From the NCBI GenBank assembly GCA_902762355.1, contig CACWNR010000020.1, positions 1-60,591 of the forward strand: 60,591 nucleotides of DNA, in the 5' to 3' direction. Position 1 is the stretch's first letter, and each line of letters starts with the position of its first letter. Source of the stretch: an uncultured Bacteroidales bacterium. Its GTDB lineage: Bacteria > Bacteroidota > Bacteroidia > Bacteroidales > Paludibacteraceae. The position numbers and the translations under genes were made by a program. The notes beneath the pieces are model-generated. The model was not told where the DNA came from, ran no database searches, and saw nothing but the letters and a program-made list of their open reading frames with translations. Below are positions 1 to 60,591 of this stretch, piece by piece.

Positions 1-2
1 AA

Positions 3-686
3 GTCATCTGGGTCTGGGTACGCGGTTTCCGTTTGCTCCGTGCTACCCAACAACGACTCGATAGTATCTACACCGATGACCGTAGTTACCTGCTCCAGCC
101 GACTCACACCCTTCTTCTGCTGATCGGTTTCACGGCCGTGGCCTCCACGCTGCTTAACATCCTCGGACGCGAACTGTTCGACGGCAGTCTGCTCGTTTGT
201 ATCCCGGCCGCCATGATGTCGATTCTGCTCTTTAGTCTCGGCTACGTGGCCGCGCACACAACGATGCCCGCAGAGACGGTCGCGCCCCTCGAAGAAGGAG
301 AAGAAGCGCAAGCTAGTACCGCGACGACCGAAGAGACCGATGAGCTGATGCACAAGATCGGTACCACGCTGCGTGAGCAACAACTCTTTACCAATCCTTC
401 GCTCACCATCCAAGACCTTGCCAACGCCGTGGGTTCCAACCGCACCTACGTCTCCAACTGCATCAACCGTCGTACGGGACTCAGTTTTTCGCAGTACGTA
501 GCCCGTTACCGCGTGGAGCACGCGCAGACCATCCTCTGCTCCAACGAATACAGCTCCGACCACGAGGCCGTTGCCAGCGCCATGGCACTCAGCGGCTTTG
601 CCTCCGACCAAACCTTCTATCGTATCTTCAAAGACCTCACCGGCCTCACTCCTCTCCAATATCGTCAGCAAAATCGGCAGAAATAA
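3..686 (+). CDS. AraC-family transcriptional regulator with membrane segments (5' partial)
   Basis: The reading frame is open to the first bases of the window, so the N-terminus lies outside. The visible part has two hydrophobic segments (around LLLLIGFTAVAS and AAMMSILLFSLGYVAA), an acidic linker, then an AraC-type double helix-turn-helix at the C-terminus (SNRTYVSNCINRRTGLSFSQ and ASDQTFYRIFKDLTGLTPLQ). Regulators of this layout are known in Bacteroidetes as membrane-anchored one-component regulators; the signal sensed here is unknown. The stop lies one base before the tandem-repeat promoter of the next gene, so this protein is the obvious candidate to bind that promoter, which is inference. 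The HTH assignment is firm, the membrane topology less so because the N-terminus is missing. Confidence 0.85.
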   Translation, partial: VIWVWVRGFRLLRATQQRLDSIYTDDRSYLLQPTHTLLLLIGFTAVASTLLNILGRELFDGSLLVCIPAAMMSILLFSLGYVAAHTTMPAETVAPLEEGEEAQASTATTEETDELMHKIGTTLREQQLFTNPSLTIQDLANAVGSNRTYVSNCINRRTGLSFSQYVARYRVEHAQTILCSNEYSSDHEAVASAMALSGFASDQTFYRIFKDLTGLTPLQYRQQNRQK

Positions 687-687
687 C

Positions 688-771
688 ATTTTTGTACGAT
701 TTGAGAATAGATTTGTACGATTTGCGAATGCTTTTTAGATAAAAAGCAGTAATTTTGTGCGTCATTTTGAA
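688..771 (+). promoter_or_regulatory. Cassette promoter copy A with tandem 21-bp operator-like repeats
   Basis: An 84-bp segment matches 2147-2230 with a single mismatch. It contains two direct repeats of TTTGTACGATTTG starting 21 bp apart (691 and 712, two helical turns), a perfect inverted repeat TGCTTTTT-AGAT-AAAAAGCA (729-748), and a Bacteroidetes -7 box TAATTTTG at 750-757. No good -33 TTTG lies at the usual 19-20 nt, which suggests activator dependence. It drives the lipoprotein gene at 786. Confidence 0.75.
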
Positions 772-785
772 TATAATACAATTAA

Positions 786-1253
786 ATGATTGCACAAATG
801 AAAAAAGTATTATTCTTCGCCTTTGCGCTGGTAGCTGGCGTATTGGCTCTCACAAGTTGTGACAAAAAGAATGAGCCGGAAGATAAAGACGCAAAAGTCT
901 TCAATGCGACCGGTGAACTGCGCGGAGTGATGTTTGATGTCTATAACACACAACAGCAGGCAGTTGTTACCTATCATCCTAATAAGAACACCATCGATGT
1001 GAAGTTCGTGAAGGCACAAATAGTTTCCACAAGCGAGACCCCGCAGGACATCTATATCTATAACATGCCGCTCAATGCCGGTGAGGCGCACATTAATCTC
1101 GTATTGGCAGACGGTTCGCCCTATACTCCGTTCCCGAAATCCTATGCATACGCAATAATGGATCAGGAGCAGAAGACGTTCAATATGCACTTCGGCAACG
1201 ATGACGAGCAAGACACCCAAGTCTATCTCGTTTTCAATGCCATGCTCCAATAA
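786..1253 (+). CDS. Secreted lipoprotein of unknown function
   Basis: The protein has 155 aa from the first ATG. A second ATG at 798 gives a classical lipoprotein signal peptide, MKKVLFFAFALVAGVLALTSC, with the lipidated Cys in LTSC, and is probably the true start. The large gene at 2247 has the same ATG-12 nt-ATG arrangement. A charged Lys/Asp/Glu linker follows the Cys, then a compact domain of about 115 aa rich in beta-strand-like segments that I do not recognise. It is probably anchored in the outer membrane. It has its own promoter (688-771) and terminator (1278-1306), both near copies of those flanking the gene at 2247, so the two are probably co-regulated. Confidence 0.8.
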   Translation: MIAQMKKVLFFAFALVAGVLALTSCDKKNEPEDKDAKVFNATGELRGVMFDVYNTQQQAVVTYHPNKNTIDVKFVKAQIVSTSETPQDIYIYNMPLNAGEAHINLVLADGSPYTPFPKSYAYAIMDQEQKTFNMHFGNDDEQDTQVYLVFNAMLQ

Positions 1254-1277
1254 CCGTACAAACAATCTCACTTTGGG

Positions 1278-1306
1278 CTGCACTCCTTCAGGGGTGCAGT
1301 TTTTTT
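1278..1306 (+). terminator. Rho-independent terminator, cassette copy A
   Basis: The stem CTGCACTCC pairs with GGGGTGCAG around a TTCA loop and is followed by seven T. The 55 bases from the stop codon through this hairpin recur after the gene at 2247, with three differences. Confidence 0.9.
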
Positions 1307-1345
1307 GTAGAAAACAATAGTACGATTATTTTTTCTACAAATAAC

Positions 1346-1376
1346 TTGCATATATGAGATTTTTTGTATATCTTTG
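1346..1376 (+). promoter_or_regulatory. Promoter TTGC-N19-TATCTTTG
   Basis: TTGCATATATGAG starts at 1346 and TATCTTTG at 1369, exactly 19 nt between the TTGC and the -7 box. The predicted transcript would carry a leader of about 185 nt before the gene at 1567. Confidence 0.75.
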
Positions 1377-1566
1377 CCGCAGATTTCAGAAAAGGCATTT
1401 TTTCAGGCAAACAGAGTAAAGATAGAGGTGAGATGGTGGTAGAACGTAGCGTAATAATATCATGAATAACTAAGTAATAACGAAAATATAATTAAATTAT
1501 AACTAAAGATTTAATAAAGAATAGAAAATAATTATAACGGAATAATATGTAAAAAAGGAGGGAGAT
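1377..1566 (+). other. Long AT-rich 5' leader with degenerate repeats
   Basis: No reading frame is seen here. From about 1462 the leader is made of loosely repeated AATAACTAA-like units, very like those at 16790-16850. It ends in AAAAAAGGAGGGAGAT just before the ATG at 1567, a strong Shine-Dalgarno sequence that is unusual among the genes of this window. Confidence 0.5.
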
Positions 1567-1977
1567 ATGTCAAGAGTACAGTTGAGTCCAGGAATTGATA
1601 TCTGGCGAGGAAAAGTGAGTGGAAAATCGGGTATGACGATGCGAATTAAATCGTATCGAGATGACGAGGGGCACATCATTAAGATGGGTCCGCAGGAGTA
1701 TTACCGCAAGGATAAGCGGGATTTTAAGATTCATCCGCGTACGGCAAAGGAAGAGGCACAGCGACTGTTCTGGCAGGAAGTTTGTCGTGAGGCAAGTGCT
1801 ATTATCAAGGACAAAAATCATCCTCGTTATGCGGAGTTACGAGCGCGTTGGAATGCACAGCTCAAGAACGGCGGAGACCGATTTTTAAATGATGGACGAC
1901 TAGAGAAAGTGGTATACGGGATGTTCCCTGTGTTTGTGCGGATGGTTTTGATGAAGGAGAAGAAGGAGGCATGCTGA
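1567..1977 (+). CDS. Conserved-looking hypothetical protein, 136 aa, with strong SD
   Basis: This is a basic, soluble protein with no signal peptide or membrane segment. Its N-terminus reads MSRVQLSPGIDIWRGKVSGK; the middle is rich in Lys/Arg and aromatic residues (QEYYRKDKRDFKIHPRT). I recognise no domain; the charge suggests nucleic-acid binding, which is a guess. The gene stands apart: it has its own promoter with a leader of about 185 nt, an AAGGAGG-type Shine-Dalgarno rare in this phylum, and a GC-rich structured 3' tail with its own terminator. The unit sits exactly between the two copies of the secreted-protein cassette, which suggests an inserted or mobile unit. Confidence 0.7.
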   Translation: MSRVQLSPGIDIWRGKVSGKSGMTMRIKSYRDDEGHIIKMGPQEYYRKDKRDFKIHPRTAKEEAQRLFWQEVCREASAIIKDKNHPRYAELRARWNAQLKNGGDRFLNDGRLEKVVYGMFPVFVRMVLMKEKKEAC

Positions 1978-2106
1978 GAAGAAACAGCCCGAAGCGGGCG
2001 GGCGAAGCGGCAGCGAGACGCGAGGGCGAACCTGCCGGATCGTAGAGAGCCGGCAACAACGCGCGATAAGTGATCTCCGCCTACACCGCAAGTCCACAAC
2101 AAAAGC
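1978..2106 (+). other. GC-rich structured 3' region
   Basis: This stretch is far richer in GC than its surroundings. It contains CCCG-AAG-CGGG and a six-base stem TGCCGG...CCGGCA with an 11-nt loop, and runs straight into the terminator at 2107. An AAGGAGG lies just before an ATG at 1971 that would open a 24-codon basic ORF overlapping the end of the gene at 1567. It may be an mRNA tail, a small RNA or a recombination site; the sequence alone does not decide. Confidence 0.4.
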
Positions 2107-2132
2107 AAAAAGAGCGCTTCGGCGCTTTTTTT
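2107..2132 (+). terminator. Rho-independent terminator
   Basis: AGCGC-TTCG-GCGCT stem-loop flanked by A-rich and T-rich tracts. It ends the transcript of the gene at 1567 and insulates the next promoter. Confidence 0.9.
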
Positions 2133-2146
2133 GTGCCCATAATTGT

Positions 2147-2230
2147 ATTTTTGTACGATTTGAGAACAGATTTGTACGATTTGCGAATGCTTTTTAGATA
2201 AAAAGCAGTAATTTTGTGCGTCATTTTGAA
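2147..2230 (+). promoter_or_regulatory. Cassette promoter copy B
   Basis: It is identical to 688-771 in 83 of 84 positions, with the same tandem TTTGTACGATTTG repeats 21 bp apart, the TGCTTTTT/AAAAAGCA inverted repeat and the TAATTTTG box. It drives the 1948-aa protein. Confidence 0.75.
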
Positions 2231-2246
2231 CAATACACACTAATAA

Positions 2247-5200
2247 ATGATTACAGACATGAAAAAATTTCTAACATTTCTCTTTGCAGCGCTGACGATA
2301 TGTCTGACTGCAAATGCACAAGAGCAAGCCACCGTACGTGTGCTGGTTCCATCCGATTGCTCGATGGATTTCAGTAACGGTCTCTGGCTCGCATGGTTTG
2401 AAGGTTACTGGGATTCAAATCCCACCTTCGTGCAAATGACGCCGGAAGAAGGCGGACGCATTTTCAACGCCAGTTTCACTCCTACTATGGAGCAGGAGTA
2501 TTTCGGCTACTACATTATCAATGCCGCTTCTACAGCGGTAGAAGGTTACCAACGTACGTATAAAAGAACTTACCTCCAAGAAATGCAAACATACTGCTAT
2601 GAGGTAGCGGATGAGTCCGGCGATTGGTTCTATCTCAATGATGTCTCTAGCTGCATACTGGCAGACCATAACTACAAGCCATTTAATCTGGTAGCTACTC
2701 CGCTCGGACGCGACTCCGTGCTCTTTGAATGGCAAGTAGAAGAAGGTAGTTACTATGGATTCTCCATCTATGCGTACAAAAAGGATGGTTCTTCCATAGA
2801 CATGTACGCAGATTTCGACCAACGCAGTCTGCGTGCCAAACTTAATGTAGCTGAGCAGACGGACTTTGACTACTGGACGGTAACTGCAAGCACCGATAAG
2901 GGAGGGTATGCTGCTCGCGGCGAAGGATTCACCGTTGCCGGCGACGACCGTCTCCCGATAAACCTCACCATCTCTGCAGACGGTAATCAGCAATATACCA
3001 TCCGCTGGGATGCAGGGCAATCTGTGGATCACTTCAACGTAAGTATCAATTATGGCGAACAATTGTTTGACAACATCACTTCGCACGAGCTGCAAGTGAC
3101 CTTAGCAGATAACGAATATTACAATATCACCGTTTCTTCATGTGATGCTGCAAATAACGATTTGGGAAGTATTTCCAAGTCTGTTAACACGTACACACAA
3201 GAAGCTCGTGATCTGAAACTGCATTTCTACATTCCCGCAGCACGCGGTTTCATCGGTGCAAACGGCGCGGCTATCCTATGGCGCGATGCTGAGTTTGCAG
3301 GCGATCATATCCTGCCGCTCGTAGCAGAAGGCGAAGAAGCTCCGAACTGGTATGTTGCAACTATCGCGGACTTCAACCGCTCCTACATCATCTACAGCCT
3401 TATCAATGCAACTACTGCTGAAGCAGCCACCCAAACCATAGAGGGCGGTTCGTTCGGCAACTATGGTAGCACAGAGACCTATCTCATTTTAGGTACCAAT
3501 GATAACGGCGAATTGTATCTGGATGGTTCCGGTTCGTACTACCCCTACGACTATGCAGCGCGCAATCTCCAATTGACGCAAGTGCTGAACAAACTTGTCT
3601 TCACCTGGGAGAGCAGCGAGGATGTACAATACATCATCAACGCCTATAACGAGGCCGGCGAGATCATCATCGAAGGCTACAAAAACCAAGGCTACGAAAA
3701 TCGCTATGAATATACCAGCAATAACGACCAAGCGTTCGTGATTGCCAGATGGACAGTGACACCGCGCCCCAACTACTGGAGTACTGCTTCCTCTCTGCGC
3801 GTTGAGAACAACACGCCGTTCACCGTGCAACCGTCGCCGTTCACGCCGAAGAATCTCCATGCGCAAGATAACGGAGACGGTACATGGACCTTCTCGTGGG
3901 ACGCTATCGCACTCGACACCGTACAGCAGTATGGTATCGAGGTGATGGATGCTGCCGGCAATTACGCATTCAGCCGCTATAACATGCAAGCAACCAGTAT
4001 TACCGAGAATGTCAACTTTATGTTCAGCGGACGCTGCGCAATGCGCGTTTATGCGTACAACAACTGGGGTAGCACGCTCGGCAATGCAGTAGATAGCTTC
4101 ACGGTTGCTCCGCTGCCGGCACACGACATCAACATCCGTATCCTCATCAACCCGCTCTCCGGCTATGACACCTCCGCCGGTGTTCAATTTGACATCCAGA
4201 GCACAGCGAACGGCGGTTATGCCACCGTGGACGCTGTCGATGACCAATACGGCTGGTGGAAATACACGCTCAATACGACAGAGCGCGGTGCGTACTTACG
4301 TCTCCACAATGAATGGAGAAACATCGCTATCTATGGCGACACCTGTTTGGCATATACCGGTTATTTCGAAGCAGAAGACTGCGAGGCACATGCTAACGAC
4401 TATATGCCGCAGAACCTGCTGGCTACGGAGAATAGCGATGGTAGTTGGACGCTCTCTTGGGCAATGGACTACACCGAGCGCGTAGACCACTATTACATAC
4501 AAGTGAATGACTCCAACGGCAGCTCTGTATGCGGAAATGACGTTAGAAACGCATTGCAATGGAAGACTCCTGTCATAGCATCAACCGGACGACACACCTA
4601 CACTATCACCGTTTATAGCAAGAACTACAGTCGTATCGGTTATGCCGAGGGAGAGTTCACTGTAGAGCCCAAAGTAGAACGCGACATTGAGTTGCGCGTG
4701 CTCGTTCAACCGGGTGCACAGGATGGTTGGGCAGCATACACCTACAATCCTGCTGAGTACGATTGGACCACCCAGGTTGTCTTCACCGAAGCAGAAGGAG
4801 GATGGCTCACCCATACCTTCACAACGACCGATCCTGCTGTCAACGTTCGCTTCAAGAAGTACGCATATTACTACTACGGAACAGACTTCACGATTGCAGA
4901 CAACACTTGTATCGAGTATGAAAATGAGTTCCGAGAGGTAGATTGCGACAAGGCACATCTGCAGGACTTCACACTCAGTAATCTGCAGGTAACAGACCTC
5001 GATAACGGTAAGTTCAAGTTCTCGTGGGATTGCGCGGAGAATCCGGATCGTTTCTATCTCTATGTCCTCACGGCGGATACCGTCACCTCTATTTGGAACA
5101 CCCAGTTGAACGGCAATGAACGAGAGACCACCACTCGCCTTAATAACGACAGTACGATGGATCTGGTATGGTATATCGTGCCCACTAAGGAAATTGACTA

Positions 5201-8093
5201 TGGTACTACTCCTCTCTGGGACTACCATGCGTTCGGTCCTAACTTCCATGCCGAGGCTTCTGCTTTCATCCCGCAGAATGTAACAGCCACGCCGAACGGA
5301 GACGGTACATGGACCATCTCATGGGATGCACTGCCGGCTGCCGTAACGAATTACGAGGTAACTATCAACTATCCGAACGGTAACTCTGACTATCTCTATC
5401 CGAACGCAGGTGAAACGACATGCACAACCCATTTCTTGGGTAAGGTTGGAAATTACACCGTTTACGTTTACGCAAGAAGTGCTAACTACGAGACGCTCGG
5501 TCAGGCTTCTACCAACTTCGTCGTCAGCGAAGTAGCAGAACGCCCCATCAATGTACGTCTGTTGCTCCATCCGGATGCAGAACAAGGAATTGAGCAGATG
5601 TATTGCGAAACAGGCGACGGCATATGGAACTGGATCGATTGGGTAGATGAAGGCAACGGTTGGTACCGCTTCACCTTCAATAGTACGCTGCCTGCTTCGG
5701 ATGTTCGAATCTTCGGCTATCAACCGACTGTATACGGCGACACCTGTCTGCAATACACCCGCTACAGTCTCTCTTCAGCAGCTTGCGATGCTGTTGCACA
5801 CGACTATCGTATCAAGGCCGGTACGCTCAACGCTGTATCGGAAGCCGGACGTGCGACCTTCAGTTGGGAGCCGGTAGAGAAGTCCGAATCCTATGAGGTA
5901 ATGCTCATGAGATACAATTCCAACTACGACTATTGGTATAGTTTCGCAAGTATGTATGTCACGGACACCTTTGCCGTATATCTGGTAGCAGATGATTATG
6001 ATGGAATGGAGATCAAGTGGAGCGTGCGTCCTACCAGACCGCACAACCTCAATGACGTGGAAGCTTCGGAGATGGTAACGCTCCACAAGAGCCAAATCGT
6101 CTTCAGCAACCTCCAGGCTACCACCACCGACTCTGTTCACTATCATCTCAGTTGGGCTTGCAACAACAGCAATGTTCAGTACCAACTCCTGGTTTACTTA
6201 AGCGGTAGCCTCATGGTGAATACTCAATTGAGCGCTAAGCAATACGACTTCACGGCGCTGAGCGGTTATGGCTCCTACCGTTGGGAGGTACGCGCTGTCA
6301 ACGCACAGGGCGAAGCGCAGACCACTTGGGTAAGCGGTGAGAACTTCGAAGCGAAATCATCGCTCCGTATGGTAAGCAACCTGCAAGGTTCTGCAACCGG
6401 ACGTACGCTCCATTTCAGTTGGAACACTACGGCAACACGCGTAGCCCTTGAGTTGTGGCGTGAAGAGAGCGGTTGGGGACGCATTCCGATGTTCCCGAGC
6501 GGCGACTCTATCATCTCCGGCAACACCTTCGACTTCGTAACAACCGAAGACGGACGCTATGTATTTGAGGTATATGCTATTGTAGATGAAACTCCGACTA
6601 CCTACTCTACCATCTACGAAGAGAACTATGTAGCGGTGAATATCTTCACGCAAGTACAGACGTATCATGTCAATGTCAGCACGACAGTCGGTGGTTCGTT
6701 CTATGGAATGAATCCTTCGGGTAACTATCCGAAAGATTACCAACTCCGTCTCTGCCCGAGTTCGACAGGAAACTACCGCTTCGTTCGCTGGTCTGATGGA
6801 AACGACAACGAGTGCCGCATGCTTACCGTAAGCCAAGACACGACACTCATCGCGCTCTACGAAGAGATCGTACCGCAACATATTGTTATTGCAGCTGAGA
6901 ACGGACGTATCCGCTTGGTTTATCAGAACGATACCGTAGCTCGTATTGATACCACCTCCATGTGGGGTTACTCCGGATCTATTGAGGCGATTGCGGATGA
7001 GGGTTATGAGTTGTACGAGTGGTCTGACGGTTATGACCGCACCAGCACCTACCGCTATCTCAACCTCAATAGCGACACGACCATCACCGCTGTCTTCAAA
7101 CCGATCTGCTACGTAAGCGTAGTTGCCGGCGAAGGCGGACGTGTACAGGTAAGCGGCGCGAACGAGTATGTCAAGGCGAACAAGACCTATCGCTGCTCGT
7201 ACGGTTCGGAGATCACGATCAAGGCTAACCCGAATGACGGTTACCGCTTCGTACGCTGGTCAGATGGCGATCGCAATGTAACACGTAACATCACGGTTAC
7301 CGCGAACCTCAACCTCACGGCACAGTTCCAAGAGGTAAGTACTCCGCTCTCGCAGTTCGTAGTACGTATCCTCTCGTCGGATACCGAACTCGGTGAGGTT
7401 AACCAAGTGAGCGGCACCTACTACGACGGCGACCAAGTAACGATCATCGCTACGCCGAAGGAGCACGCGAGATTCACCAGTTGGTCTGATGGTGTAGCGC
7501 AAGCAACACGTGTCATCACGGTTAGCAAAGATACGACCATCACCGCTCAGTTCGAGCAAAAACGTGTGACAGTAGCTATCAGCGCAAGTGCAGGCGGATC
7601 GGTTAACACCGAGGTGAACGGAACCTACGACTATGGTACGAATATCACGATTACCGCAACACCGGCTTCGGGATACAACTTCGTACGCTGGTCGGACGGT
7701 GAAACCAATAGCGTTCGTTACATCACGTTGACCGAGGATCTCACGCTCACTGCTATCTTTGCACAGCAGACCTACCTCGTGACCTTCCTCAATGCCGATG
7801 GTTCACTCATCGAAGCTAATCCGTACCTCTATGGCGAGATGCCGGAATGCAGCGTCACCCCGACGCTCGCACCGACTGAAGAATGGATCTACACCTTCAC
7901 CGGTTGGAATCCTGCCCTCGCCCCGGTAACCGGAAACGCTGTTTACACGGCCGTTTACAGTCGTGAAGCGAACCCATCCGGTATCGAGGATGTACAAGTA
8001 AGCGAAAAGGCAATGAAAGTCCTCATCAATGGTCAGATCTACATCCTCCGCGGAGACAAGATGTACACCATCCAAGGACAAGTAGTTCGTTAA
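2247..8093 (+). CDS. Giant secreted multidomain protein (beta-sandwich/FN3 and InlB-like repeats)
   Basis: The protein has 1948 aa; a second ATG at 2259 gives signal peptide MKKFLTFLFAALTICLTANA and is the likely start. From about residue 28 to 1200 two module types alternate: a sandwich opened by motifs such as INIRILINPLSG, IELRVLVQPGAQ and INVRLLLHPDAE and closed by GDTCLxYT, and a fibronectin-III-like module opened by PQNLLATENSDGSWTLSW and relatives. Further FN3-like units run to about 1470. Then come five InlB-type repeats (core YRFVRWSDG, about 1470-1840), a half repeat, and the tail KVLINGQIYILRGDKMYTIQ at the very end. It is probably surface-exposed, for adhesion or glycan binding; no catalytic domain is recognised. 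Promoter and terminator are shared with the gene at 786. Confidence 0.88.
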   Translation: MITDMKKFLTFLFAALTICLTANAQEQATVRVLVPSDCSMDFSNGLWLAWFEGYWDSNPTFVQMTPEEGGRIFNASFTPTMEQEYFGYYIINAASTAVEGYQRTYKRTYLQEMQTYCYEVADESGDWFYLNDVSSCILADHNYKPFNLVATPLGRDSVLFEWQVEEGSYYGFSIYAYKKDGSSIDMYADFDQRSLRAKLNVAEQTDFDYWTVTASTDKGGYAARGEGFTVAGDDRLPINLTISADGNQQYTIRWDAGQSVDHFNVSINYGEQLFDNITSHELQVTLADNEYYNITVSSCDAANNDLGSISKSVNTYTQEARDLKLHFYIPAARGFIGANGAAILWRDAEFAGDHILPLVAEGEEAPNWYVATIADFNRSYIIYSLINATTAEAATQTIEGGSFGNYGSTETYLILGTNDNGELYLDGSGSYYPYDYAARNLQLTQVLNKLVFTWESSEDVQYIINAYNEAGEIIIEGYKNQGYENRYEYTSNNDQAFVIARWTVTPRPNYWSTASSLRVENNTPFTVQPSPFTPKNLHAQDNGDGTWTFSWDAIALDTVQQYGIEVMDAAGNYAFSRYNMQATSITENVNFMFSGRCAMRVYAYNNWGSTLGNAVDSFTVAPLPAHDINIRILINPLSGYDTSAGVQFDIQSTANGGYATVDAVDDQYGWWKYTLNTTERGAYLRLHNEWRNIAIYGDTCLAYTGYFEAEDCEAHANDYMPQNLLATENSDGSWTLSWAMDYTERVDHYYIQVNDSNGSSVCGNDVRNALQWKTPVIASTGRHTYTITVYSKNYSRIGYAEGEFTVEPKVERDIELRVLVQPGAQDGWAAYTYNPAEYDWTTQVVFTEAEGGWLTHTFTTTDPAVNVRFKKYAYYYYGTDFTIADNTCIEYENEFREVDCDKAHLQDFTLSNLQVTDLDNGKFKFSWDCAENPDRFYLYVLTADTVTSIWNTQLNGNERETTTRLNNDSTMDLVWYIVPTKEIDYGTTPLWDYHAFGPNFHAEASAFIPQNVTATPNGDGTWTISWDALPAAVTNYEVTINYPNGNSDYLYPNAGETTCTTHFLGKVGNYTVYVYARSANYETLGQASTNFVVSEVAERPINVRLLLHPDAEQGIEQMYCETGDGIWNWIDWVDEGNGWYRFTFNSTLPASDVRIFGYQPTVYGDTCLQYTRYSLSSAACDAVAHDYRIKAGTLNAVSEAGRATFSWEPVEKSESYEVMLMRYNSNYDYWYSFASMYVTDTFAVYLVADDYDGMEIKWSVRPTRPHNLNDVEASEMVTLHKSQIVFSNLQATTTDSVHYHLSWACNNSNVQYQLLVYLSGSLMVNTQLSAKQYDFTALSGYGSYRWEVRAVNAQGEAQTTWVSGENFEAKSSLRMVSNLQGSATGRTLHFSWNTTATRVALELWREESGWGRIPMFPSGDSIISGNTFDFVTTEDGRYVFEVYAIVDETPTTYSTIYEENYVAVNIFTQVQTYHVNVSTTVGGSFYGMNPSGNYPKDYQLRLCPSSTGNYRFVRWSDGNDNECRMLTVSQDTTLIALYEEIVPQHIVIAAENGRIRLVYQNDTVARIDTTSMWGYSGSIEAIADEGYELYEWSDGYDRTSTYRYLNLNSDTTITAVFKPICYVSVVAGEGGRVQVSGANEYVKANKTYRCSYGSEITIKANPNDGYRFVRWSDGDRNVTRNITVTANLNLTAQFQEVSTPLSQFVVRILSSDTELGEVNQVSGTYYDGDQVTIIATPKEHARFTSWSDGVAQATRVITVSKDTTITAQFEQKRVTVAISASAGGSVNTEVNGTYDYGTNITITATPASGYNFVRWSDGETNSVRYITLTEDLTLTAIFAQQTYLVTFLNADGSLIEANPYLYGEMPECSVTPTLAPTEEWIYTFTGWNPALAPVTGNAVYTAVYSREANPSGIEDVQVSEKAMKVLINGQIYILRGDKMYTIQGQVVR

Positions 8094-8119
8094 TAACCGT
8101 ACAAACAATCTCACTTTGG

Positions 8120-8149
8120 GCTGCACTCCTTCGGGGGTGCAGCTTTTTT
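8120..8149 (+). terminator. Rho-independent terminator, cassette copy B
   Basis: GCTGCACTCC-TTCG-GGGGTGCAGC followed by six T. It is a near copy of 1278-1306, including the preceding CCGTACAAACAATCTCACTT. Confidence 0.92.
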
Positions 8150-8160
8150 ATGCATTTTAT

Positions 8161-8191
8161 TTGCACATGTCAAAAAAAAGCAGTACCTTTG
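8161..8191 (+). promoter_or_regulatory. tyrS promoter
   Basis: TTGC at 8161-8164, 19 nt, then TACCTTTG at 8184-8191. The ATG of tyrS follows 39 nt later without a Shine-Dalgarno. Confidence 0.75.
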
Positions 8192-8230
8192 CACTCGCAA
8201 AGGTTTTGAACGAATAATTACAACGAATAT

Positions 8231-9529
8231 ATGACTAAGAATTTTGTAGAAGAGCTCCGTTGGAGAGGGATGTTACAGGACATCATGCCCGGAACGGAGG
8301 AACAATTGATGAAAGAGATGACGACCGCGTATGTGGGTATTGACCCGACAGCGGACAGTCTGCATATCGGTCACTTGTGCGGCATCATGATGCTGCGTCA
8401 CCTGCAGGCCTGCGGCCATAAGCCGATTGCGCTGATCGGTGGTGCCACCGGTATGATCGGTGACCCTTCCGGCAAATCGGCGGAGCGTAACCTGCTCACC
8501 GAAGAGATCCTCCGTCACAACGTGGCGTGCATCCGCGAGCAACTCGAGCATTTCCTCGATTTCAACAGCGATGCCCCCAATGCAGCCGAACTGGTCAACA
8601 ACTACGATTGGATGAAGGACTACACCTTTATCAATTTCACGCGCGACATCGGCAAACTCATCACCGTTAACTACATGATGGCGAAGGACTCCGTCAAGAA
8701 GCGCTTCAACGGCGAGTTCAGCCAAGGTATGTCGTTCACGGAGTTCACCTATCAGTTGCTGCAAGGTTACGACTTCGTCTATCTGAACGAGCATAAGAAT
8801 TGTCTGATGCAAATGGGCGGTTCGGATCAGTGGGGCAATATCACCACCGGTATCGAGCTGATGCGTAAGATGAACGGCAAGACGGCGTTCGCCCTCACAT
8901 GCCCGCTGATCACGAAGGCCGACGGCGGTAAGTTCGGTAAGACCGAGAGCGGTAATGTATGGTTGAGCCGCAAGTACACGAGTCCGTATAAGTTCTATCA
9001 GTTTTGGATGAACGTGAGCGACGATGATGCGAAGCGTTACATCAAGATCTTCACGAGCCTCACGAGAGAAGAGATCGAGGCGCTGATTAAAGAGCACGAA
9101 GAGGCACCGCACTTGCGTGTACTGCAGAAACGCTTAGCGAAAGAGGTGACCTGCATGGTACATAGCGAAGCGGACTACAATGCGGCAGTAGAGGCAAGTA
9201 ATATATTATTCGGAAACGCGACCGCGGATGCGCTGCGCGCGTTGGACGAGGAGACGTTCCTGCAGGTATTCGAAGGCGTAGAACGCTATGAGATTCCGAT
9301 GGAGGAGTTGAAAGCAGGTATCGGTCCGTTGGACTTGCTGGCTGAGAAGACGAATATTTTCCCGAGTAAGGGTGAGGCACGTAAGATGATTCAGGCGAAC
9401 GGTTTCAGTTTGAACAAAGAAAAACTGACCGACCCGCAATCACCAATCACCAATGACCAATTACTAAATAATAAGTATTTGCTCTTCCAAAAAGGAAAGA
9501 AAAATTACTATCTCGTGATAGCAAAATAA
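8231..9529 (+). CDS. tyrS: Tyrosyl-tRNA synthetase
   Basis: This class I enzyme charges tRNA-Tyr with tyrosine in the cytoplasm. At 432 aa it has the usual bacterial length. The HIGH motif is at residues 45-48 ([10 protein letters not shown]), the KMSKS-equivalent KFGKT is near residue 235, and the Tyr-pocket motif GGSDQWGN lies near 197. The C-terminal S4 RNA-binding domain runs from about 360 to the end. Within it, the stretch [10 protein letters not shown] is encoded by a tandem micro-repeat (9438-9467) yet leaves the domain apparently full length. The gene is monocistronic, between the promoter at 8161 and a separate tRNA promoter. Confidence 0.97.
9438..9467 (+). repeat. Micro-repeat island inside tyrS
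   Basis: Degenerate 7-bp units of the form ACCAATN (CAATCACCAATCACCAATGA and onward) inside the S4-domain coding sequence, in frame. Confidence 0.65.
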
Positions 9530-9557
9530 CGATTTTTCGAAAAAAAGTGCAAAATTA

Positions 9558-9589
9558 TTTGGTCAATTCAAAAAATTGTAGTAATTTTG
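9558..9589 (+). promoter_or_regulatory. tRNA-Gln promoter
   Basis: TTTG at 9558-9561 and TAATTTTG at 9582-9589, a spacing of 20 nt, about 20 nt upstream of the mature tRNA. Confidence 0.75.
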
Positions 9590-9608
9590 CACGCTTTTTC
9601 GAAAGTGC

Positions 9609-9679
9609 TGTCCACTCGTATATCGGTATTACACCGGATTTTGGTTCCGAGAAGCGAGGTTCGACTCCTCGGTGGACAA
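9609..9679 (+). tRNA. tRNA-Gln (anticodon TTG)
   Basis: A 71-nt cloverleaf. The acceptor stem TGTCCAC pairs with GTGGACA in all seven positions, with the weak U1-A72 pair typical of bacterial tRNA-Gln. T8 is present. The anticodon arm CGGA-TTTTGGT-TCCG places TTG at 34-36. The T arm is CGAGG-TTCGACT-CCTCG and the discriminator is A. CCA is not encoded. The D stem has one mismatch. Confidence 0.93.
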
Positions 9680-9683
9680 CTAA

Positions 9684-9708
9684 GGCTGCGACGAGCGGCC
9701 TATTTTTT
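9684..9708 (+). terminator. Terminator after tRNA-Gln
   Basis: GGCTGC-GACGA-GCGGCC stem with one G-T pair, then TATTTTTT. It starts five bases after the tRNA. Confidence 0.8.
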
Positions 9709-9773
9709 CCGCAAAAGCGGAGCGAGTGTGATGGAATACTCGGTATTAAGTAACACAAACAACAATTATTCAA

Positions 9774-10331
9774 ATGAAAGAATTCGCATTGGTAGGTACT
9801 CCGCGTAGCGAGTACGGAAAGAAAGCCGCTAAGGCTTTCCGCGCAGAGGAATTGATTCCTTGCAACATTTACGGTTGTGGTCTGAACCTGACCTTCACAG
9901 TAGCAGCAGCTGACGTTCGTAAGTTGATCTACAGCCCGGACACTCAGATTGTTGACCTGACGGTTGGTGACACGAAGACCAAAGCTATCGTAAAAGAGTT
10001 GCAGTTCCACCCGATTGACGGTAAGACGCTGCACATCGACTTCCTCGCAGTAGATGAGAAGAAGCCGGTAGTAGTTGAGATTCCGGTTCAGTTGAACGGT
10101 CTTGCTGAAGGTGTAAAAGCCGGTGGTAAGTTGGTTCAGAACATGCGCAAACTCAAAGCATGTGGTATCTACACCGCATTCCCGGATCGTATCAACATCG
10201 ACGTTACCGAGCTTGGCTTGGCTAAAAAGATCGCCGTTGCTGACGTGAAGGTAGAAGGCTTGAAGTTCGTTAACCCGGCTGACGCTTGCGTCGCTGAGGT
10301 GAAGGCAACACGCCAGAGCAAACAAGCTTAA
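9774..10331 (+). CDS. rplY: 50S ribosomal protein L25/general stress protein Ctc
   Basis: This 5S-rRNA-binding ribosomal protein is 185 aa, the long Ctc form with an L25 N-terminal domain (about 1-90, KAFRAEELIPCNIYGCG) and a C-terminal TL5/CTC beta domain. It begins MKEFALVGTPRSEYGKKAAK, as usual in Bacteroidetes. It lies 46 bp before pth, a pairing common in bacteria that suggests co-transcription. I could not identify its promoter between the tRNA terminator and the ATG. Confidence 0.96.
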   Translation: MKEFALVGTPRSEYGKKAAKAFRAEELIPCNIYGCGLNLTFTVAAADVRKLIYSPDTQIVDLTVGDTKTKAIVKELQFHPIDGKTLHIDFLAVDEKKPVVVEIPVQLNGLAEGVKAGGKLVQNMRKLKACGIYTAFPDRINIDVTELGLAKKIAVADVKVEGLKFVNPADACVAEVKATRQSKQA

Positions 10332-10376
10332 TGATAAGGGCGGGCGTTAAGCTCGCCCTTAATTTTTAAAAGAAGT

Positions 10377-10943
10377 ATGGCAAAATTTCTCATAGTTGGA
10401 CTTGGCAATATCGGTGACGAGTACGCAGGTACACGGCATAACATCGGTTTTATGATGATCGATGCGTTTGCTGCATCCAAAGACGTAAAGTGGGAGGACA
10501 AGCGGTATGGGTTTGTGGCCAAATGTAGGGTTAAGAACGCCGAACTCGTGCTGCTTAAACCTTCCACCTATATGAACCTCAGCGGTAATGCCGTGCGGTA
10601 TTGGTTGGCGCAAGAGAAGATCCCCGTGGAGAACATGCTTGTGCTGGTGGACGACCTCAACCTGCCGTTTGGTACGATTCGTATTCGCAAGCAGGGTTCG
10701 AATGGAGGTCATAACGGACTCGGCAACATCCAATCGGTATTGGGTACAGAGAACTACGCACGCGTACGTTTCGGTATAGGAAACGAGTACACGCGCGGAA
10801 CACAGATCAATTTCGTACTGGGCGAGTGGACCGATGAGGAGAAAAAGCAGATTGACGAGCGGCTGAAGGTAACAAGCGAGATCATTCCGAGTTTCTGTCT
10901 TCAGGGTATTGACCGGACGATGAACCAGTTTAATGGGAAATAG
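10377..10943 (+). CDS. pth: Peptidyl-tRNA hydrolase
   Basis: The enzyme releases tRNA from drop-off peptidyl-tRNA in the cytoplasm. At 188 aa it has the normal length. The N-terminal motif [18 protein letters not shown] carries the substrate-binding Asn and catalytic His21. [12 protein letters not shown] has the catalytic Asp, and [11 protein letters not shown] the conserved Asn/Gly/His segment. It follows rplY and precedes an S4-domain gene, separated only by an 18-bp micro-repeat. Confidence 0.96.
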
Positions 10944-10960
10944 GTTACGGGTTACAGGTT
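10943..10960 (+). repeat. Micro-repeat in the pth/S4 junction
   Basis: GGTTACGGGTTACAGGTT fills the whole gap between the pth stop and the next ATG. The same family occurs inside the genes at 13572 and 59106. Confidence 0.7.
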
Positions 10961-11401
10961 ATGGCGGAAGTTCGTGTAGATAAATATCTCTGGGCGATGC
11001 GGATCTATAAGACGCGGAGCATTGCTGCAGACGCTTGCAAGAACGGGCGTATCGCGATGGTACAATCGTGCCCCGATGGGGCTAAGAATGGCGTACAGTT
11101 GAAGCCCAGCCGCACGTTCAAGGTCGGCGACACGTTCACCGTTCGTAAGGGACCTATCACGTACACGTATAAAGTGCTGCAGTTGACGGAGAACCGTTTG
11201 GGTGCAAAGTTAGTACCCGAGTACCTGCGCGATTGCACGACACCTGAACAACTCGAACTGCTCGAACTGGCACGTCTGGCCGGAAACGGTGGTCGTGACC
11301 GCGGTATGGGTCGTCCGACGAAGAAAGACCGACGGGATATTGAGGTATTCATGAGTGATAACTATCTCGATGAAATAGATTTTGATGAGGATGAGGAGTA
11401 A
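10961..11401 (+). CDS. S4-domain RNA-binding protein (Hsp15-like)
   Basis: The protein has 146 aa. The S4 domain occupies about residues 3-65 (VRVDKYLWAMRIYKTRSIAA and later GDTFTVRKG), followed by a basic linker and an acidic C-terminus (DEIDFDEDEE). The Hsp15 family binds free 50S subunits carrying stalled nascent chains and helps recycle them. The position directly after pth, another rescue enzyme, fits that role. The end overlaps the start of the DUF4924 gene, so they are translationally coupled. The ATG follows the micro-repeat directly and there is no Shine-Dalgarno. Confidence 0.9.
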   Translation: MAEVRVDKYLWAMRIYKTRSIAADACKNGRIAMVQSCPDGAKNGVQLKPSRTFKVGDTFTVRKGPITYTYKVLQLTENRLGAKLVPEYLRDCTTPEQLELLELARLAGNGGRDRGMGRPTKKDRRDIEVFMSDNYLDEIDFDEDEE

Positions 11402-11849
11402 GAAAGACAACATAGCCGAGTATATTCTGTATTTGTGGCAGATGGAGGACTATCTGCGTGCGTTCCCGCAGAACGCAGACGCGACACCGGAACTGCACGA
11501 ACTGAACGAGATGATGCATCGCGAAGGCATCGTGGACGGTGGTCATCTGGCGATTGCCAATAATGCCCTTTCAGAACTGATTGACCTGCACACGCAGATC
11601 TTGAACGAGGACGCGATATACCGCGCAGCTATAATGCGTTTGCAACCTTCGCTCAACCTACTTAAGGCCAAGACCGACCGCCCGACGATGTCAGATATCG
11701 AGGCATGTCTGCTACTGCTCTATCAGATCATGATGCTCAAGTTGCAAAAACGCGAAATCACGCCCGAGACGGCAAATGTGCAGACACAGGCGACAGGCGT
11801 GTTACAATTCTTAAGTCGCACCTATCATGACGACCAAACAGCGCTTTGA
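11385..11849 (+). CDS. DUF4924 family protein
   Basis: The family is restricted to Bacteroidetes and has no known function. The N-terminal hallmark KKDNIAEYILYLWQMEDYLR is present. The protein is cytoplasmic, helical, with no signal peptide. Two ATGs (11385 and 11391) both overlap the end of the S4 gene; 11385 gives the N-terminal length I expect for the family. It overlaps nth at its 3' end by 23 bp, so S4-DUF4924-nth is a tight operon. Confidence 0.85.
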   Translation: MRMRSKKDNIAEYILYLWQMEDYLRAFPQNADATPELHELNEMMHREGIVDGGHLAIANNALSELIDLHTQILNEDAIYRAAIMRLQPSLNLLKAKTDRPTMSDIEACLLLLYQIMMLKLQKREITPETANVQTQATGVLQFLSRTYHDDQTAL

Positions 11850-12462
11850 AAATATATTAGCTTGGTTTGAGGTCAACATGCCCGTTGCGGAATCGGAATT
11901 GGTGTTTGCTAATCCTTTCCAATGCCTCGTGGCCGTGATGCTCTCCGCGCAATGTACAGACAAGCGGGTCAATATGGTGACGCCGGCGCTCTTTGCCGCC
12001 TACCCGACTCCGGAAGCGATGGCCAAGGCGACGAGTGATGAGGTGTTTGAATACGTGAAGTCGGTCAGTTATCCTCGGAGCAAAGCGGAGCATCTCGTGC
12101 AGATGGCACAACGGCTCGTGGAGGCATACGACGGTATTGTTCCGGATAATATAGAGGATCTGCAAACGTTGCAGGGCGTTGGAAGAAAGACAGCGAACGT
12201 GGTGTGTGCGGTGATTTGGAACCAACCGACGATGGCAGTGGATACGCATATTTTCCGTGTCAGCGAACGCTTGGGTTTGACAACCAACAGCAAGAACCCG
12301 CTGCAAACGGAGAAAGCACTCGTCAAATACATTCCGGAGAATGTTATTCCGAAGGCGCATCACTGGTTGCTACTCCATGGACGCTATGTGTGTCAAGCAC
12401 GCAAACCGCAATGCGAGATCTGTGGAATAAGCAAATATTGCCGCTATTATGAAAAAAATTGA
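11827..12462 (+). CDS. nth: Endonuclease III
   Basis: This is a DNA glycosylase/AP lyase for oxidised pyrimidines, 211 aa as in E. coli. The helix-hairpin-helix [12 protein letters not shown] contains the catalytic Lys, [13 protein letters not shown] the catalytic Asp. The C-terminal 4Fe-4S site is intact as C-X6-C-X2-C-X5-C ([17 protein letters not shown]). It overlaps the preceding gene and lies just before the recA promoter. Confidence 0.96.
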
Positions 12463-12469
12463 CGTACAC

Positions 12470-12500
12470 TTGCGTATGTCATTTTTTTTTTGTAATTTTG
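12470..12500 (+). promoter_or_regulatory. recA promoter
   Basis: TTGC at 12470, 19 nt, then TAATTTTG at 12493-12500. The TTGC overlaps the region just after the nth stop. I see no LexA-like palindrome. Confidence 0.75.
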
Positions 12501-12527
12501 CACCGCAAAATTGAAATTATTACTACT

Positions 12528-13568
12528 ATGGCAGAGAAACAAGGACCATCGGCAGACAAGCTCAAAGCATTGCAGGCCGCGATGGCAAAAATTGACAAAG
12601 ATTACGGTAAGGGCGCTATCATGCGTCTGGGTGATGAGAACATAGAGAACGTACCCGTTATCCCGACCGGTAGTATCGGTTTGAACTACGCGCTGGGCGT
12701 GGGCGGTTATCCGAAAGGACGTATCATCGAGATCTACGGTCCGGAGTCATCCGGTAAGACCACGCTGGCTATCCACGCGATGGCGGAGGTACAGAAGGCC
12801 GGCGGTATCGCCGCTATCATCGATGCAGAGCATGCGTTCGACCGTTTCTACGCCGAGAAACTCGGTGTGAACATTGCTGATTTGCTGATTGCGCAACCGG
12901 ATAGCGGTGAGCAAGCACTCGATATCGCAGACGAGTTGATTCGTTCGGCCGCAGTGGATCTGATTGTTATTGACTCTGTGGCTGCGTTGACCCCGAAGGC
13001 AGAGATTGCCGGCGAGATGGGAGATAACAAAGTAGGTCTGCAGGCACGTCTGATGAGTCAGGCGCTGCGTAAGATGACCGCTTCGGTGAACAAAACCGGT
13101 ACAACCGTGATCTTCATCAACCAGCTGCGCGAGAAGATCGGTGTGATGTTCGGTAATCCGGAGACGACTACAGGTGGTAACGCGTTGAAGTTCTACGCTT
13201 CGGTTCGTCTGGATATCCGTCGTACAGGTCAGATCAAAGACGGCGAGCAGATCAAGGGTAACCAAGTGCGCGTGAAAGTGGTTAAGAACAAAGTCGCTCC
13301 TCCGTTCAAGAAAGCGGAGTTTGACTTGATGTTCAACGAGGGTATCTCGCGTATCGGTGAGATCCTGGATTTCGCAGTAGCTACCGAAATCATCAAGAAG
13401 AGCGGTTCGTTCTTCTCCTACGGCGACACGAAGTTAGGTCAGGGACGCGACAAAGTGAAAGATGTACTGGTTGAGAACCCGGATCTGTGCGAAGAACTGG
13501 AAGCAAAGATCGGCGAGAAAGTAAAAGAGCTCGGGCTTGAGGCTGTACTTGCAAAGATCGGTAAATAG
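12528..13568 (+). CDS. recA: Recombinase RecA
   Basis: This ATP-dependent strand-exchange protein acts in homologous recombination and repair. It has 346 aa from ATG 12528 ([20 protein letters not shown]); an upstream in-frame TTG would lie before the promoter and is not the start. The Walker A motif is [10 protein letters not shown], Walker B is [10 protein letters not shown], loop L2 is around [20 protein letters not shown], and the C-terminal domain is complete. The next gene starts three bases after the stop, so it is probably co-transcribed. Confidence 0.98.
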
Positions 13569-13571
13569 TTT

Positions 13572-15056
13572 TTGGGCACACAACAATACATACTTAGTCC
13601 GCGGGAGGCGTACATAGCCGAACAACAATGGCGGGTAGTGAAACGTTCAGTAGATGCACGGCAACGCGAGTTGCGCGTGCATCTTACTATACTTACGGAC
13701 GACAAAGGAAACCCTGTTCCGAAGGACGCACCTATCCCATTGTACGAGCCGCCAATGTTCCAAGATGTACATCAGGCGAAGCGGTCGGTGGTTATCATCG
13801 GTGCCGGTCCGGCGGGGCTTTTTGCAGCGCTGACATTACTGGAGCACGGGATTAAGCCTATTATTTATGAACGCGGCAAAGAGGTAAGCGAACGAAAAAA
13901 AGACATTGCATTGCTGAATCGAAACGAGGGTTTGAATCCGGAGTCAAACTACTGTTTCGGCGAAGGCGGAGCCGGTACGTTCAGTGACGGCAAACTCTTC
14001 TCGCGTTCGAAGAAACGCGGAAACATGCAGCGAGTAATGGAACTGTTCCATTATTTCGGTGCACCGGATACGGTGTTGTATGAGGCTCACGCACATATAG
14101 GGAGCGATAAACTGCCGGGCATCATCAAGCGAATGCGGGAGTGTATATTGGAGCACGGCGGGGAGATACATTTTGAGACTTGCGTCACAAGTCTCAAAGA
14201 GGTTACGGGTGACGGATTACGGGTTACAGGAGCTCCTATTATCTTGGCGATCGGGCATTCGGCACATGACACGTATCGGATGTTAGCGAAAGAGGGGGTG
14301 AAGTTAGAGACGAAAGGTTTTGCGATGGGAGTACGCGCAGAACATCCGCAGAGTCTGATCAATAAACTAATGTACCATTCGACGAATGTCGAATATGTGG
14401 GTAATGCATCGTATAGTCTCGTGACGCAAGTGGATGGACGAGGCGTGTATTCATTCTGCATGTGCCCGGGCGGACATATCGTGCCGGCAGGAAGTGAAGC
14501 GGGCAGTTGCGTCGTGAACGGGATGAGTGCGAGTCATCGCAACTCACCATACGCCAACAGCGGTATGGTGGTGCAGATCAACCCGGAAGATATAGAGGGC
14601 GATGATCCGCTACGCGGATTAGCGTTCCAAGAACAATTAGAACGCATGGCGTTTGAGCATGGAGGTCCGCAAGCACAGGCGCCTGCACAACGGTTAAAGG
14701 ATTTTGTGGAAGGGAAGGCAAGTAAAGATCTGCCGGCGTGCAGTTATCTGCCGGGTATTGTATCGAGCCGATTGGATGAGTGGTTACCGGCACATATAGG
14801 TAAACGCTTACAGCAGGGTTTTCGGGACTTCGATAAGAAATACCCGGGCTTCTTGACGAACGATGCCGTGATCGTTGGCGTGGAGAGTCGGAGCAGCAGT
14901 GCGGTTCGTATTCCGCGGGATCCGGAGACACTCCAATCGGTGAGCACTCCCCTGCTCTACCCTTGCGGCGAAGGAGCGGGTTATGCCGGCGGCATCACGA
15001 GTTCCGCGTTGGATGGCATCAATGCCGCATTGAAAATTGCTGAATTGGCACGATAA
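13572..15056 (+). CDS. FAD-dependent oxidoreductase (NAD(P)/FAD-binding)
   Basis: A cytoplasmic flavoprotein of 494 aa with a Rossmann dinucleotide-binding motif VVIIGAGPAGLFAALTLLEH at about residue 73 and the C-terminal FAD motif PCGEGAGYAGGITSSALDGI. It matches the uncharacterised FAD-dehydrogenase family of Bacteroidetes; the substrate is unknown. The start is TTG, since an in-frame stop lies two codons upstream and the next ATG is about 60 codons in. Around residue 212 the peptide EVTGDGLRVTG is encoded by a GGTTACGGGT-type micro-repeat and replaces part of the segment before ILAIGHSAHDTYR. It follows recA by three bases. Confidence 0.85.
   Translation: MGTQQYILSPREAYIAEQQWRVVKRSVDARQRELRVHLTILTDDKGNPVPKDAPIPLYEPPMFQDVHQAKRSVVIIGAGPAGLFAALTLLEHGIKPIIYERGKEVSERKKDIALLNRNEGLNPESNYCFGEGGAGTFSDGKLFSRSKKRGNMQRVMELFHYFGAPDTVLYEAHAHIGSDKLPGIIKRMRECILEHGGEIHFETCVTSLKEVTGDGLRVTGAPIILAIGHSAHDTYRMLAKEGVKLETKGFAMGVRAEHPQSLINKLMYHSTNVEYVGNASYSLVTQVDGRGVYSFCMCPGGHIVPAGSEAGSCVVNGMSASHRNSPYANSGMVVQINPEDIEGDDPLRGLAFQEQLERMAFEHGGPQAQAPAQRLKDFVEGKASKDLPACSYLPGIVSSRLDEWLPAHIGKRLQQGFRDFDKKYPGFLTNDAVIVGVESRSSSAVRIPRDPETLQSVSTPLLYPCGEGAGYAGGITSSALDGINAALKIAELAR
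14201..14230 (+). repeat. Micro-repeat inside the FAD oxidoreductase gene
   Basis: GGTTACGGGTGACGGATTAC followed by GGGTTACAGG, in frame, encodes VTGDGLRVTG. It belongs to the same family as 10943-10960 and 59532-59566. Confidence 0.75.
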
Positions 15057-15089
15057 TTGATAGCTAATAGATAATAGATGATAGATAAA
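15057..15089 (+). repeat. Micro-repeat in the leader of the GH28 gene
   Basis: Degenerate GATAGCTAATAGATAATAGA units start at the stop codon of the FAD oxidoreductase and end ten bases before the next ATG. Confidence 0.6.
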
Positions 15090-15099
15090 TTTAATTCTT

Positions 15100-16596
15100 A
15101 TGAAAAAATTGTTCCTCTCCGCCCTGATGCTGGGCGCGGCGCTGATGGTAAGCGCACAAAGTAAGTACGACCATTATTACCAAGGTCTGCCTATCGAGAT
15201 CGAGCACGTACAGGAAGTAAAATTCCCGGCTACGTCCGTTAATATCGCGCAATACGGCGCAGTGCCCGATGGCAAGACGGATTGTACGGAGGCTTTTAAC
15301 AAAGCGATTAATGAACTCAGTAAGAATGGTGGAGGTCACGTCATCGTACCGAAAGGTGTTTGGAAGACCGGTCCGATTCAGATGAGAAGTAATATCGATC
15401 TCCATTTGAGCAAAGGCGCTACGATCTTGGGTTCGGAGAACAAAGAGTTATTCGTTCAGAAGAGCGATAGTCTGCGTGACGGAAGTAAGAAATGTAACGC
15501 GCTTATCTATGGTTCTAAACTGGAGAACGTGGGCATCACCGGTAAGGGTGTGATAGACGGTCAGGGTTTTATCTGGCGTCCGCTCAAGGAGAAGAAAGTG
15601 GTACGCGACGGCAAGTTGCCTGAGGTTTGGGAAGAGGCTTTGGCGCTCGGCGGTACCCTCAAACAAGACGATAAGACCTATCGTCTCTGGTATCCGTTTA
15701 ACTTGAATAAGGAGCTCGGTATCCCGAATATCGCCGCTACGGCGGAGATTCAAGAGAAGATGCGCCCGCACTTGGTGAACATCACCGACTCGAAGAATCT
15801 GGTGGTTGAAGGTGTGACGTTGCGCAATAGTCCGAAGTTCCACCTTGTACCAACACGTATCCAGAACCTGATTATTGAGAACGTGACGATCGATTGTCCG
15901 TGGTGGGCACAGAACGGCGACGCGATGGATCCGGGTAATGTACAGGTAGCGCTGATTGCCGGTTGTCATGTGAGCGCCGGTGACGATGGTATCTGTATGA
16001 AAGGCGGTGTAGGAGACAAGGGAGTTGCAGCAGGTCCGCAACGCGATTTCCTGATCACGAACGATACCGTTTATCGTGCACACGGCGGTTTTGTCATCGG
16101 TTCGGAGTTCTGCGGCGGTATGCAGCGTCTGATTGTGAAGGATTGTATGTTTGATGGTACAGATATCGGTTGCCGTTTCAAATCGGCTCCGGGTCGTGGC
16201 GGTTGGTGCGAGGACATCTACTGCTATAACATCACGATGAAGGACATCCGCGAAGCTGCATTCCTTTTCCAATCGGGTTATGCTGATCGTTCGGCCGGAG
16301 GTCGCGGTGCTACAGACACGGATGATAAGAGTAAGTTCTATCCTGAATGGAGCAACTTCACCTTCCGTAATATCACCTGCGTCAATGCCCGTAAGGCGGT
16401 AGATATGGTAGGTTTGAAGGGTCTGCCGGTACACGACATCCTCTTCGACAATGTTAGTTGGTACGGCACACGCGAAGGTATGACCATCGATTTCGCAGAG
16501 AAGATCAAATTCCAAAACTGCATCATGACTCCGCAGAAGGAGAACACGATCAAGCACAGCAAGGATCTAATCTGGAACGGAAGTCCGCTGGAGTAA
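15100..16596 (+). CDS. Secreted polygalacturonase, glycoside hydrolase family 28
   Basis: It hydrolyses alpha-1,4-galacturonan of pectin. The protein has 498 aa with signal peptide MKKLFLSALMLGAALMVSAQ and no lipobox, so it is probably periplasmic. A right-handed beta-helix opens with INIAQYGAVPDGKTDCT-like sequence (VNIAQYGAVPDGKTDCTEAF). The GH28 catalytic motifs are recognisable: NGDAMDPGN for NTD, GDDGICMKGG for the paired Asp, AHGGFVIGSE for GHG, and CRFKSAPGRGG for RIK. It faces the convergent SusCD/PL1 locus, so together they form a pectin utilisation locus. No specific regulator is adjacent. Confidence 0.93.
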   Translation: MKKLFLSALMLGAALMVSAQSKYDHYYQGLPIEIEHVQEVKFPATSVNIAQYGAVPDGKTDCTEAFNKAINELSKNGGGHVIVPKGVWKTGPIQMRSNIDLHLSKGATILGSENKELFVQKSDSLRDGSKKCNALIYGSKLENVGITGKGVIDGQGFIWRPLKEKKVVRDGKLPEVWEEALALGGTLKQDDKTYRLWYPFNLNKELGIPNIAATAEIQEKMRPHLVNITDSKNLVVEGVTLRNSPKFHLVPTRIQNLIIENVTIDCPWWAQNGDAMDPGNVQVALIAGCHVSAGDDGICMKGGVGDKGVAAGPQRDFLITNDTVYRAHGGFVIGSEFCGGMQRLIVKDCMFDGTDIGCRFKSAPGRGGWCEDIYCYNITMKDIREAAFLFQSGYADRSAGGRGATDTDDKSKFYPEWSNFTFRNITCVNARKAVDMVGLKGLPVHDILFDNVSWYGTREGMTIDFAEKIKFQNCIMTPQKENTIKHSKDLIWNGSPLE

Positions 16597-16617
16597 AGGC
16601 AAGTACATAACAACAAT

Positions 16618-16643
16618 AAAGGCTCGCGTGTGCGAGCCTTTTT
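16618..16643 (+). terminator. Terminator of the GH28 gene
   Basis: GGCTCGC-GTGT-GCGAGCC followed by five T. It has the same stem as the minus-strand terminator at 16867. Confidence 0.92.
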
Positions 16644-16649
16644 GATGAA

Positions 16650-16866
16650 TGAGATGTCGGAAAATATTGTTGGATAGGGTGAGGTTAGGATGACATTAGG
16701 TAGATGGTAGGAGTAAAGTCTAGGATTACCACGTAATGAGTGTGTAATTGATAGCTAAATGACAGGTAAATGACATTAGGAAGAGGGATGGGCAATAACT
16801 AACCAATAACCAAGTAATAACTAACGAATAACTAACGATTGATAGGTAAAAGGAAGGTAAAACAAC
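16650..16866. repeat. Degenerate repeat-rich spacer between convergent genes
   Basis: This gap holds no gene. It consists of short imperfect repeats: ATGACATTAGG twice (16691 and about 16771), GATAGCTAAATGACAGGTAA, and a run of AATAACTAAC/AATAACCAAG units from about 16795 to 16840. It has the same character as the leader at 1462-1545. Confidence 0.55.
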
Positions 16867-16894
16867 AAAAAAGGCTCGCAGTTGCGAGCCTTTT
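16867..16894 (-). terminator. Terminator of the minus-strand pectin operon
   Basis: Read on the minus strand: GGCTCGC-AACT-GCGAGCC followed by TTTTTT. It lies 18 bp beyond the stop of the gene at 16912. Confidence 0.92.
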
Positions 16895-16911
16895 AAAATA
16901 TCCGTTAGGGA

Positions 16912-17616
16912 TTAGAGTTGTGCGCCAAGAGCGTTGTACTCTACACCATTTTTACGGATGATGAGTTGACCGTTGCGATAGAACTTCTCAGCCTTAACAG
17001 CTGCGTCAGCGTTCTCGAAACCTTGAGCAGACTCAAAGATGATAGCGTAGATATTGATACCACCAGCTTTGATCTTCGACTCATCGGCCTCAGTGCTACC
17101 AGTACCAACCTCACCATAGGAAAGATCAATAGCACCAGCCTTTACGTTGCAAGTAAATACCGGGAATACTTTTACATTTTCCTTTGTTTGATCTGCCTTA
17201 GTCTCCTCAACATCAATTGCATCTGCATCATTCAGGTTTGCATTTAAGATATCCAAGCCATTCTGGGAGAATGTTAAGGTACGAGCAACAGTACTACTTG
17301 CGCTACGTGCGTGAACGGTAACCTTACCATCAGCCGGTACATTTAATACCATAGAGGACTTAGAACCGCTTGCACCACCAGTTTTAAGACGCATCGTGTC
17401 CTTTGCATAAGCCTGTGCGTTACCAAATCTCTGGGTATTGGCATCAACAGCAAATTTGTTGTTACCATTGCTAATAACCAAAGAAATACCATCTTTCTCG
17501 AAGGTTCTGGTTGCACCAAAATCAGCAGTAGCAATGATCTCCGGGAAATCAAGAGTCTGCGCACTAACTGTCAGAGCTGCGATAGCTGCAGCTGCGAAGA
17601 GGAAAAATTTCTTCAT
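16912..17616 (-). CDS. Secreted protein with C-terminal tail, unknown function
   Basis: The protein has 234 aa with signal peptide MKKFFLFAAAAIAALTVSAQ. The mature part looks like a single beta-sandwich (about 22-195), similar in style to the non-catalytic modules at the start of the 2086-aa protein at 51245, and could bind carbohydrate. It ends in the tail YRNGQLIIRKNGVEYNALG plus AQL, shared with other secreted proteins here. It lies downstream of the pectate lyase gene, and its probable -7 box TAATTTTG (17679-17686) begins with the stop codon of that gene, so it may have its own transcript. A role in pectin binding is inference from position. Confidence 0.8.
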   Translation of the reverse strand: MKKFFLFAAAAIAALTVSAQTLDFPEIIATADFGATRTFEKDGISLVISNGNNKFAVDANTQRFGNAQAYAKDTMRLKTGGASGSKSSMVLNVPADGKVTVHARSASSTVARTLTFSQNGLDILNANLNDADAIDVEETKADQTKENVKVFPVFTCNVKAGAIDLSYGEVGTGSTEADESKIKAGGINIYAIIFESAQGFENADAAVKAEKFYRNGQLIIRKNGVEYNALGAQL

Positions 17617-17678
17617 AATTGTTGAGTTTTAAAAGTTAATATTGTTGTTAATTGTAAAATGCTTTTACAAACACGCTG

Positions 17679-17686
17679 CAAAATTA
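17679..17686 (-). promoter_or_regulatory. Probable -7 box overlapping the PL1 stop codon
   Basis: On the minus strand TAATTTTG begins with the TAA stop of the pectate lyase gene. No clear TTG box lies 19 nt upstream, so the call is weak. Confidence 0.4.
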
Positions 17687-19120
17687 CACCAAATCGTTCA
17701 GGTACACCTCTATATTCATGTACGGCGCCTTAACTGAAGTTTCTTTAGCGTCCATGAAGTTATTCTTGTCCATGCCATGTGCATCCTCCCAAGTATCAGG
17801 GACGCCATCGCCATCTGTATCTGCGGGTTTATCATAGGTTTTATACTCTATCTCACGGCCATGCACATCATCTTGCGAATCTATGAGACCATTAGTAGAA
17901 CCTCTGGAGCCACTGTACGTATATGTTCCATTACGAACCTCATTAACAATCCGCTCATCTATAGCATCCCGATGCAGAGAACAACCGGCCTTCGACAAAA
18001 CTGTTTCATAGGCCTTCTCCGCCGTTTCCTCGTTAGCCAAAGGGGTTAGTCCTTCTGTCCAACGCGAAGAAGCTTTCACGGCATCTGTACGCACCGATGA
18101 GCCTTTCCAGTTATCGGCAGTCACAGAGGATGAACCGTACAAGTAATTGCCTGTCAAGTAGATTTGCGGCGGGATTACAGAGCCTAATGGAGAGCATTTA
18201 TCACAAGATGTCCAAGGTTGTACCAATAGTGATTTGGTACTTGTAGCGGGTCCCGGTTTATAGTAGTTGTTTACGAAATTGATTTTGCGCGCTTCTCCAA
18301 CACCTTCACCACCATAGGCCGGATGACTTCCCCAGTTGTAGACTACATTATTAACATAATCCAGAGGACCGCGATATCCATACGAAACATATTCATGATC
18401 AAAGCGAGGGTTACGGGAGTCATGATGCGCCAATAGGTTATGGTGGAAAGAGGCATTCTTACCTCCCCATATACCTCCATAGCCATGTATTCCTTTCGCA
18501 TGAACAGATTTACGAAGCGACTCCGTAATGAAACAATATTGAACTGTCACATTCGCTACGCCATATACAGAAACACATTCATCGGTTGACCAAGAACAAG
18601 AGCAATGGTCTATCATAATATCCTTATGATACTTGTCTTTCTTTGCGTCAATATTTACGCCCAACGCATCTGCTTCTTGCGCTCTTTCATCTCCTAATCG
18701 GAATCGCAAGAAACGTAATATTACATTATCCGCGTCAATAACCACAGGGTAATTACTAATGCAGATACCATCACCGGGAGCAGACTGTCCAAGAACGGTT
18801 AATTCTCCATTCTTGATTACCATTTCTCCATCTAACTCTATGTTTCCTGAGATGTTAAAAATAACAATTCTTCTCCCTTTTTGATTCAGCGCAAAGCGTA
18901 AGGTTCCCGGTTGAGGATCTGTTACTTCATCTTCTAATGAATTAACGACATAGATGGTGGTTCCACGACCTCCAGTAACATATTTACCTCCGCCATCAGC
19001 GCCCTCAAAAGCCAACACGTCGGTTGGCTCTTGAGGGTTCTCCGGCTCTTCTGTATTGCGACAAGCCATTAAAAGACCTGCAATACATGCTAATAATATT
19101 AATGACGGATACGTTTTCAT
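17684..19120 (-). CDS. Pectate lyase family 1 lipoprotein
   Basis: It cleaves polygalacturonate by beta-elimination. The protein has 478 aa; the signal peptide ends in the lipobox GLLMAC, so it is lipid-anchored and probably displayed on the cell surface. The parallel beta-helix carries PL1 motifs: IMIDHCSCSWSTDECVSVYG for the calcium-site and WSTDE region, and LLAHHDSRNPRFD with the conserved RNPR. The C-terminus has a calcium-binding type repeat, DTDGDGVPDTWEDAHG. It is the third gene of the run susC-susD-PL1 (9 bp after susD). Confidence 0.93.
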   Translation of the reverse strand: MKTYPSLILLACIAGLLMACRNTEEPENPQEPTDVLAFEGADGGGKYVTGGRGTTIYVVNSLEDEVTDPQPGTLRFALNQKGRRIVIFNISGNIELDGEMVIKNGELTVLGQSAPGDGICISNYPVVIDADNVILRFLRFRLGDERAQEADALGVNIDAKKDKYHKDIMIDHCSCSWSTDECVSVYGVANVTVQYCFITESLRKSVHAKGIHGYGGIWGGKNASFHHNLLAHHDSRNPRFDHEYVSYGYRGPLDYVNNVVYNWGSHPAYGGEGVGEARKINFVNNYYKPGPATSTKSLLVQPWTSCDKCSPLGSVIPPQIYLTGNYLYGSSSVTADNWKGSSVRTDAVKASSRWTEGLTPLANEETAEKAYETVLSKAGCSLHRDAIDERIVNEVRNGTYTYSGSRGSTNGLIDSQDDVHGREIEYKTYDKPADTDGDGVPDTWEDAHGMDKNNFMDAKETSVKAPYMNIEVYLNDLV

Positions 19121-19129
19121 AAGTTAATT

Positions 19130-21136
19130 CTAATAGCCGTAATCATTCCAGAGGTTAGGATTCGACGATAAGATGATGGTAAATATCGGCCAATACTGAC
19201 GATTTTCTATTTCACCAGCAACTGTTGCTTTATATAATCTCTTACCAGCCAAAATCGGCGAACCTTCATCCAACCAGAACGACTCTTTCTTTACCCAACC
19301 GCCATTATCGGTTTCACTATTATAGCCGGGAGGATTACCTATTTCATCCAGATTAAGTCCGTAGATATCTGAGATTATGAAAGCCGGGCCACCGGTAGCA
19401 TATGAATCATCGCGCGTAAACTTAACAAATATATACGGGTTCATGTGTCCGTAGTAATCCGTGCCGGTCATGTCAAAGATATAATTACCGTCGCTATCTT
19501 TTCCGCGCGAACTATTGGCTCCAAACAACTCAAATACTTCTTCTGCTTTTGTCATCTTCGAGCCAAATACGCCCCAACGCATCAAATCGTACTTACGAAT
19601 ATGCTCTCCTGCGAATTCCTTAGCACGCTCCATCATAATGGTATCCATCGTCAGATTGGTCACATCATGTTTAGTATCTCCGTACGCACGCTGACGAACC
19701 AAATTAAAGATGGTAGTAGCCGGCCATTTACCTTTATAGTTCGGTGCATCGTTATTTATACCGCCAATCATCGCCTCTGCGTACATCAAGAGGATATCCG
19801 AATAACGCATAATCGGGATATTCAAACCATCATCATCATTGGTAACATCATAAGTTAACCACTCATAACGGAATTTAGCCAAATAGAACTTATTAGAAGC
19901 ATCCGGTTTCTGATATAAAACTGGAGTACTTCCCAGCGAATCGCCTGTCGATTTCGTTATGTACGCATTGTCATCATTACGATAATCCCACTCATACGGA
20001 GCAATTGTCACCCATTTGCGGGTGTCTTTTGCATCAAACGAGAACACAAATTGAGGGGTCAGTGATATTTTAGCGTTACTTTTGCTCGTAGCCGTTGTAT
20101 GCGACAAATGAGACAACGCTCTCTTGTTTACATACAAGCCCATACGATTCAGGAACTGACCACGTACATTGTTATTGAACGGGATTTCCCACAGCGTCTC
20201 CGTTCTGCCATAGGCTCTCTCATTGGCACAAATATTTCTGAAGACATCCTCGTAATTTTTCAGCAATTTGCCTCCCACATTGGCACCATCATGGTCAATA
20301 ACCATTTCGGTATATTTAACGGCCTCACCGAGCAGTTCGCTACGGAGCGCACCATCTTTTGTATTCGGTTGAACGCTGTAAGGCGCACCGCCACCTACGA
20401 TCCATACATCCGGACGCAATGCCAATCCTGCATAAACCAAGTCTACTCGAGCTAATAAACCGCAAGCAAACTGTTTATTGATACGCTCTACATTATTTTT
20501 GGCATTACCCCAAGGGATATCTTGCGAGAAAGGCATCAGTTCGATTGCCTTGCGCAAGTCTACGCGCAGTTTGTCATAAATTTTATTACGATCTTCCTTT
20601 GTTACATAGACTGCTTCGGTCGTGTTCACATCAAGAGATTTGAATGAATATGGAACATCGCCCCATAACTTCGTCATCTCATAATACAACCAAGCACGCA
20701 ATGTCAGCGCTTCTCCCCATAAATAACGAATATTTACATCGGCTGTATCACCGTATTGCTCGATGCCATCGATACACAGGTTAGCTCGCTCAATAGCACT
20801 TGTCAAATAAGACCACGGGTTTTTGTCCTTAGCAATCAAGTCACCATTACTATCGCCATCCTTCGTCATGGAATAATCGGTGTAATCATTTTCACCATTA
20901 TGCCATTCGATATCCGTATTATAGGATACCCAGTAGGTTCCCAGACGTGTACGATAGGAGTTTTGCTCTCCCAGGATATTGTAGATTCCGGCTATAACCT
21001 GCTCCGTTTCACGAGCAGAGGAGAACACGCTCGCCTCGTCCATAGCAGACGGAGAGTCGGTTGAGAAGAAACCGTCTTTGCAACCTGCCATCATAACAGA
21101 TGCCGTTGCTAAAATTAAAATTTGTATCTTTTTCAT
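19130..21136 (-). CDS. SusD/RagB-family glycan-binding lipoprotein
   Basis: The protein has 668 aa; the signal peptide ends in SVMMAGC. SusD proteins form the lid of the SusC channel and bind oligosaccharide on the outer face. The N-terminal SusD-like segment (SAMDEASVFSSARETEQVIAG), the TPR-like helices (NVERINKQFACGLLARVDL) and the typical C-terminal block (RYSDILLMYAEAMI, then RERAKEFAGEH-like MERAKEFAGEHIRKYDLMRW) are present. It starts 20 bp after susC. With PL1 and GH28 alongside, the ligand is probably a pectic oligosaccharide. Confidence 0.95.
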   Translation of the reverse strand: MKKIQILILATASVMMAGCKDGFFSTDSPSAMDEASVFSSARETEQVIAGIYNILGEQNSYRTRLGTYWVSYNTDIEWHNGENDYTDYSMTKDGDSNGDLIAKDKNPWSYLTSAIERANLCIDGIEQYGDTADVNIRYLWGEALTLRAWLYYEMTKLWGDVPYSFKSLDVNTTEAVYVTKEDRNKIYDKLRVDLRKAIELMPFSQDIPWGNAKNNVERINKQFACGLLARVDLVYAGLALRPDVWIVGGGAPYSVQPNTKDGALRSELLGEAVKYTEMVIDHDGANVGGKLLKNYEDVFRNICANERAYGRTETLWEIPFNNNVRGQFLNRMGLYVNKRALSHLSHTTATSKSNAKISLTPQFVFSFDAKDTRKWVTIAPYEWDYRNDDNAYITKSTGDSLGSTPVLYQKPDASNKFYLAKFRYEWLTYDVTNDDDGLNIPIMRYSDILLMYAEAMIGGINNDAPNYKGKWPATTIFNLVRQRAYGDTKHDVTNLTMDTIMMERAKEFAGEHIRKYDLMRWGVFGSKMTKAEEVFELFGANSSRGKDSDGNYIFDMTGTDYYGHMNPYIFVKFTRDDSYATGGPAFIISDIYGLNLDEIGNPPGYNSETDNGGWVKKESFWLDEGSPILAGKRLYKATVAGEIENRQYWPIFTIILSSNPNLWNDYGY

Positions 21137-21156
21137 AAGACTAATGATTTTCTATA

Positions 21157-24100
21157 TTAGAATGCAAGATTAAAACCAACGTTTATACCACGAGTACGCG
21201 GATAAGCGGAATAGTCTACACCGGTAAGCATCGGGTTCTTACTGCTATAAACATCCACCTCTGGGTCAAAGCCTGAATACTTGGTAATCGTAAACAGGTT
21301 ACTTACCTGAACGTAAATACGGCACTTCGTGATATAGGCCTTACTGATCCATTTATCCGGCAGAGAATAACCGAGCGTCAATTGGTTCAAACGAAGGAAT
21401 GAACCATCCTCAACCGCATAATCCGTTACTACATAAGCAGCTGCATAAGGAGACCAGATTTTCGCTCCAGCATTATCTGCATCCAGTTGTTGTGTCATTT
21501 GCTCAATGGTCATACCTTGGCCAAGGTATTTAACAACCAAGTCATTACCATTCTCATCAAACATAGAATAGCGGTTGCCATAATTCATCTCGGTCAGCAA
21601 GTTACGGTACGACGTTTTGGTTCCTGTATTAGTAACCGTTGTAAAGTCAACTTTGTTGAGGTTTAGCACCTTATTACCAATTGAATAGGTGAAGTTTGCA
21701 CCCAAGTCAACCATACCCCAGTTCTTTCCACTGATATTAAAGTTCAGCGAGAAACCACCTTGACAGATAGGCATCGTATTGCCTAATTTCACTCTGTCTC
21801 GCTCATCGATTTTTCCATCTCCGTTTTGATCTTTCAGTTTGATCATACCCGGATACGGATTCTTCATCGACTCGTGTGGCTGAACGACGCCATACGTAGC
21901 GTAGTCCTTCAATGTCCACTCACGTCGAGCAGTGGTACCTCCCTTGGTATTGATAAAATCAGAAGCCTGATACCAGCCGTCGGTCACGTAGCCATAAATA
22001 TCGCCGACGAGACCACCCGGATATACGTAGAACTCATTATACGTAATGGAAGAAGTAGAGAATGCACTGGTTGCAGCCGGCATTTCTGCTACACCACCTA
22101 AATCCGTAATTTTCATCTGACTTGCAGCGATGTTGGCACTGATGGTTAAGTTGTAATTCAAATTACCAGAGCGCTTATCTAAAGCGACACCGGTGACAGA
22201 GAATTCAACACCCTTGCTTTGAGTCGATCCGATATTACGATATTGATAGTTATATCCGGAAGAAAGCGGATACAACACGATCAGATCCTTGGTCGTATTC
22301 AAATATAAATCTAACGATCCGCTCAAGCGTTGATTAAAGAATCCGTAATCAAGACCCAGGTCACGCGTAATCGTAGTCTCCCATTTCAAGTTCGGGTTCG
22401 CTGCAATTCTCTTACTACCGCCCACCGTCAACATCGTGTTAAAACCAGACCACCATTGTGCAGCAGCCTCACCGGCTGTGCCAGACAAGAAGTCAGAATG
22501 CAGATATCCAAGATCTACGTTGTTATTACCTGCTGTACCATAACTGAAACGAAGTTTCAACTGTGATAACCAACTACGAGCAGATTCCATGAAATCTTCT
22601 TCTGCAATATTCCATGCAATTGCAGCAGACGGGAAATAGCCCCATTGATTACTCCTAGAGAAACGAGTCGAACCATCTGCACGGAATGTGAGAGATGCAT
22701 AGTAACGACTTCTATAGTTATAGTCTGCGCGGGCAAAGAAAGACAACATATTATCCGTTGGCATGATATAATTCGTATAAGAAGTTGAGGTGCAATTGGA
22801 CAAATGATTAAACACCTCCTGACCTTTATACTTACCCTCATATCCGATACCGGTCATCGTACGTTCCTCTCCTTTACGCATTATAATTTCCTCACCGATT
22901 GTCACATTCAGATTATGGTGTTCCTTAACGGTTTGTGCATAATTGAAGGTGTTGGTTTGGCGGAACTGCGATTCGTATTCCATTGTCTGCATGGCAATAC
23001 TATTACCTCTTGTATAGGTACGAGCCATATAAGTAGTCGGACCATAGAAGCGGTTTGTATTCGTACGCTTATAGTTATAACCTATTTCAGCACGCAATGT
23101 AAAGTATTTAGCAAACTTATAGGAAATGTAACCATTTAAATCCAATTTCTGATCCTTTTTGAATTTATAGTTATCGTCGATAGTTAGCAGCGGATTATAC
23201 AATCCTCCGTACGAATCTTCATCATCCAAAGACTCAGCATCTTTTGAATACAGGGTTACCGGAGTATAAACGACCGAGTTACGAACACGCGATTCGGAAG
23301 TAGAACCTGCGTCTTTCGTTGTATTAGAACCTGCTCCATTCACTCTCGTATCCGAATAACGAGTATTGAACGATATATTCATGTTCTTAATCGGTTTAAA
23401 CTTGGCCTTCAAAGAGATATTATCACGGCTATAATCCGAACCGTACATAATCGCCTTGTTATCAATGCGGTTATAACTTATGTTGAAATTGGCATTCTTA
23501 TTACCACCGTTGATACTAAATGAATGGTTGGAGTCAAAACCGGTTCTTCCAAATGTCTCGTCCTGCCAATTTGTTCTTTCTAAGCTATTCGCACCTTCGA
23601 GCATTTTGGCAATATCATAGCTGTCACCGCTCTTCCATCCTTCGATAAAATACGGTGCAAATTTATCGTCCATTTTAGCCGAACCTTCTCTCAAATAGGC
23701 ATTCTCATACTGCAACAGCATAAAATTCCTATTATCCATCACATCCAACATCTTGGTGATTTTCTTCCAGCCCACATAACCTGAATAGGTAAAATGGAAC
23801 TGCATTTTATCATCAGCCTCATTAATAGTAGCATCCTTGGTCGTAATGATAATTACACCGTTAGCTCCTTGCGCACCGTAGATAGCAGTTGCAGCAGCAT
23901 CTTTCAAAACGTCCATCGAAGCGATATCGCTCGGAGCAATATCCGAAATACTGGAAACAGGGAAACCGTCCACGATATACAACGGGTCATTACTTTGGGT
24001 CAGCGATGTACCACCACGTACACGGACTTTTACTTCAGCATCCGGAGCTCCATCTGCTGCCATTACCGACACACCTGCCAATTTACCTTGCAAAGCCTCG

Positions 24101-24519
24101 GCTGCGTTTGCAACCGGTACATCCTTGATCTGATCTGCACTTACAGAGGATACTGCCGTCACCAAGTCACGTTTCTTGGTCGTACCATAACCGGTAACCA
24201 CCACTTCTTCGAGCACCTCGGTGTTCTCACTCAGTACTACGTTCATCACATCGCCCGTGATATTCAACTCCTGCGTCTGCATACCGATGTAGGAGAAGAT
24301 AAGCACTTTAGCGTCATCCGGCACATCGAGGGTATAATTACCGTCGAAATCCGTCACTGTACCAATCGTGGTACCCTTTACCACTACGGAAGCCGAGATA
24401 ATCGTCTCTCCCGTCGGGTCTTTTACTGTTCCGCTAACCACACGTGCCTCAGCCGCCATGCCTACAAAAAGCAAAGCTGCGAGCATCATGGTACGAAACA
24501 TACTGACATTGAGTTTCAT
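21157..24519 (-). CDS. SusC/RagA-family TonB-dependent outer membrane transporter
   Basis: The protein has 1120 aa and imports glycans using energy from TonB. It has a signal peptide, an N-terminal carboxypeptidase-regulatory-like domain (VSGTVKDPTGETIISASVVV), the TonB-box region EEVVVTGYGTTKKRDLVTAV, the plug (YIVDGFPVSSISDIAPSDI), and a long barrel ending in GINVGFNLAF with the terminal Phe. It is the first gene of the locus; its -7 box TAATTTTG is at 24600-24607 on the minus strand. The substrate is inferred from the pectinases. Confidence 0.97.
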   Translation of the reverse strand: MKLNVSMFRTMMLAALLFVGMAAEARVVSGTVKDPTGETIISASVVVKGTTIGTVTDFDGNYTLDVPDDAKVLIFSYIGMQTQELNITGDVMNVVLSENTEVLEEVVVTGYGTTKKRDLVTAVSSVSADQIKDVPVANAAEALQGKLAGVSVMAADGAPDAEVKVRVRGGTSLTQSNDPLYIVDGFPVSSISDIAPSDIASMDVLKDAAATAIYGAQGANGVIIITTKDATINEADDKMQFHFTYSGYVGWKKITKMLDVMDNRNFMLLQYENAYLREGSAKMDDKFAPYFIEGWKSGDSYDIAKMLEGANSLERTNWQDETFGRTGFDSNHSFSINGGNKNANFNISYNRIDNKAIMYGSDYSRDNISLKAKFKPIKNMNISFNTRYSDTRVNGAGSNTTKDAGSTSESRVRNSVVYTPVTLYSKDAESLDDEDSYGGLYNPLLTIDDNYKFKKDQKLDLNGYISYKFAKYFTLRAEIGYNYKRTNTNRFYGPTTYMARTYTRGNSIAMQTMEYESQFRQTNTFNYAQTVKEHHNLNVTIGEEIIMRKGEERTMTGIGYEGKYKGQEVFNHLSNCTSTSYTNYIMPTDNMLSFFARADYNYRSRYYASLTFRADGSTRFSRSNQWGYFPSAAIAWNIAEEDFMESARSWLSQLKLRFSYGTAGNNNVDLGYLHSDFLSGTAGEAAAQWWSGFNTMLTVGGSKRIAANPNLKWETTITRDLGLDYGFFNQRLSGSLDLYLNTTKDLIVLYPLSSGYNYQYRNIGSTQSKGVEFSVTGVALDKRSGNLNYNLTISANIAASQMKITDLGGVAEMPAATSAFSTSSITYNEFYVYPGGLVGDIYGYVTDGWYQASDFINTKGGTTARREWTLKDYATYGVVQPHESMKNPYPGMIKLKDQNGDGKIDERDRVKLGNTMPICQGGFSLNFNISGKNWGMVDLGANFTYSIGNKVLNLNKVDFTTVTNTGTKTSYRNLLTEMNYGNRYSMFDENGNDLVVKYLGQGMTIEQMTQQLDADNAGAKIWSPYAAAYVVTDYAVEDGSFLRLNQLTLGYSLPDKWISKAYITKCRIYVQVSNLFTITKYSGFDPEVDVYSSKNPMLTGVDYSAYPRTRGINVGFNLAF

Positions 24520-24599
24520 AAAAAGATTTTGTTTGTTGATATTAAGTTAAATGATTTGTGCTCCCTATTAACGCGCATATACGCGAAACATTTCGGCTG

Positions 24600-24607
24600 C
24601 AAAATTA
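24600..24607 (-). promoter_or_regulatory. Probable susC -7 box
   Basis: TAATTTTG on the minus strand, 81 nt before the susC ATG. No convincing TTG box lies 19 nt upstream, as at other regulated promoters in the window. The leader contains CGCGTATATGCGCG (24572-24585), a palindrome. Confidence 0.5.
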
Positions 24608-24676
24608 CACAAAAAACGCCAATCTTTTGTGGAAAAATTGACGTAATTACTACATAAATATGCTTTTTTGCTAACT

Positions 24677-26602
24677 TTACTTGTCAAAAGGCTCCCTATA
24701 GGTGCAACCTTCCCGCCATCTGGAACATCCGTATTGGGTATTTCCACGGATGATCAGGCCTTGGCGACAAACGGGACAAAGCATACCCGCCTTGTTACTT
24801 TTGACATCGCGCACGACGCCGGAAGTCATCTCTTTGAGTTCCACCAGGAAATCCTGCGCCGTATATTCACCGCGCTCTATCTCACGCAGTTTTTTCTCCC
24901 ACAGACCGGTTAGTTCTGCCGACTTCAGCAGCGGAGAGATGATGAGATGAATGAGGTTGATTCCTGTCTCCGTAGCGCGCAGGGACTTGCCTTGCTTGAC
25001 GATATACTTGCGCTGATAGAGTTTCTCAATGATGGCCGCACGCGTAGATGGACGACCGATACCGTTCTCCTTCATCGCCTCGCGCAGTTCATCGTTCTCG
25101 ACCGTCTTACCTGCCGTCTCCATGGCGCGAAGCAGCGTAGCCTCGGTATAGTACTTCGGCGGCGTAGTGGTTTTCTCTTTGAGCACGGGCTCGTGGGGTC
25201 CGCTCTCACCTTTCACAAAAGCAGGAAGGGATTTGGAATTCTCAGAATTATCAGAATTATCAGCGTTTTCTGAATTATCAGATTCTTCTGCGCCAAACAC
25301 TACGCGCCAACCGGGTTTCAAGACCTCACGACCGGTGACCTTGAAATCGATCTCGCCGGCTTTGGCCATCACAGTGGTGTTGCTCACTTCGCAATCGGGA
25401 TAGAACACCGCAATGAAATGCAGCGCCACGAGATCGTAGACTTTCTTCTCATCTGCCGTCATATTATCCGGGCGTTGTCCGGTAGGAATGATGGCATGGT
25501 GGTCGGTCACTTTCTTGTTATCGAACACCTTCTTGGATTTCGGCAGTTTGGCGCCGATGAGCGGTGCCACCTGCGGGAAATAGTCCTTGATGCCGTTCAG
25601 TGTACTCGGCACTTTGGGATAGATATCGTCGCTCAGATAGGTCGTGTCTACACGCGGATAGGTCGTGAGGCGTTTCTCATAGAGCGATTGGATTAGTTGG
25701 AGCGTTTGCTCCGCCGAGAAAGAATATTTCTTATTGCAATCGACTTGCAGAGAGGTCAAGTCATACAGTTTGGGCGCGTACTCCGTACCTTTCTTCTTCT
25801 CCACGCTCGTGATCGTCAGCGGCAGATCTTTGATGCTGTTCACCAATTCCTGTCCCTGCTCCTCACTCGTGATGGCGTACTCGCCGTCTTCGACGGGCAT
25901 CTGGGCACTAAACAACGTATCGCGGTAGTTGGTCTTGAGTTCCCAATAGGTACGCGGCACGAAGTTCTCTATCTCTGCCTGCCTTTTGACCACCAGCGCG
26001 AGTGTCGGCGTCTGGACACGTCCCACGGACAGCACTTGCCGATCTTTCCCGCTCCCGCGTGCGTACCTTATAGTATACGCGCGCGTGGCGTTCATGCCGA
26101 GCAACCAATCACCGATGGCGCGCATCATACCTGCTTCGTACAGGTGCTGGTACTCCGATTGGTCCTTGAGTTGCTGAAATCCGTCGCGGATAGCCTCTTC
26201 GGTCAGCGAGTTCACCCACAGGCGCTTCACCGGACACTTACACCCGGCCTGCTGGTACACCCAGCGCTGGATCAACTCTCCTTCCTGCCCGGCATCACCG
26301 CAGTTAATGACTTCGTCGGCTTGGTCGATCAGGTTCTTGATGACATTGAATTGTTTGTGTACGCCGGCATCGCCGAACACCTTGATAGAGAAACGCGGCG
26401 GAATCATCGGCAGCGAACTCAGCGTCCATGCCTTCCACTGCTCCGTATATTCCTGCGGGTCGAGCAACGCGCACAGATGGCCGAACGTCCAGGTGACCTG
26501 GTATCCGTTGCCTTCGAAATAGCCGTCGTGCTTTTGCTTAGCGCCCAGCACATTGGCTATATACGCGCCCACCGAGGGTTTCTCTGCTACACAAACAATC
26601 AT
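24677..26602 (-). CDS. topB: DNA topoisomerase III (TopB)
   Basis: A type IA topoisomerase of 641 aa. The Toprim domain is at the N-terminus (MIVCVAEKPSVGAYIANVLG). The catalytic Tyr is in RLTTYPRVDTTYLS near residue 315, with GRVQTPTLALVVKRQ in the DNA-binding part. The C-terminus carries one four-Cys zinc ribbon (CPVC...C...C, ending CTYREPFDK). In the linker near residue 440 the peptide SDNSENADNSDNSENS is encoded by GATAATTCTGA-type micro-repeats (25236-25290). It starts three bases after wzc and belongs to that transcription run, an unusual partner for polysaccharide export. Many Bacteroidetes topB copies are on mobile DNA; nothing else mobile is seen here. Confidence 0.94.
   Translation of the reverse strand: MIVCVAEKPSVGAYIANVLGAKQKHDGYFEGNGYQVTWTFGHLCALLDPQEYTEQWKAWTLSSLPMIPPRFSIKVFGDAGVHKQFNVIKNLIDQADEVINCGDAGQEGELIQRWVYQQAGCKCPVKRLWVNSLTEEAIRDGFQQLKDQSEYQHLYEAGMMRAIGDWLLGMNATRAYTIRYARGSGKDRQVLSVGRVQTPTLALVVKRQAEIENFVPRTYWELKTNYRDTLFSAQMPVEDGEYAITSEEQGQELVNSIKDLPLTITSVEKKKGTEYAPKLYDLTSLQVDCNKKYSFSAEQTLQLIQSLYEKRLTTYPRVDTTYLSDDIYPKVPSTLNGIKDYFPQVAPLIGAKLPKSKKVFDNKKVTDHHAIIPTGQRPDNMTADEKKVYDLVALHFIAVFYPDCEVSNTTVMAKAGEIDFKVTGREVLKPGWRVVFGAEESDNSENADNSDNSENSKSLPAFVKGESGPHEPVLKEKTTTPPKYYTEATLLRAMETAGKTVENDELREAMKENGIGRPSTRAAIIEKLYQRKYIVKQGKSLRATETGINLIHLIISPLLKSAELTGLWEKKLREIERGEYTAQDFLVELKEMTSGVVRDVKSNKAGMLCPVCRQGLIIRGNTQYGCSRWREGCTYREPFDK
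25236..25290 (-). repeat. Micro-repeat inside topB
   Basis: About five imperfect copies of GATAATTCTGA (minus strand), in frame, encode a Ser/Asp/Asn/Glu linker. Confidence 0.7.
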
Positions 26603-26605
26603 AGA

Positions 26606-28885
26606 TTATTCTTTCTGACCTCCGTATCCGTAACCGGCCTTGATACCCTTGACGCCATTCAGCACGCAAGCGATATTATGCATGCGTTTCTGCTCAACCA
26701 TCTGATTCATGTAGTCGATCATCTCCGACGGCGTGTATTTATAACGGAAGACATAGATTGTCATGTCCGCGATGCGATCCAACAGATAGGTGTCGCTTAC
26801 CAATGCCACAGGAGCTGTATCCACGATGATATAATCATAACGCTTGCGCAGCTCGGCAAACAACTCATCCACGCGCTCTGTCTGCAGCAGTTCTGCAGGA
26901 TTCGGAGGCACGGTACCGCACGGAATGATATCCAGATTCTTATGCTCACCGCTCGGAACAATGATATCGTCCAACTCAATACTCGGTTCTGCCAGATAAT
27001 CGGTCAGATGACCCTTATCGCGCAACCCGAAATAAACGGCCAACATCGGTTTGCGGATATCGAGACCCACCAGTGCTACTTTCTTGCCCAACATCGCGAG
27101 CGACAAAGCGGTGTTCGCAGCCACGTACGACTTACCGTCTCCATTGATGCTGGACGTTACCAGGATAACCGGCGATTTGACATCCGATGGGATAACATAG
27201 CGCAGGTTCGTTCGTATCAAGCGGAAGAGCTCTGCCGAGACGGTCGATTCGCCGTCGCGGATTGCTATATGCACATTGCGGGAGTTCTGAACCAACTGCC
27301 CCAGCAACGGTGCTTTCACACGACACTCGAACTCCTTCGCGTCATCGATCTGGTTATTGAGCAGCATAAACAGATAGAGAAGTCCGGCGGGGAACATCAG
27401 ACCCAATAAGAAGCACATCGCCAGTAGTTTTTTCAACTTCGGCGATGCACTGAGCACGTCGCGTTGCGGCATATCCACGATCTTAGCCGGCATAGCTGTC
27501 GCCGCCAACATGAGCGCGTTCTCTTCGCGCTTCTGATACAGGTAGATATAGAGCCGCTCCTTGATCTGTTGCTGACGAACCACGCGCACATACTCGCGCT
27601 CTTTCTCCGGTGCGTCCTTGATCTGACGGTCGTACTCGCGATCCTGCGCCTGCATATTACGTTTGCGGATCTGCAGACTCTCACGCACCGAACTGATGGT
27701 AGCGATGATATTCTGGCGAATGGTTGCCAACTGCGCATTCATCTGCTCGATCACCGGGTTGTCTTCCGTAGCGGTGCGCATGATACGCATGCGTTGGAGT
27801 TGCAAAGCGTTGTACTCCGAGATTCCACTCGACAACGAGCCATCGGTCACGCCCAGATTAGCAGGAATAAGATTATTGCGCTTGGTGTCATCACGCAGGA
27901 ACTCATCGATGTAATCGATCAGACTCATCTGCGTCTCTATCTCCGCGAGGGCACGCTCCTCCGTGCTGTTGGCGTGAAGGAAGATTTGCGCCTGCGTACT
28001 CAGATCGGCAATGTTATTCTGTTCCTTATAGCTCGCTACTGCGTTCTCCGCGTCACTCAACTCCTCCGTGATGATTGCCAAACGCTCGTCGATAAACGCC
28101 GCCGTATTGGTGGCGATCATGTTCTTGTCCACGATGGCATTGAGGTTATACTGCTCAATGAGTTGGTGCAACAAAGCCTTGTCTCGCTCCGGGCAGGGAG
28201 ACACGATGGATAACTTAATGATATTGGATTCTTTCTTGTGTTGCGCCACTTTGAGCATCTTGCCATAACTCGCGACCACCAGTTCGCGGCGGGCATGCGC
28301 CACACGGTAGGTCGTATCCCTGCTCAGCTCACGGTTGGCATGGATTGCAATCGTACCGACGCAGGTCTCTATAGGTTCACCCAATGTCTCCACGCGCGTC
28401 GTCGAACGATGGAAGAAACCCATCTTCGTCTTCACAGTGTAGCCTTTCTTCGTCGGCTTCACCTTCACGGTAAACGGTCTCTTCTGAGCATCTTTATTGA
28501 GCGCCAGATAATCGATCTTCAATGCCGCATTCGGGAACTCCGTCTCCCAACGCAAACCACCGCGTTTGGACGAACCCTCCCACAGATTAAGGGCATCAAT
28601 CGTCTGATACAGCAGGCCGCGCGAAGAGAGCACTACCACTTCATCTTCGGCCGCCGTATTGCCGGAAAGGCCCAACATAGACAAAGACGAAAGGGCATCC
28701 TCTGCGCCCATTTCTTTTTGACGCAACATGATAGTGGCATCCGTTGTCCATTTCGGTGCTTTACGCAGATAATAGGCCGTGCCTAACAGAATAAAAAAGA
28801 CCACACTTGCGGCAAACCACCACCAGTGCTCCATCACCACGCGTACGATCTTACGTACATCTATCTCATTCGGATTCTGCTCCAT
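26606..28885 (-). CDS. Polysaccharide co-polymerase and tyrosine autokinase (Wzc/BY-kinase)
   Basis: An inner-membrane protein of 759 aa controlling chain length and export of capsule or exopolysaccharide. A Wzz domain with TM segments (WWWFAASVVFFILLGTAYYL near residue 20, LLAMCFLLGLMFPAGLLYLF near 490) encloses a periplasmic coiled coil. The BY-kinase domain has Walker A SSINGDGKSYVA (about 578), Walker A' VALVGLDIRKP, and Walker B YDYIIVDTAP. The C-terminal Tyr cluster is short (GYGYGG). It lies three bases after wza. No glycosyltransferase or Wzx/Wzy gene is in the window, so the substrate is unknown. Confidence 0.93.
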   Translation of the reverse strand: MEQNPNEIDVRKIVRVVMEHWWWFAASVVFFILLGTAYYLRKAPKWTTDATIMLRQKEMGAEDALSSLSMLGLSGNTAAEDEVVVLSSRGLLYQTIDALNLWEGSSKRGGLRWETEFPNAALKIDYLALNKDAQKRPFTVKVKPTKKGYTVKTKMGFFHRSTTRVETLGEPIETCVGTIAIHANRELSRDTTYRVAHARRELVVASYGKMLKVAQHKKESNIIKLSIVSPCPERDKALLHQLIEQYNLNAIVDKNMIATNTAAFIDERLAIITEELSDAENAVASYKEQNNIADLSTQAQIFLHANSTEERALAEIETQMSLIDYIDEFLRDDTKRNNLIPANLGVTDGSLSSGISEYNALQLQRMRIMRTATEDNPVIEQMNAQLATIRQNIIATISSVRESLQIRKRNMQAQDREYDRQIKDAPEKEREYVRVVRQQQIKERLYIYLYQKREENALMLAATAMPAKIVDMPQRDVLSASPKLKKLLAMCFLLGLMFPAGLLYLFMLLNNQIDDAKEFECRVKAPLLGQLVQNSRNVHIAIRDGESTVSAELFRLIRTNLRYVIPSDVKSPVILVTSSINGDGKSYVAANTALSLAMLGKKVALVGLDIRKPMLAVYFGLRDKGHLTDYLAEPSIELDDIIVPSGEHKNLDIIPCGTVPPNPAELLQTERVDELFAELRKRYDYIIVDTAPVALVSDTYLLDRIADMTIYVFRYKYTPSEMIDYMNQMVEQKRMHNIACVLNGVKGIKAGYGYGGQKE

Positions 28886-28887
28886 AA

Positions 28888-29700
28888 TTACTTTTTCGTT
28901 GCGTTAATAACTGTTACGATGACGGTAGCCGCACTGGCAACGGTCGAGATGGTACTCAACCACAGACTTGTGTTGGCACTGTTCACTACGCGTACTTGGT
29001 TCGGCGAGACGTACACTACGTCGTTCTGCTGGAGGAAATAATACGGCGATGTGAGCAGGTCTGCGCTGCGCAAATCTACACGCGCCATCTCTATCTTTCC
29101 TTCCACCTCACGCGTGATGAGCACGTTGTCACGACGACCGTAAGGCGTCAGATCACCGGCTGCTGCCAGGGCTTCCAGAATCGTCAGACGACCACGGCCA
29201 AGCGATACCTGCGTCGGGTGATTAACCTCACCCATGATCGATACCTTCGCGCCGATCAGGTTCACCTGAACCATCGGATTAAGCACCTGCTTGGCTAACA
29301 ACTCCTTCACCGCCAGCTCGACCTCCGGACGTCTCAGGCCGGCTACGTGTACCTTACCCAATACCGGTAACTCCACGTCGCCATTCTCGTCCACGATGTA
29401 ATACTGCAACATCGGGGTCGTCTGAACCTGCGTTGAACCCGGGGCTGTGAACACGACCGTCGGCAGGTTATACGGCGCTACTGCCTCTTTATCCAGCGCC
29501 GAAACAAAAATCGTCAAGGCATCTCCACAACGGATGATCGTTTCACTCTGCGCCTCGAAATGCGCATTGATCGAATCCTCCTTCGCCGGATTAGCATCTT
29601 GCAGGTACGTCATCTTTTTCTGCGTCACACAACTCGCAGCCGCGAGGGCCACCAGCATCAACGCAAAGATTTTAACTGAATTATGCATAGTTTTAGTCAT
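28888..29700 (-). CDS. Polysaccharide export lipoprotein (Wza-like)
   Basis: An outer-membrane export channel subunit of 270 aa from ATG 29700; 29688 is also possible, while an ATG at 29721 would lie at or before the predicted transcript start. The lipobox is VALAAASC. It has a Poly_export domain (ETIIRCGDALTIFVSAL), SLBB-like beta-grasp segments (VNLIGAKVSIMGEVNHPTQV), and a C-terminal hydrophobic helix (LSTISTVASAATVIVTVI). The first gene of wza-wzc-topB. Its promoter is at 29719-29749. Confidence 0.93.
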   Translation of the reverse strand: MTKTMHNSVKIFALMLVALAAASCVTQKKMTYLQDANPAKEDSINAHFEAQSETIIRCGDALTIFVSALDKEAVAPYNLPTVVFTAPGSTQVQTTPMLQYYIVDENGDVELPVLGKVHVAGLRRPEVELAVKELLAKQVLNPMVQVNLIGAKVSIMGEVNHPTQVSLGRGRLTILEALAAAGDLTPYGRRDNVLITREVEGKIEMARVDLRSADLLTSPYYFLQQNDVVYVSPNQVRVVNSANTSLWLSTISTVASAATVIVTVINATKK

Positions 29701-29718
29701 TTTATCAAAATTAGCGTG

Positions 29719-29749
29719 CAAAATTACGAAAATTATTTGATATACACAA
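29719..29749 (-). promoter_or_regulatory. wza promoter
   Basis: On the minus strand TTGTGTATAT is followed, 19 nt after TTGT, by TAATTTTG. Confidence 0.7.
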
Positions 29750-29776
29750 GATTATTCGCTTTTTTTCGCGAATTAT

Positions 29777-29807
29777 TTGCATATATGCAAATTTTGTAGT
29801 ACCTTTG
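29777..29807 (+). promoter_or_regulatory. Promoter with full TTGCATATATGCAA palindrome
   Basis: The 14-bp palindrome is at 29777-29790; TACCTTTG is at 29800-29807, exactly 19 nt after the first TTGC. It drives the sigma-54-type regulator gene. Confidence 0.8.
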
Positions 29808-29830
29808 CATGACATTTTGTCAGGTTTATT

Positions 29831-31000
29831 ATGACGCAACAGGAATTATTAGCCATCAAACAGCGCTTTGGTATCATCGGTCAGAGTCCGCTGCTCAATA
29901 GAAACATAGAGGTTGCCGTGCAGGTAGCGCGCACCGATTTGAGCGTGCTCATCACCGGAGAATCCGGTGTCGGCAAAGAGCATTTCCCGAAGATCATACA
30001 CGCCTACTCAGCTCGCAAGCACGGGCCGTATTTCGCCGTCAACTGCGGTGCTATCCCGGAAGGAACGATCGATTCGGAGCTCTTCGGACATGAGAAAGGA
30101 GCCTTCACGGATGCCAAAAACGAACATAAGGGTTATTTCGAGATAGCCGATGGCGGAACCCTCTTCCTGGACGAAGTGGGTGAACTGCCGCTCCAAACGC
30201 AGGTGCGTCTGCTCCGCGTACTCGAGACCGGCGAATACCTTCGCATGGGTTCCAGCCAGGTGCGCAAAACCAACGTCCGTGTGGTCGCTGCCACCAACCT
30301 CAACATGCGGCAGGCTATCGACGAAGGACGTTTCCGCGAGGACCTCTATTACCGTCTCAACACCGTAGAGATACGCGTACCTGCACTGCGTGAGCGCAAA
30401 GAAGATATCCCTCTGCTCTTCCGTAAGTTCGCCGTTGATTTCTGCAACCGCTATCAGATGCCGCCGCTCTCGCTGAGCGAAGAAGCAACTATGCTGCTGC
30501 AGAACTCCTACTGGCGCGGAAACATTCGTCAACTCAAGAACCTCGCCGAGCAGATAGCCGTCATCGAGATGGATCATCAGATCAGCGCCGACACCTTACG
30601 CAGATACCTACCGCAGGAGGAGAACCGGCAGGAGATCGTGCTCCGCAATCCTTCGCAACAAAGCGGCAAAGACTACTCGCACGAGATCGGCATCCTCTAT
30701 AACATGGTGATGCAGAATCGCAAAGAATTGGAGGATCTGCGAGCGCTGTTGGAAAACGGCAACCGTGAGAACGTCGTCGCGCGTAATAACGACAAAGCAC
30801 CCGCTATTGGAATAACTCCCACGCGTGACGAAGAAGAGATTGTTCCGGACGAAGAAGCCTCACTCCGCATTGACGACGGGGAGAAAGAGCGTATCAGAAG
30901 AGCACTCGAGTTGTCCGGCGGCAACCGCAAAGTAGCGGCAGAGAAAGTCGGGCTGTCCGAACGAACACTATATCGTAAAATAAAGGAGTATGGTTTATAA
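29831..31000 (+). CDS. Sigma-54-type AAA+ transcriptional regulator, no receiver domain
   Basis: The protein has 389 aa. The AAA+ domain spans about 15-245 with Walker A GESGVGKE, Walker [13 protein letters not shown] and arginine-finger region [10 protein letters not shown]. The sigma-54-contacting loop reads GAFTDA instead of GAFTGA. The C-terminus has a Fis-type helix-turn-helix ([20 protein letters not shown]). There is no N-terminal receiver or other sensor domain, so activity may be set by abundance or a partner protein. Its own promoter is of the housekeeping type. It overlaps lptE by 11 bp; this regulator-lptE pairing is common in Bacteroidetes. Confidence 0.9.
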
Positions 31001-31562
31001 TAGTCCAAAACACGGAAACGACACGGTAACGACACGGTATCGGAACGTGGTTAGATGCTGGGGAATGCCTACCTGTATGCTGGTTATCTGCATGCTTTTA
31101 TGTAGCTGTTCCATTAGTTATAAGTTCAACGGCGCCAACATCAACTATCAGACCACGCATTCGATCTCTATCGCCGACTTCCCGAACAACGCACCGATGG
31201 TCAACCCGACCCTCAGTAGCGGACTCACGGAGCATATACGTGATCTATTCCAACGCCAGACTCGTCTGCAAATTCTCCGCAAAGGCGGCGATCTCGAACT
31301 CGAAGGAGAGATTGTCGGCTACGACCTCTCGCAAGGTGCTATCGGCGCCAATAGTTATGCTACGGAGAGCAAACTGACCCTCCGCGTCGCAGTACATTTC
31401 ACCAATAATGTAAATCCCGAAGACTCGTTCGACAAGACCTATTCGGCCTACCGCACCTTCGATGCCACCCAGATGTTGACCGATGTGCAAGACGAGTTAT
31501 GCGATCTGCTCGTAACGGAAATTGCGGAGAGTATATACAACGACACGGTGGCTAAATGGTAA
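30990..31562 (+). CDS. lptE: LptE-like LPS assembly lipoprotein
   Basis: An outer-membrane lipoprotein that plugs LptD during LPS insertion. It has 190 aa from ATG 30990; the lipobox MLLCSC is at about residue 40, so the n-region would be unusually long and starts further in (ATG 31065) are possible. Part of the long N-terminus (31009-31048) is encoded by a CGACACGGTAA-type micro-repeat. The body has the pattern of Bacteroidetes LptE (ISYKFNGANINYQTTHSISI, LELEGEIVGYDLS). The stop lies inside the terminator hairpin at 31544. Confidence 0.88.
   Translation: MVYNSPKHGNDTVTTRYRNVVRCWGMPTCMLVICMLLCSCSISYKFNGANINYQTTHSISIADFPNNAPMVNPTLSSGLTEHIRDLFQRQTRLQILRKGGDLELEGEIVGYDLSQGAIGANSYATESKLTLRVAVHFTNNVNPEDSFDKTYSAYRTFDATQMLTDVQDELCDLLVTEIAESIYNDTVAKW
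31009..31048 (+). repeat. Micro-repeat at the 5' end of lptE
   Basis: Imperfect 13-bp units: ACACGGAAACG, ACACGGTAACG, ACACGGTATCG, then GAACGTGG. Confidence 0.6.
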
Positions 31563-31579
31563 GCCACCGTGCGTTTTTT
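31544..31579 (+). terminator. Terminator spanning the lptE stop codon
   Basis: CACGGTGGCT pairs perfectly with AGCCACCGTG across eight bases that include the TAA, then CG and six T. The convergent gene ends at 31578. Confidence 0.92.
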
Positions 31580-32633
31580 ACAATAGAACTATCTCCACGC
31601 GCCGATTCATCTGACGATGCTCCTCGCTGTCGTTCGGCACAATCGGATCGCGTTCCCCCCTACCCTCGATCTCTATTCGTCCCACGGCAATGCCGCGATC
31701 TTTCATCGCGCGCCGTACCTCTTGGCAGCGGCCTTCAGACAGCACTTGATTGGAGCGGTCCGAACCGATATTATCCGTGTGACCGACAATACGTATGCGC
31801 TGGTTCGGACGGGATACCAAGAACCGGTATAACTCATTCAATGCGCGTTCGGACGAATCCAGAATACGTGTTTTACCCGTCGCAAAATAGATATTGTGCA
31901 GCACGAATGATTTGATCTCCCGCGGCGACATCACCACGCCGGCGAATTGCGTCGGATCGGTAACTGTGTCGCGGAACGGGAAGTAATTCGGCGCTGTAGC
32001 TTCCACCGTATAGAACGGGATGCGGTCGTCTAACAACACCGCCAAGACGGAATGCAAGCTGTCCGAGGTGGTCTGCATCACTTTGCGGTGCTCATGGTTG
32101 CGCACGATCACATTCGCTGCCACCGGACGGCCTGTCAGAGAATCCGTCACCGTGAACGTCAGGCGCGTCTCCGGATACAAATACAGTTTAATGGTATCCT
32201 CATCTTCCTTATGGTTGAACCACACGGTGTCCGAAGCGAAATAGCCGATCTTGGCACCCGCTGCCCAGTAGGGGCCAACCGGCAAACCACGCTGTACACG
32301 TGCACGTTTGGTATCCGACGGTTTGCTTACTTTCGGTTTCTTATTCGGCTTGGCGTTCACGTCTTGCACCGTGATATGTGTTGCCGGCAAGGGTTCGCCG
32401 CTACGCAGATCGTACGCATAGACATAGAGCAACGGTTTGCCCTCTTTGATACGTTCTTTTTTGGCTTTTTTTGCCTTCGCCGCTCTCTGCTTCTCTGCCT
32501 TACGCTTCGCCGCCTCTCGTTTCTGCTCCATCTTAGCCTTCGCCTTCGCACGTTTCTGCGCAGACGTCATGGCATAGCAAGTGTCACTTGCCATGAAACA
32601 CAAAAGCGCTAATATGATCCAAAAACGTTTCAT
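31578..32633 (-). CDS. OmpA-family cell-envelope protein
   Basis: The protein has 351 aa with a signal peptide (MKRFWIILALLCFMASDTCY). A long Lys/Ala/Arg-rich segment follows (residues about 25-65, AKAKMEQKREAAKRKAEKQR), probably an extended helix, then a beta domain with carboxypeptidase-regulatory flavour (about 68-235). The C-terminal OmpA domain binds peptidoglycan (IRIVGHTDNIGSDRSNQVLS, ending NRRVEIVLL). It probably links outer membrane and cell wall. It lies downstream of tRNA-Met on the same strand with a hairpin between. Confidence 0.88.
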   Translation of the reverse strand: MKRFWIILALLCFMASDTCYAMTSAQKRAKAKAKMEQKREAAKRKAEKQRAAKAKKAKKERIKEGKPLLYVYAYDLRSGEPLPATHITVQDVNAKPNKKPKVSKPSDTKRARVQRGLPVGPYWAAGAKIGYFASDTVWFNHKEDEDTIKLYLYPETRLTFTVTDSLTGRPVAANVIVRNHEHRKVMQTTSDSLHSVLAVLLDDRIPFYTVEATAPNYFPFRDTVTDPTQFAGVVMSPREIKSFVLHNIYFATGKTRILDSSERALNELYRFLVSRPNQRIRIVGHTDNIGSDRSNQVLSEGRCQEVRRAMKDRGIAVGRIEIEGRGERDPIVPNDSEEHRQMNRRVEIVLL

Positions 32634-32647
32634 CTTTTAAAAGTAAC

Positions 32648-32675
32648 AGGAGAATAGTCGTGGGACTATCCTCCT
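32648..32675 (-). other. Hairpin between tRNA-Met and the OmpA gene
   Basis: A 12-bp stem with one mismatch (AGGAGGATAGTC on the minus strand) and a 4-nt loop, followed by GTTACTTTT. The T tract is poor, so it may be a weak terminator or an RNA-processing site. Confidence 0.55.
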
Positions 32676-32679
32676 GCTG

Positions 32680-32754
32680 TGGTCCCACTTGGGCTTGAAC
32701 CAAGGACCCCCTGATTATGAGTCAGGTGCTACTAACCAACTGAGCTATGGGACC
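32680..32754 (-). tRNA. tRNA-Met (anticodon CAT)
   Basis: The acceptor stem GGTCCCA pairs fully with TGGGACC, discriminator A. The anticodon arm is CTGAC-TCATAA-TCAG with CAT in place, and the T arm is CTTGG-TTCAAGC-CCAAG. The G1-C72 pair argues against initiator tRNA. A tRNA-Ile2 that is lysidine-modified at CAT cannot be excluded from sequence alone, though the match is to elongator tRNA-Met. CCA is not encoded. Confidence 0.93.
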
Positions 32755-32763
32755 ATCACCTCA

Positions 32764-34371
32764 TTACTTCTGCTGACGGGCGTTGCTGAAGAGAACCAGA
32801 CTCTGATCTTTCGTGATCTGCATCTCTTGCTGCGTCAACTCAGGGATAATCAACTTCGTTCCGGGAACAAGGGCATTCGGATTCGAGATCTTACCCTTAT
32901 TGGCGATGTAGATATATACCCAGCAATAGGTGTTGTTATAGTACTGACGAGCTAACTTCGAGAGGGTGGTCGATCTATCGGTCGTTATCTCTTCGCTCGA
33001 GCGCTGTTGATACTCGTTCACCTTCTCCGGACGAGCACTCTCCGACAGAGGTACGGTATGTACTTTCGGTGCATCTTCGTCCATGATGCGGTTAGCGCGG
33101 GTGTCATCCAGATCCGATCTCATGCGATCGAACGTAGCCTTATCCACCAGGCGGATAGCGGCACGGCGGTTCGGACCATAAGCGGCCTGACTGCGACGGC
33201 CAATCACCTTACCCATACCCATCGCATACAGATGAGCCGTGTCAATAGCGTGCTCTTCGCGCAACTCACTGATCACATTGTCCGCACGTTTGTCACCCAA
33301 TGCGAAGTTCAGCGATGCCGAACCTGTATTGTCGCAATAACCGGTGACCACAGCATACAAGGTCGAGTCTTCCTGTAACATCTCTGCTACCTGTTGGATA
33401 GTGATCAACGCCTTGTCGTCCAAGTTCGACTTATTGTTATCGAAGTAAACGTAATATACGCGTTTCTGCTCTTTCTCAATATGCTCACTATGGAACGTCT
33501 CGCGGATGATGATCGAATCATGCTTGATAATAACCGTGTCATGAACGCACTTACGATCATCTGCCTCTTTCTTTGCCCATACATCTTCATTGGCGATGTT
33601 ACGAACGTGCGTCTTCGATACCGGCTCAAACTTAATACGCATGAACATCGTCACGTCCACGATACCATCGTTATTCTTCGAAGCCACAGCGTGCAAACCC
33701 GAGAAACCACGGCCGTCAATATAGTCATTGATGAAGTAGTTATACGTTCCACGAACACCCAGCGACAAAGTACGGTTGAGGTTGAACTCCAGACTCAAAC
33801 CACCTTGCAGGAACAACTGACCATTGTACTTATCCATGCTCATCGGCGTCTGGTTAGCCGTCTGACCACGACCGTGCGCATCATCATCCGGATAATAGAT
33901 CTTGCTCTTATACCAAGCGTAACCACCACCAAAAATAACATGAGCCGAGAAGATTTTCTTTTTCGCTTTCGGGAAGAAAAGGTTCATCAGATCCATCGAA
34001 GCGTACAGACCCATCTTGTGCATATGACCGTTGAGCAAGGTATCGGCATTGTTAGCGCCCGGCTTACCGGTCACGGTGTACATGTCGTACATATAGTTCA
34101 CGCCCAAGCCCCATACCGGAGTGAACGAATACTCGATATCCAAACCGGCATTCGGGATAGCAATCGCGTGCTTCATCTCATTGTTGAAGTCACCGTCGAA
34201 ATAGTTAAAGCCGACATGCGGCGAAATCGACCAATGCGCAAAGGATTGCGCTACATCTGCATTCTCCTCCACCTTATAGGGGTGAGCACCTTTAACTTCT
34301 TCATTCTGCTCCTGCGCAAACAGCACAGCAGAGAAGCATAGAAGCGATACTATAAATATACTTTTCTTCAT
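32764..34371 (-). CDS. Outer-membrane protein: OmpA barrel, OmpA peptidoglycan domain and LysM
   Basis: The protein has 535 aa with signal peptide MKKSIFIVSLLCFSAVLFAQ. An eight-strand-like barrel (about 48-255, WSISPHVGFNYFDGDF to VTMFMRIKFEP) is followed by a linker, an OmpA-like domain (about 315-425, YYVYFDNNKSNLDDKALITI, GYCDNTGSASLNFALGDKRA) and, unusually, a C-terminal LysM-like domain (TLSKLARQYYNNTYCWVYIY, IANKGKISNPNALVPGTKLI). Two peptidoglycan-binding domains on one barrel suggest a strong wall anchor. It lies upstream of tRNA-Met on the same strand with its own promoter at 34416. Confidence 0.9.
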   Translation of the reverse strand: MKKSIFIVSLLCFSAVLFAQEQNEEVKGAHPYKVEENADVAQSFAHWSISPHVGFNYFDGDFNNEMKHAIAIPNAGLDIEYSFTPVWGLGVNYMYDMYTVTGKPGANNADTLLNGHMHKMGLYASMDLMNLFFPKAKKKIFSAHVIFGGGYAWYKSKIYYPDDDAHGRGQTANQTPMSMDKYNGQLFLQGGLSLEFNLNRTLSLGVRGTYNYFINDYIDGRGFSGLHAVASKNNDGIVDVTMFMRIKFEPVSKTHVRNIANEDVWAKKEADDRKCVHDTVIIKHDSIIIRETFHSEHIEKEQKRVYYVYFDNNKSNLDDKALITIQQVAEMLQEDSTLYAVVTGYCDNTGSASLNFALGDKRADNVISELREEHAIDTAHLYAMGMGKVIGRRSQAAYGPNRRAAIRLVDKATFDRMRSDLDDTRANRIMDEDAPKVHTVPLSESARPEKVNEYQQRSSEEITTDRSTTLSKLARQYYNNTYCWVYIYIANKGKISNPNALVPGTKLIIPELTQQEMQITKDQSLVLFSNARQQK

Positions 34372-34415
34372 GATAGAAAAGAGGTTGTTGTTTCAAATTT
34401 TCACAAATCAGCGTG

Positions 34416-34446
34416 CAAAGGTACGACTTTTTTTTGACATATACAA
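34416..34446 (-). promoter_or_regulatory. Promoter of the OmpA/LysM gene
   Basis: On the minus strand TTGTATATGTC, 19 nt after TTGT, TACCTTTG. Confidence 0.75.
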
Positions 34447-34483
34447 ATATTTTTATAAAAAAATATCTTTTTTGTTGTAACTA

Positions 34484-34514
34484 TTGCATATATTGATTTT
34501 TTTTTGTATCTTTG
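34484..34514 (+). promoter_or_regulatory. pta promoter
   Basis: TTGCATATATTGA at 34484, 19 nt after TTGC, TATCTTTG at 34507-34514. Confidence 0.78.
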
Positions 34515-34553
34515 CACCGTTATTTGGATAATTCAATAAAACATCAAAATAAT

Positions 34554-35552
34554 ATGGACATTTTAGAAAAAATGATTGCGCGCGCGAAGGCTAATCCGCA
34601 GCGCATTGTGTTGCCGGAAGGTGACGAACCGCGTACGTTAGAGGCTGCCAACATCTTACTTAGAGACAAGATTGCGCAGCTTATTTTGATCGGTAATCCC
34701 GAGACAATTCGCTCTATGGCAGCGGAGAAGGGTTACGAGTTCATCAAGGACGCTAAGATCGTTGATCCGATCCATGACCCGAAGATGCCTGAGTATGCGA
34801 ACCTGCTCTTTGAGCTTCGCAAAGCCAAAGGTATGACCGAGGAAGAGGCGAAGAAGAAAGCGCAAGACCCGCTGTACTTGGGTTGCCTCATGATCAAGGC
34901 CGGCGATGCTGACGGTGAGTTGGCAGGTGCACGCGGCACGACCGCAGACACGATCCGTCCTGCGTTCCAGATTCTCAAGACCAAACCCGGTTGCTCGATC
35001 GTCAGCGGTGCATTCCTGATGTTCACGCCGGCTAAGCATCTCGGAGAGAACGGCTTCCTGCTCTTTGCTGACTGCGCCGTTAACCCGAATCCGGATGCCA
35101 AACAGCTCGCAGAGATCGCTATCTCGACCGCCGAGACCGCACGTGCTATCGCCGGTATCGAGCCGCGCGTAGCGATGTTGTCCTTCTCGACCAAAGGCAG
35201 TGCAAAGCACGAACTCGTGGACAAAGTAGCAGAGGCTACTCGTCTGGCAAAAGAGATGGCGCCGGATCTGGCATTGGACGGCGAGTTGCAGGCTGACGCA
35301 GCGCTGATCGATAGCGTAGCCAAAACGAAGGCTCCGGGTAGCCCGGTTGCGGGCAAGGCCAACGTACTCGTCTTCCCGGATCTCCAAGCCGGTAACATCG
35401 GTTACAAACTCGTGGAGCGCTTCTCCGGCGCAGACGCCGTAGGTCCGATCCTCCAGGGTATCGCCGCTCCTGTTAACGACCTCAGCCGCGGATGCAAAGT
35501 GCAAGACATTGTACAGATGGTTGTTATCACCGCCAACCAAGCAATTAAGTAA
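34554..35552 (+). CDS. pta: Phosphate acetyltransferase
   Basis: It converts acetyl-CoA and phosphate to acetyl phosphate. At 332 aa it is the short form with only the PTA_PTB catalytic domain. The start is ATG 34554 (MDILEKMIARAKANPQRIVL); the longer frame from 34512 would start inside the promoter. Family motifs include LPEGDEPRTLEAA, GAFLMF, FADCAVNPNPDAKQLAEIA and VLVFPDLQAGNIGYK. It is 20 bp from ackA; together they make acetate with ATP. Confidence 0.97.
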   Translation: MDILEKMIARAKANPQRIVLPEGDEPRTLEAANILLRDKIAQLILIGNPETIRSMAAEKGYEFIKDAKIVDPIHDPKMPEYANLLFELRKAKGMTEEEAKKKAQDPLYLGCLMIKAGDADGELAGARGTTADTIRPAFQILKTKPGCSIVSGAFLMFTPAKHLGENGFLLFADCAVNPNPDAKQLAEIAISTAETARAIAGIEPRVAMLSFSTKGSAKHELVDKVAEATRLAKEMAPDLALDGELQADAALIDSVAKTKAPGSPVAGKANVLVFPDLQAGNIGYKLVERFSGADAVGPILQGIAAPVNDLSRGCKVQDIVQMVVITANQAIK

Positions 35553-35572
35553 TACCAAAAAACATCATACAC

Positions 35573-36763
35573 ATGAAGATTCTAGTTCTCAACTGCGGTA
35601 GTAGCAGTATTAAGTATAAACTCTTCGAGATGGAGAGCAAGCAAGTGATGGCACAAGGCGGTATCGAGAAGATCGGTCTGCCCGACTCGTTCCTCTTGGT
35701 CAAACTGCCGAACGGCGAGAAAGTGAAATTCGAGAAACCGATGCCGGAACATACCGTAGGTATCGAGCTCATCCTCGAGAAACTCGTGGATCCGAAGATC
35801 GGCGTCATCAAAGATCTCAAGGAGATCAACGCCGTCGGTCACCGCGTTGTCCATGGTGGAGAGAAATTCAACAAGTCCGTGCTCATCACCCCGGAGGTGA
35901 AAGAGATGATCATCAAGTGTGTGGAACTCGCTCCGCTGCACAACCCCGCTAACCTCAAGGGTATCGACGCGATCGAGAAGATCCTGCCGAACGTTCCGCA
36001 GGTAGCTGTGTTCGACACCGCGTTCCATCAGACCATGCCGGACTACGCGTACATGTACGCGCTTCCTTATGAGTTATACGAGAAATATGCGATCCGTCGT
36101 TACGGTTTCCACGGAACCAGCCACCGCTATGTATCCGCTCGTGTTTGCGAGTTCCTCGGCGTCGATCCGAAGGGTAAAAAGATCGTTACCGCCCACATCG
36201 GTGGTGGCGGTAGCTGTACCGCGGTCATGGACGGCAAGAGTGTGGACACTTCGATGGGTCTGACTCCGGTAGAGGGTCTCGTGATGGGTACCCGCGCCGG
36301 CGACCTCGACCTCGGAGCCGCTACCTTCATCATGGACAAGGAGCACTTGAGCACGGCTGAATTCAACAACCTCGTGAACAAGAAATCCGGTCTGCTCGGT
36401 GTATCGGGTGTATCCAGCGACTGTCGTGACATCGAGGCTGCCATCAACGAAGGCAACAAACGCGCTGACCTGGCACGTAAGATGTTCATCTACCGCGTGA
36501 AGAAATATATCGGTGCATACGCAGCCGCTATGAACGGTATCGACATCCTCGTCTTCACCGCCGGCATCGGAGAGAACGATCCGTATATCCGCGCAGAGAT
36601 CATGAAGGGCCTCAGCTTCCTGGGTATCGAACTGGACGAGCAAGCCAACAACGTTCGCGGCGAAGAACGTATCATCTCCAAGAAGGGTTCGAAAGTAACC
36701 GTTTGCCTTATCCCGACGGACGAAGAACTGATGATTGCTTCCGACACTCAAGCACTGATTTAA
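35573..36763 (+). CDS. ackA: Acetate kinase
   Basis: It forms ATP and acetate from acetyl phosphate. At 396 aa it has normal length. Motifs: the N-terminal LVLNCGSSSIKYKLFEM, VFDTAFHQTMPDYAYMYALP with the catalytic Asp, RRYGFHGTSHRYV with the conserved His, the phosphate loop TAHIGGGGSCTAV, and FTAGIGENDPYIR near the end. Second gene of pta-ackA, followed by a GH13 gene only 4 bp later. Confidence 0.98.
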   Translation: MKILVLNCGSSSIKYKLFEMESKQVMAQGGIEKIGLPDSFLLVKLPNGEKVKFEKPMPEHTVGIELILEKLVDPKIGVIKDLKEINAVGHRVVHGGEKFNKSVLITPEVKEMIIKCVELAPLHNPANLKGIDAIEKILPNVPQVAVFDTAFHQTMPDYAYMYALPYELYEKYAIRRYGFHGTSHRYVSARVCEFLGVDPKGKKIVTAHIGGGGSCTAVMDGKSVDTSMGLTPVEGLVMGTRAGDLDLGAATFIMDKEHLSTAEFNNLVNKKSGLLGVSGVSSDCRDIEAAINEGNKRADLARKMFIYRVKKYIGAYAAAMNGIDILVFTAGIGENDPYIRAEIMKGLSFLGIELDEQANNVRGEERIISKKGSKVTVCLIPTDEELMIASDTQALI

Positions 36764-36767
36764 CAAC

Positions 36768-38408
36768 ATGACAAAACCGATAATCTATCAACTCTTCCCC
36801 CGTTATTTCGCCAACTACAACGAGACGCGCAAGCATAACGGCACGAAGGAAGAGAACGGATGTGGCCGGTTTATAGATATCAACGAGCGTGCACTCCAAT
36901 CCATCGTCGATTTGGGTGCCACGCACGTTTGGTACACCGGTGTGATCCGCCATGCAACAGCACAATACAACAACCCTGCCATCACCAAAGGCCTTGCCGG
37001 CTCGCCCTATGCCATCACCGACTACTACGATGTCGATCCGGATTTGGCGAAGAACGAAGCCAAACGTATGCAGGAGTTCGAGGCCCTCGTTCAGCGCACC
37101 CACAAGGCAGGTCTCGGAGTCATCATCGATTTCGTGCCCAATCACGTAGCACGCCAGTATAAGAGTCTATGCAAGCCTGCGGGAGTCGAAGACTTGGGCG
37201 AGAACGATCACCCCGAGTGGGCCTTCTCACCGCTCAATAACTTCTACTACCTCCCGGGCGAGCGCTTCACGATGGACAAAGATCTGCAGGGTTACGAAGA
37301 GTTCCCCGCCAAGGTGACGGGTAACGATTGTTTCACTTCTCACCCCGGACTCAACGATTGGTACGAGACGGTCAAACTGAACTACGGTGTCTTCTATCAA
37401 GGCGGCCGCGAGAAGCAGTTCGATCCCATCCCGTCCACCTGGACGAAGATGCGCGATATCCTGCTCTTCTGGGCGTCCAAAGGCATCGACGGCGTCCGCG
37501 TAGATATGGCGGAGATGGTTCCCGTCGAGTTCTTTGCGTGGGCCATCAAGGCGGTAAAGAAGAAATACAAGAAGTTCCTCTTTATCGGCGAGTGCTATGA
37601 CCCGAACCAGTACAACGCGTACCTCGCAGCAGGTTTCGATTACCTTTACGATAAAGTGGGTATGTACGACTACCTGCGTGGCGTAACGAGCAAAGGCTGG
37701 CCGGCCGAGGGCATCACCAACCAGTGGATGCAGCACGGCGACGAGCGGATCAAACATATGCTCTATTTCCTCGAGAACCACGACGAGCAACGTATCGCCA
37801 GCGGTTTCTGGTGCGGCTCCGGCCGTTGTGCCGAGCCCGCGATGATCGTTGCCGCGACGCTCAACCAGTGTCCGGTGATGATCTACTCCGGTCAGGAACT
37901 CGGTGAACGAGGCATGGACATGGAGGGCTTCTCCGGTATCGACGGACGCTCGACTATCTTCGATTACTGGGGACTCAAGAGCCTGCAGGCATGGGCGAAC
38001 AAAGGTAAGTTCGACGGCGCGCACATGAACGATGTGCAACGCGAGATACGTTCGTTCTATCAGACCCTGCTCACCCTTGCGCGCGAAGACAAAGCGATCC
38101 AGAAGGGCACGATGTACGACATCACCTACGCACAGGGCGAAGGATTCAATAGGCAGCAACATTATGCGTTCCTCCGTCATATCAAGGGCGAGACCTTGCT
38201 CGTTATCGTCAATTTCCACGACCGCGAAGAACCTATCAACGTGCGAATCCCAAACGATGCATTCGTTTATCTGGGACTCGATGGTAAAGCGAAGGCAACG
38301 GCTACTGACCTGCTCCGCGGAGGTAAGTATCCGATCGACTTCACGCCCGATAGCGTCTTCCGCATCGTCCTACCCGCTTGGAAAGGAGTGATACTTCGTA
38401 TCAAATAA
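36768..38408 (+). CDS. Alpha-amylase family protein (GH13)
   Basis: The protein has 546 aa with no signal peptide, so it is cytoplasmic. A (beta/alpha)8 barrel with intact catalytic triad: nucleophile Asp in GVRVDMAEM (about 245), acid/base Glu in FIGECYD (about 274), third Asp in ENHDEQR (about 338); region I reads VIIDFVPNHVARQY. A C-terminal beta domain follows. The family acts on alpha-1,4-glucans such as glycogen or maltodextrin; exact specificity is open. The position right after ackA suggests shared transcription and a link of glycogen use with fermentation, which is inference. Confidence 0.92.
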   Translation: MTKPIIYQLFPRYFANYNETRKHNGTKEENGCGRFIDINERALQSIVDLGATHVWYTGVIRHATAQYNNPAITKGLAGSPYAITDYYDVDPDLAKNEAKRMQEFEALVQRTHKAGLGVIIDFVPNHVARQYKSLCKPAGVEDLGENDHPEWAFSPLNNFYYLPGERFTMDKDLQGYEEFPAKVTGNDCFTSHPGLNDWYETVKLNYGVFYQGGREKQFDPIPSTWTKMRDILLFWASKGIDGVRVDMAEMVPVEFFAWAIKAVKKKYKKFLFIGECYDPNQYNAYLAAGFDYLYDKVGMYDYLRGVTSKGWPAEGITNQWMQHGDERIKHMLYFLENHDEQRIASGFWCGSGRCAEPAMIVAATLNQCPVMIYSGQELGERGMDMEGFSGIDGRSTIFDYWGLKSLQAWANKGKFDGAHMNDVQREIRSFYQTLLTLAREDKAIQKGTMYDITYAQGEGFNRQQHYAFLRHIKGETLLVIVNFHDREEPINVRIPNDAFVYLGLDGKAKATATDLLRGGKYPIDFTPDSVFRIVLPAWKGVILRIK

Positions 38409-38409
38409 T

Positions 38410-38438
38410 CTGAAAACTGAATACTGAATGCTGAATAC
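38410..38438 (+). repeat. Micro-repeat at the start of the UbiA gene
   Basis: CTGAAAACTGAATACTGAAT followed by GCTGAATAC. The start codon ATG at 38428 is part of the repeat. Confidence 0.65.
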
Positions 38439-39390
38439 ATTCTCCGATATCATGCGTCTGGTGAGGTGGAGCAACTTGCTCTTCCTCGCCGCGCTGGTAT
38501 GGCTCATGGAGAAATGGGTAGCGGTGCCTATCCTCGATCAACTCGCCTTCGGCGAGCAACTGCCGGGATCGATCCTGCTGCTCATCATGCTGGCCACCGT
38601 CTTCATCGCCGCCGGCGGGTACGTCATCAATGATTATTTCGATGTCAAGATCGATCGTATCAACCGTCCCGACGAACTGATTGTCACGCGCTCTATCTCC
38701 AAGCCCGCGGCGATGCATCTCAGCCTCAGCCTCAGCGGCATCGGTATCGTGTGCGGCATCGTAGCGGCTATCCTGCTACGCAGCCTCACCATCGGTATCC
38801 TGTTCATTCTCGTGCCGGGTTTGCTCTGGTTCTATTCGTCCAGTTACAAACGGCTCTTTATGATCGGCAACCTCATCATCGCCCTGCTGGCAGCGCTCAC
38901 GCCTATGCTCGTAGCGCTGGCGAACGTAGCCGTTCTGCAACTGCGATACGCTACCATCCTGCCCTACACCACGCTGCAGCACGACCTCTACGCCTGGCTC
39001 GGCGGCTTTGCCCTCTTTGCGTTCCTGCTTACCTGGATACGCGAGATCGTCAAAGACATGCAGGATCAAATGGGCGACCGCGAACTGGAATGCCATTCCA
39101 TGCCCGTCGTATGGGGAGACCTATGGACGAAGATCTTCGTCACTGCCCTCATCGTGCTCACGATCGCTATCATCGGACATCTATGGTACCACGTGCTGCC
39201 CTTCCCCATCCGTTGGACAAGCCTCAGCACGCGGTATATCGCCTTCGGCATCATCATTCCGCTGCTCGGATCCATAGGATTACTCTGGGCGGCGAAGATA
39301 CCGTCCGATTACAAAACATGCCAGCAACTGATCAAATTCACGATGTTGCTGGGCATGCTCTATTCCATTTGTATTGTAAGGGGCCTTTAA
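38428..39390 (+). CDS. UbiA-family prenyltransferase
   Basis: An integral membrane prenyltransferase of 320 aa with about nine hydrophobic segments. Both aspartate motifs are present: NDYFDVKIDRINRPDE for NDxxDxxxD, and EIVKDMQDQMGDRELECHSM for the second. The sequence resembles the Bacteroidetes group annotated as geranylgeranylglycerol-phosphate geranylgeranyltransferase, but the substrate cannot be proven by sequence. The start codon lies inside a tandem micro-repeat. Its 3' end overlaps the convergent gene by 4 bp. Confidence 0.85.
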   Translation: MLNTFSDIMRLVRWSNLLFLAALVWLMEKWVAVPILDQLAFGEQLPGSILLLIMLATVFIAAGGYVINDYFDVKIDRINRPDELIVTRSISKPAAMHLSLSLSGIGIVCGIVAAILLRSLTIGILFILVPGLLWFYSSSYKRLFMIGNLIIALLAALTPMLVALANVAVLQLRYATILPYTTLQHDLYAWLGGFALFAFLLTWIREIVKDMQDQMGDRELECHSMPVVWGDLWTKIFVTALIVLTIAIIGHLWYHVLPFPIRWTSLSTRYIAFGIIIPLLGSIGLLWAAKIPSDYKTCQQLIKFTMLLGMLYSICIVRGL

Positions 39391-40265
39391 GGCATATAGA
39401 TCGCCGGCGAAGGAATCAACAATCCTTCCGAGCAACTGACGATCGAGTCATGACGGATACGGAACACCGTCGGTAAGGTCCAAGAGATGCGCATCATCTC
39501 TATCTCCGGTATTTCACGGATCTCAAAATCCACATCAAACAAGCGGTGGAAACGTTCGCGACCTTGCTCGTTCTCTATGGCTAAACCAATCACTTTATCG
39601 ACCACACCGAGGGTCTGGTATTGGTTCACATTGAGTACCGAGTTCTGGCAGAACGGGCAGTAATACGAGAAAGCGAATACGTAATACGTGGAGTCCGGAT
39701 CGCATTGGATATAATTAGCCAACACACTCTCCTCCACGCGCACCGGCTCAAAAGGACGGTTCGGCTGTACACATTTGGCGCCATGCAGCGACCAACCGCA
39801 CATCAGCATCACTACCACCATCACCAGCGCCATCACAATAACAGGCACTACTTTCAATGGTCTGCCTTCCTGCGGCCTAATGAGCGAAGGAACCAATAAG
39901 GCGATCAATACCGCATTGCGGGTAAAGGTCAGCCAAGGTTTGGAGTTTAACAGCGACAACGGGCCGAAGCAACCGCAGTTGGTAATGCCTAACCCGAGTA
40001 CGCCGTATAAGAAAATAGACGAGACACCGACGATGAACGCCGCAGTTATAGCAGCTATCCATCGGGGCGCTATATTGAAGAGCAGCAGCAAACCCAACAG
40101 CACTTCGATGCCGATGATCACAGGAGCACCGTAACCGAACCAATCCTGTCCGTAACTGCTCATGATATCGGCAAAAGCAGAGGTGTCAATACATTTCAGG
40201 ACACCCGAAAGGATAAACACCGCGCCTATCACGCACCGTAAAATATAGTTCACTCGCTGACTCAT
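39387..40265 (-). CDS. DoxX/MauE-like membrane protein (BT_3928 family)
   Basis: The protein has 292 aa from ATG 40265 (MSQRVNYILRCVIGAVFILS). Four hydrophobic segments form a DoxX-like domain (about 1-150), with a fifth near 160-178 and then a soluble thioredoxin-like part with a CPFC motif (YVFAFSYYCPFCQNSVLNVN) around residue 215. The second part lies outside the cytoplasm by the predicted topology. The family is conserved in Bacteroidetes and poorly understood; a redox role is suggested by CPFC. It converges with the UbiA gene. Confidence 0.82.
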   Translation of the reverse strand: MSQRVNYILRCVIGAVFILSGVLKCIDTSAFADIMSSYGQDWFGYGAPVIIGIEVLLGLLLLFNIAPRWIAAITAAFIVGVSSIFLYGVLGLGITNCGCFGPLSLLNSKPWLTFTRNAVLIALLVPSLIRPQEGRPLKVVPVIVMALVMVVVMLMCGWSLHGAKCVQPNRPFEPVRVEESVLANYIQCDPDSTYYVFAFSYYCPFCQNSVLNVNQYQTLGVVDKVIGLAIENEQGRERFHRLFDVDFEIREIPEIEMMRISWTLPTVFRIRHDSIVSCSEGLLIPSPAIYMP

Positions 40266-40287
40266 ACTATCTTGTTTAATCAATAGA

Positions 40288-40322
40288 CAAAAAAAATAGT
40301 AGCCCGCCGAAGCAGGCTACTA
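40288..40322 (-). terminator. Terminator of the small lipoprotein gene
   Basis: On the minus strand GTAGCCTGC-TTCG-GCGGGCTAC followed by TATTTTTTTT. Confidence 0.9.
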
Positions 40323-40339
40323 CGATTTAAAGAGCTAAA

Positions 40340-40609
40340 TTATTTACCCTTGCAGGAAACAGATACAGAAGCACCTGCCGGCATCTCTTTCTTTGCCTCT
40401 TTCTCAGCGTCAGCAGCGAAAGCGCTACAAGATTTGTAACCCTCTGCCTTCAGCTCTTCAGCCTCTACATCCATCTCACGGCTATCACTCTGGCCAGCGT
40501 AAGATGCCTTAATTGTGCACTTGCAACCGTTCTCTACGCTGTCTTTGCAGCTCGTCATTGCGCCAACTGCGAAAAGCATAATAGCGCTTACAATGAACAT
40601 TTTTTTCAT
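40340..40609 (-). CDS. Small Cys-containing lipoprotein, unknown function
   Basis: The protein has 89 aa; signal peptide MKKMFIVSAIMLFAVGAMTS is followed by the lipidated Cys. The mature part is small and charged, with Cys residues in NGCKCTIKA, GYKSCSAF and VSVSCKG that could form disulfides. I recognise no family. It has its own strong promoter (40678-40708) and terminator (40288-40322), suggesting an abundant envelope component. Confidence 0.82.
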   Translation of the reverse strand: MKKMFIVSAIMLFAVGAMTSCKDSVENGCKCTIKASYAGQSDSREMDVEAEELKAEGYKSCSAFAADAEKEAKKEMPAGASVSVSCKGK

Positions 40610-40677
40610 AATGCGTAATTTTTAAAAAATGATTAAATAGATATTGTTTGTTTAACAATTTTTTTCAAATCCAGCGA

Positions 40678-40708
40678 CAAAAATACTACATTATTTGCAT
40701 ATACGCAA
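40678..40708 (-). promoter_or_regulatory. Promoter of the small lipoprotein gene
   Basis: On the minus strand TTGCGTATATGCAA, with TATTTTTG 19 nt after the TTGC. Confidence 0.78.
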
Positions 40709-40725
40709 ATTTTGTAGCAAAAAAA

Positions 40726-41295
40726 TTAATTATTGTAGCGTTTTTTTAGTATTTCATATACTTTATGCACCGGAAAACCCATCACGTTGAAGTACGAACC
40801 CTTCATCTCGGTGCAAGCGATGTACCCGATCCATTCCTGTACGCCATACGCGCCGGCTTTGTCCATGGGTTTGTATTGGAACACATAATGTTCTATTTCC
40901 TCATCGGTCAAGTTACCAAATACAACATCGGTCTTATCGACCACGGTCTCTAACTCGTGCCCTTTCTCGGCAAATGTCACCGCCGTATAGACCTGATGGG
41001 TCTTGTTGCGCAAACTCTTGAGCATCACTATCGCCTCCGCCTCGTCATGCGGTTTGCCTAACATCTTGCCGTCCAACCAAACGATCGTGTCTGCTGTGAT
41101 GAGCAACTGGTTATCCTTTAACTGTGCCTCGTACGCGCGTGCTTTCGCGCGCGAAATATAATAAGGTATATCACCCGCCTTCAAGTCCGCCGGATAATGC
41201 TCATCGGCATCGATGCTAATAGCCGTAAACGGCAGGTCTAAACCTGCCATTAACTCTCGCCGCCTCGGGCTCTGTGATCCTAAAATTATCTCCAT
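40726..41295 (-). CDS. maf: Maf-family nucleotide pyrophosphatase
   Basis: It hydrolyses non-canonical or modified nucleoside triphosphates. At 189 aa it has normal length. The signature is ILGSQSPRRRELMAGL at the N-terminus, then ITADTIVWLDGKMLGKPHDE with the catalytic Asp, and DKAGAYGVQEW. Its ATG overlaps the parC stop by one base, so they are translationally coupled, and it ends the run of 54-aa membrane protein, parC and maf. Confidence 0.95.
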   Translation of the reverse strand: MEIILGSQSPRRRELMAGLDLPFTAISIDADEHYPADLKAGDIPYYISRAKARAYEAQLKDNQLLITADTIVWLDGKMLGKPHDEAEAIVMLKSLRNKTHQVYTAVTFAEKGHELETVVDKTDVVFGNLTDEEIEHYVFQYKPMDKAGAYGVQEWIGYIACTEMKGSYFNVMGFPVHKVYEILKKRYNN

Positions 41296-43952
41296 TAGAA
41301 TAGATCCAACTGCGTATCCGCGGGTTTCTCAAATGTCATTGTCACACCCTCTACTTCGATGGCTTCGGGCTCGGAGGGCTGTTCGGGAGACGCCTCATCC
41401 CCTGTAGGCGCATCGTCGCCGTCCTGTAGCGGAGCGTCCTCTGTGCCTTCTTCCTCCTCCACCTCCGGCTCGGGCTCAGGCTCTGGCGTAATATCTTCGA
41501 TGCTGGCTACGCCCAAGGTCGTCACGCGCTTACCCTTTGCCTTTGCCGATTTGTCATCGATGAAGTCCGCCATCACAATCTCGAGCGGTGCTTTGCTGTC
41601 GTCGGTGAAGTTGACACGGAAGGTAGCTTCCTCGCGGTCGGACAGCACCATCATGCGGGACTCTTCATCCTCGCCCAGGAACGATTGTACTTTCGCTTGC
41701 GCGTCGTCTAACTTGAAGCGTTTGCCGTAGTAGTATTTCAGTTCACCGTTCCATTGGATGAGACTCCATACTTTCTCCGGATCCCATTTCTCGATGCGCA
41801 GGATATTGTCCTCGAAATGCGCGGTAAGGTCGAAGGTGGTCGTGTAATACGTTCCATCGGTGGTCAGCACCAAGATACGATCTTCGTCATAGAACTCACC
41901 CAGGTACATGCCGTGCTCGTCATAGTTGACACGCAGCACATCGGCATCGAACCACACCTTACGGCCGCCGAGGGTCGAGTGACCTTTCTGCTTGAGCGTG
42001 ATGGACTTGACTTCGAACTTCGTGAGCACATTGCCTCGTGCCGTGCGGGACTTAACAGCCAGTTCGCTCAGGTCTTTGCACACCTCGAGTTTCTTAAGAT
42101 GCAACTGCGGCTTGAGCGTCACACGGATCACCTCTGCCTCGCCGTTCGGGTTGGCGGTGAAATAAACGATCTTCGATCCGGGCTTGCCTTGGGTCAGGTC
42201 GTATTCCTTATCCTTCGCCACACCCGTGACGTTGAAGCGCTTCATGAAATACGTGCCCTTCTTGCCGTCGCGATAAACGACGTTATAGACCGTGCGCTCA
42301 TCGCCGCGCTGGAAGACAGCTATATGCAGGATATCCGTGCCGACGAACAGTTTCTCTGCTACCTTCATCACCTTGTACTTACCGTCTTTATGGAAGACGA
42401 TCAGGTCGTCGATGTCGGAGCAGTCGAACAGGTACTCGTCTTTCTTGAGTCCCGTTCCGATGAAGCCCTCTTCGCGGTTGATATACAGTTTCTCGTTATT
42501 CTCCACCACGGCTTTGACGTTGATCGCGCCGAAGTTACGCACCTCCGTGCGACGCGGATAGGCCTCGCCGTATTTGGACTTGAGCATCTCGAACCACGCG
42601 ATCGTGTAGTCCGTCAGGTGGTTGAGGTTCTTGATGCAGGCTTTGATCTTCTTCTCGAGGTCCTTCATCAGCTCGTCCGCTTTCTTGGAGTCGAACTTGG
42701 TGATACGCAGCATCTTGATCTCGAACAGACGCTCGATATCTTCGGTGCGCACCTCGCGAATCAGTTGTGCTTTGAAGGGCGTGAGGGCATTGTCCACGAA
42801 CTCGATGAGTTTCTCTTTGTTCGGCGCATCCTCGTAGCCTTTCTCTTTATAGATACGGTTCTCGATGAAGATCTTCTCCAGCGAGGTATAGAAATATTTC
42901 TCCTCCAGTTCGGATTTCTCGATCTCGAGTTCCCACTTGAGCAGCGCTTTCGTGTTGTCGCAACTCAACTTCAGCAGGTTGCTGACGGTGGTGAAAATCG
43001 GTTTCTTGTTCTCCACCACGCAGCAGTTCGGGCTGATGTTCACCTCGCAGTCCGTGAACGCATAGAGGGCGTCGATGGCTTTGTCCGAAGACGAGCCCGG
43101 AGCCAGTTGCACAACGATACGTGCCTGATCGGCGGTAAAGTCATCGATCTTCTTGATCTTGATCTTGCCTTTCTGGTTGGCTTTGAGGATGGTCTCGATG
43201 ATCTTGCCGGTCGTCGTGCCATACGGGATCTCGGTAATGATGAGCGTCTTGTTATCGTCCGCTTTCGTGATACGCGCACGGATCTTGACCGTACCACCAC
43301 GCTCGCCGTCGTTGTATTTGGTGACGTCTATCACGCCTCCCGTCGGGAAGTCCGGATAGAGGGCGCACTCTTCGCCGCGCAGATACGCCAGCGAGGCATC
43401 ACAGAGCTCGTTGAAGTTATGCGGCAGGATCTTCGAGTTCAGACCTACGGCAATACCTTCCACGCCCTGCGCCAACAGCAGCGGGAATTTCACCGGCAGA
43501 TGGATCGGCTCGTTCTTACGGCCGTCATAACTCTTCATCCACTCCGTCGTCTTGGCGTTGAAAACCGTCTCAAGTGCGAATTTCGACAATCGTGCCTCGA
43601 TATAACGCGGAGCGGCGGCACCGTCACCAGTCAGGATGTTTCCCCAGTTTCCCTGGCAATCAATGAGCAGGTCTTTCTGTCCCAACTGCACGAGTGCGTC
43701 GCCGATGGACGCATCGCCGTGCGGGTGGTACTGCATCGTCTGACCAACGATGTTCGCCACCTTGTTGTACTTGCCGTCATCCACCGTCTTCATCGCATGC
43801 AATATACGACGTTGTACCGGCTTGAGTCCATCCTCAATAGCCGGCACAGCACGCTCCAATATCACATACGAAGCATAGTCCAGGAACCAATCCTGGTACA
43901 TGCCGGTAAGATGATACTTCACAGCATCATTGAAACCTCCCTGGGAAGCCAT
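41295..43952 (-). CDS. parC: DNA topoisomerase IV subunit A
   Basis: A type IIA topoisomerase cleavage subunit of 885 aa. The N-terminus (KYHLTGMYQDWFLDYASYVI) and PVQRRILHAMK are typical of the Bacteroidetes ParC group. The active-site Tyr is in AAAPRYIEARLSK near residue 117. The C-terminal beta-pinwheel is shorter than in GyrA and is followed by an acidic tail (EPEPEPEVEEEEGTEDAP) of about 65 aa that is unlikely to contact DNA. parE is not in the window. Transcribed with the small membrane protein upstream and maf downstream. Confidence 0.94.
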   Translation of the reverse strand: MASQGGFNDAVKYHLTGMYQDWFLDYASYVILERAVPAIEDGLKPVQRRILHAMKTVDDGKYNKVANIVGQTMQYHPHGDASIGDALVQLGQKDLLIDCQGNWGNILTGDGAAAPRYIEARLSKFALETVFNAKTTEWMKSYDGRKNEPIHLPVKFPLLLAQGVEGIAVGLNSKILPHNFNELCDASLAYLRGEECALYPDFPTGGVIDVTKYNDGERGGTVKIRARITKADDNKTLIITEIPYGTTTGKIIETILKANQKGKIKIKKIDDFTADQARIVVQLAPGSSSDKAIDALYAFTDCEVNISPNCCVVENKKPIFTTVSNLLKLSCDNTKALLKWELEIEKSELEEKYFYTSLEKIFIENRIYKEKGYEDAPNKEKLIEFVDNALTPFKAQLIREVRTEDIERLFEIKMLRITKFDSKKADELMKDLEKKIKACIKNLNHLTDYTIAWFEMLKSKYGEAYPRRTEVRNFGAINVKAVVENNEKLYINREEGFIGTGLKKDEYLFDCSDIDDLIVFHKDGKYKVMKVAEKLFVGTDILHIAVFQRGDERTVYNVVYRDGKKGTYFMKRFNVTGVAKDKEYDLTQGKPGSKIVYFTANPNGEAEVIRVTLKPQLHLKKLEVCKDLSELAVKSRTARGNVLTKFEVKSITLKQKGHSTLGGRKVWFDADVLRVNYDEHGMYLGEFYDEDRILVLTTDGTYYTTTFDLTAHFEDNILRIEKWDPEKVWSLIQWNGELKYYYGKRFKLDDAQAKVQSFLGEDEESRMMVLSDREEATFRVNFTDDSKAPLEIVMADFIDDKSAKAKGKRVTTLGVASIEDITPEPEPEPEVEEEEGTEDAPLQDGDDAPTGDEASPEQPSEPEAIEVEGVTMTFEKPADTQLDLF

Positions 43953-43958
43953 CCGTGA

Positions 43959-44123
43959 TTAGCCTTTCCTGTTGATTCGAATATAAATGATAATACCGGC
44001 CAGCTCCAGCAGCATTGCTACGACCAACAATGCGTTATCCGGTACTGCCCACTTGTAAATTGCAAGGCAGATAAAGCCTAACAGAAGGAGGATTACTCCA
44101 AAATACTTCCTTACATTACTCAT
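43959..44123 (-). CDS. Small two-helix membrane protein, 54 aa
   Basis: The frame starts MSNVRKYFGVILLLLGFICL and ends YIRINRKG. Two hydrophobic helices (about 8-22 and 31-48) are separated by YKWAVPDN. It lies between a strong promoter (44163-44193) and parC (6 bp gap), which supports it being a real gene. Function unknown. Confidence 0.8.
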   Translation of the reverse strand: MSNVRKYFGVILLLLGFICLAIYKWAVPDNALLVVAMLLELAGIIIYIRINRKG

Positions 44124-44162
44124 GATATATCGCGATATTTAGTTACTTTTTAAAATCGGGCA

Positions 44163-44193
44163 CAAAGATACTAAAAATTTTGCATATATGCAA
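44163..44193 (-). promoter_or_regulatory. Promoter of the parC operon
   Basis: The perfect palindrome TTGCATATATGCAA at 44180-44193; on the minus strand TATCTTTG lies 19 nt after TTGC. Confidence 0.8.
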
Positions 44194-44207
44194 ATAATTT
44201 TATTTTT

Positions 44208-45110
44208 TTATCGTACAAATCGATAAATTCCGCCCGGAAGGGATCGTACCAGCCCGTCTAACTCGAGCATCGTCAGTTCGGACGACACCTCGCCATAGTC
44301 TTTTCCGGTCTCCTGCACCAGCACATTGATATGCAGTCCTTCTTCGGATGCCTCCAGTTTGGTGAGTAACATTTGTTGTATCTCACTCAGCTCGTCCATC
44401 AGCCCGATCAGACTCGTCTGGATTCCGCCGGCTTTGTCTTGTTTGGTCTTCCACCCCATCGCCCGGATCAGGTCGTCTGCGCCGTCTATGAGTTGGGCAA
44501 AACCTCTGCGGATCAAGTCATTGCATCCGCGTGAACTGACATCGTTCGGTCGGCCGGGAAAAGCGAACAATGCCCGGTTGTATTTCAATGCCCGCTGGGC
44601 GGTATTCAGGCTTCCGCCCCGTTCTCTACTCTCCACAATCACCACGGCATCGGCGAGGCCGGCGATGATACGATTGCGCTGCAGGAAGTTCGCCGCGAAG
44701 GGTTCGGTTCCCACCTCGTACTCGGACATCACACCGCCGTTCTCCATCGCTGCCTCCGCTTCGGGTCTATGCTGCGAGGGGTAGATGCGATCGAGTCCGT
44801 GCGCCAGCACCATGATGGTCGGCACGCCGTATTTCAAGGCCGCGCGATGCGCTGCGATGTCGATGCCATACGCTCCGCCGGAGACGATAATAACGTCATC
44901 GAGACGCTCGTGCAACTCGCGCACAAGCGTCTCGGTGATTTCTTTTCCCCGTTCGGTCGGTCGTCGCGTTCCCACTATCGCCACCACATGTCCGCCCTCA
45001 GGAGGCACATTGCCCCTTACATACAGCGGATTCGGCTTATCGGGACAGGACTGCAAACGGTACGGATAGTCCGCATCGTCGGGTGTCCAAACGCGGAGGG
45101 GATGAGGCAT
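44208..45110 (-). CDS. dprA: DNA-processing protein DprA, N-terminally short
   Basis: A RecA loader for single-stranded DNA in natural transformation. The protein has 300 aa against about 360-380 for most relatives: the N-terminal SAM/HhH-like domain is absent. An in-frame TAA lies three codons before the ATG, so no longer start exists. The Rossmann core is intact (AIVGTRRPTERGKE, VSGGAYGIDIAAHRAALKYG, RNRIIAGLADAVVIVESRER, GGSLNTAQRALKY), as is the C-terminal winged helix. It starts 2 bp after upp, the last gene of a three-gene run. Confidence 0.92.
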   Translation of the reverse strand: MPHPLRVWTPDDADYPYRLQSCPDKPNPLYVRGNVPPEGGHVVAIVGTRRPTERGKEITETLVRELHERLDDVIIVSGGAYGIDIAAHRAALKYGVPTIMVLAHGLDRIYPSQHRPEAEAAMENGGVMSEYEVGTEPFAANFLQRNRIIAGLADAVVIVESRERGGSLNTAQRALKYNRALFAFPGRPNDVSSRGCNDLIRRGFAQLIDGADDLIRAMGWKTKQDKAGGIQTSLIGLMDELSEIQQMLLTKLEASEEGLHINVLVQETGKDYGEVSSELTMLELDGLVRSLPGGIYRFVR

Positions 45111-45112
45111 GA

Positions 45113-45787
45113 TTACTTACGATCGGACAGGTGAATCTTGATTCCGTAGCACAGATCGCCCGCGTCGCCCAGACCGGGAACGATATATTTCTTGTCGTTC
45201 AGAACCGGATCCATAGCGGCGCACCAAACGGTTACATCCGGGCTGTCCTTGAGCGATTCACGCAGACAATCGATAGCCTGCGGCGTTGCAATCGTGCAGC
45301 AGAGGTGCGTATGTTTGGGTTTGCCGTGACGCAGCAGCGCCAAATAACCCACCTCCATCGACATACCGGTTGCCAGCATCGGATCGGCTACAATCAGCGT
45401 CTTGCCATCTATCGACGGAGCAGCCATGTACTCGGCTACGATCTCCAACTCGCCTTTGGCGTTCACACGGCGATAGGCACTGAGGAACGCATTCTCCGCG
45501 CGATCGAAGATATTGAGGAATCCCTGATGCAACGGCAGGCCTGCGCGCAGGATAGTAGCCAACACCAGATTGTCGGATATCGTGTTCACCGGCGCTACGC
45601 CGAGCGGCGTCTGGACATTCGTCTGCTCGTAGTCGAGCTCTTTGCTCACTTCGATCGCCATCACTTCACCGATACGCTCGATGTTACGGCGGAAACGCAA
45701 CGGGTCTTTTTGGATCTCCACGTCGCGGATCTCGCGCAGGTACATATTGAGCACGCTGTTGTGCTCCGATAGATTAACAACTTTCAT
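45113..45787 (-). CDS. upp: Uracil phosphoribosyltransferase
   Basis: It makes UMP from uracil and PRPP in pyrimidine salvage. The protein has 224 aa. The PRPP-binding loop reads LIVADPMLATGMSMEVG and the uracil-binding C-terminal motif YIVPGLGDAGDLCYG is intact. LATILRAGLPLHQGF is also typical. The middle gene of coiled-coil protein-upp-dprA, with gaps of 2 bp on each side. Confidence 0.93.
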   Translation of the reverse strand: MKVVNLSEHNSVLNMYLREIRDVEIQKDPLRFRRNIERIGEVMAIEVSKELDYEQTNVQTPLGVAPVNTISDNLVLATILRAGLPLHQGFLNIFDRAENAFLSAYRRVNAKGELEIVAEYMAAPSIDGKTLIVADPMLATGMSMEVGYLALLRHGKPKHTHLCCTIATPQAIDCLRESLKDSPDVTVWCAAMDPVLNDKKYIVPGLGDAGDLCYGIKIHLSDRK

Positions 45788-45789
45788 TA

Positions 45790-46428
45790 TTACAAGGATT
45801 TAGCGGCTTTTTGTTCTTCCTTAACGAGTTTCTGGCGCTCCTTGAGTTGGGTCTCCAGGAACTTCAACTCGCTCTCTTTGAGGTTAGCCTGTTGCTCGAA
45901 CTGGCTCAGGTTCGACTTAGCATTCTGGATCGAAGTCTCCAGATCCGAGATAGCGCGAGCGCGCTCTGCTACGTCGCGGAGCGAGTAGTTCAACTCCTGC
46001 TGCTGTTTCTCGAGGAACGAACGATACTGATTGCGGGTCTCGTCATTCAACTCATTCTGCTTGCCGAGGGTCTTCATCTGTTTCTCCACGGTCTTGCTCA
46101 TGTTGCGCAACTCATTCTCCTCTTTGCCGTACAATTTCTTGAGCGAAGCTACCATAGTCTCCGCTTTCTTGAGCGAAGTACCCATCTCTTTCGCATGCTG
46201 TTTCTCCACTTTCAGCTCTGTCTTCGCAGCTTTGACCTCCTTGTCATTTTTCTCCAGCGCTTGTGCAAGTGCATCCAGCGATGCACGGTACATGATCGGT
46301 TCTGCCAGGTACAGCGTACGCAGCGAATCCAATTTCACCTCAGCCAGGGTGATGTTCAGCGGGGTAACTCGTTGTGCGAAAGCACTCATGCTCAATGCCA
46401 AAACGGCCATCAAAAAGAATTTTTTCAT
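45790..46428 (-). CDS. Secreted coiled-coil protein
   Basis: The start at MKKFFLMAVLALSMSAFAQ (46428) gives a signal peptide; an ATG two codons earlier is also possible. The mature part of about 190 aa is almost all heptad-like helix (LKKLYGKEENELRNMSKTVE, LETSIQNAKSNLSQFEQQAN), predicting a periplasmic coiled coil. Function unknown. First gene of a run with upp and dprA under the promoter at 46472-46502. Confidence 0.82.
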   Translation of the reverse strand: MKKFFLMAVLALSMSAFAQRVTPLNITLAEVKLDSLRTLYLAEPIMYRASLDALAQALEKNDKEVKAAKTELKVEKQHAKEMGTSLKKAETMVASLKKLYGKEENELRNMSKTVEKQMKTLGKQNELNDETRNQYRSFLEKQQQELNYSLRDVAERARAISDLETSIQNAKSNLSQFEQQANLKESELKFLETQLKERQKLVKEEQKAAKSL

Positions 46429-46471
46429 ATCCATATTGATTTAAATGTTAGTATATGTTCAAATTTGGCTG

Positions 46472-46519
46472 CAAAGATACAAAATTATTTGCATATATGC
46501 AAAATTTTTACTACTTTTG
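46472..46519. promoter_or_regulatory. Divergent promoters sharing one palindrome
   Basis: TTGCATATATGCAA at 46489-46502 serves both strands. Plus strand: TTGC 46489, TACTTTTG 46512-46519, spacing 19. Minus strand: TTGC (46502-46499), TATCTTTG (46479-46472), spacing 19. It serves the DUF5063 gene and the coiled-coil-upp-dprA run. Confidence 0.82.
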
Positions 46520-46540
46520 CGCAAAATTTGATACTTTTTT

Positions 46541-47053
46541 ATGAACAAGTTTGTTTATAGCGATGCCACGGTTGCCTTCGTCACAGCGGCTGCGCAGACC
46601 TGTCTGCTCATAGAGCAGTGTGCGGATCATGAGCGCGAGGAATGGCGTGAACAGTTATTGCGTCTGTTGCCGGTTCTCTATCTGCGCACGAGACTGCTCG
46701 AGCCCGCCGAGACAATCATGGAAGACGAGCCGCAGCGCTTTGTGACCGAAGAGGACTATACCTTCGCATTAGTCGGCATCCGGAACCTGCTCGGTCAGGA
46801 TGATGCCTACCTGGATGTGTTCGTGGATCAGGGTGTTTATACCGATGAGATCCAGACCAATTATATCTCCGAAGGACTCGCCGATATCTATCAGGAGCTC
46901 AAGGACATGGCCGCCGCTTTCCAGACAGGCGATGAGGCTATCATGAACGACGCTGTCGTGCTCTGCCGCGAGGCATTCGAGGCCAGTTGGGGTCGCAAAC
47001 TATTATCCGTTCTCCGTGCTCTCCATGAGATATCAGACGCATCATATCAGTAA
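46541..47053 (+). CDS. DUF5063 family protein
   Basis: A cytoplasmic helical protein of 170 aa found next to an RNase D-like exonuclease in many Bacteroidetes. Conserved-looking segments: FVTAAAQTCLLIEQ, ALVGIRNLLGQDDAYLDVFV and SEGLADIYQELKDMAAAFQ. Function unknown. Its 3' end overlaps the exonuclease gene by 29 bp, implying coupled translation and a shared role. Confidence 0.85.
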   Translation: MNKFVYSDATVAFVTAAAQTCLLIEQCADHEREEWREQLLRLLPVLYLRTRLLEPAETIMEDEPQRFVTEEDYTFALVGIRNLLGQDDAYLDVFVDQGVYTDEIQTNYISEGLADIYQELKDMAAAFQTGDEAIMNDAVVLCREAFEASWGRKLLSVLRALHEISDASYQ

Positions 47054-47876
47054 AGAGCTGCTCCAGTGGATGCCCGTTCAGGCGTTCGAAGGGGAGGTCT
47101 TTATCATCGATCAGCCGATGCAGGTTGCCCCTGCCGTGGACTATCTGCGAGCGCAGAAGATGGTAGGTGTCGATACGGAGTCCAGACCGAGTTTTCAGCG
47201 CGGCACGCATTACCCCACCGCCCTCGTGCAGATAGCTACCCACGAGCGTTGTTTTCTGTTCCGTCTCACGCATATCGGCATGCCGCAGGAGTTGGCGGAT
47301 TTCTTTGCAGACCCGAACGTGTGCAAGGTCGGTTTGGCGTTCAAGGACGATATCAACGGTCTGCGTCGCCGGCGCAATTTCACACCCGCCAACTGCATCG
47401 ATATCCAGAAGATGGTGACGCAATACGGTCTGCTGGATATGGGACTGCAGAAACTCTTCGCTATCTGTTTCGGCAAGAAGATCTCCAAGTCGCAGCAACT
47501 GACCAACTGGGAGAACTCGCATCTCACGCCTGAGCAGGCGCGCTATGCCTCTACGGACGCGTGGGCAACGCTCCTTATCTACGAAGACCTGCTCGCGCAT
47601 GAGCAGTTGTCGCCCGAGGAGGTAGCAGCGTTGGTGCGCGAAGAGAAAGAGCGAATGATCGAGCATCAGCAGGAAGTACAAGACCAGCGACTGCGCGAAC
47701 AAGGCATTGAACCGCCGCCTCATCTCACATCTGAAGAGCGCGAGGCCCATCAGCGGGAGAAACGCCGCGAAGCCCGCAAACGCAAAAGACACAATAAAAA
47801 ACTACGAGATAATGAAAAAAAGAATCCTTCTGGCGATGCTGCTTCTGGTAGCACTCGTCGTAAACGCGGAAGTTAA
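47025..47876 (+). CDS. 3'-5' exonuclease of the DEDD (RNase D-like) family
   Basis: The protein has 283 aa from ATG 47025; a GTG at 47016 is the alternative. The DEDD residues are present: Asp/Glu in VGVDTESRPSF, Asp in GLAFKDDINGL, and the last Asp in ARYASTDAWATLLIYEDL, with Tyr four residues before it. It probably trims RNA, though DNA substrates are possible. The C-terminal 70 aa are highly basic (KRREARKRKRHNKKLRD), likely for nucleic-acid binding. It overlaps both neighbours. Confidence 0.9.
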   Translation: MRYQTHHISKELLQWMPVQAFEGEVFIIDQPMQVAPAVDYLRAQKMVGVDTESRPSFQRGTHYPTALVQIATHERCFLFRLTHIGMPQELADFFADPNVCKVGLAFKDDINGLRRRRNFTPANCIDIQKMVTQYGLLDMGLQKLFAICFGKKISKSQQLTNWENSHLTPEQARYASTDAWATLLIYEDLLAHEQLSPEEVAALVREEKERMIEHQQEVQDQRLREQGIEPPPHLTSEEREAHQREKRREARKRKRHNKKLRDNEKKNPSGDAASGSTRRKRGS

Positions 47877-49221
47877 GTACATCTTTTATTTCATCGGTGA
47901 CGGCATGGGCGACAACCAGGTTCTGCTCGCCGAGATGTACCGTTCGGCCCTTCAAGGCGAACCTCTCGGACGCGTGCAGACGCTCATGACCACTTTCCCT
48001 TATTCCGGTCAAGCTTCCACTTACTCCAAGACCAACGGCATCACGGACTCGGCGGCAGCCGGTACGTGTCTCGCGACAGGCACCAAGACCCGCAACGGGA
48101 TGTTAGGTATGGATCAGGACAGCGCACGTATCACCACGATTGCCGAGGAACTGAAGGCACAGGGCTGGGGTATCGGCATCATGACCACCGTCGCCATCGA
48201 CCATGCGACACCGGGCGCTTTCTACGCGCACGTGCCCAACCGCAATAAATATTACCGGATAGGCAAACAACTCGCGGAGTCGAATTTCGATTTCTTCGGT
48301 GGCGCAGGTTTTCATCACCCGCAGGGCAAGCACGATGACAAGAAAACCAACCTCTACCGCAATGCCGAAGAGGCCGGTTATACGATCGCGCATGGCGTGG
48401 AAGAAGCCAAATCACAAATCGAAAATCAAAAATCAAAAATCGATAAACTCATCCTCGTTCAGAAGGATGATGATCAGGGGGCTAAGCATGGCTCCAATCT
48501 GCCTTATGCCATTGATCGCAAAGAAGGAGACCTGACGCTGGCGCAGATTGTGAGCACGGCCATTCCTTTCCTGGAGGCGCGTCATGAGCGGTTCTTTATG
48601 ATGGTAGAGGGCGGAATGATCGACTATGCGTGTCACGGTGACGATGCTGCCACGGCTATCGGTGAGGTATGGGATATGGACGAAGCAATGCGGGTAGCCT
48701 ATGATTTCTATTTGGCTCATCCGGACGAGACGCTTATCGTCGTGACAGCCGATCATGAGACCGGTGGTCTCGCGCTCGGTAACAGTGACTACACGCTGTA
48801 CCTTGACCTGCTCCGGAACCAGAAATGCTCGGCATGGGTGCTCAGCGATCTGTTCACGCAGCTCTTCAAAGAGAATAAGAAACCTTCGTGGGAATCCGTG
48901 AAAGCGCTCTATCGTGAGAACCTCGGTTTCTGGGAGACGGTAGAGATCACGGCCGAGGAGGAGGCTAAGCTCCACGAGCTCTATAAGAAAGCCTGCAAAG
49001 GCAAAGCCAAAGACGCCAAGAACATGTATAAATCGGTGAACGCCCTTGGCGCAGCGGGCATCTCGTTGCTCAACCGCAAAGCCCATGTCGGTTGGACCAC
49101 TCGCGCACACTCTGCGCACGCCGTACCTATCTTCGCCATCGGCGCCAATGCCCAGCTCTTCACCGGCTGGCATGACAACACCGACCTCGTTCCCCTCATC
49201 AAAAAAGCGGTTCTCGAATGA
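47812..49221 (+). CDS. Alkaline phosphatase
   Basis: A secreted metal-dependent phosphomonoesterase of 469 aa. The start at MKKRILLAMLLLVALVVNAE gives a signal peptide and lies inside the basic tail of the exonuclease gene. Motifs: the first metal-site Asp in FYFIGDGMGDNQV, the nucleophile Ser in TDSAAAGTCLATGTKTRNG, and TADHETGGLALGN with His/Asp metal ligands. Near residue 205 the peptide KSQIENQKSKIDK is encoded by an AATCAAAA-type micro-repeat (48409-48443). The stop lies within the terminator at 49201. Confidence 0.93.
   Translation: MKKRILLAMLLLVALVVNAEVKYIFYFIGDGMGDNQVLLAEMYRSALQGEPLGRVQTLMTTFPYSGQASTYSKTNGITDSAAAGTCLATGTKTRNGMLGMDQDSARITTIAEELKAQGWGIGIMTTVAIDHATPGAFYAHVPNRNKYYRIGKQLAESNFDFFGGAGFHHPQGKHDDKKTNLYRNAEEAGYTIAHGVEEAKSQIENQKSKIDKLILVQKDDDQGAKHGSNLPYAIDRKEGDLTLAQIVSTAIPFLEARHERFFMMVEGGMIDYACHGDDAATAIGEVWDMDEAMRVAYDFYLAHPDETLIVVTADHETGGLALGNSDYTLYLDLLRNQKCSAWVLSDLFTQLFKENKKPSWESVKALYRENLGFWETVEITAEEEAKLHELYKKACKGKAKDAKNMYKSVNALGAAGISLLNRKAHVGWTTRAHSAHAVPIFAIGANAQLFTGWHDNTDLVPLIKKAVLE
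48409..48443 (+). repeat. Micro-repeat inside the alkaline phosphatase gene
   Basis: Imperfect units AAATCAC, AAATCGA, AAATCAA, AAATCAA, AAATCGA, in frame. Confidence 0.65.
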
Positions 49222-49232
49222 ACCGCTTTTTT
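49201..49232. terminator. Bidirectional terminator spanning the phosphatase stop
   Basis: AAAAAAGCGGTT pairs with AACCGCTTTTTT around an 8-nt loop that contains the TGA. It serves the convergent phosphatase and hicB genes. Confidence 0.9.
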
Positions 49233-49233
49233 G

Positions 49234-49572
49234 TTACAACATTGCCGCAACTCGTTTATCCAATGCCTGGCTAATAAACGCATTGATCGATTCGCCTGCT
49301 TGTTTAGCTAAGGCTGCTATGCGGCTATGCGTTTCGGGTTTGATACGAATATTCAGTTGCCCGGAATAACTCTTATGCGGCTCTATGCCCTCTGCCAAGC
49401 AATATGCCACATAGTCGTCCACGGCCTCATGGAAAGCGTCCGTTAATTCGTGCACGCTCTCGCCCTCAAAATTCACTAAGCCGTCAATGCCCTCTATTTT
49501 ACCATAGAAGCATGCGTCTTTCTCGGAGAAGTTCACCGTTCCGAGATACCCTTTGTATGATAAAGTATTCAT
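49234..49572 (-). CDS. hicB: HicB-family antitoxin
   Basis: The antitoxin of a type II module, 112 aa. The N-terminal HicB domain has a degraded RNase H-like fold (GIDGLVNFEGESVHELTDAF, DDYVAYCLAEGIEP); the C-terminus is a ribbon-helix-helix-type DNA-binding segment (LNIRIKPETHSRIAALAKQA). It sits 7 bp after hicA in the usual toxin-first order and probably represses the promoter at 49853. Confidence 0.93.
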   Translation of the reverse strand: MNTLSYKGYLGTVNFSEKDACFYGKIEGIDGLVNFEGESVHELTDAFHEAVDDYVAYCLAEGIEPHKSYSGQLNIRIKPETHSRIAALAKQAGESINAFISQALDKRVAAML

Positions 49573-49579
49573 AGTTCAT

Positions 49580-49837
49580 TTATTTTAAATATCCTTTTGA
49601 TTGCAACTCTTCTAAAACTTGCCGTAGGGCGTACATCTTTATGATGTTTCCGGGGTGCGGTTTATGGAGCATTATCGGGTGTCCTTCTTTGTCTTTAAAG
49701 ATGACACGCGATCCTGACGTCTTACCCTTGTTCGATTTCACATAGCCGAATACTGTCAATAGTCGTTCTAACTCGTCAAACGTGAAGTTTGAAGGTAACG
49801 CTAGGAATCGCTCAACTAACTTGTCTTTTGTACTCAT
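49580..49837 (-). CDS. hicA: HicA-family mRNA interferase toxin
   Basis: The protein has 85 aa from ATG 49837 (MSTKDKLVERFLALPSNFTF); an ATG six codons upstream lies too close to the promoter. It has the double-stranded-RNA-binding-like HicA fold with GYVKSNKGKTSGSRVIFKD and the catalytic His region PIMLHKPHPG. First gene of hicAB. Confidence 0.92.
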   Translation of the reverse strand: MSTKDKLVERFLALPSNFTFDELERLLTVFGYVKSNKGKTSGSRVIFKDKEGHPIMLHKPHPGNIIKMYALRQVLEELQSKGYLK

Positions 49838-49852
49838 ATTCAAAAATTTGTG

Positions 49853-49884
49853 CAAAGGTAACTATTTTTTAGTTACAAACCAAA
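49853..49884 (-). promoter_or_regulatory. hicAB promoter
   Basis: On the minus strand TTTGG, 19 nt, TACCTTTG. This promoter lacks the TTGCATAT box. Confidence 0.65.
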
Positions 49885-49928
49885 TATTTTGGCAAAAAAA
49901 TTTAATTTTTGTATTGCATAAATTCTAA

Positions 49929-49981
49929 ATACGTTAAACATAGGGTAAACATAGGTTAAACATACGTTCACAATACGTTTC
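49929..49981. repeat. Micro-repeat between hicA and the 80-bp repeat
   Basis: Imperfect units ACGTTAAACAT, AGGGTAAACAT, AGGTTAAACAT, ACGTTCACAAT, ACGTTTC. Confidence 0.6.
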
Positions 49982-49982
49982 A

Positions 49983-50062
49983 AAAAACACCAAAGGCAGC
50001 CGAAGCTGCCCTTGATGTGTTTCGCCATACGCGCGATAATAATGTTCGCGCCTGCGCGTTAG
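49983..50062 (-). repeat. 80-bp structured 3' repeat, copy 1 (contains a terminator)
   Basis: Nearly identical to 51001-51080. Read on the minus strand: a GCGCGAA/TTCGCGC-type hairpin (loses one pair in this copy), then GGCAGC-TTCG-GCTGCC within an AACAC/GTGTT outer stem and a T tract. It abuts the stop of the DUF2442 gene. Confidence 0.8.
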
Positions 50063-50305
50063 TTATGCTGCTTTCAACAGGTCAAGCACAGAGTATATAC
50101 GAGTCATATGCTCGAACGAGAAATACTGGTCGTCCAAGATCATCCACTCATTACGGCGCTTAACCGGCATGTGTTGGATGTCGGGGAACATAGATACAGG
50201 AACGATGATTTCTCGCCCATCGGTCAATGACACGGAGAACTTACCCCTATGCGAGGTAAAATCCATGTCCTTTATACATATTTTTACATTTGGCATCTTA
50301 CACAT
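50063..50305 (-). CDS. DUF2442-like small protein
   Basis: The protein has 80 aa; an ATG three codons in (50296) is also possible. The N-terminus VKICIKDMDFTSHRGKFSVS and the central LTDGREIIVPVSMFPDIQHM match the layout of DUF2442, a family often next to toxin-antitoxin genes. It is the third gene after an antitoxin and a ParE-type toxin on the same strand, and ends at an 80-bp terminator repeat. Role unknown. Confidence 0.75.
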   Translation of the reverse strand: MCKMPNVKICIKDMDFTSHRGKFSVSLTDGREIIVPVSMFPDIQHMPVKRRNEWMILDDQYFSFEHMTRIYSVLDLLKAA

Positions 50306-50343
50306 GCGACTACCCTTTCTATCTCATACGCATCTCGTTCGCA

Positions 50344-50685
50344 TTACGGACGTCTTAGGTGGGTGACAACCCTTGCTTTTCTTTTCTTAGGATTCATACT
50401 ACAATCCCAAATTGCTATAATGTGGCACTTTCCGGATTCGTGCAAATAATAGACGCGGAAAGTTCGTTTAGACCATTTGATAATAAGGAACTGATATCGT
50501 GCATCGTTTGTGGACAACTCTTCATCTACCCGTCCAATATCAGGGAATTGCTCTAATAGCCCAACTTCATCAACAATCGTATCGCGTAAAGAAATCGCAA
50601 TACTATCTGATGCTGCGTCACGGTAGTAGTCAAACAAAGCTTTTAGATGATGCTTTGCCTTCGTTTGCCATTGAATCAGAGCCAT
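50344..50685 (-). CDS. RelE/ParE-family toxin
   Basis: The protein has 113 aa. The ParE-like fold is suggested by MALIQWQTKAKHHLKALFDY, the helix LRDTIVDEVGLLEQFPDIGR and the strands YQFLIIKWSKRTFRVYYLHE. The usual ParE target is gyrase and the usual RelE target is ribosome-bound mRNA; sequence does not decide. It overlaps its antitoxin gene by 10 bp. Confidence 0.86.
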   Translation of the reverse strand: MALIQWQTKAKHHLKALFDYYRDAASDSIAISLRDTIVDEVGLLEQFPDIGRVDEELSTNDARYQFLIIKWSKRTFRVYYLHESGKCHIIAIWDCSMNPKKRKARVVTHLRRP

Positions 50686-50903
50686 GATGCCATCTCTCGT
50701 TTAAAGTCCTCGTGAGATGTGCCTTGTCCGGAACGTGCTTCTGCTGTTGCCTCGGCTAATATAGCGCGCATTTCCGCCTTTGAAAAGCGACACGGAGGTT
50801 GCGAAGTTAACGGCTGAATACTGATATTTAATGTATTCAAATAAGCCAATAACGCTCTCCCTTGCATCGAACGTTCATCAATTGTCATTGCATAAGTTGC
50901 CAT
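50676..50903 (-). CDS. Antitoxin partner of the ParE-type toxin
   Basis: The protein has 75 aa from ATG 50903 (MATYAMTIDERSMQGRALLA). The longer open frame upstream crosses the promoter, so it is not coding. The N-terminal part fits a short dimerisation segment, the C-terminus (RFSKAEMRAILAEATAEARS, ending KREMASWL) a disordered toxin-neutralising tail. Antitoxin-first order with overlap to the toxin. Confidence 0.8.
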   Translation of the reverse strand: MATYAMTIDERSMQGRALLAYLNTLNISIQPLTSQPPCRFSKAEMRAILAEATAEARSGQGTSHEDFKREMASWL

Positions 50904-50935
50904 AACTTTTTCCCTTCCTTTTACCTTTGACGCTG

Positions 50936-50966
50936 CAAAGGTACGGTTTTTTTTTGATATATGCAA
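50936..50966 (-). promoter_or_regulatory. Promoter of the ParE-type module
   Basis: On the minus strand TTGCATATATC, 19 nt after TTGC, TACCTTTG. Confidence 0.75.
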
Positions 50967-51000
50967 GTGTTGGGAGTATTTTTGTGTAATTTGGACCCAA

Positions 51001-51080
51001 AAAAACACCAAAGGCAGCCGAAGCTGCCCTCGATGTGTTGTCGCCATACGCGCGAAATAATGTTCGCGCCTGCGCGTTAG
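51001..51080 (-). repeat. 80-bp structured 3' repeat, copy 2 (contains a terminator)
   Basis: Same as 49983-50062 with about five differences. Here the GCGCGAA-CATTA-TTTCGCGC hairpin is complete, and the stop codon of the 40-aa peptide gene lies within the repeat. It ends the transcript from the 2086-aa protein gene. Confidence 0.8.
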
Positions 51081-51199
51081 TCGCCTTCCACGCCTCCGCC
51101 CGGAGCGGGAGGACCAGGAGTGATACTCGCACAAATGATCGCCGTTGGCATCAATGCCGTTACCTGCATCTGAGGTTGGTAATATAGTTTCTTTTTCAT
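51077..51199 (-). CDS. 40-aa Pro/Gly-rich peptide
   Basis: The frame starts MKKKLYYQPQMQVTALMPTA, continues through a short hydrophobic stretch with one Cys, and ends ITPGPPAPGGGVEGD. It lies 45 bp after the 2086-aa secreted protein gene on the same strand and is followed by a terminator. Short MKKK-Y-P genes of this style are known to me from other Bacteroidales but have no assigned function. It could be a modified-peptide precursor or a partner of the large protein; both are speculation. Confidence 0.65.
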   Translation of the reverse strand: MKKKLYYQPQMQVTALMPTAIICASITPGPPAPGGGVEGD

Positions 51200-51244
51200 A
51201 ATTTTTCCTTTCGTTAACTCGTTAAACATTCATTCACTCGTTCA

Positions 51245-54200
51245 TTATTTAACGAGTCGACCGGTTGCGTCATACATCTTCTCGCCGCGGAGGATGAACA
51301 GCTCGCCGTTGATGAGTACTTTCTGTACACCATTCTCACCATTGAGCAATTCACCATTCTCCAAGCCGGTCGGGGTCTGGCGTACCACGCTCATCGACAT
51401 ACGACGACGACCCGGAACCAATGCCGGTTCAACCGGAGTAATCTCACCTAACTTGATGTAAGCCTTGTTAGCACCCACATAGTTCTCTGCAGAAAGCACT
51501 TGGCAGTACTGGTTATTCAGCAAGATGTAGCAAGAACCATCGCTCGGCAGTTCAGTTCTCGAGTACGAGCCATAGAGACCGTTGTGGTTTCCAGCCGGAG
51601 CATTGACTGCATCGGTATAGTATACACCCAGTTGGGTTGCACCTTCGCGCGGCAAGAAGATATACGGAACACCAGCTTCCATGACTCCATTAACGATCTC
51701 ATCGAAGAAGATCTTCTCGCTCGTCTGACCGTAGTATGCCACCTCAAACAGCTGCGCACCAACCATCACACCGCCATTCGGCAGACAGATCGTACCGTAA
51801 CGTCCTTGGGTTACTTCGCGAGTGTAGTCAGCGTCTGCTACATCCGGAGTAACTTCAAAGATAATCTTCGAGATACGGATGTATTTATTTGCTGATTCGC
51901 CTTCGTATCCGACCAAAGAAACTTCACCTGCCGGAACTACAGTAGAGAAGGTCTTCACAGTAGTCTTCTTATCAGAAGTCTCCGATGCAACACCGTTAAT
52001 CTTCACACAACGTACTTTATCTTCCGTATTCGTACTAAACTCAACGGTGACTTTACCCGCTACAGTTGTATTGAACTTAATGTAAGCGACAGAAGCATAA
52101 GCTCGGCCACCATCCACGGCACGTACATTCTCTCCGCAGAACAACAAAGCCTGCGAATTAAACGTTGCATCATTTGTCGGCATCTTACCACCCACTTTGA
52201 CATTAGCCATTACGCATTCCTCGTTCTTCGCAGGAGTAGTTCCGTCCGTCAACTTGATATTCTCACCGGCATTTACCCAATCCCAGGTAGTAGTTGCAGA
52301 AACGCTCAGTTGCGGCAGAGCCACCCACTCTACGATGCGTGCGATAGCCGAAGCCTCACCACAACCACTGGAAACAACCACTTTGTAGTATTGGTCTAAT
52401 CCGTCCGTTACAGTTACAGAGTAAGAATCCTCTTCTGCACCTGGAATGATAACAGGATTATTGCCTTCCGCATCATCGCAAGTGTACCATTGATAAGTCA
52501 ACGGAGCCTTGCCTGTTGCCACAACACTCAGTGTAGCCTCTTCGCCAACCGTCTGACGAACATCTGTCGGAGCCGTTGTTATAGCTGCCGAAGCAAAGTG
52601 AGTTACGTTGAGTATAGCAGACTTGGTCGTGTTGTCACGATAGCCGGTCTTCTTGTTGGTAACGATGACATAGTAGTTACCGTCTTCCGTTGGAGTGAAC
52701 TCTGCAGCATTTTTACCGCTAAGAGCCTCATCTGTATCACCGTTGTACCACTGATAACTCAAGCTACCACCGTCACTAACCGTCGCCGTTGCATCCCAAG
52801 CTGTAAACGCATCACCTTCGCAAAGTTCCTTATTTGCCAATGCTGGCAAAACAGGAGCTTCACACTTAGCAGGAGCTTCGGTGTAGCAAATCTTGAAGAC
52901 TCCCGAGAATGAACCGCTAAACTCAAACCATGCATATTGACCTCCAGGGATAATTCCTTCCGTAGTGATAACATATTGGTTGCCGGCTCCGTCAATAGTT
53001 GTAATCTGTTTATCAATATCCGTCAACTCTGTATAGGTATTCTTTGTCATCTCAGAAGATACCGAAACAGAAGTAAAGGTTCTTCCCGTACCACCTCTTG
53101 CGTATATTGTGACAGACTCAACATCTTTTACAAAATTGATAGCAAAGCGTCTTGTATTTATACAGTTCACATCTGTTGTATTATCAAATGCTTTACATGT
53201 GCCAAAATTATTATCAGTCGGAGTATGTACACCATTACTATTAACCGGATAAACAGACCATTCACCTGTTTTTGTGTAAGAATTATCCGTAGCAGTTCCA
53301 ATTAAGTTACATCCCGTAGGCTCCAGTTTAACCGAAACAACATTAGATTCAATGCCCGCGCCACAGGCATTTCCTACTACACAGTAGTAATAAGCACTAG
53401 CCGAGCAGTTGAATACATAATTTGCTGCCTCAGCACCGCTAATGGCAGAAGCGTTAGCCTTCTCTGCATCGTCACAGATGTACCATTGGTATCCGGTTGC
53501 GTTCGTTGCTACTACGGACAGCGTCACTTCACTTCCGGAAACAACCTCGCTCTTACCTGTCGGCTGAGTAGTTATCGATGCCGGAGTATTCAACGTTACA
53601 ACCGCATTTGCCGAAGTAGCCGAAGCGTCAAGGTTGCCGTCTTTCTTATTAGTAACGATCACATAGTACGTACCAGCAGCTTCAACGGTGTACGAAGCAG
53701 CGTCAGTACCAACAGCCTCGTCGGTCTCGCCTGCCTTGAACCATGCATAGTGGAGCGTACCACCGTCACTCGGATCATTAGCAGCAACGGTCAGAGTCGG
53801 CTCGCTGCCTGCGCAATAAGCCTGACTTGCAGGATCAGCAGTAATAACCGGAGTCTCGCAAGGAGACGGAGCGGCAGTTACAGTAACTGCGCAAGTTGCG
53901 GTTACACCATCAACGGTAGAAGCCGTGATGGTTACAGGGTCTGCGTTGGCAGCGACACCGGTAACGACACCGTTAACAACGGTTGCTACAGCCGGATTGC
54001 TACTTGTCCAAGTAATGGTCTTGTTCGAAGCATTATCCGGAGTAACCTCTGCGGTCAGCGTGAAGTTGGCGCCCGCCCAAATCTCTTTTTCGGAAATAGC
54101 GGACTCGCCTTCTTTCAATACAACAGCCGTTGTCGAAACCCAAGGAGCAAGTGCCATTATTTTAATAGCGCCATCGCCGTCAGTCTGATTCGAGACGATT

Positions 54201-57200
54201 GCATACATGGCCGGAGCATTAGAACCAGTTAAGGTGATATAATTAGGAGATGCGCTATTCTTCGGCATTGTATTGTCGAAGATTTGAGTACCATTGCGGT
54301 ACACCTTAATTGCACGAGCACTTGAACAGCCGCTCGTCAAGGTTATCGATTCTGCAGCTCCTATGAAGAAATAGATTCGGTTATTACCCGGAGTTTCACG
54401 ACTCCAATCGTTATCGTTCTTAGAGAACTTCCATCCTTCTTTTCCACTTGCGGTACTGAAAGCATTACCCGTCTTGATATAAGTCTCTGTACCATCGAAT
54501 GTGATTGGATCTCCATTCACATAAGTATAAGGAGCGACAGCCGTTTTTGTTACCGTGTAGGTAGCGGTCTTCTCGTCTATAGTCACGTCAATGGTTGAAC
54601 CATTATCAACAAATGTACCTGCAGCAACCTCGGTACCATCTGCTTTCATTGCTTTAACCGATGTCAAAGCAGGAGCAGGTGTTCCATCGAGATAATAAAC
54701 GGTTACCGTCTTTGTACTTTGGTTGATAAAGGCATCAAAGCCATTTGCATAAACAGCCTGATAGAGTTTTGCACCAAAGTGAGCAAAGATCTCAATATCA
54801 GCTGTTGGGGTATATGTGCCACCTGCACGACCGATTAAAGTACCGCCTGTGGCTTCTGTGTACCAACCATCGAAGACAAGATTTGCTACCGCTGCGTCAG
54901 GCAATACCAACGCAGCGTCTCCTTCGCCCCAAGTAGCAGAAGCGGTTCCGCATGTACCGCCGTTCGCGTTGTAAGTAACGGTCAGCACTTGTCTCCAAAC
55001 AGCCGTGAAGGTTACATCTGCTGACAACACAGCGGTCTTACCATTAGCAATCAGTGTGTTGGCTGTTACCGTTGCATCATCTACCACCACATCAGCGTTT
55101 GCCTTCCAGCCTTGGTGCTCCCAGCCACTCACACCTGTAATCTCTGCCAAAGTAACCGAAGCAGCGTTCTCTGCGTCAGGCGCTGTACCTTTAGCGCTGA
55201 CGTAGGTGATATCGTACGTAGTAATAGGAGTGGACGAAACGGAAAGTTCGAGCGAAGCAGAAGCCTCACAGCCCTCTGCGTTGACAATAACGCACCAATA
55301 CGTACCGGCACTTTCTAACTCACAACTTGCAATCGAATAGGTAGTACCATCTGCAGCAGCAGTTTTTGCTGTTTGGATAGCGCCTGCCTCTTCAGCAGCC
55401 TCTAACGTTTCACCCTTATACCATGCATATAGGGTAGTTGCAGAAACATTGCTTGCCGAAGCCGTCATCGTAACGGCATCACCTACTGCGTGTATTGCTC
55501 CGCCTGTAGCCTCAATAGCCGGAGACGTCGGAACAGTTGCCGGCTCCCATGCCGTATTTCCCACCAGATAAGCCGCTGCATTCTGGAACAACTTCTGCCC
55601 ATTAGCGTTCAGCGCATCCAACTTAGCGTTCGAAACACTAATCATCAGATACTTGCCTGCACTTGTGCCACGCTGAGCAGGAGTTAACTCATGAATAGCG
55701 CATCCATTTCCTTCGCCTGCATTCGGAGTCGTTGCCAATATATATCCTTCTTTGCCGGATGTAAACGAACCTATCGGTTGCATACATTTAGCAGCAGCAT
55801 CGTCAGTTATCTCAAAGAAACCAGCCGTCATAGTAACACCACTAAACAGCGGGTGACTTGCTACATTGCAGTATGCGCTATTCAGCGTTGCTCCATTAAC
55901 AGTTTGACCTGCGTTCGGAGCGCCCCACTGCCAACGTTGCGATGCATCATTGGTGTTACCATAGAAATACGTTTTTGTATTCAACACAGGAGTGTTACCA
56001 GCCTTTGCTGAAGCGACAGCGGTTGCATTATAACTACTGCCACCTATAGATTCATGCAATACAATCAAATCGTAACCCGTTTGGTCTGCATCAGACGTTG
56101 GACCTACAATCTTAACATTATAGATATCCTTTAGAGCAGCATACAGTTTATCGTTTGCCTTAACGGTAGCCTCAGCGGTAGCGGTTACATACAAAACTTT
56201 CTGTCTCGTATCAGCCACAAACGTTGCATTTACCGTTACCGCATATGCCGGCATCTCAAATTGACCATTAGCATCAACCGTGATACCCGTTGCCGAAGCA
56301 TCCTCAGATTTAACTATCTCCCATGCATCAAACAAATAATCCTCATCCGGAGTAGCCACTAAGGTCACCACCTCTCCTGCCTTTTGCTCGGCAGGACTAA
56401 TAGTAAAGTCACCATTTGTATGGCCGCCCTTTGTAATAGCATATAAGGTTGTCCATTGAGCGGTAAAGGTCGTATTTGCAGCGGTCATGGTATAAGAAGC
56501 GCCAGCAGCTTTTACATCGCTGTCAATATTACACAGCCATCCGTCAAATGCATGACCTGCCCAACTCGGAGCTGCTGCAAGATTAAATTTCGCGCCTTCA
56601 GCAACATCTTCCTGAGTCGGAGCATCGCCAGGAGCACCATTGAGGTTATAGGAAACTTCATATTTGGTCACACTTGAATCTTCTGTCCACTTTGCATATA
56701 GAGTTGCATCTGCTGTGAGTGTTGCACCTGCAACAGCAGGAGTTTCAAATGTTCCGTTATCAGTAAACCATCCGCCAAAAATCCAGCCTGCCTCACTCAA
56801 CGTAGGCAGAGTTGCAGGTAATTTCGTTTGACCTGTTAAATCAATCTGGTTTGCACCATGTCCATTCTCAACATAGGTTACAGAATAACCAGTTGGAGCC
56901 TCGGTATAAATAGCAATCTTTTTGATAACTTTATACGAAGATCCTGCCTCCATTGCCCAAACAATATATTCAGAACCTGTTAAGCCCGATTTTGTCATTA
57001 CCCAATCATTCGCATTCTTGGTGGCTCCAGAGTTTCCAACACTTAAATCCCATGTTTGTGTACCGGAAGGATCATTATCCGTTGCATGCGAGATACCCAT
57101 CTTAAAATTAGCACTCGTATTATTGTAATCGTGATAAATGATAACTTTTATAGAACCATTAACTCCGGTAACGGGTATTCCAAAATGGTGCGATGAAGCA

Positions 57201-57505
57201 TCACCGTTTTGACCATCAAAGTCAACACCCGCTGTTGTATTGTTTATTTTGATACTCTTTTTTGCTTTCGCTCTAAAGAATACGCCATCTATTGTAGCTG
57301 TTGTCACAGCACTGTTGGCTCCTGTAATAGTTTGAGCGGGGAAATTAGTTGTATTCGTAAAATCAATACTATCCAAACGAACCCAACTCGTCTGCGCCAT
57401 AACATTGCCGATGGAGAAAGTGAGTAAGAGTAAGGTCATGGTCATTACCTTCCAATGTCGTAGGAATCCTAGACCTTTGTCCTTTTTTTGTAATACTTTT
57501 GTCAT
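51245..57505 (-). CDS. Giant secreted multidomain protein (InlB-like, Ig-like and Big_2 modules)
   Basis: The protein has 2086 aa with a long signal sequence cleaved near VMAQ (about residue 38). Order: beta-sandwich (about 40-205); three InlB-type repeats (208-432, e.g. YEVSYNLNGAPGDAPTQEDV); a Rossmann-like segment (433-650, KVLYVTATAEATVKANDKLY); Ig-like and InlB modules (660-910); a Big_2 domain (1130-1205, TWTSSNPAVATVVNGVVTGV); four Ig-like modules with core YYVIVTNKK or YQWYICDDAE (1217-1720, interrupted by a sandwich at 1398-1540); two further beta modules; tail KVLINGELFILRGEKMYDAT plus GRLVK. It is presumably at the cell surface; no catalytic site is recognised. It lies in a run with toxin-antitoxin genes and no promoter of its own is evident. 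Confidence 0.88.
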   Translation of the reverse strand: MTKVLQKKDKGLGFLRHWKVMTMTLLLLTFSIGNVMAQTSWVRLDSIDFTNTTNFPAQTITGANSAVTTATIDGVFFRAKAKKSIKINNTTAGVDFDGQNGDASSHHFGIPVTGVNGSIKVIIYHDYNNTSANFKMGISHATDNDPSGTQTWDLSVGNSGATKNANDWVMTKSGLTGSEYIVWAMEAGSSYKVIKKIAIYTEAPTGYSVTYVENGHGANQIDLTGQTKLPATLPTLSEAGWIFGGWFTDNGTFETPAVAGATLTADATLYAKWTEDSSVTKYEVSYNLNGAPGDAPTQEDVAEGAKFNLAAAPSWAGHAFDGWLCNIDSDVKAAGASYTMTAANTTFTAQWTTLYAITKGGHTNGDFTISPAEQKAGEVVTLVATPDEDYLFDAWEIVKSEDASATGITVDANGQFEMPAYAVTVNATFVADTRQKVLYVTATAEATVKANDKLYAALKDIYNVKIVGPTSDADQTGYDLIVLHESIGGSSYNATAVASAKAGNTPVLNTKTYFYGNTNDASQRWQWGAPNAGQTVNGATLNSAYCNVASHPLFSGVTMTAGFFEITDDAAAKCMQPIGSFTSGKEGYILATTPNAGEGNGCAIHELTPAQRGTSAGKYLMISVSNAKLDALNANGQKLFQNAAAYLVGNTAWEPATVPTSPAIEATGGAIHAVGDAVTMTASASNVSATTLYAWYKGETLEAAEEAGAIQTAKTAAADGTTYSIASCELESAGTYWCVIVNAEGCEASASLELSVSSTPITTYDITYVSAKGTAPDAENAASVTLAEITGVSGWEHQGWKANADVVVDDATVTANTLIANGKTAVLSADVTFTAVWRQVLTVTYNANGGTCGTASATWGEGDAALVLPDAAVANLVFDGWYTEATGGTLIGRAGGTYTPTADIEIFAHFGAKLYQAVYANGFDAFINQSTKTVTVYYLDGTPAPALTSVKAMKADGTEVAAGTFVDNGSTIDVTIDEKTATYTVTKTAVAPYTYVNGDPITFDGTETYIKTGNAFSTASGKEGWKFSKNDNDWSRETPGNNRIYFFIGAAESITLTSGCSSARAIKVYRNGTQIFDNTMPKNSASPNYITLTGSNAPAMYAIVSNQTDGDGAIKIMALAPWVSTTAVVLKEGESAISEKEIWAGANFTLTAEVTPDNASNKTITWTSSNPAVATVVNGVVTGVAANADPVTITASTVDGVTATCAVTVTAAPSPCETPVITADPASQAYCAGSEPTLTVAANDPSDGGTLHYAWFKAGETDEAVGTDAASYTVEAAGTYYVIVTNKKDGNLDASATSANAVVTLNTPASITTQPTGKSEVVSGSEVTLSVVATNATGYQWYICDDAEKANASAISGAEAANYVFNCSASAYYYCVVGNACGAGIESNVVSVKLEPTGCNLIGTATDNSYTKTGEWSVYPVNSNGVHTPTDNNFGTCKAFDNTTDVNCINTRRFAINFVKDVESVTIYARGGTGRTFTSVSVSSEMTKNTYTELTDIDKQITTIDGAGNQYVITTEGIIPGGQYAWFEFSGSFSGVFKICYTEAPAKCEAPVLPALANKELCEGDAFTAWDATATVSDGGSLSYQWYNGDTDEALSGKNAAEFTPTEDGNYYVIVTNKKTGYRDNTTKSAILNVTHFASAAITTAPTDVRQTVGEEATLSVVATGKAPLTYQWYTCDDAEGNNPVIIPGAEEDSYSVTVTDGLDQYYKVVVSSGCGEASAIARIVEWVALPQLSVSATTTWDWVNAGENIKLTDGTTPAKNEECVMANVKVGGKMPTNDATFNSQALLFCGENVRAVDGGRAYASVAYIKFNTTVAGKVTVEFSTNTEDKVRCVKINGVASETSDKKTTVKTFSTVVPAGEVSLVGYEGESANKYIRISKIIFEVTPDVADADYTREVTQGRYGTICLPNGGVMVGAQLFEVAYYGQTSEKIFFDEIVNGVMEAGVPYIFLPREGATQLGVYYTDAVNAPAGNHNGLYGSYSRTELPSDGSCYILLNNQYCQVLSAENYVGANKAYIKLGEITPVEPALVPGRRRMSMSVVRQTPTGLENGELLNGENGVQKVLINGELFILRGEKMYDATGRLVK

Positions 57506-57508
57506 AAG

Positions 57509-57549
57509 ATTTAAAAAGTTAAATGATTATTATTATTATTTGTGTTTAT
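57509..57549 (-). promoter_or_regulatory. AT-rich leader repeat, copy 1
   Basis: Related to 58058-58092 and 58676-58708; minus-strand core AATCATTTAACTTTTT just before the ATG. No TAnnTTTG box is present. Confidence 0.5.
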
Positions 57550-57837
57550 TTATTTCGATTTCTTAAACAAATCAGCATGCGTCCCAGTTCGGACTAAAGC
57601 CACGAGACAAACTGCTTCTTGGATATCATAAACAAGCAACCAATTCGACTCTATATGACATTCCCAGAAACCTTTATAGTTGCGGCCTTCCAACTTATGC
57701 GGGAGATATTCTGCCGGAACTTGTCCGTCCTGACGAAGGTGTTCCAATACGGTTTTGATATTATCCATATTGCACCCCCTACGCTGACTAAGCTTAAGGT
57801 CTTTCTTAAATTGACCTGTCGGTTTTAACTCGTACAT
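57550..57837 (-). CDS. YafQ-family mRNA interferase toxin
   Basis: A RelE-fold toxin of 95 aa. YELKPTGQFKKDLKLSQRRG at the N-terminus, LPHKLEGRNYKGFWECHI in the middle, and WLLVYDIQEAVCLVALVRTG with THADLF at the end are the YafQ pattern, with the catalytic-type His near the C-terminus. The family cuts mRNA on the ribosome. It starts 2 bp after its antitoxin gene. Confidence 0.92.
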   Translation of the reverse strand: MYELKPTGQFKKDLKLSQRRGCNMDNIKTVLEHLRQDGQVPAEYLPHKLEGRNYKGFWECHIESNWLLVYDIQEAVCLVALVRTGTHADLFKKSK

Positions 57838-57839
57838 AC

Positions 57840-58052
57840 TTATCCGAGAATATCTTTCATCATTTCATCAACACTTGAATATGTCTTCAAGTTACCCTCA
57901 CGAGCCTCTTTCATTGCTTCTTTTGTCTCTGCGTTAGGCACGTACACATCAGAGCGGCTGATAATACGAATACCCTTCACCTGTTGAATCAGTTGAATGA
58001 TTGGCTGTACAAGTGAATTCGTCGGATTATATTCTATCGTCATTGTTTGCAT
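57840..58052 (-). CDS. Antitoxin of the YafQ-type module
   Basis: The protein has 70 aa; a second ATG is three codons in. The N-terminus MTIEYNPTNSLVQPIIQLIQ is followed by a hinge and the acidic C-terminal segment TKEAMKEAREGNLKTYSSVD, the usual toxin-binding layout. Antitoxin-first order directly before the toxin. The leader repeat 58058-58092 precedes it. Confidence 0.85.
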   Translation of the reverse strand: MQTMTIEYNPTNSLVQPIIQLIQQVKGIRIISRSDVYVPNAETKEAMKEAREGNLKTYSSVDEMMKDILG

Positions 58053-58057
58053 AAATT

Positions 58058-58092
58058 TTAAAAGTTAAATGATTAATATTTGTGTTAATTTA
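58058..58092 (-). promoter_or_regulatory. AT-rich leader repeat, copy 2
   Basis: Minus-strand CACAAATATTAATCATTTAA just before the antitoxin ATG. It contains no TAnnTTTG box, so it is more likely a translational leader than a promoter. Confidence 0.5.
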
Positions 58093-58422
58093 TTATTTTT
58101 CATTCTTCATCGTCTCATTCGCCTGGTTCTTTGGCTCGCGGCGAGTGTCCCAGATATCGTCAATATGGATTTCCTTATCTGACTCAGCGATAAAGTAGAT
58201 CATCTTATTATACTCACTAAACAACAAACCGCGATATTCTTTATCTGCCGATGCCAATAAATCTTCAAGAGGACCACTTTTAGGAAATTTCTTAAGCTGT
58301 TTAACAGCAGCTGTGGTTTCTTTGCGGAACTTCACTGCAGAACGATACCCAAAATCATCGTTTATCTTCTGCAAAGCCTTATACCATGCCGTCCTCGCTT
58401 TTTGAGCCCACTTAATCGTCAT
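58093..58422 (-). CDS. RelE/ParE-family toxin
   Basis: The protein has 109 aa. MTIKWAQKARTAWYKALQKI opens the fold, VKFRKETTAAVKQLKKFPKS is the helical hairpin, and YRGLLFSEYNKMIYFIAESD with IHIDDIWDTRREP forms the C-terminal sheet and DTRR end typical of ParE-like toxins. A Lys/Asn/Glu-rich extension follows. It overlaps its antitoxin gene by 4 bp. Confidence 0.88.
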   Translation of the reverse strand: MTIKWAQKARTAWYKALQKINDDFGYRSAVKFRKETTAAVKQLKKFPKSGPLEDLLASADKEYRGLLFSEYNKMIYFIAESDKEIHIDDIWDTRREPKNQANETMKNEK

Positions 58423-58670
58423 GCTGCCTTACGTTCTTTAAGTTCTTCCAATGCTTTATCCATAAACGCTTCCATCTCATCCTCAGTACAAAAGCGTCCA
58501 GCAGCAATATCCACTTCCGCCTCTTCTACGCGAGCCATCAACTCTTCCTTCGTATATGGACGTGTTTCCTCGGCAGGTTCTACCAAATGAGCGGCCAGCC
58601 ATTGACGGTTATCCATAGTCAATGTAGACTTCAAATAATCCAACAATCCTTGTAATACAACTGCACTCAT
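58419..58670 (-). CDS. Antitoxin of the RelE/ParE-type module
   Basis: The protein has 83 aa with segment MDNRQWLAAHLVEPAEETRP followed by an acidic helix YTKEELMARVEEAEVDIAAG. The stop overlaps the toxin ATG. The leader repeat at 58676 precedes it. Confidence 0.82.
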   Translation of the reverse strand: MSAVVLQGLLDYLKSTLTMDNRQWLAAHLVEPAEETRPYTKEELMARVEEAEVDIAAGRFCTEDEMEAFMDKALEELKERKAA

Positions 58671-58675
58671 AGTTT

Positions 58676-58708
58676 TATAAATTAATGATTAATATTTGTG
58701 TTAATTTT
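58676..58708 (-). promoter_or_regulatory. AT-rich leader repeat, copy 3
   Basis: Minus-strand CACAAATATTAATCATTTAA just before the ATG at 58670, the same 20 bases as copy 2. Confidence 0.5.
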
Positions 58709-58729
58709 GATTTAAGCGAACTTGCTCTA

Positions 58730-58915
58730 TCATAGTTCTCGAATGAATTGCATTGCCTCGTCAACGCTCATTGAGGGGGCTGTTTCACATTCACGCTTAG
58801 CTCTTACCACCGCATTAGCCACACGATAAGCCTGCTCCAAACCTAGGAAGCGGTTCCAACGTCTCGGAGACATCCGCACCGTGATGCTTCTTGTATCTCT
58901 CTCTAATACACACAT
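58730..58915 (-). CDS. Orphan antitoxin-like small protein
   Basis: The protein has 61 aa from ATG 58915 (MCVLERDTRSITVRMSPRRW). The strand-helix pattern ITVRMSPRRWNRFLGLEQAY and the end MSVDEAMQFIREL are reminiscent of ribbon-helix-helix antitoxins. No toxin gene follows directly. It is the first gene after the promoter at 58947 and may head the run down to the 40-aa peptide. Longer upstream starts lie in the promoter and are rejected. Confidence 0.65.
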   Translation of the reverse strand: MCVLERDTRSITVRMSPRRWNRFLGLEQAYRVANAVVRAKRECETAPSMSVDEAMQFIREL

Positions 58916-58946
58916 AATAGAATTGTATTTAGTTTCATTTCCGCGG

Positions 58947-58977
58947 CAAAGATACAAATTTATTTTTACATACGCAA
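58947..58977 (-). promoter_or_regulatory. Promoter of the toxin-antitoxin/giant-protein run
   Basis: On the minus strand TTGCGTATGTA, 19 nt after TTGC, TATCTTTG. It is the only clear promoter upstream of the genes between 58915 and 51077. Confidence 0.75.
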
Positions 58978-59105
58978 GCGCGGGAGGGTATGCGCGCGAA
59001 TTTTCGACAAGAAACGTCAATTTTTACACATATGCGCCTGTTGATTGCATAAAAAGAGACGGGGCACGATGTATGTGCTCCGCCTCTAAATAGCGCTCGC
59101 GGAAA

Positions 59106-60590
59106 TTACAATTTCTTTCCGGTTATGTCATAGCGTTCACCGTTACGGATGATGATAACGTGATCGTTCTCGATGATCTTATAGACACCTACCTCATCGT
59201 CTTTGATCAGCATAATCGGGGCTTTCAATGAGCCATGATGAGCGTCCGCTGAATAGTTGATAGAACCGCAGGCAGGCACATAGGTCTCGCCGTTCATCTC
59301 GAAGCGCAACTCACCTACCCGATCACTCTGGATGGTCAGGAAATACAGCGAATCTATCGGCGTAGCTACAGCGGCGAGTTCGTCGCCTACATAGACGCGG
59401 AGCGTCTGACCGCCTTCGGCTGTAGGACCGTTATCACTGTAAGACCGCTCTGCTGTAAGACCGCTTTCGCTGTATGACACCTTGGCTATCATCGTCATGT
59501 TGGTAGCGGCAGCGGGGTTGGAGAAATGGTCTCCCGTAACCTGTAACCCGTCACCCGTCACCCGTTTAGCAGGCGCGTTGCCGGTCTGACGGTAGAACTT
59601 AATCTCCTTGGTGCCCGGAGCCAGCCGGCGGAAGAGGTATCCTTCGCCGGGACGGAGGGCTGTGAGGTCACCTTCCCATTTCTTATCCTCGGAGAAGTAC
59701 GCAAAGCGGTTGTGAGCCTTGATCATATCGCCCTGGGACGCGTAGTCGTAGTAGGCTGTGAGTGCCTTGGTCACAGAGACAGGTTCGTCCAGCAGACACG
59801 GCATCGGACTCCACTGACCGTCGCCGCGTACGCGGATAGTGAGCGAGTCAGCCGACAGTTTATCTCCGGCGATCTGCATCGTGTTCTCCTGCTCCACGTA
59901 CATCATGTACATCTGCGAGAAATGGAGTCCCGTGAGCGTACCTACGAAGCCATCGGAAGCGGCGTTATAGGAAGCGAACTGGCGAGCGTTGGGGTTCTTG
60001 ATGAGATCGCCCTCGTTCCAAGGATTGGAAGCGGTGACGCAGGTGTTGAGGTGGCCCTTGGTGGTCGTCAAGTCGAGATGGGTAGATATCCAGTTCCATC
60101 CGCTGTGGAGAGCGATATTCTGCGTCTCGCTGCCTCCCGCAGTCAGGATAACGAGGTTACCATCGCAACCATAGACGTAGCCGTGAGCAAAGAGGATGTT
60201 CCTGTCGGTGGTCAGGTTGTACATCTTGCCGGTCGATGCTTGCCACAGGCGGAAATGTATCTGCTTGCGATTCATCTTATCGTTGCCGAAGATGGTGAGG
60301 TACACTCTGGACTTATTGGTCACATTGTCGAAGTCCACATTCGCCATACCGACGCACTCATTGTTGTAGAGGGCAATAACTTTGTCATTCGGGTCGGAAT
60401 CAAAGACATCGCCTATCTTAACCTGTCCGCAGAGCGACATGTTGTACGGATACTTACCCGTTTCGGGTTCGTCGTACGGACATTCGGTCGTCACCTCCAC
60501 CTCGATGAGTAGCGGTTCGGACAATCCCTGATCATCGGTCAGATAGACGACATGGTTGTGGATACCGGGTTTGAGCACTTCCGTTACGGT
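59106..60590 (-). CDS. Large secreted protein, C-terminal part (5' partial)
   Basis: The frame is open to the end of the window, so the N-terminus lies beyond it; a GTG at 60578 is only the first possible start inside. The visible 490 aa hold a repeated beta module in which DPNDKVIALYNNECVGMANV and the WNWIS motif (LHSGWNWISTHLDL) are prominent, a type known from Bacteroidetes extracellular proteins. Two micro-repeats encode KRVTGDGLQVTGDHF and a SYSESGLTAERSYSDNGPTA stretch. It ends in the tail YKIIENDHVIIIRNGERYDI plus TGKKL, as in three other secreted proteins here. Function unknown. Confidence 0.82.
   Translation of the reverse strand, partial: TVTEVLKPGIHNHVVYLTDDQGLSEPLLIEVEVTTECPYDEPETGKYPYNMSLCGQVKIGDVFDSDPNDKVIALYNNECVGMANVDFDNVTNKSRVYLTIFGNDKMNRKQIHFRLWQASTGKMYNLTTDRNILFAHGYVYGCDGNLVILTAGGSETQNIALHSGWNWISTHLDLTTTKGHLNTCVTASNPWNEGDLIKNPNARQFASYNAASDGFVGTLTGLHFSQMYMMYVEQENTMQIAGDKLSADSLTIRVRGDGQWSPMPCLLDEPVSVTKALTAYYDYASQGDMIKAHNRFAYFSEDKKWEGDLTALRPGEGYLFRRLAPGTKEIKFYRQTGNAPAKRVTGDGLQVTGDHFSNPAAATNMTMIAKVSYSESGLTAERSYSDNGPTAEGGQTLRVYVGDELAAVATPIDSLYFLTIQSDRVGELRFEMNGETYVPACGSINYSADAHHGSLKAPIMLIKDDEVGVYKIIENDHVIIIRNGERYDITGKKL
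59408..59479 (-). repeat. Micro-repeat inside the last gene
   Basis: About four imperfect copies of GCGGTCTTACAGC (minus strand) with 15-21-bp spacing, in frame. Confidence 0.7.
59532..59566 (-). repeat. Micro-repeat inside the last gene, GGTTACGGG family
   Basis: Minus strand: GGGTGACGGGTGACGGGTTA then CAGGTTACGGGAG. It encodes RVTGDGLQVTGD, nearly the same peptide as at 14201-14230. Confidence 0.75.
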
Positions 60591-60591
60591 G

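Follow-up and report, generated by a model that had tools for sequence, protein, structure and literature searches.

Short heptad-repeat islands of a rumen Paludibacteraceae-like genome keep their positions and change their words between related species

The window analysed here, a stretch of 60,591 nucleotides, comes from a rumen Paludibacteraceae-like MAG whose genus comprises 178 genomes; the window's own genome, labelled G000, is 76% complete. Pfam confirms the gene identities proposed in the initial annotation, namely tyrS, an FAD-dependent protein, a topoisomerase, LptE, an alkaline phosphatase and UbiA, while the last ORF of the window gives no Pfam match. That annotation had named 14 places with short repeat islands, and TRF, run on the window at a minimum score of 30, finds arrays at or beside 13 of them, the exception being 51211. 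On the forward strand, AATCACC-type heptads lie in tyrS (9437–9475, right end set by eye; TRF period 7 at 9437–9461) and GGTTACG/A heptads occupy a gene junction and run into the next start codon (10942–10963; TRF period 7, 10942–10961). GGTTACG-type heptads are found again within the FAD-dependent protein gene (FAD island 1, 14199–14233; TRF period 7, 14201–14227), followed by ATAGATA heptads at the junction 3′ of that gene (15057–15090; TRF period 7, 15060–15088). CTGAATA heptads at the upstream gene's stop codon overlap the UbiA start (38408–38440; TRF period 7, 38410–38438), and AAATCAA heptads lie in the alkaline phosphatase gene (48406–48445; TRF period 7, 48409–48441). On the reverse strand the last ORF carries heptads that read GTCACCC or GTAACCC in forward-strand letters (59529–59565; TRF period 7).

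The remaining islands are built from other units. An array of the 11-mer ACACGGTAACG lies close to the lptE start on the forward strand (31010–31039; TRF period 11), and TRF places two intergenic 11-mer arrays, GTAAATGACAG (16744–16775) and AATAACTAACG (16794–16838), within 16744–16838. Non-coding stretches hold a degenerate 11/22-bp array (1465–1523; TRF) and an 11-mer array of TAAACATAGGG (49935–49964; TRF period 11). The view that all islands are one phenomenon is not supported: the 9/18-bp repeat in the topoisomerase gene topB (25236–25290, reverse strand; TRF, Pfam) consists of 9-mers in codon phase that look like a low-complexity linker and are kept apart from the heptad phenomenon, the repeat at 59419–59478 is a separate one of 17 bp (TRF period 17), and 51211, where TRF reports no array, reads CTCGTTAAA...TTTAACGAG, an inverted repeat (hairpin).

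Arrays far exceed chance expectation in the genome at large. The window together with 20 further stretches of its own genome (460,591 bases; TRF score of at least 40, which excludes the weak array at 10942) contains 149 arrays of period 30 or less, where five order-4 Markov simulations average 9.8. Period 7 accounts for 53 arrays (none in the controls) and period 14 for 23 (0.4), with 10 at period 11 (1.4) and five at period 22 (0.6). By crude ORF calling, 52 of 83 arrays in G000, 61 of 128 in G050 and 14 of 49 in G006 lie within ORFs, and array density per base is ~8–22 times higher outside ORFs than inside them. A pervasive lag-7 autocorrelation outside ORFs was rejected: in 25,723 bases of non-ORF DNA, again by crude ORF calling, lag 7 is modestly raised (z 4.3) and does not exceed lag 8 (z 5.8) or lag 11 (z 8.1), so that the arrays are best regarded as discrete islands. 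An assembly artefact was likewise rejected by inference, because a typical short read would span an array of ~32 nt and because arrays are found in many separately assembled MAGs.

The islands have a preferred size. Among the lag-7 arrays of G000, 65 of 88 measure 26–40 nt, or ~4.5 units, and 4.0–4.5 copies are seen in 46 of 88 arrays in G000, 62 of 143 in G050 and 16 of 50 in G006. Nine of the 88 G000 arrays do not exceed 20 nt, and the Markov control yields nine arrays, all of 19 nt or less; when lags do not compete, such short arrays make up 42 of 282 in 1.26 Mb against ~25 predicted from one control, and are thus near, rather than at, background. The periods are also selective, with long arrays in 1.16 Mb numbering 203 at lag 7, 27 at lag 8 and 21 at lag 11, against one at lag 10, 12 at lag 6 and 10 at lag 9. 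In other Bacteroidales, seven of 16 long heptad arrays are similar blocks of 31–33 nt.

Comparison with orthologues indicates that array positions are retained while their sequences are exchanged. Most relatives carry other bases at the array sites, and the nearest relatives have some arrays in common. Across six genomes, an array is also present at the orthologous place in 52 of 91 in-ORF comparisons, against six of 773 random coding places, and identity between orthologous sites is 0.675 in arrays against 0.796 in flanks; pairs were counted in both directions and periods 15 and 21 included, so these comparisons are neither independent nor heptad-only. Length differences between species for in-ORF arrays are multiples of three in 81 of 91 comparisons and zero in 36 of 91. 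The alkaline phosphatase site illustrates the pattern: AAATCAA in G000 is AGAGTCA in G157 and GATTAGC in G181, although flank identities are 0.85–0.91, while G005 has 8-mers of GATCACGA and G182 no array. FAD island 1, for which 17 of 30 given loci passed the anchor filter, has a best lag of 7 in 15 of 17 genomes with ~ten different words, a significant repeat (letter-shuffle p ≤0.005) in 14 of the 17 and a length of 2 modulo 3, in keeping with codon phase, in 16. At the junctions, G157 has the same array as G000 at 15057, where other relatives carry different words or different sequence, and the same array at 38408, where G005 has the 8-mers CGTAATAA; the 11-mer array at 49935 is absent from the aligned place in G157.

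Whether segments were inserted or replaced, a question raised in the initial annotation, has different answers at different sites. Insertion as the sole mode was rejected for tyrS, where all 14 genomes left by the filter (of 30 loci), among them G000, have the same 51 nt from anchor to anchor in length. Insertion is supported at lptE and at FAD island 2, where the segment is 24 nt without an array in five of 17 genomes and longer in 12; by eye, ~12 nt are replaced there with no evident target-site duplication. The further suggestion that arrays avoid stop codons by design is not supported, and such design is unneeded, because survival under selection suffices.

The genomes have dialects of words. 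The unit CAATCACCAATCAC has 22 matches in G000, with adjoining units of one array counted separately, and its reversed control none there; among 41 genomes (reversed control five in all) it has 13 matches in G005 and none in G006, G017 or G021. Its presence at distant places upholds the earlier statement that one family recurs across the genome and that slippage alone is insufficient to account for this. Conversely, CTTTCGACTTTCGA has no match in G000, 78 in G006 and 66 in G021 (41 genomes; reversed control one). A single universal heptamer was rejected, the words being many and differing among genomes; in the G000 sample at least 14 of them occur in more than one array. When four words from arrays at orthologous sites were tallied in 13 genomes, three reached their highest count in their own genome: TGGACAA (37 in G050, runner-up 9), AAAATCA (25 in G000, runner-up 13) and AATTTCA (18 in G148, runner-up 14). 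The last lead is slim, being 15 against 14 in G005 once the three matches at its own site are removed, and its reversed pattern also serves as a repeat word, matching up to 12 times; the fourth word, GATTAGC, comes from the phosphatase array of G181 yet has more matches in G042 (six) than in G181 (five). Pairs of arrays at unrelated loci have an identical unit in 4.70% (G000), 2.33% (G050) and 6.43% (G006) of cases within a genome but in 0.12–0.85% between genomes, and none of 1000 label permutations reaches the within-genome level; an earlier small-sample test without G000 was not significant (0.080; permuted mean 0.059, maximum 0.110).

Sharing extends beyond single units. Imperfect strings of at least 24 nt recur at unrelated loci in 59 of 12,436 pairs within genomes against nine of 20,900 between them, although G000 and G050 have an appreciable number in common (9 of 10,584 pairs, against 7 of 3,341 within G000). 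The tyrS array has 23 nt in common with an unrelated gene, there in another reading frame, and two of the three ORF pairs inspected hold their shared block in different frames. When the order of units within arrays was shuffled (20 shuffles), sharing in G050 exceeded the shuffled values (82; mean 60.6, maximum 76), while in G000 (45; mean 35.2, maximum 47) and G006 (24; mean 22.4, maximum 32) it did not.

Our best reading of these observations is ectopic short-patch copying among dispersed arrays, with resident arrays as hot spots and the frame kept by selection, to which we give about an even chance. The islands would belong to one genome-wide population of short tandem blocks, most of them four to five copies of a 7-nt unit totalling ~32 nt and a minority built from 8- or 11-nt units. 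Their spread and turnover would come from short DNA patches copied from locus to locus within one genome. We infer that short single-stranded or nascent DNA ends may misanneal through the few bases common to two arrays, so that a patch of tens of nucleotides would be copied or pasted, overwriting the resident array or placing a new one. Selection would then purge copies that break reading frames or operons, leaving survivors in permissive protein segments and gene junctions. Since an existing array would be the easiest landing place, positions would stay while words change, and since the commonest word of a genome would be copied most often, a species-specific dialect would result. The reading builds on what is observed: block size, retention of position and of codon phase, replacement, dialect, and strings common to unrelated loci. 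The misannealing step, the direction of copying, and copying rather than a writer as the maker of the first array are inferred; no donor–recipient pair with mapped junctions was found. Dialects could also be obtained from a sequence-specific writer, and the preferred size of ~4.5 units is not accounted for by misannealing alone.

A serious rival, even if we judge it unlikely, is local block expansion, in which the polymerase slips by 7 nt, or more rarely by 8 or 11, and re-copies a local seed ~four times per event, the arrays decaying by mutation and being re-made at permissive sites with no copying between loci. In the available parts of the sources, an excess of heptamers is described for many bacteria, and the contact length of the polymerase is proposed as its cause (PMC4679880; PMC4692102). 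The junction at 10942 favours local gain or loss of units, since near relatives using the same word differ there by one 7-nt unit (19 nt in G041, 26 nt in both G000 and G157), with another word in G093 (33 nt) and no array in G045 (5 nt) or G005 (8 nt); the array at 16794 is likewise longer by one 11-nt unit in G181. Neighbouring units agree at variable positions more often (0.544) than in shuffled columns (0.493), an agreement that array detection itself favours. Against local expansion stand the genome-specific dialects and common imperfect strings of unrelated loci, and the lengths of FAD island 1, mostly 32, 35 and 38 nt, step by 3 nt rather than by unit. Pervasive lag-7 mutation is also not seen, because lag 7 in non-ORF DNA does not rise above lags 8 and 11.

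It is improbable, in our estimation, that the arrays are selected sites with cores at even spacing for a DNA- or RNA-binding protein, whose preference varies by species so that words differ and spacing stays. The preferred unit number and the similar blocks in other Bacteroidales would fit such sites, as would the 51 of 99 stop-proximal arrays that start between 3 nt before and 6 nt after the end of the upstream stop codon; Geobacter four-unit heptamer elements are termed putative regulatory elements in the accessible part of their description (PMC2700814). Variable positions cluster in phase (315 against 400.6 expected), a result not used as evidence because array detection itself favours such clustering. 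Binding sites are hard to reconcile with the many words used at once within one genome, with the majority of G000 arrays lying inside ORFs, and with words that must change between species despite closely similar flanks.

More doubtful still is a dedicated writer enzyme, whether a telomerase-like or untemplated polymerase or a diversity-generating system, making repeat DNA that is then pasted in. The preferred block size and the quantised periods agree with it, while the many words of each genome do not. A reverse-transcriptase writer or diversity-generating retroelement is disfavoured, as Pfam RVT_1 is present in just four of 21 genus genomes (G042, G045, G056, G180), with no match in the other 17, which include G000 and the array-bearing G006, G049, G050 and G182 (95–97% complete). 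Least probable of all is that recombination of short homologous tracts between species mainly passes on arrays and words, discordance being horizontal transfer: G157, G045 and G184 have in common a stretch including the second FAD array (a 71-nt identical run between G157 and G045, whose contigs are 77% identical overall), and at lptE the G000 array matches that of the more distant G045 at 93% identity and that of the nearer G157 at only 60%, but the excess of identical runs of at least 45 nt between species was set aside as proof of short-tract exchange, being confounded by constraint and two tRNA genes, and such transfer leaves within-genome dialects at unrelated loci and the same block in unrelated genes unexplained.

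The initial interpretation, an active process that spreads or writes short repeats, is thus partly supported and its underlying observation confirmed: spreading fits the block size, same-site replacement, dialects and shared strings, whereas no writing enzyme emerged from the search for RVT_1. Extending ectopic copying to the whole genus, we suggest, with somewhat less than even confidence, that the genus continually rewrites its genomes with copied ~4.5-unit blocks. The 83 arrays in 460,591 bases extrapolate to hundreds of sites in each genome, which would drift together to a vocabulary peculiar to that genome by molecular drive. Many sites would lie in conserved genes, and protein might, with the same reserve, be changed regardless of selection except for frame and tolerance. 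Copying, if it is right, would yield in-frame changes clustered within proteins and concerted evolution across bacterial genomes, and would confound phylogenies as well as searches for selection. Bacterial heptamer repeats have been noted for years and, to our knowledge, their mechanism has never been shown; because this 178-genome genus varies words at one coding position, the choice between local stutter and inter-locus copying is testable largely by sequence. Given the similar blocks in some other Bacteroidales, a cultured species might serve as model.

Among known processes, short-patch double illegitimate recombination in Acinetobacter baylyi lets short ectopic DNA patches take the place of genomic sequence through microhomology, so that changes cluster while length alters little or not at all; it is rare, is not known to be tied to repeats, and rises when single-strand exonucleases are missing. 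Similar patches would be at work here, where identical imperfect strings occur at unrelated loci. Phase-variable simple sequence repeats are likewise short tandem repeats in and before genes; unlike these, the present arrays give no sign of on/off switching, since most in-gene length differences between species are multiples of three. Dispersed heptamer arrays per se are already known from other bacteria, and the available portions of the reports describe GGGNATC in Xanthomonas and Nostoc (PMC4692102), heptamers of Calothrix (cited within PMC4692102), TAACTGA in Beggiatoaceae (PMC4679880) and four-heptamer elements in Geobacter (PMC2700814). As far as these portions go, such LSSR/STRR heptamers resemble the arrays here in being dispersed 7-nt tandem arrays of degenerate units near stop and start codons, with length and sequence varying among related genomes at corresponding intergenic positions, and those of Xanthomonas, Nostoc and Geobacter also prefer four units. 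A further likeness is the P6b element of the Nostoc tRNA-Leu intron, which in the part of its description at hand carries degenerate heptanucleotide repeats of classes 1 and 2, one fixed site holding heptads of different classes and copy number by strain (PMC3488679); P6b is a single RNA hairpin site, while the sites here are many, genome-wide, and in protein-coding or junction DNA. Unlike the LSSR/STRR heptamers, many words here coexist and the dominant ones differ by species within one genus, ORFs hold the majority of the arrays in G000, and words are replaced wholesale at one orthologous coding position.

TRF detected tandem arrays at or adjoining 13 of the 14 places in the window at which the initial annotation had listed short-repeat islands. 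The place at 51211 was rejected as a tandem array, its sequence reading as a hairpin; the stretch 51211-51260, between genes, holds the inverted repeat CTCGTTAAA / TTTAACGAG, which may be a terminator. In a sample of the window's own genome (G000; other G-numbers denote members of the same genus) comprising the window and twenty 20-kb stretches, 149 arrays of period up to 30 were observed, where five order-4 Markov simulations averaged 9.8. The excess includes 53 arrays against 0 at period 7, 23 against 0.4 at period 14, 10 against 1.4 at period 11 and 5 against 0.6 at period 22, with smaller excesses at other periods such as 12 (9 against 1.8) and 15 (12 against 1.0). Neither of the outcomes that the initial annotation had named as refuting it, counts like those of a shuffled control and orthologues carrying the same bases, was seen: genome-wide counts differ from those of simulated sequence, and at these places most relatives' orthologues differ. 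A separate 17-24-bp repeat family containing AGACCGCT or AGACCGTT occurs in several genus members (window 59419-59478; locus L083, 11295-11393; locus L161, 19110-19181).

The window is contig C20 of a 1.94-Mb genome (36 contigs, 76% complete) whose genus has 178 genomes in the set used. The best named match listed for its tyrS is RUG631 (97%), among matches that may leave out the window's own record, and the matched MAGs, which come from ruminant guts, bear the titles uncultured Bacteroidales or Paludibacteraceae. Pfam matches identify tyrS, the FAD-dependent protein, topoisomerase, LptE, alkaline phosphatase and UbiA; the last ORF of the window gave no Pfam match. Two ORFs are very large (2247-8093 (+), 1948 aa; 51245-57505 (-), 2086 aa).

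The heptad arrays (tandem 7-nt units) have a preferred size. With a lag-7 segment finder in which overlapping lags were resolved, 65 of 88 arrays in G000 measure 26-40 nt, with a mode of 31-33 nt, 46 have 4.0-4.5 copies and nine are of 20 nt or less; a Markov control of equal length, run with no competition between lags, gave nine arrays, all of 19 nt or less. The corresponding figures for 26-40 nt and for at most 20 nt are 92 and 22 of 143 in G050, and 22 and 10 of 50 in G006, where the tail is longer. Without lag competition the three genomes yield 282 arrays, 63 of them of 31-33 nt and 42 of at most 20 nt, the latter against about 25 predicted from the single control, made from G000. Among long arrays (at least 3.5 copies; 1.16 Mb of the three genomes) lag 7 accounts for 203, lag 8 for 27, lag 11 for 21, lag 6 for 12, lag 9 for 10, lag 12 for five, lag 5 for three, and lags 10 and 13 for one each. 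About four copies are found in 8 of 17 11-mer arrays in G000, less clearly in G050 (5/22) and G006 (6/25). Units of 8 nt (GATCACGA, CGTAATAA, TTGAGAGT) occur at loci of G005, G045, G182 and G006, and in a few cases occupy sites where relatives carry 7-nt units. In 57 loci from other Bacteroidales (959 kb, tyrS at most 77% identical) 7 of 16 long lag-7 arrays are of 31-33 nt; arrays of this size, at lower density, are present in L109 (Bacteroides sp.), L133 (Bacteroidaceae) and L144 (Paludibacteraceae).

In samples of 400-461 kb per genome, crude ORF calling (minimum length 300 nt) places 52 of the 83 heptad arrays of G000, 61 of the 128 of G050 and 14 of the 49 of G006 inside ORFs, density per base being about 8, 10 and 22 times higher outside. 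By the same calling, 99 arrays have a stop codon close upstream, and 51 of them start -3 to +6 nt from its end.

Arrays tend to recur at orthologous places with other words. We made 203 array-by-genome comparisons on syntenic contigs, which are non-independent, with arrays shared, pairs counted in both directions and periods 15 and 21 included. For the 91 inside ORFs, identity is 0.675 against 0.796 in the flanks (below the flank in 59), an array is also present at the orthologous place in 52, compared with 6 of 773 coding places chosen at random, and the lengths differ by a multiple of 3 in 81 (by zero in 36). For the 112 outside ORFs, identity is 0.729 against 0.804, and 48 have an array at the orthologous place (control 4/78). 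Two closer pairs, of about 94% and 91% identity, show a mixture: arrays that have stayed the same stand beside arrays that have grown longer, been rewritten in part or been replaced.

The clearest case of the same place with a different word is FAD island 1, at 14199-14233 (+) within the FAD-dependent protein gene. Of 30 loci, 17 were retained by the filter; 15 of these have 7 as their best lag, 14 reach a letter-shuffle p of at most 0.005, and in 16 the length is 2 modulo 3, the lengths including 32 nt (six), 35 nt (four) and 38 nt (two). The words include GGTTACG, TGGAAAA, ATTTCAA, CTCTAAA, AATTAAA, GGACAAT and AGTTGAA, one word being common to the three nearest genomes, G000, G157 and G181. 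About 180 nt further on, a stretch that includes a second FAD array is identical in G157 (L194), G045 (L197) and G184 (L219), with a 71-nt identical run between G157 and G045, whose contigs are 77% identical overall; this looks like short-tract exchange between species. At FAD island 2 (L215, L221), and near 6700 in L079, palindromic or G-rich CCCTCCCC...GGGAGG-like sequences are found, relatives having heptads in the same gene.

Alkaline phosphatase gives a weaker picture (p at most 0.01 in 5 of 15 segments, with 8 or 14 as the lag in three of the five), with AAATCAA in G000, AGAGTCA in G157 and GATTAGC in G181 (flank identities 0.85-0.91), 8-mers in G005 and no array in G182; codon phase is kept in all 15. 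In tyrS exactly 51 nt separate the anchors in all 14 genomes passing the anchor filter (30 loci given, G000 included), with a heptad array in G000, a variant in G157 and ordinary sequence in the rest; the site is free of gaps in an alignment of G000 and 19 other genus members, and RUG631 (L073) has the array as well.

The words form genome-specific dialects. Matches to the tyrS word CAATCACCAATCAC number 22 in G000 (none with letters reversed), 15 in G056, 13 in G005 and zero in G006, G017 and G021; those to CTTTCGACTTTCGA number 78 in G006, 66 in G021, 62 in G056 and zero in G000 (41 genomes; reversed controls five in all and one). Of four orthologous-site words counted across 13 genomes (own site not subtracted), TGGACAA (G050, 37; next 9), AATTTCA (G148, 18; next 14) and AAAATCA (G000, 25; next 13) were commonest in their own genome, and GATTAGC was not (G181, 5 against 6 in G042). 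For two of the words the reversed pattern is not a clean control: AATTTCA reversed is itself a repeat word, with up to 12 matches, and GATTAGC reversed is a rotation of its own unit. An earlier small-sample test drew its significance through G000 only. In the formal test, which drew 400-461 kb from each of the genomes G000, G050 and G006 and excluded pairs with similar flanks or less than 2 kb apart, an identical unit was found in 4.70%, 2.33% and 6.43% of array pairs within these genomes, against 0.85% (G000-G050), 0.12% (G000-G006) and 0.75% (G050-G006) between them, and none of 1000 label permutations was as high as the observed value.

Longer strings are likewise shared. Imperfect strings of at least 24 nt join 59 of 12,436 array pairs within genomes (G000 7/3,341, G050 38/7,961, G006 14/1,134) against 9 of 20,900 between them, all nine being G000/G050 pairs. 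One 26-nt block is common to two unrelated G000 ORFs, which read it in different frames; another gene contains 23 nt of the tyrS array, likewise in another frame; and G050 has a 31-nt block in two ORFs in the identical frame and a 29-nt block at three loci. Copying in trans is favoured by the dialects and by the shared strings, and our preferred reading, held with the balance of belief close to even, is ectopic short-patch copying for which resident arrays act as hot spots. Short-patch double illegitimate recombination is one named process of this type. Counting against copying between loci, string sharing exceeds a shuffle of unit order within arrays (20 shuffles) only in G050. Local unit gain or loss is also allowed by junction 10942, which spans 5 to 46 nt across 15 aligned genomes and carries one word in 19-, 26- and 26-nt versions, and both processes may act. 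Unit-step slippage inside genes is argued against by replacement at equal length or in 3-nt steps, and slippage from a two-unit seed should yield mostly short arrays, a predominance that is not seen. The preferred unit number, which neither copying in trans nor slippage explains, may be a consequence of the way in which the patch is produced. Of the 21 genomes searched, 17 gave no reverse-transcriptase match; G045:C16:24629-26673 (L266) has two reverse-transcriptase matches close together on the same strand.

Among the matches listed from the open-licence literature we recognised no description of genome-specific dialects or of in-place word replacement inside genes. Dispersed heptamer arrays are described from Beggiatoaceae (PMC4679880), from Geobacter, between and within genes and with a four-unit preference (PMC2700814), and from Xanthomonas and Nostoc, again with a four-unit preference, where arrays lying between corresponding genes differ in length and sequence in two closely related species (PMC4692102). 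The Nostoc tRNA-Leu intron presents a single site with heptads of different classes (PMC3488679).
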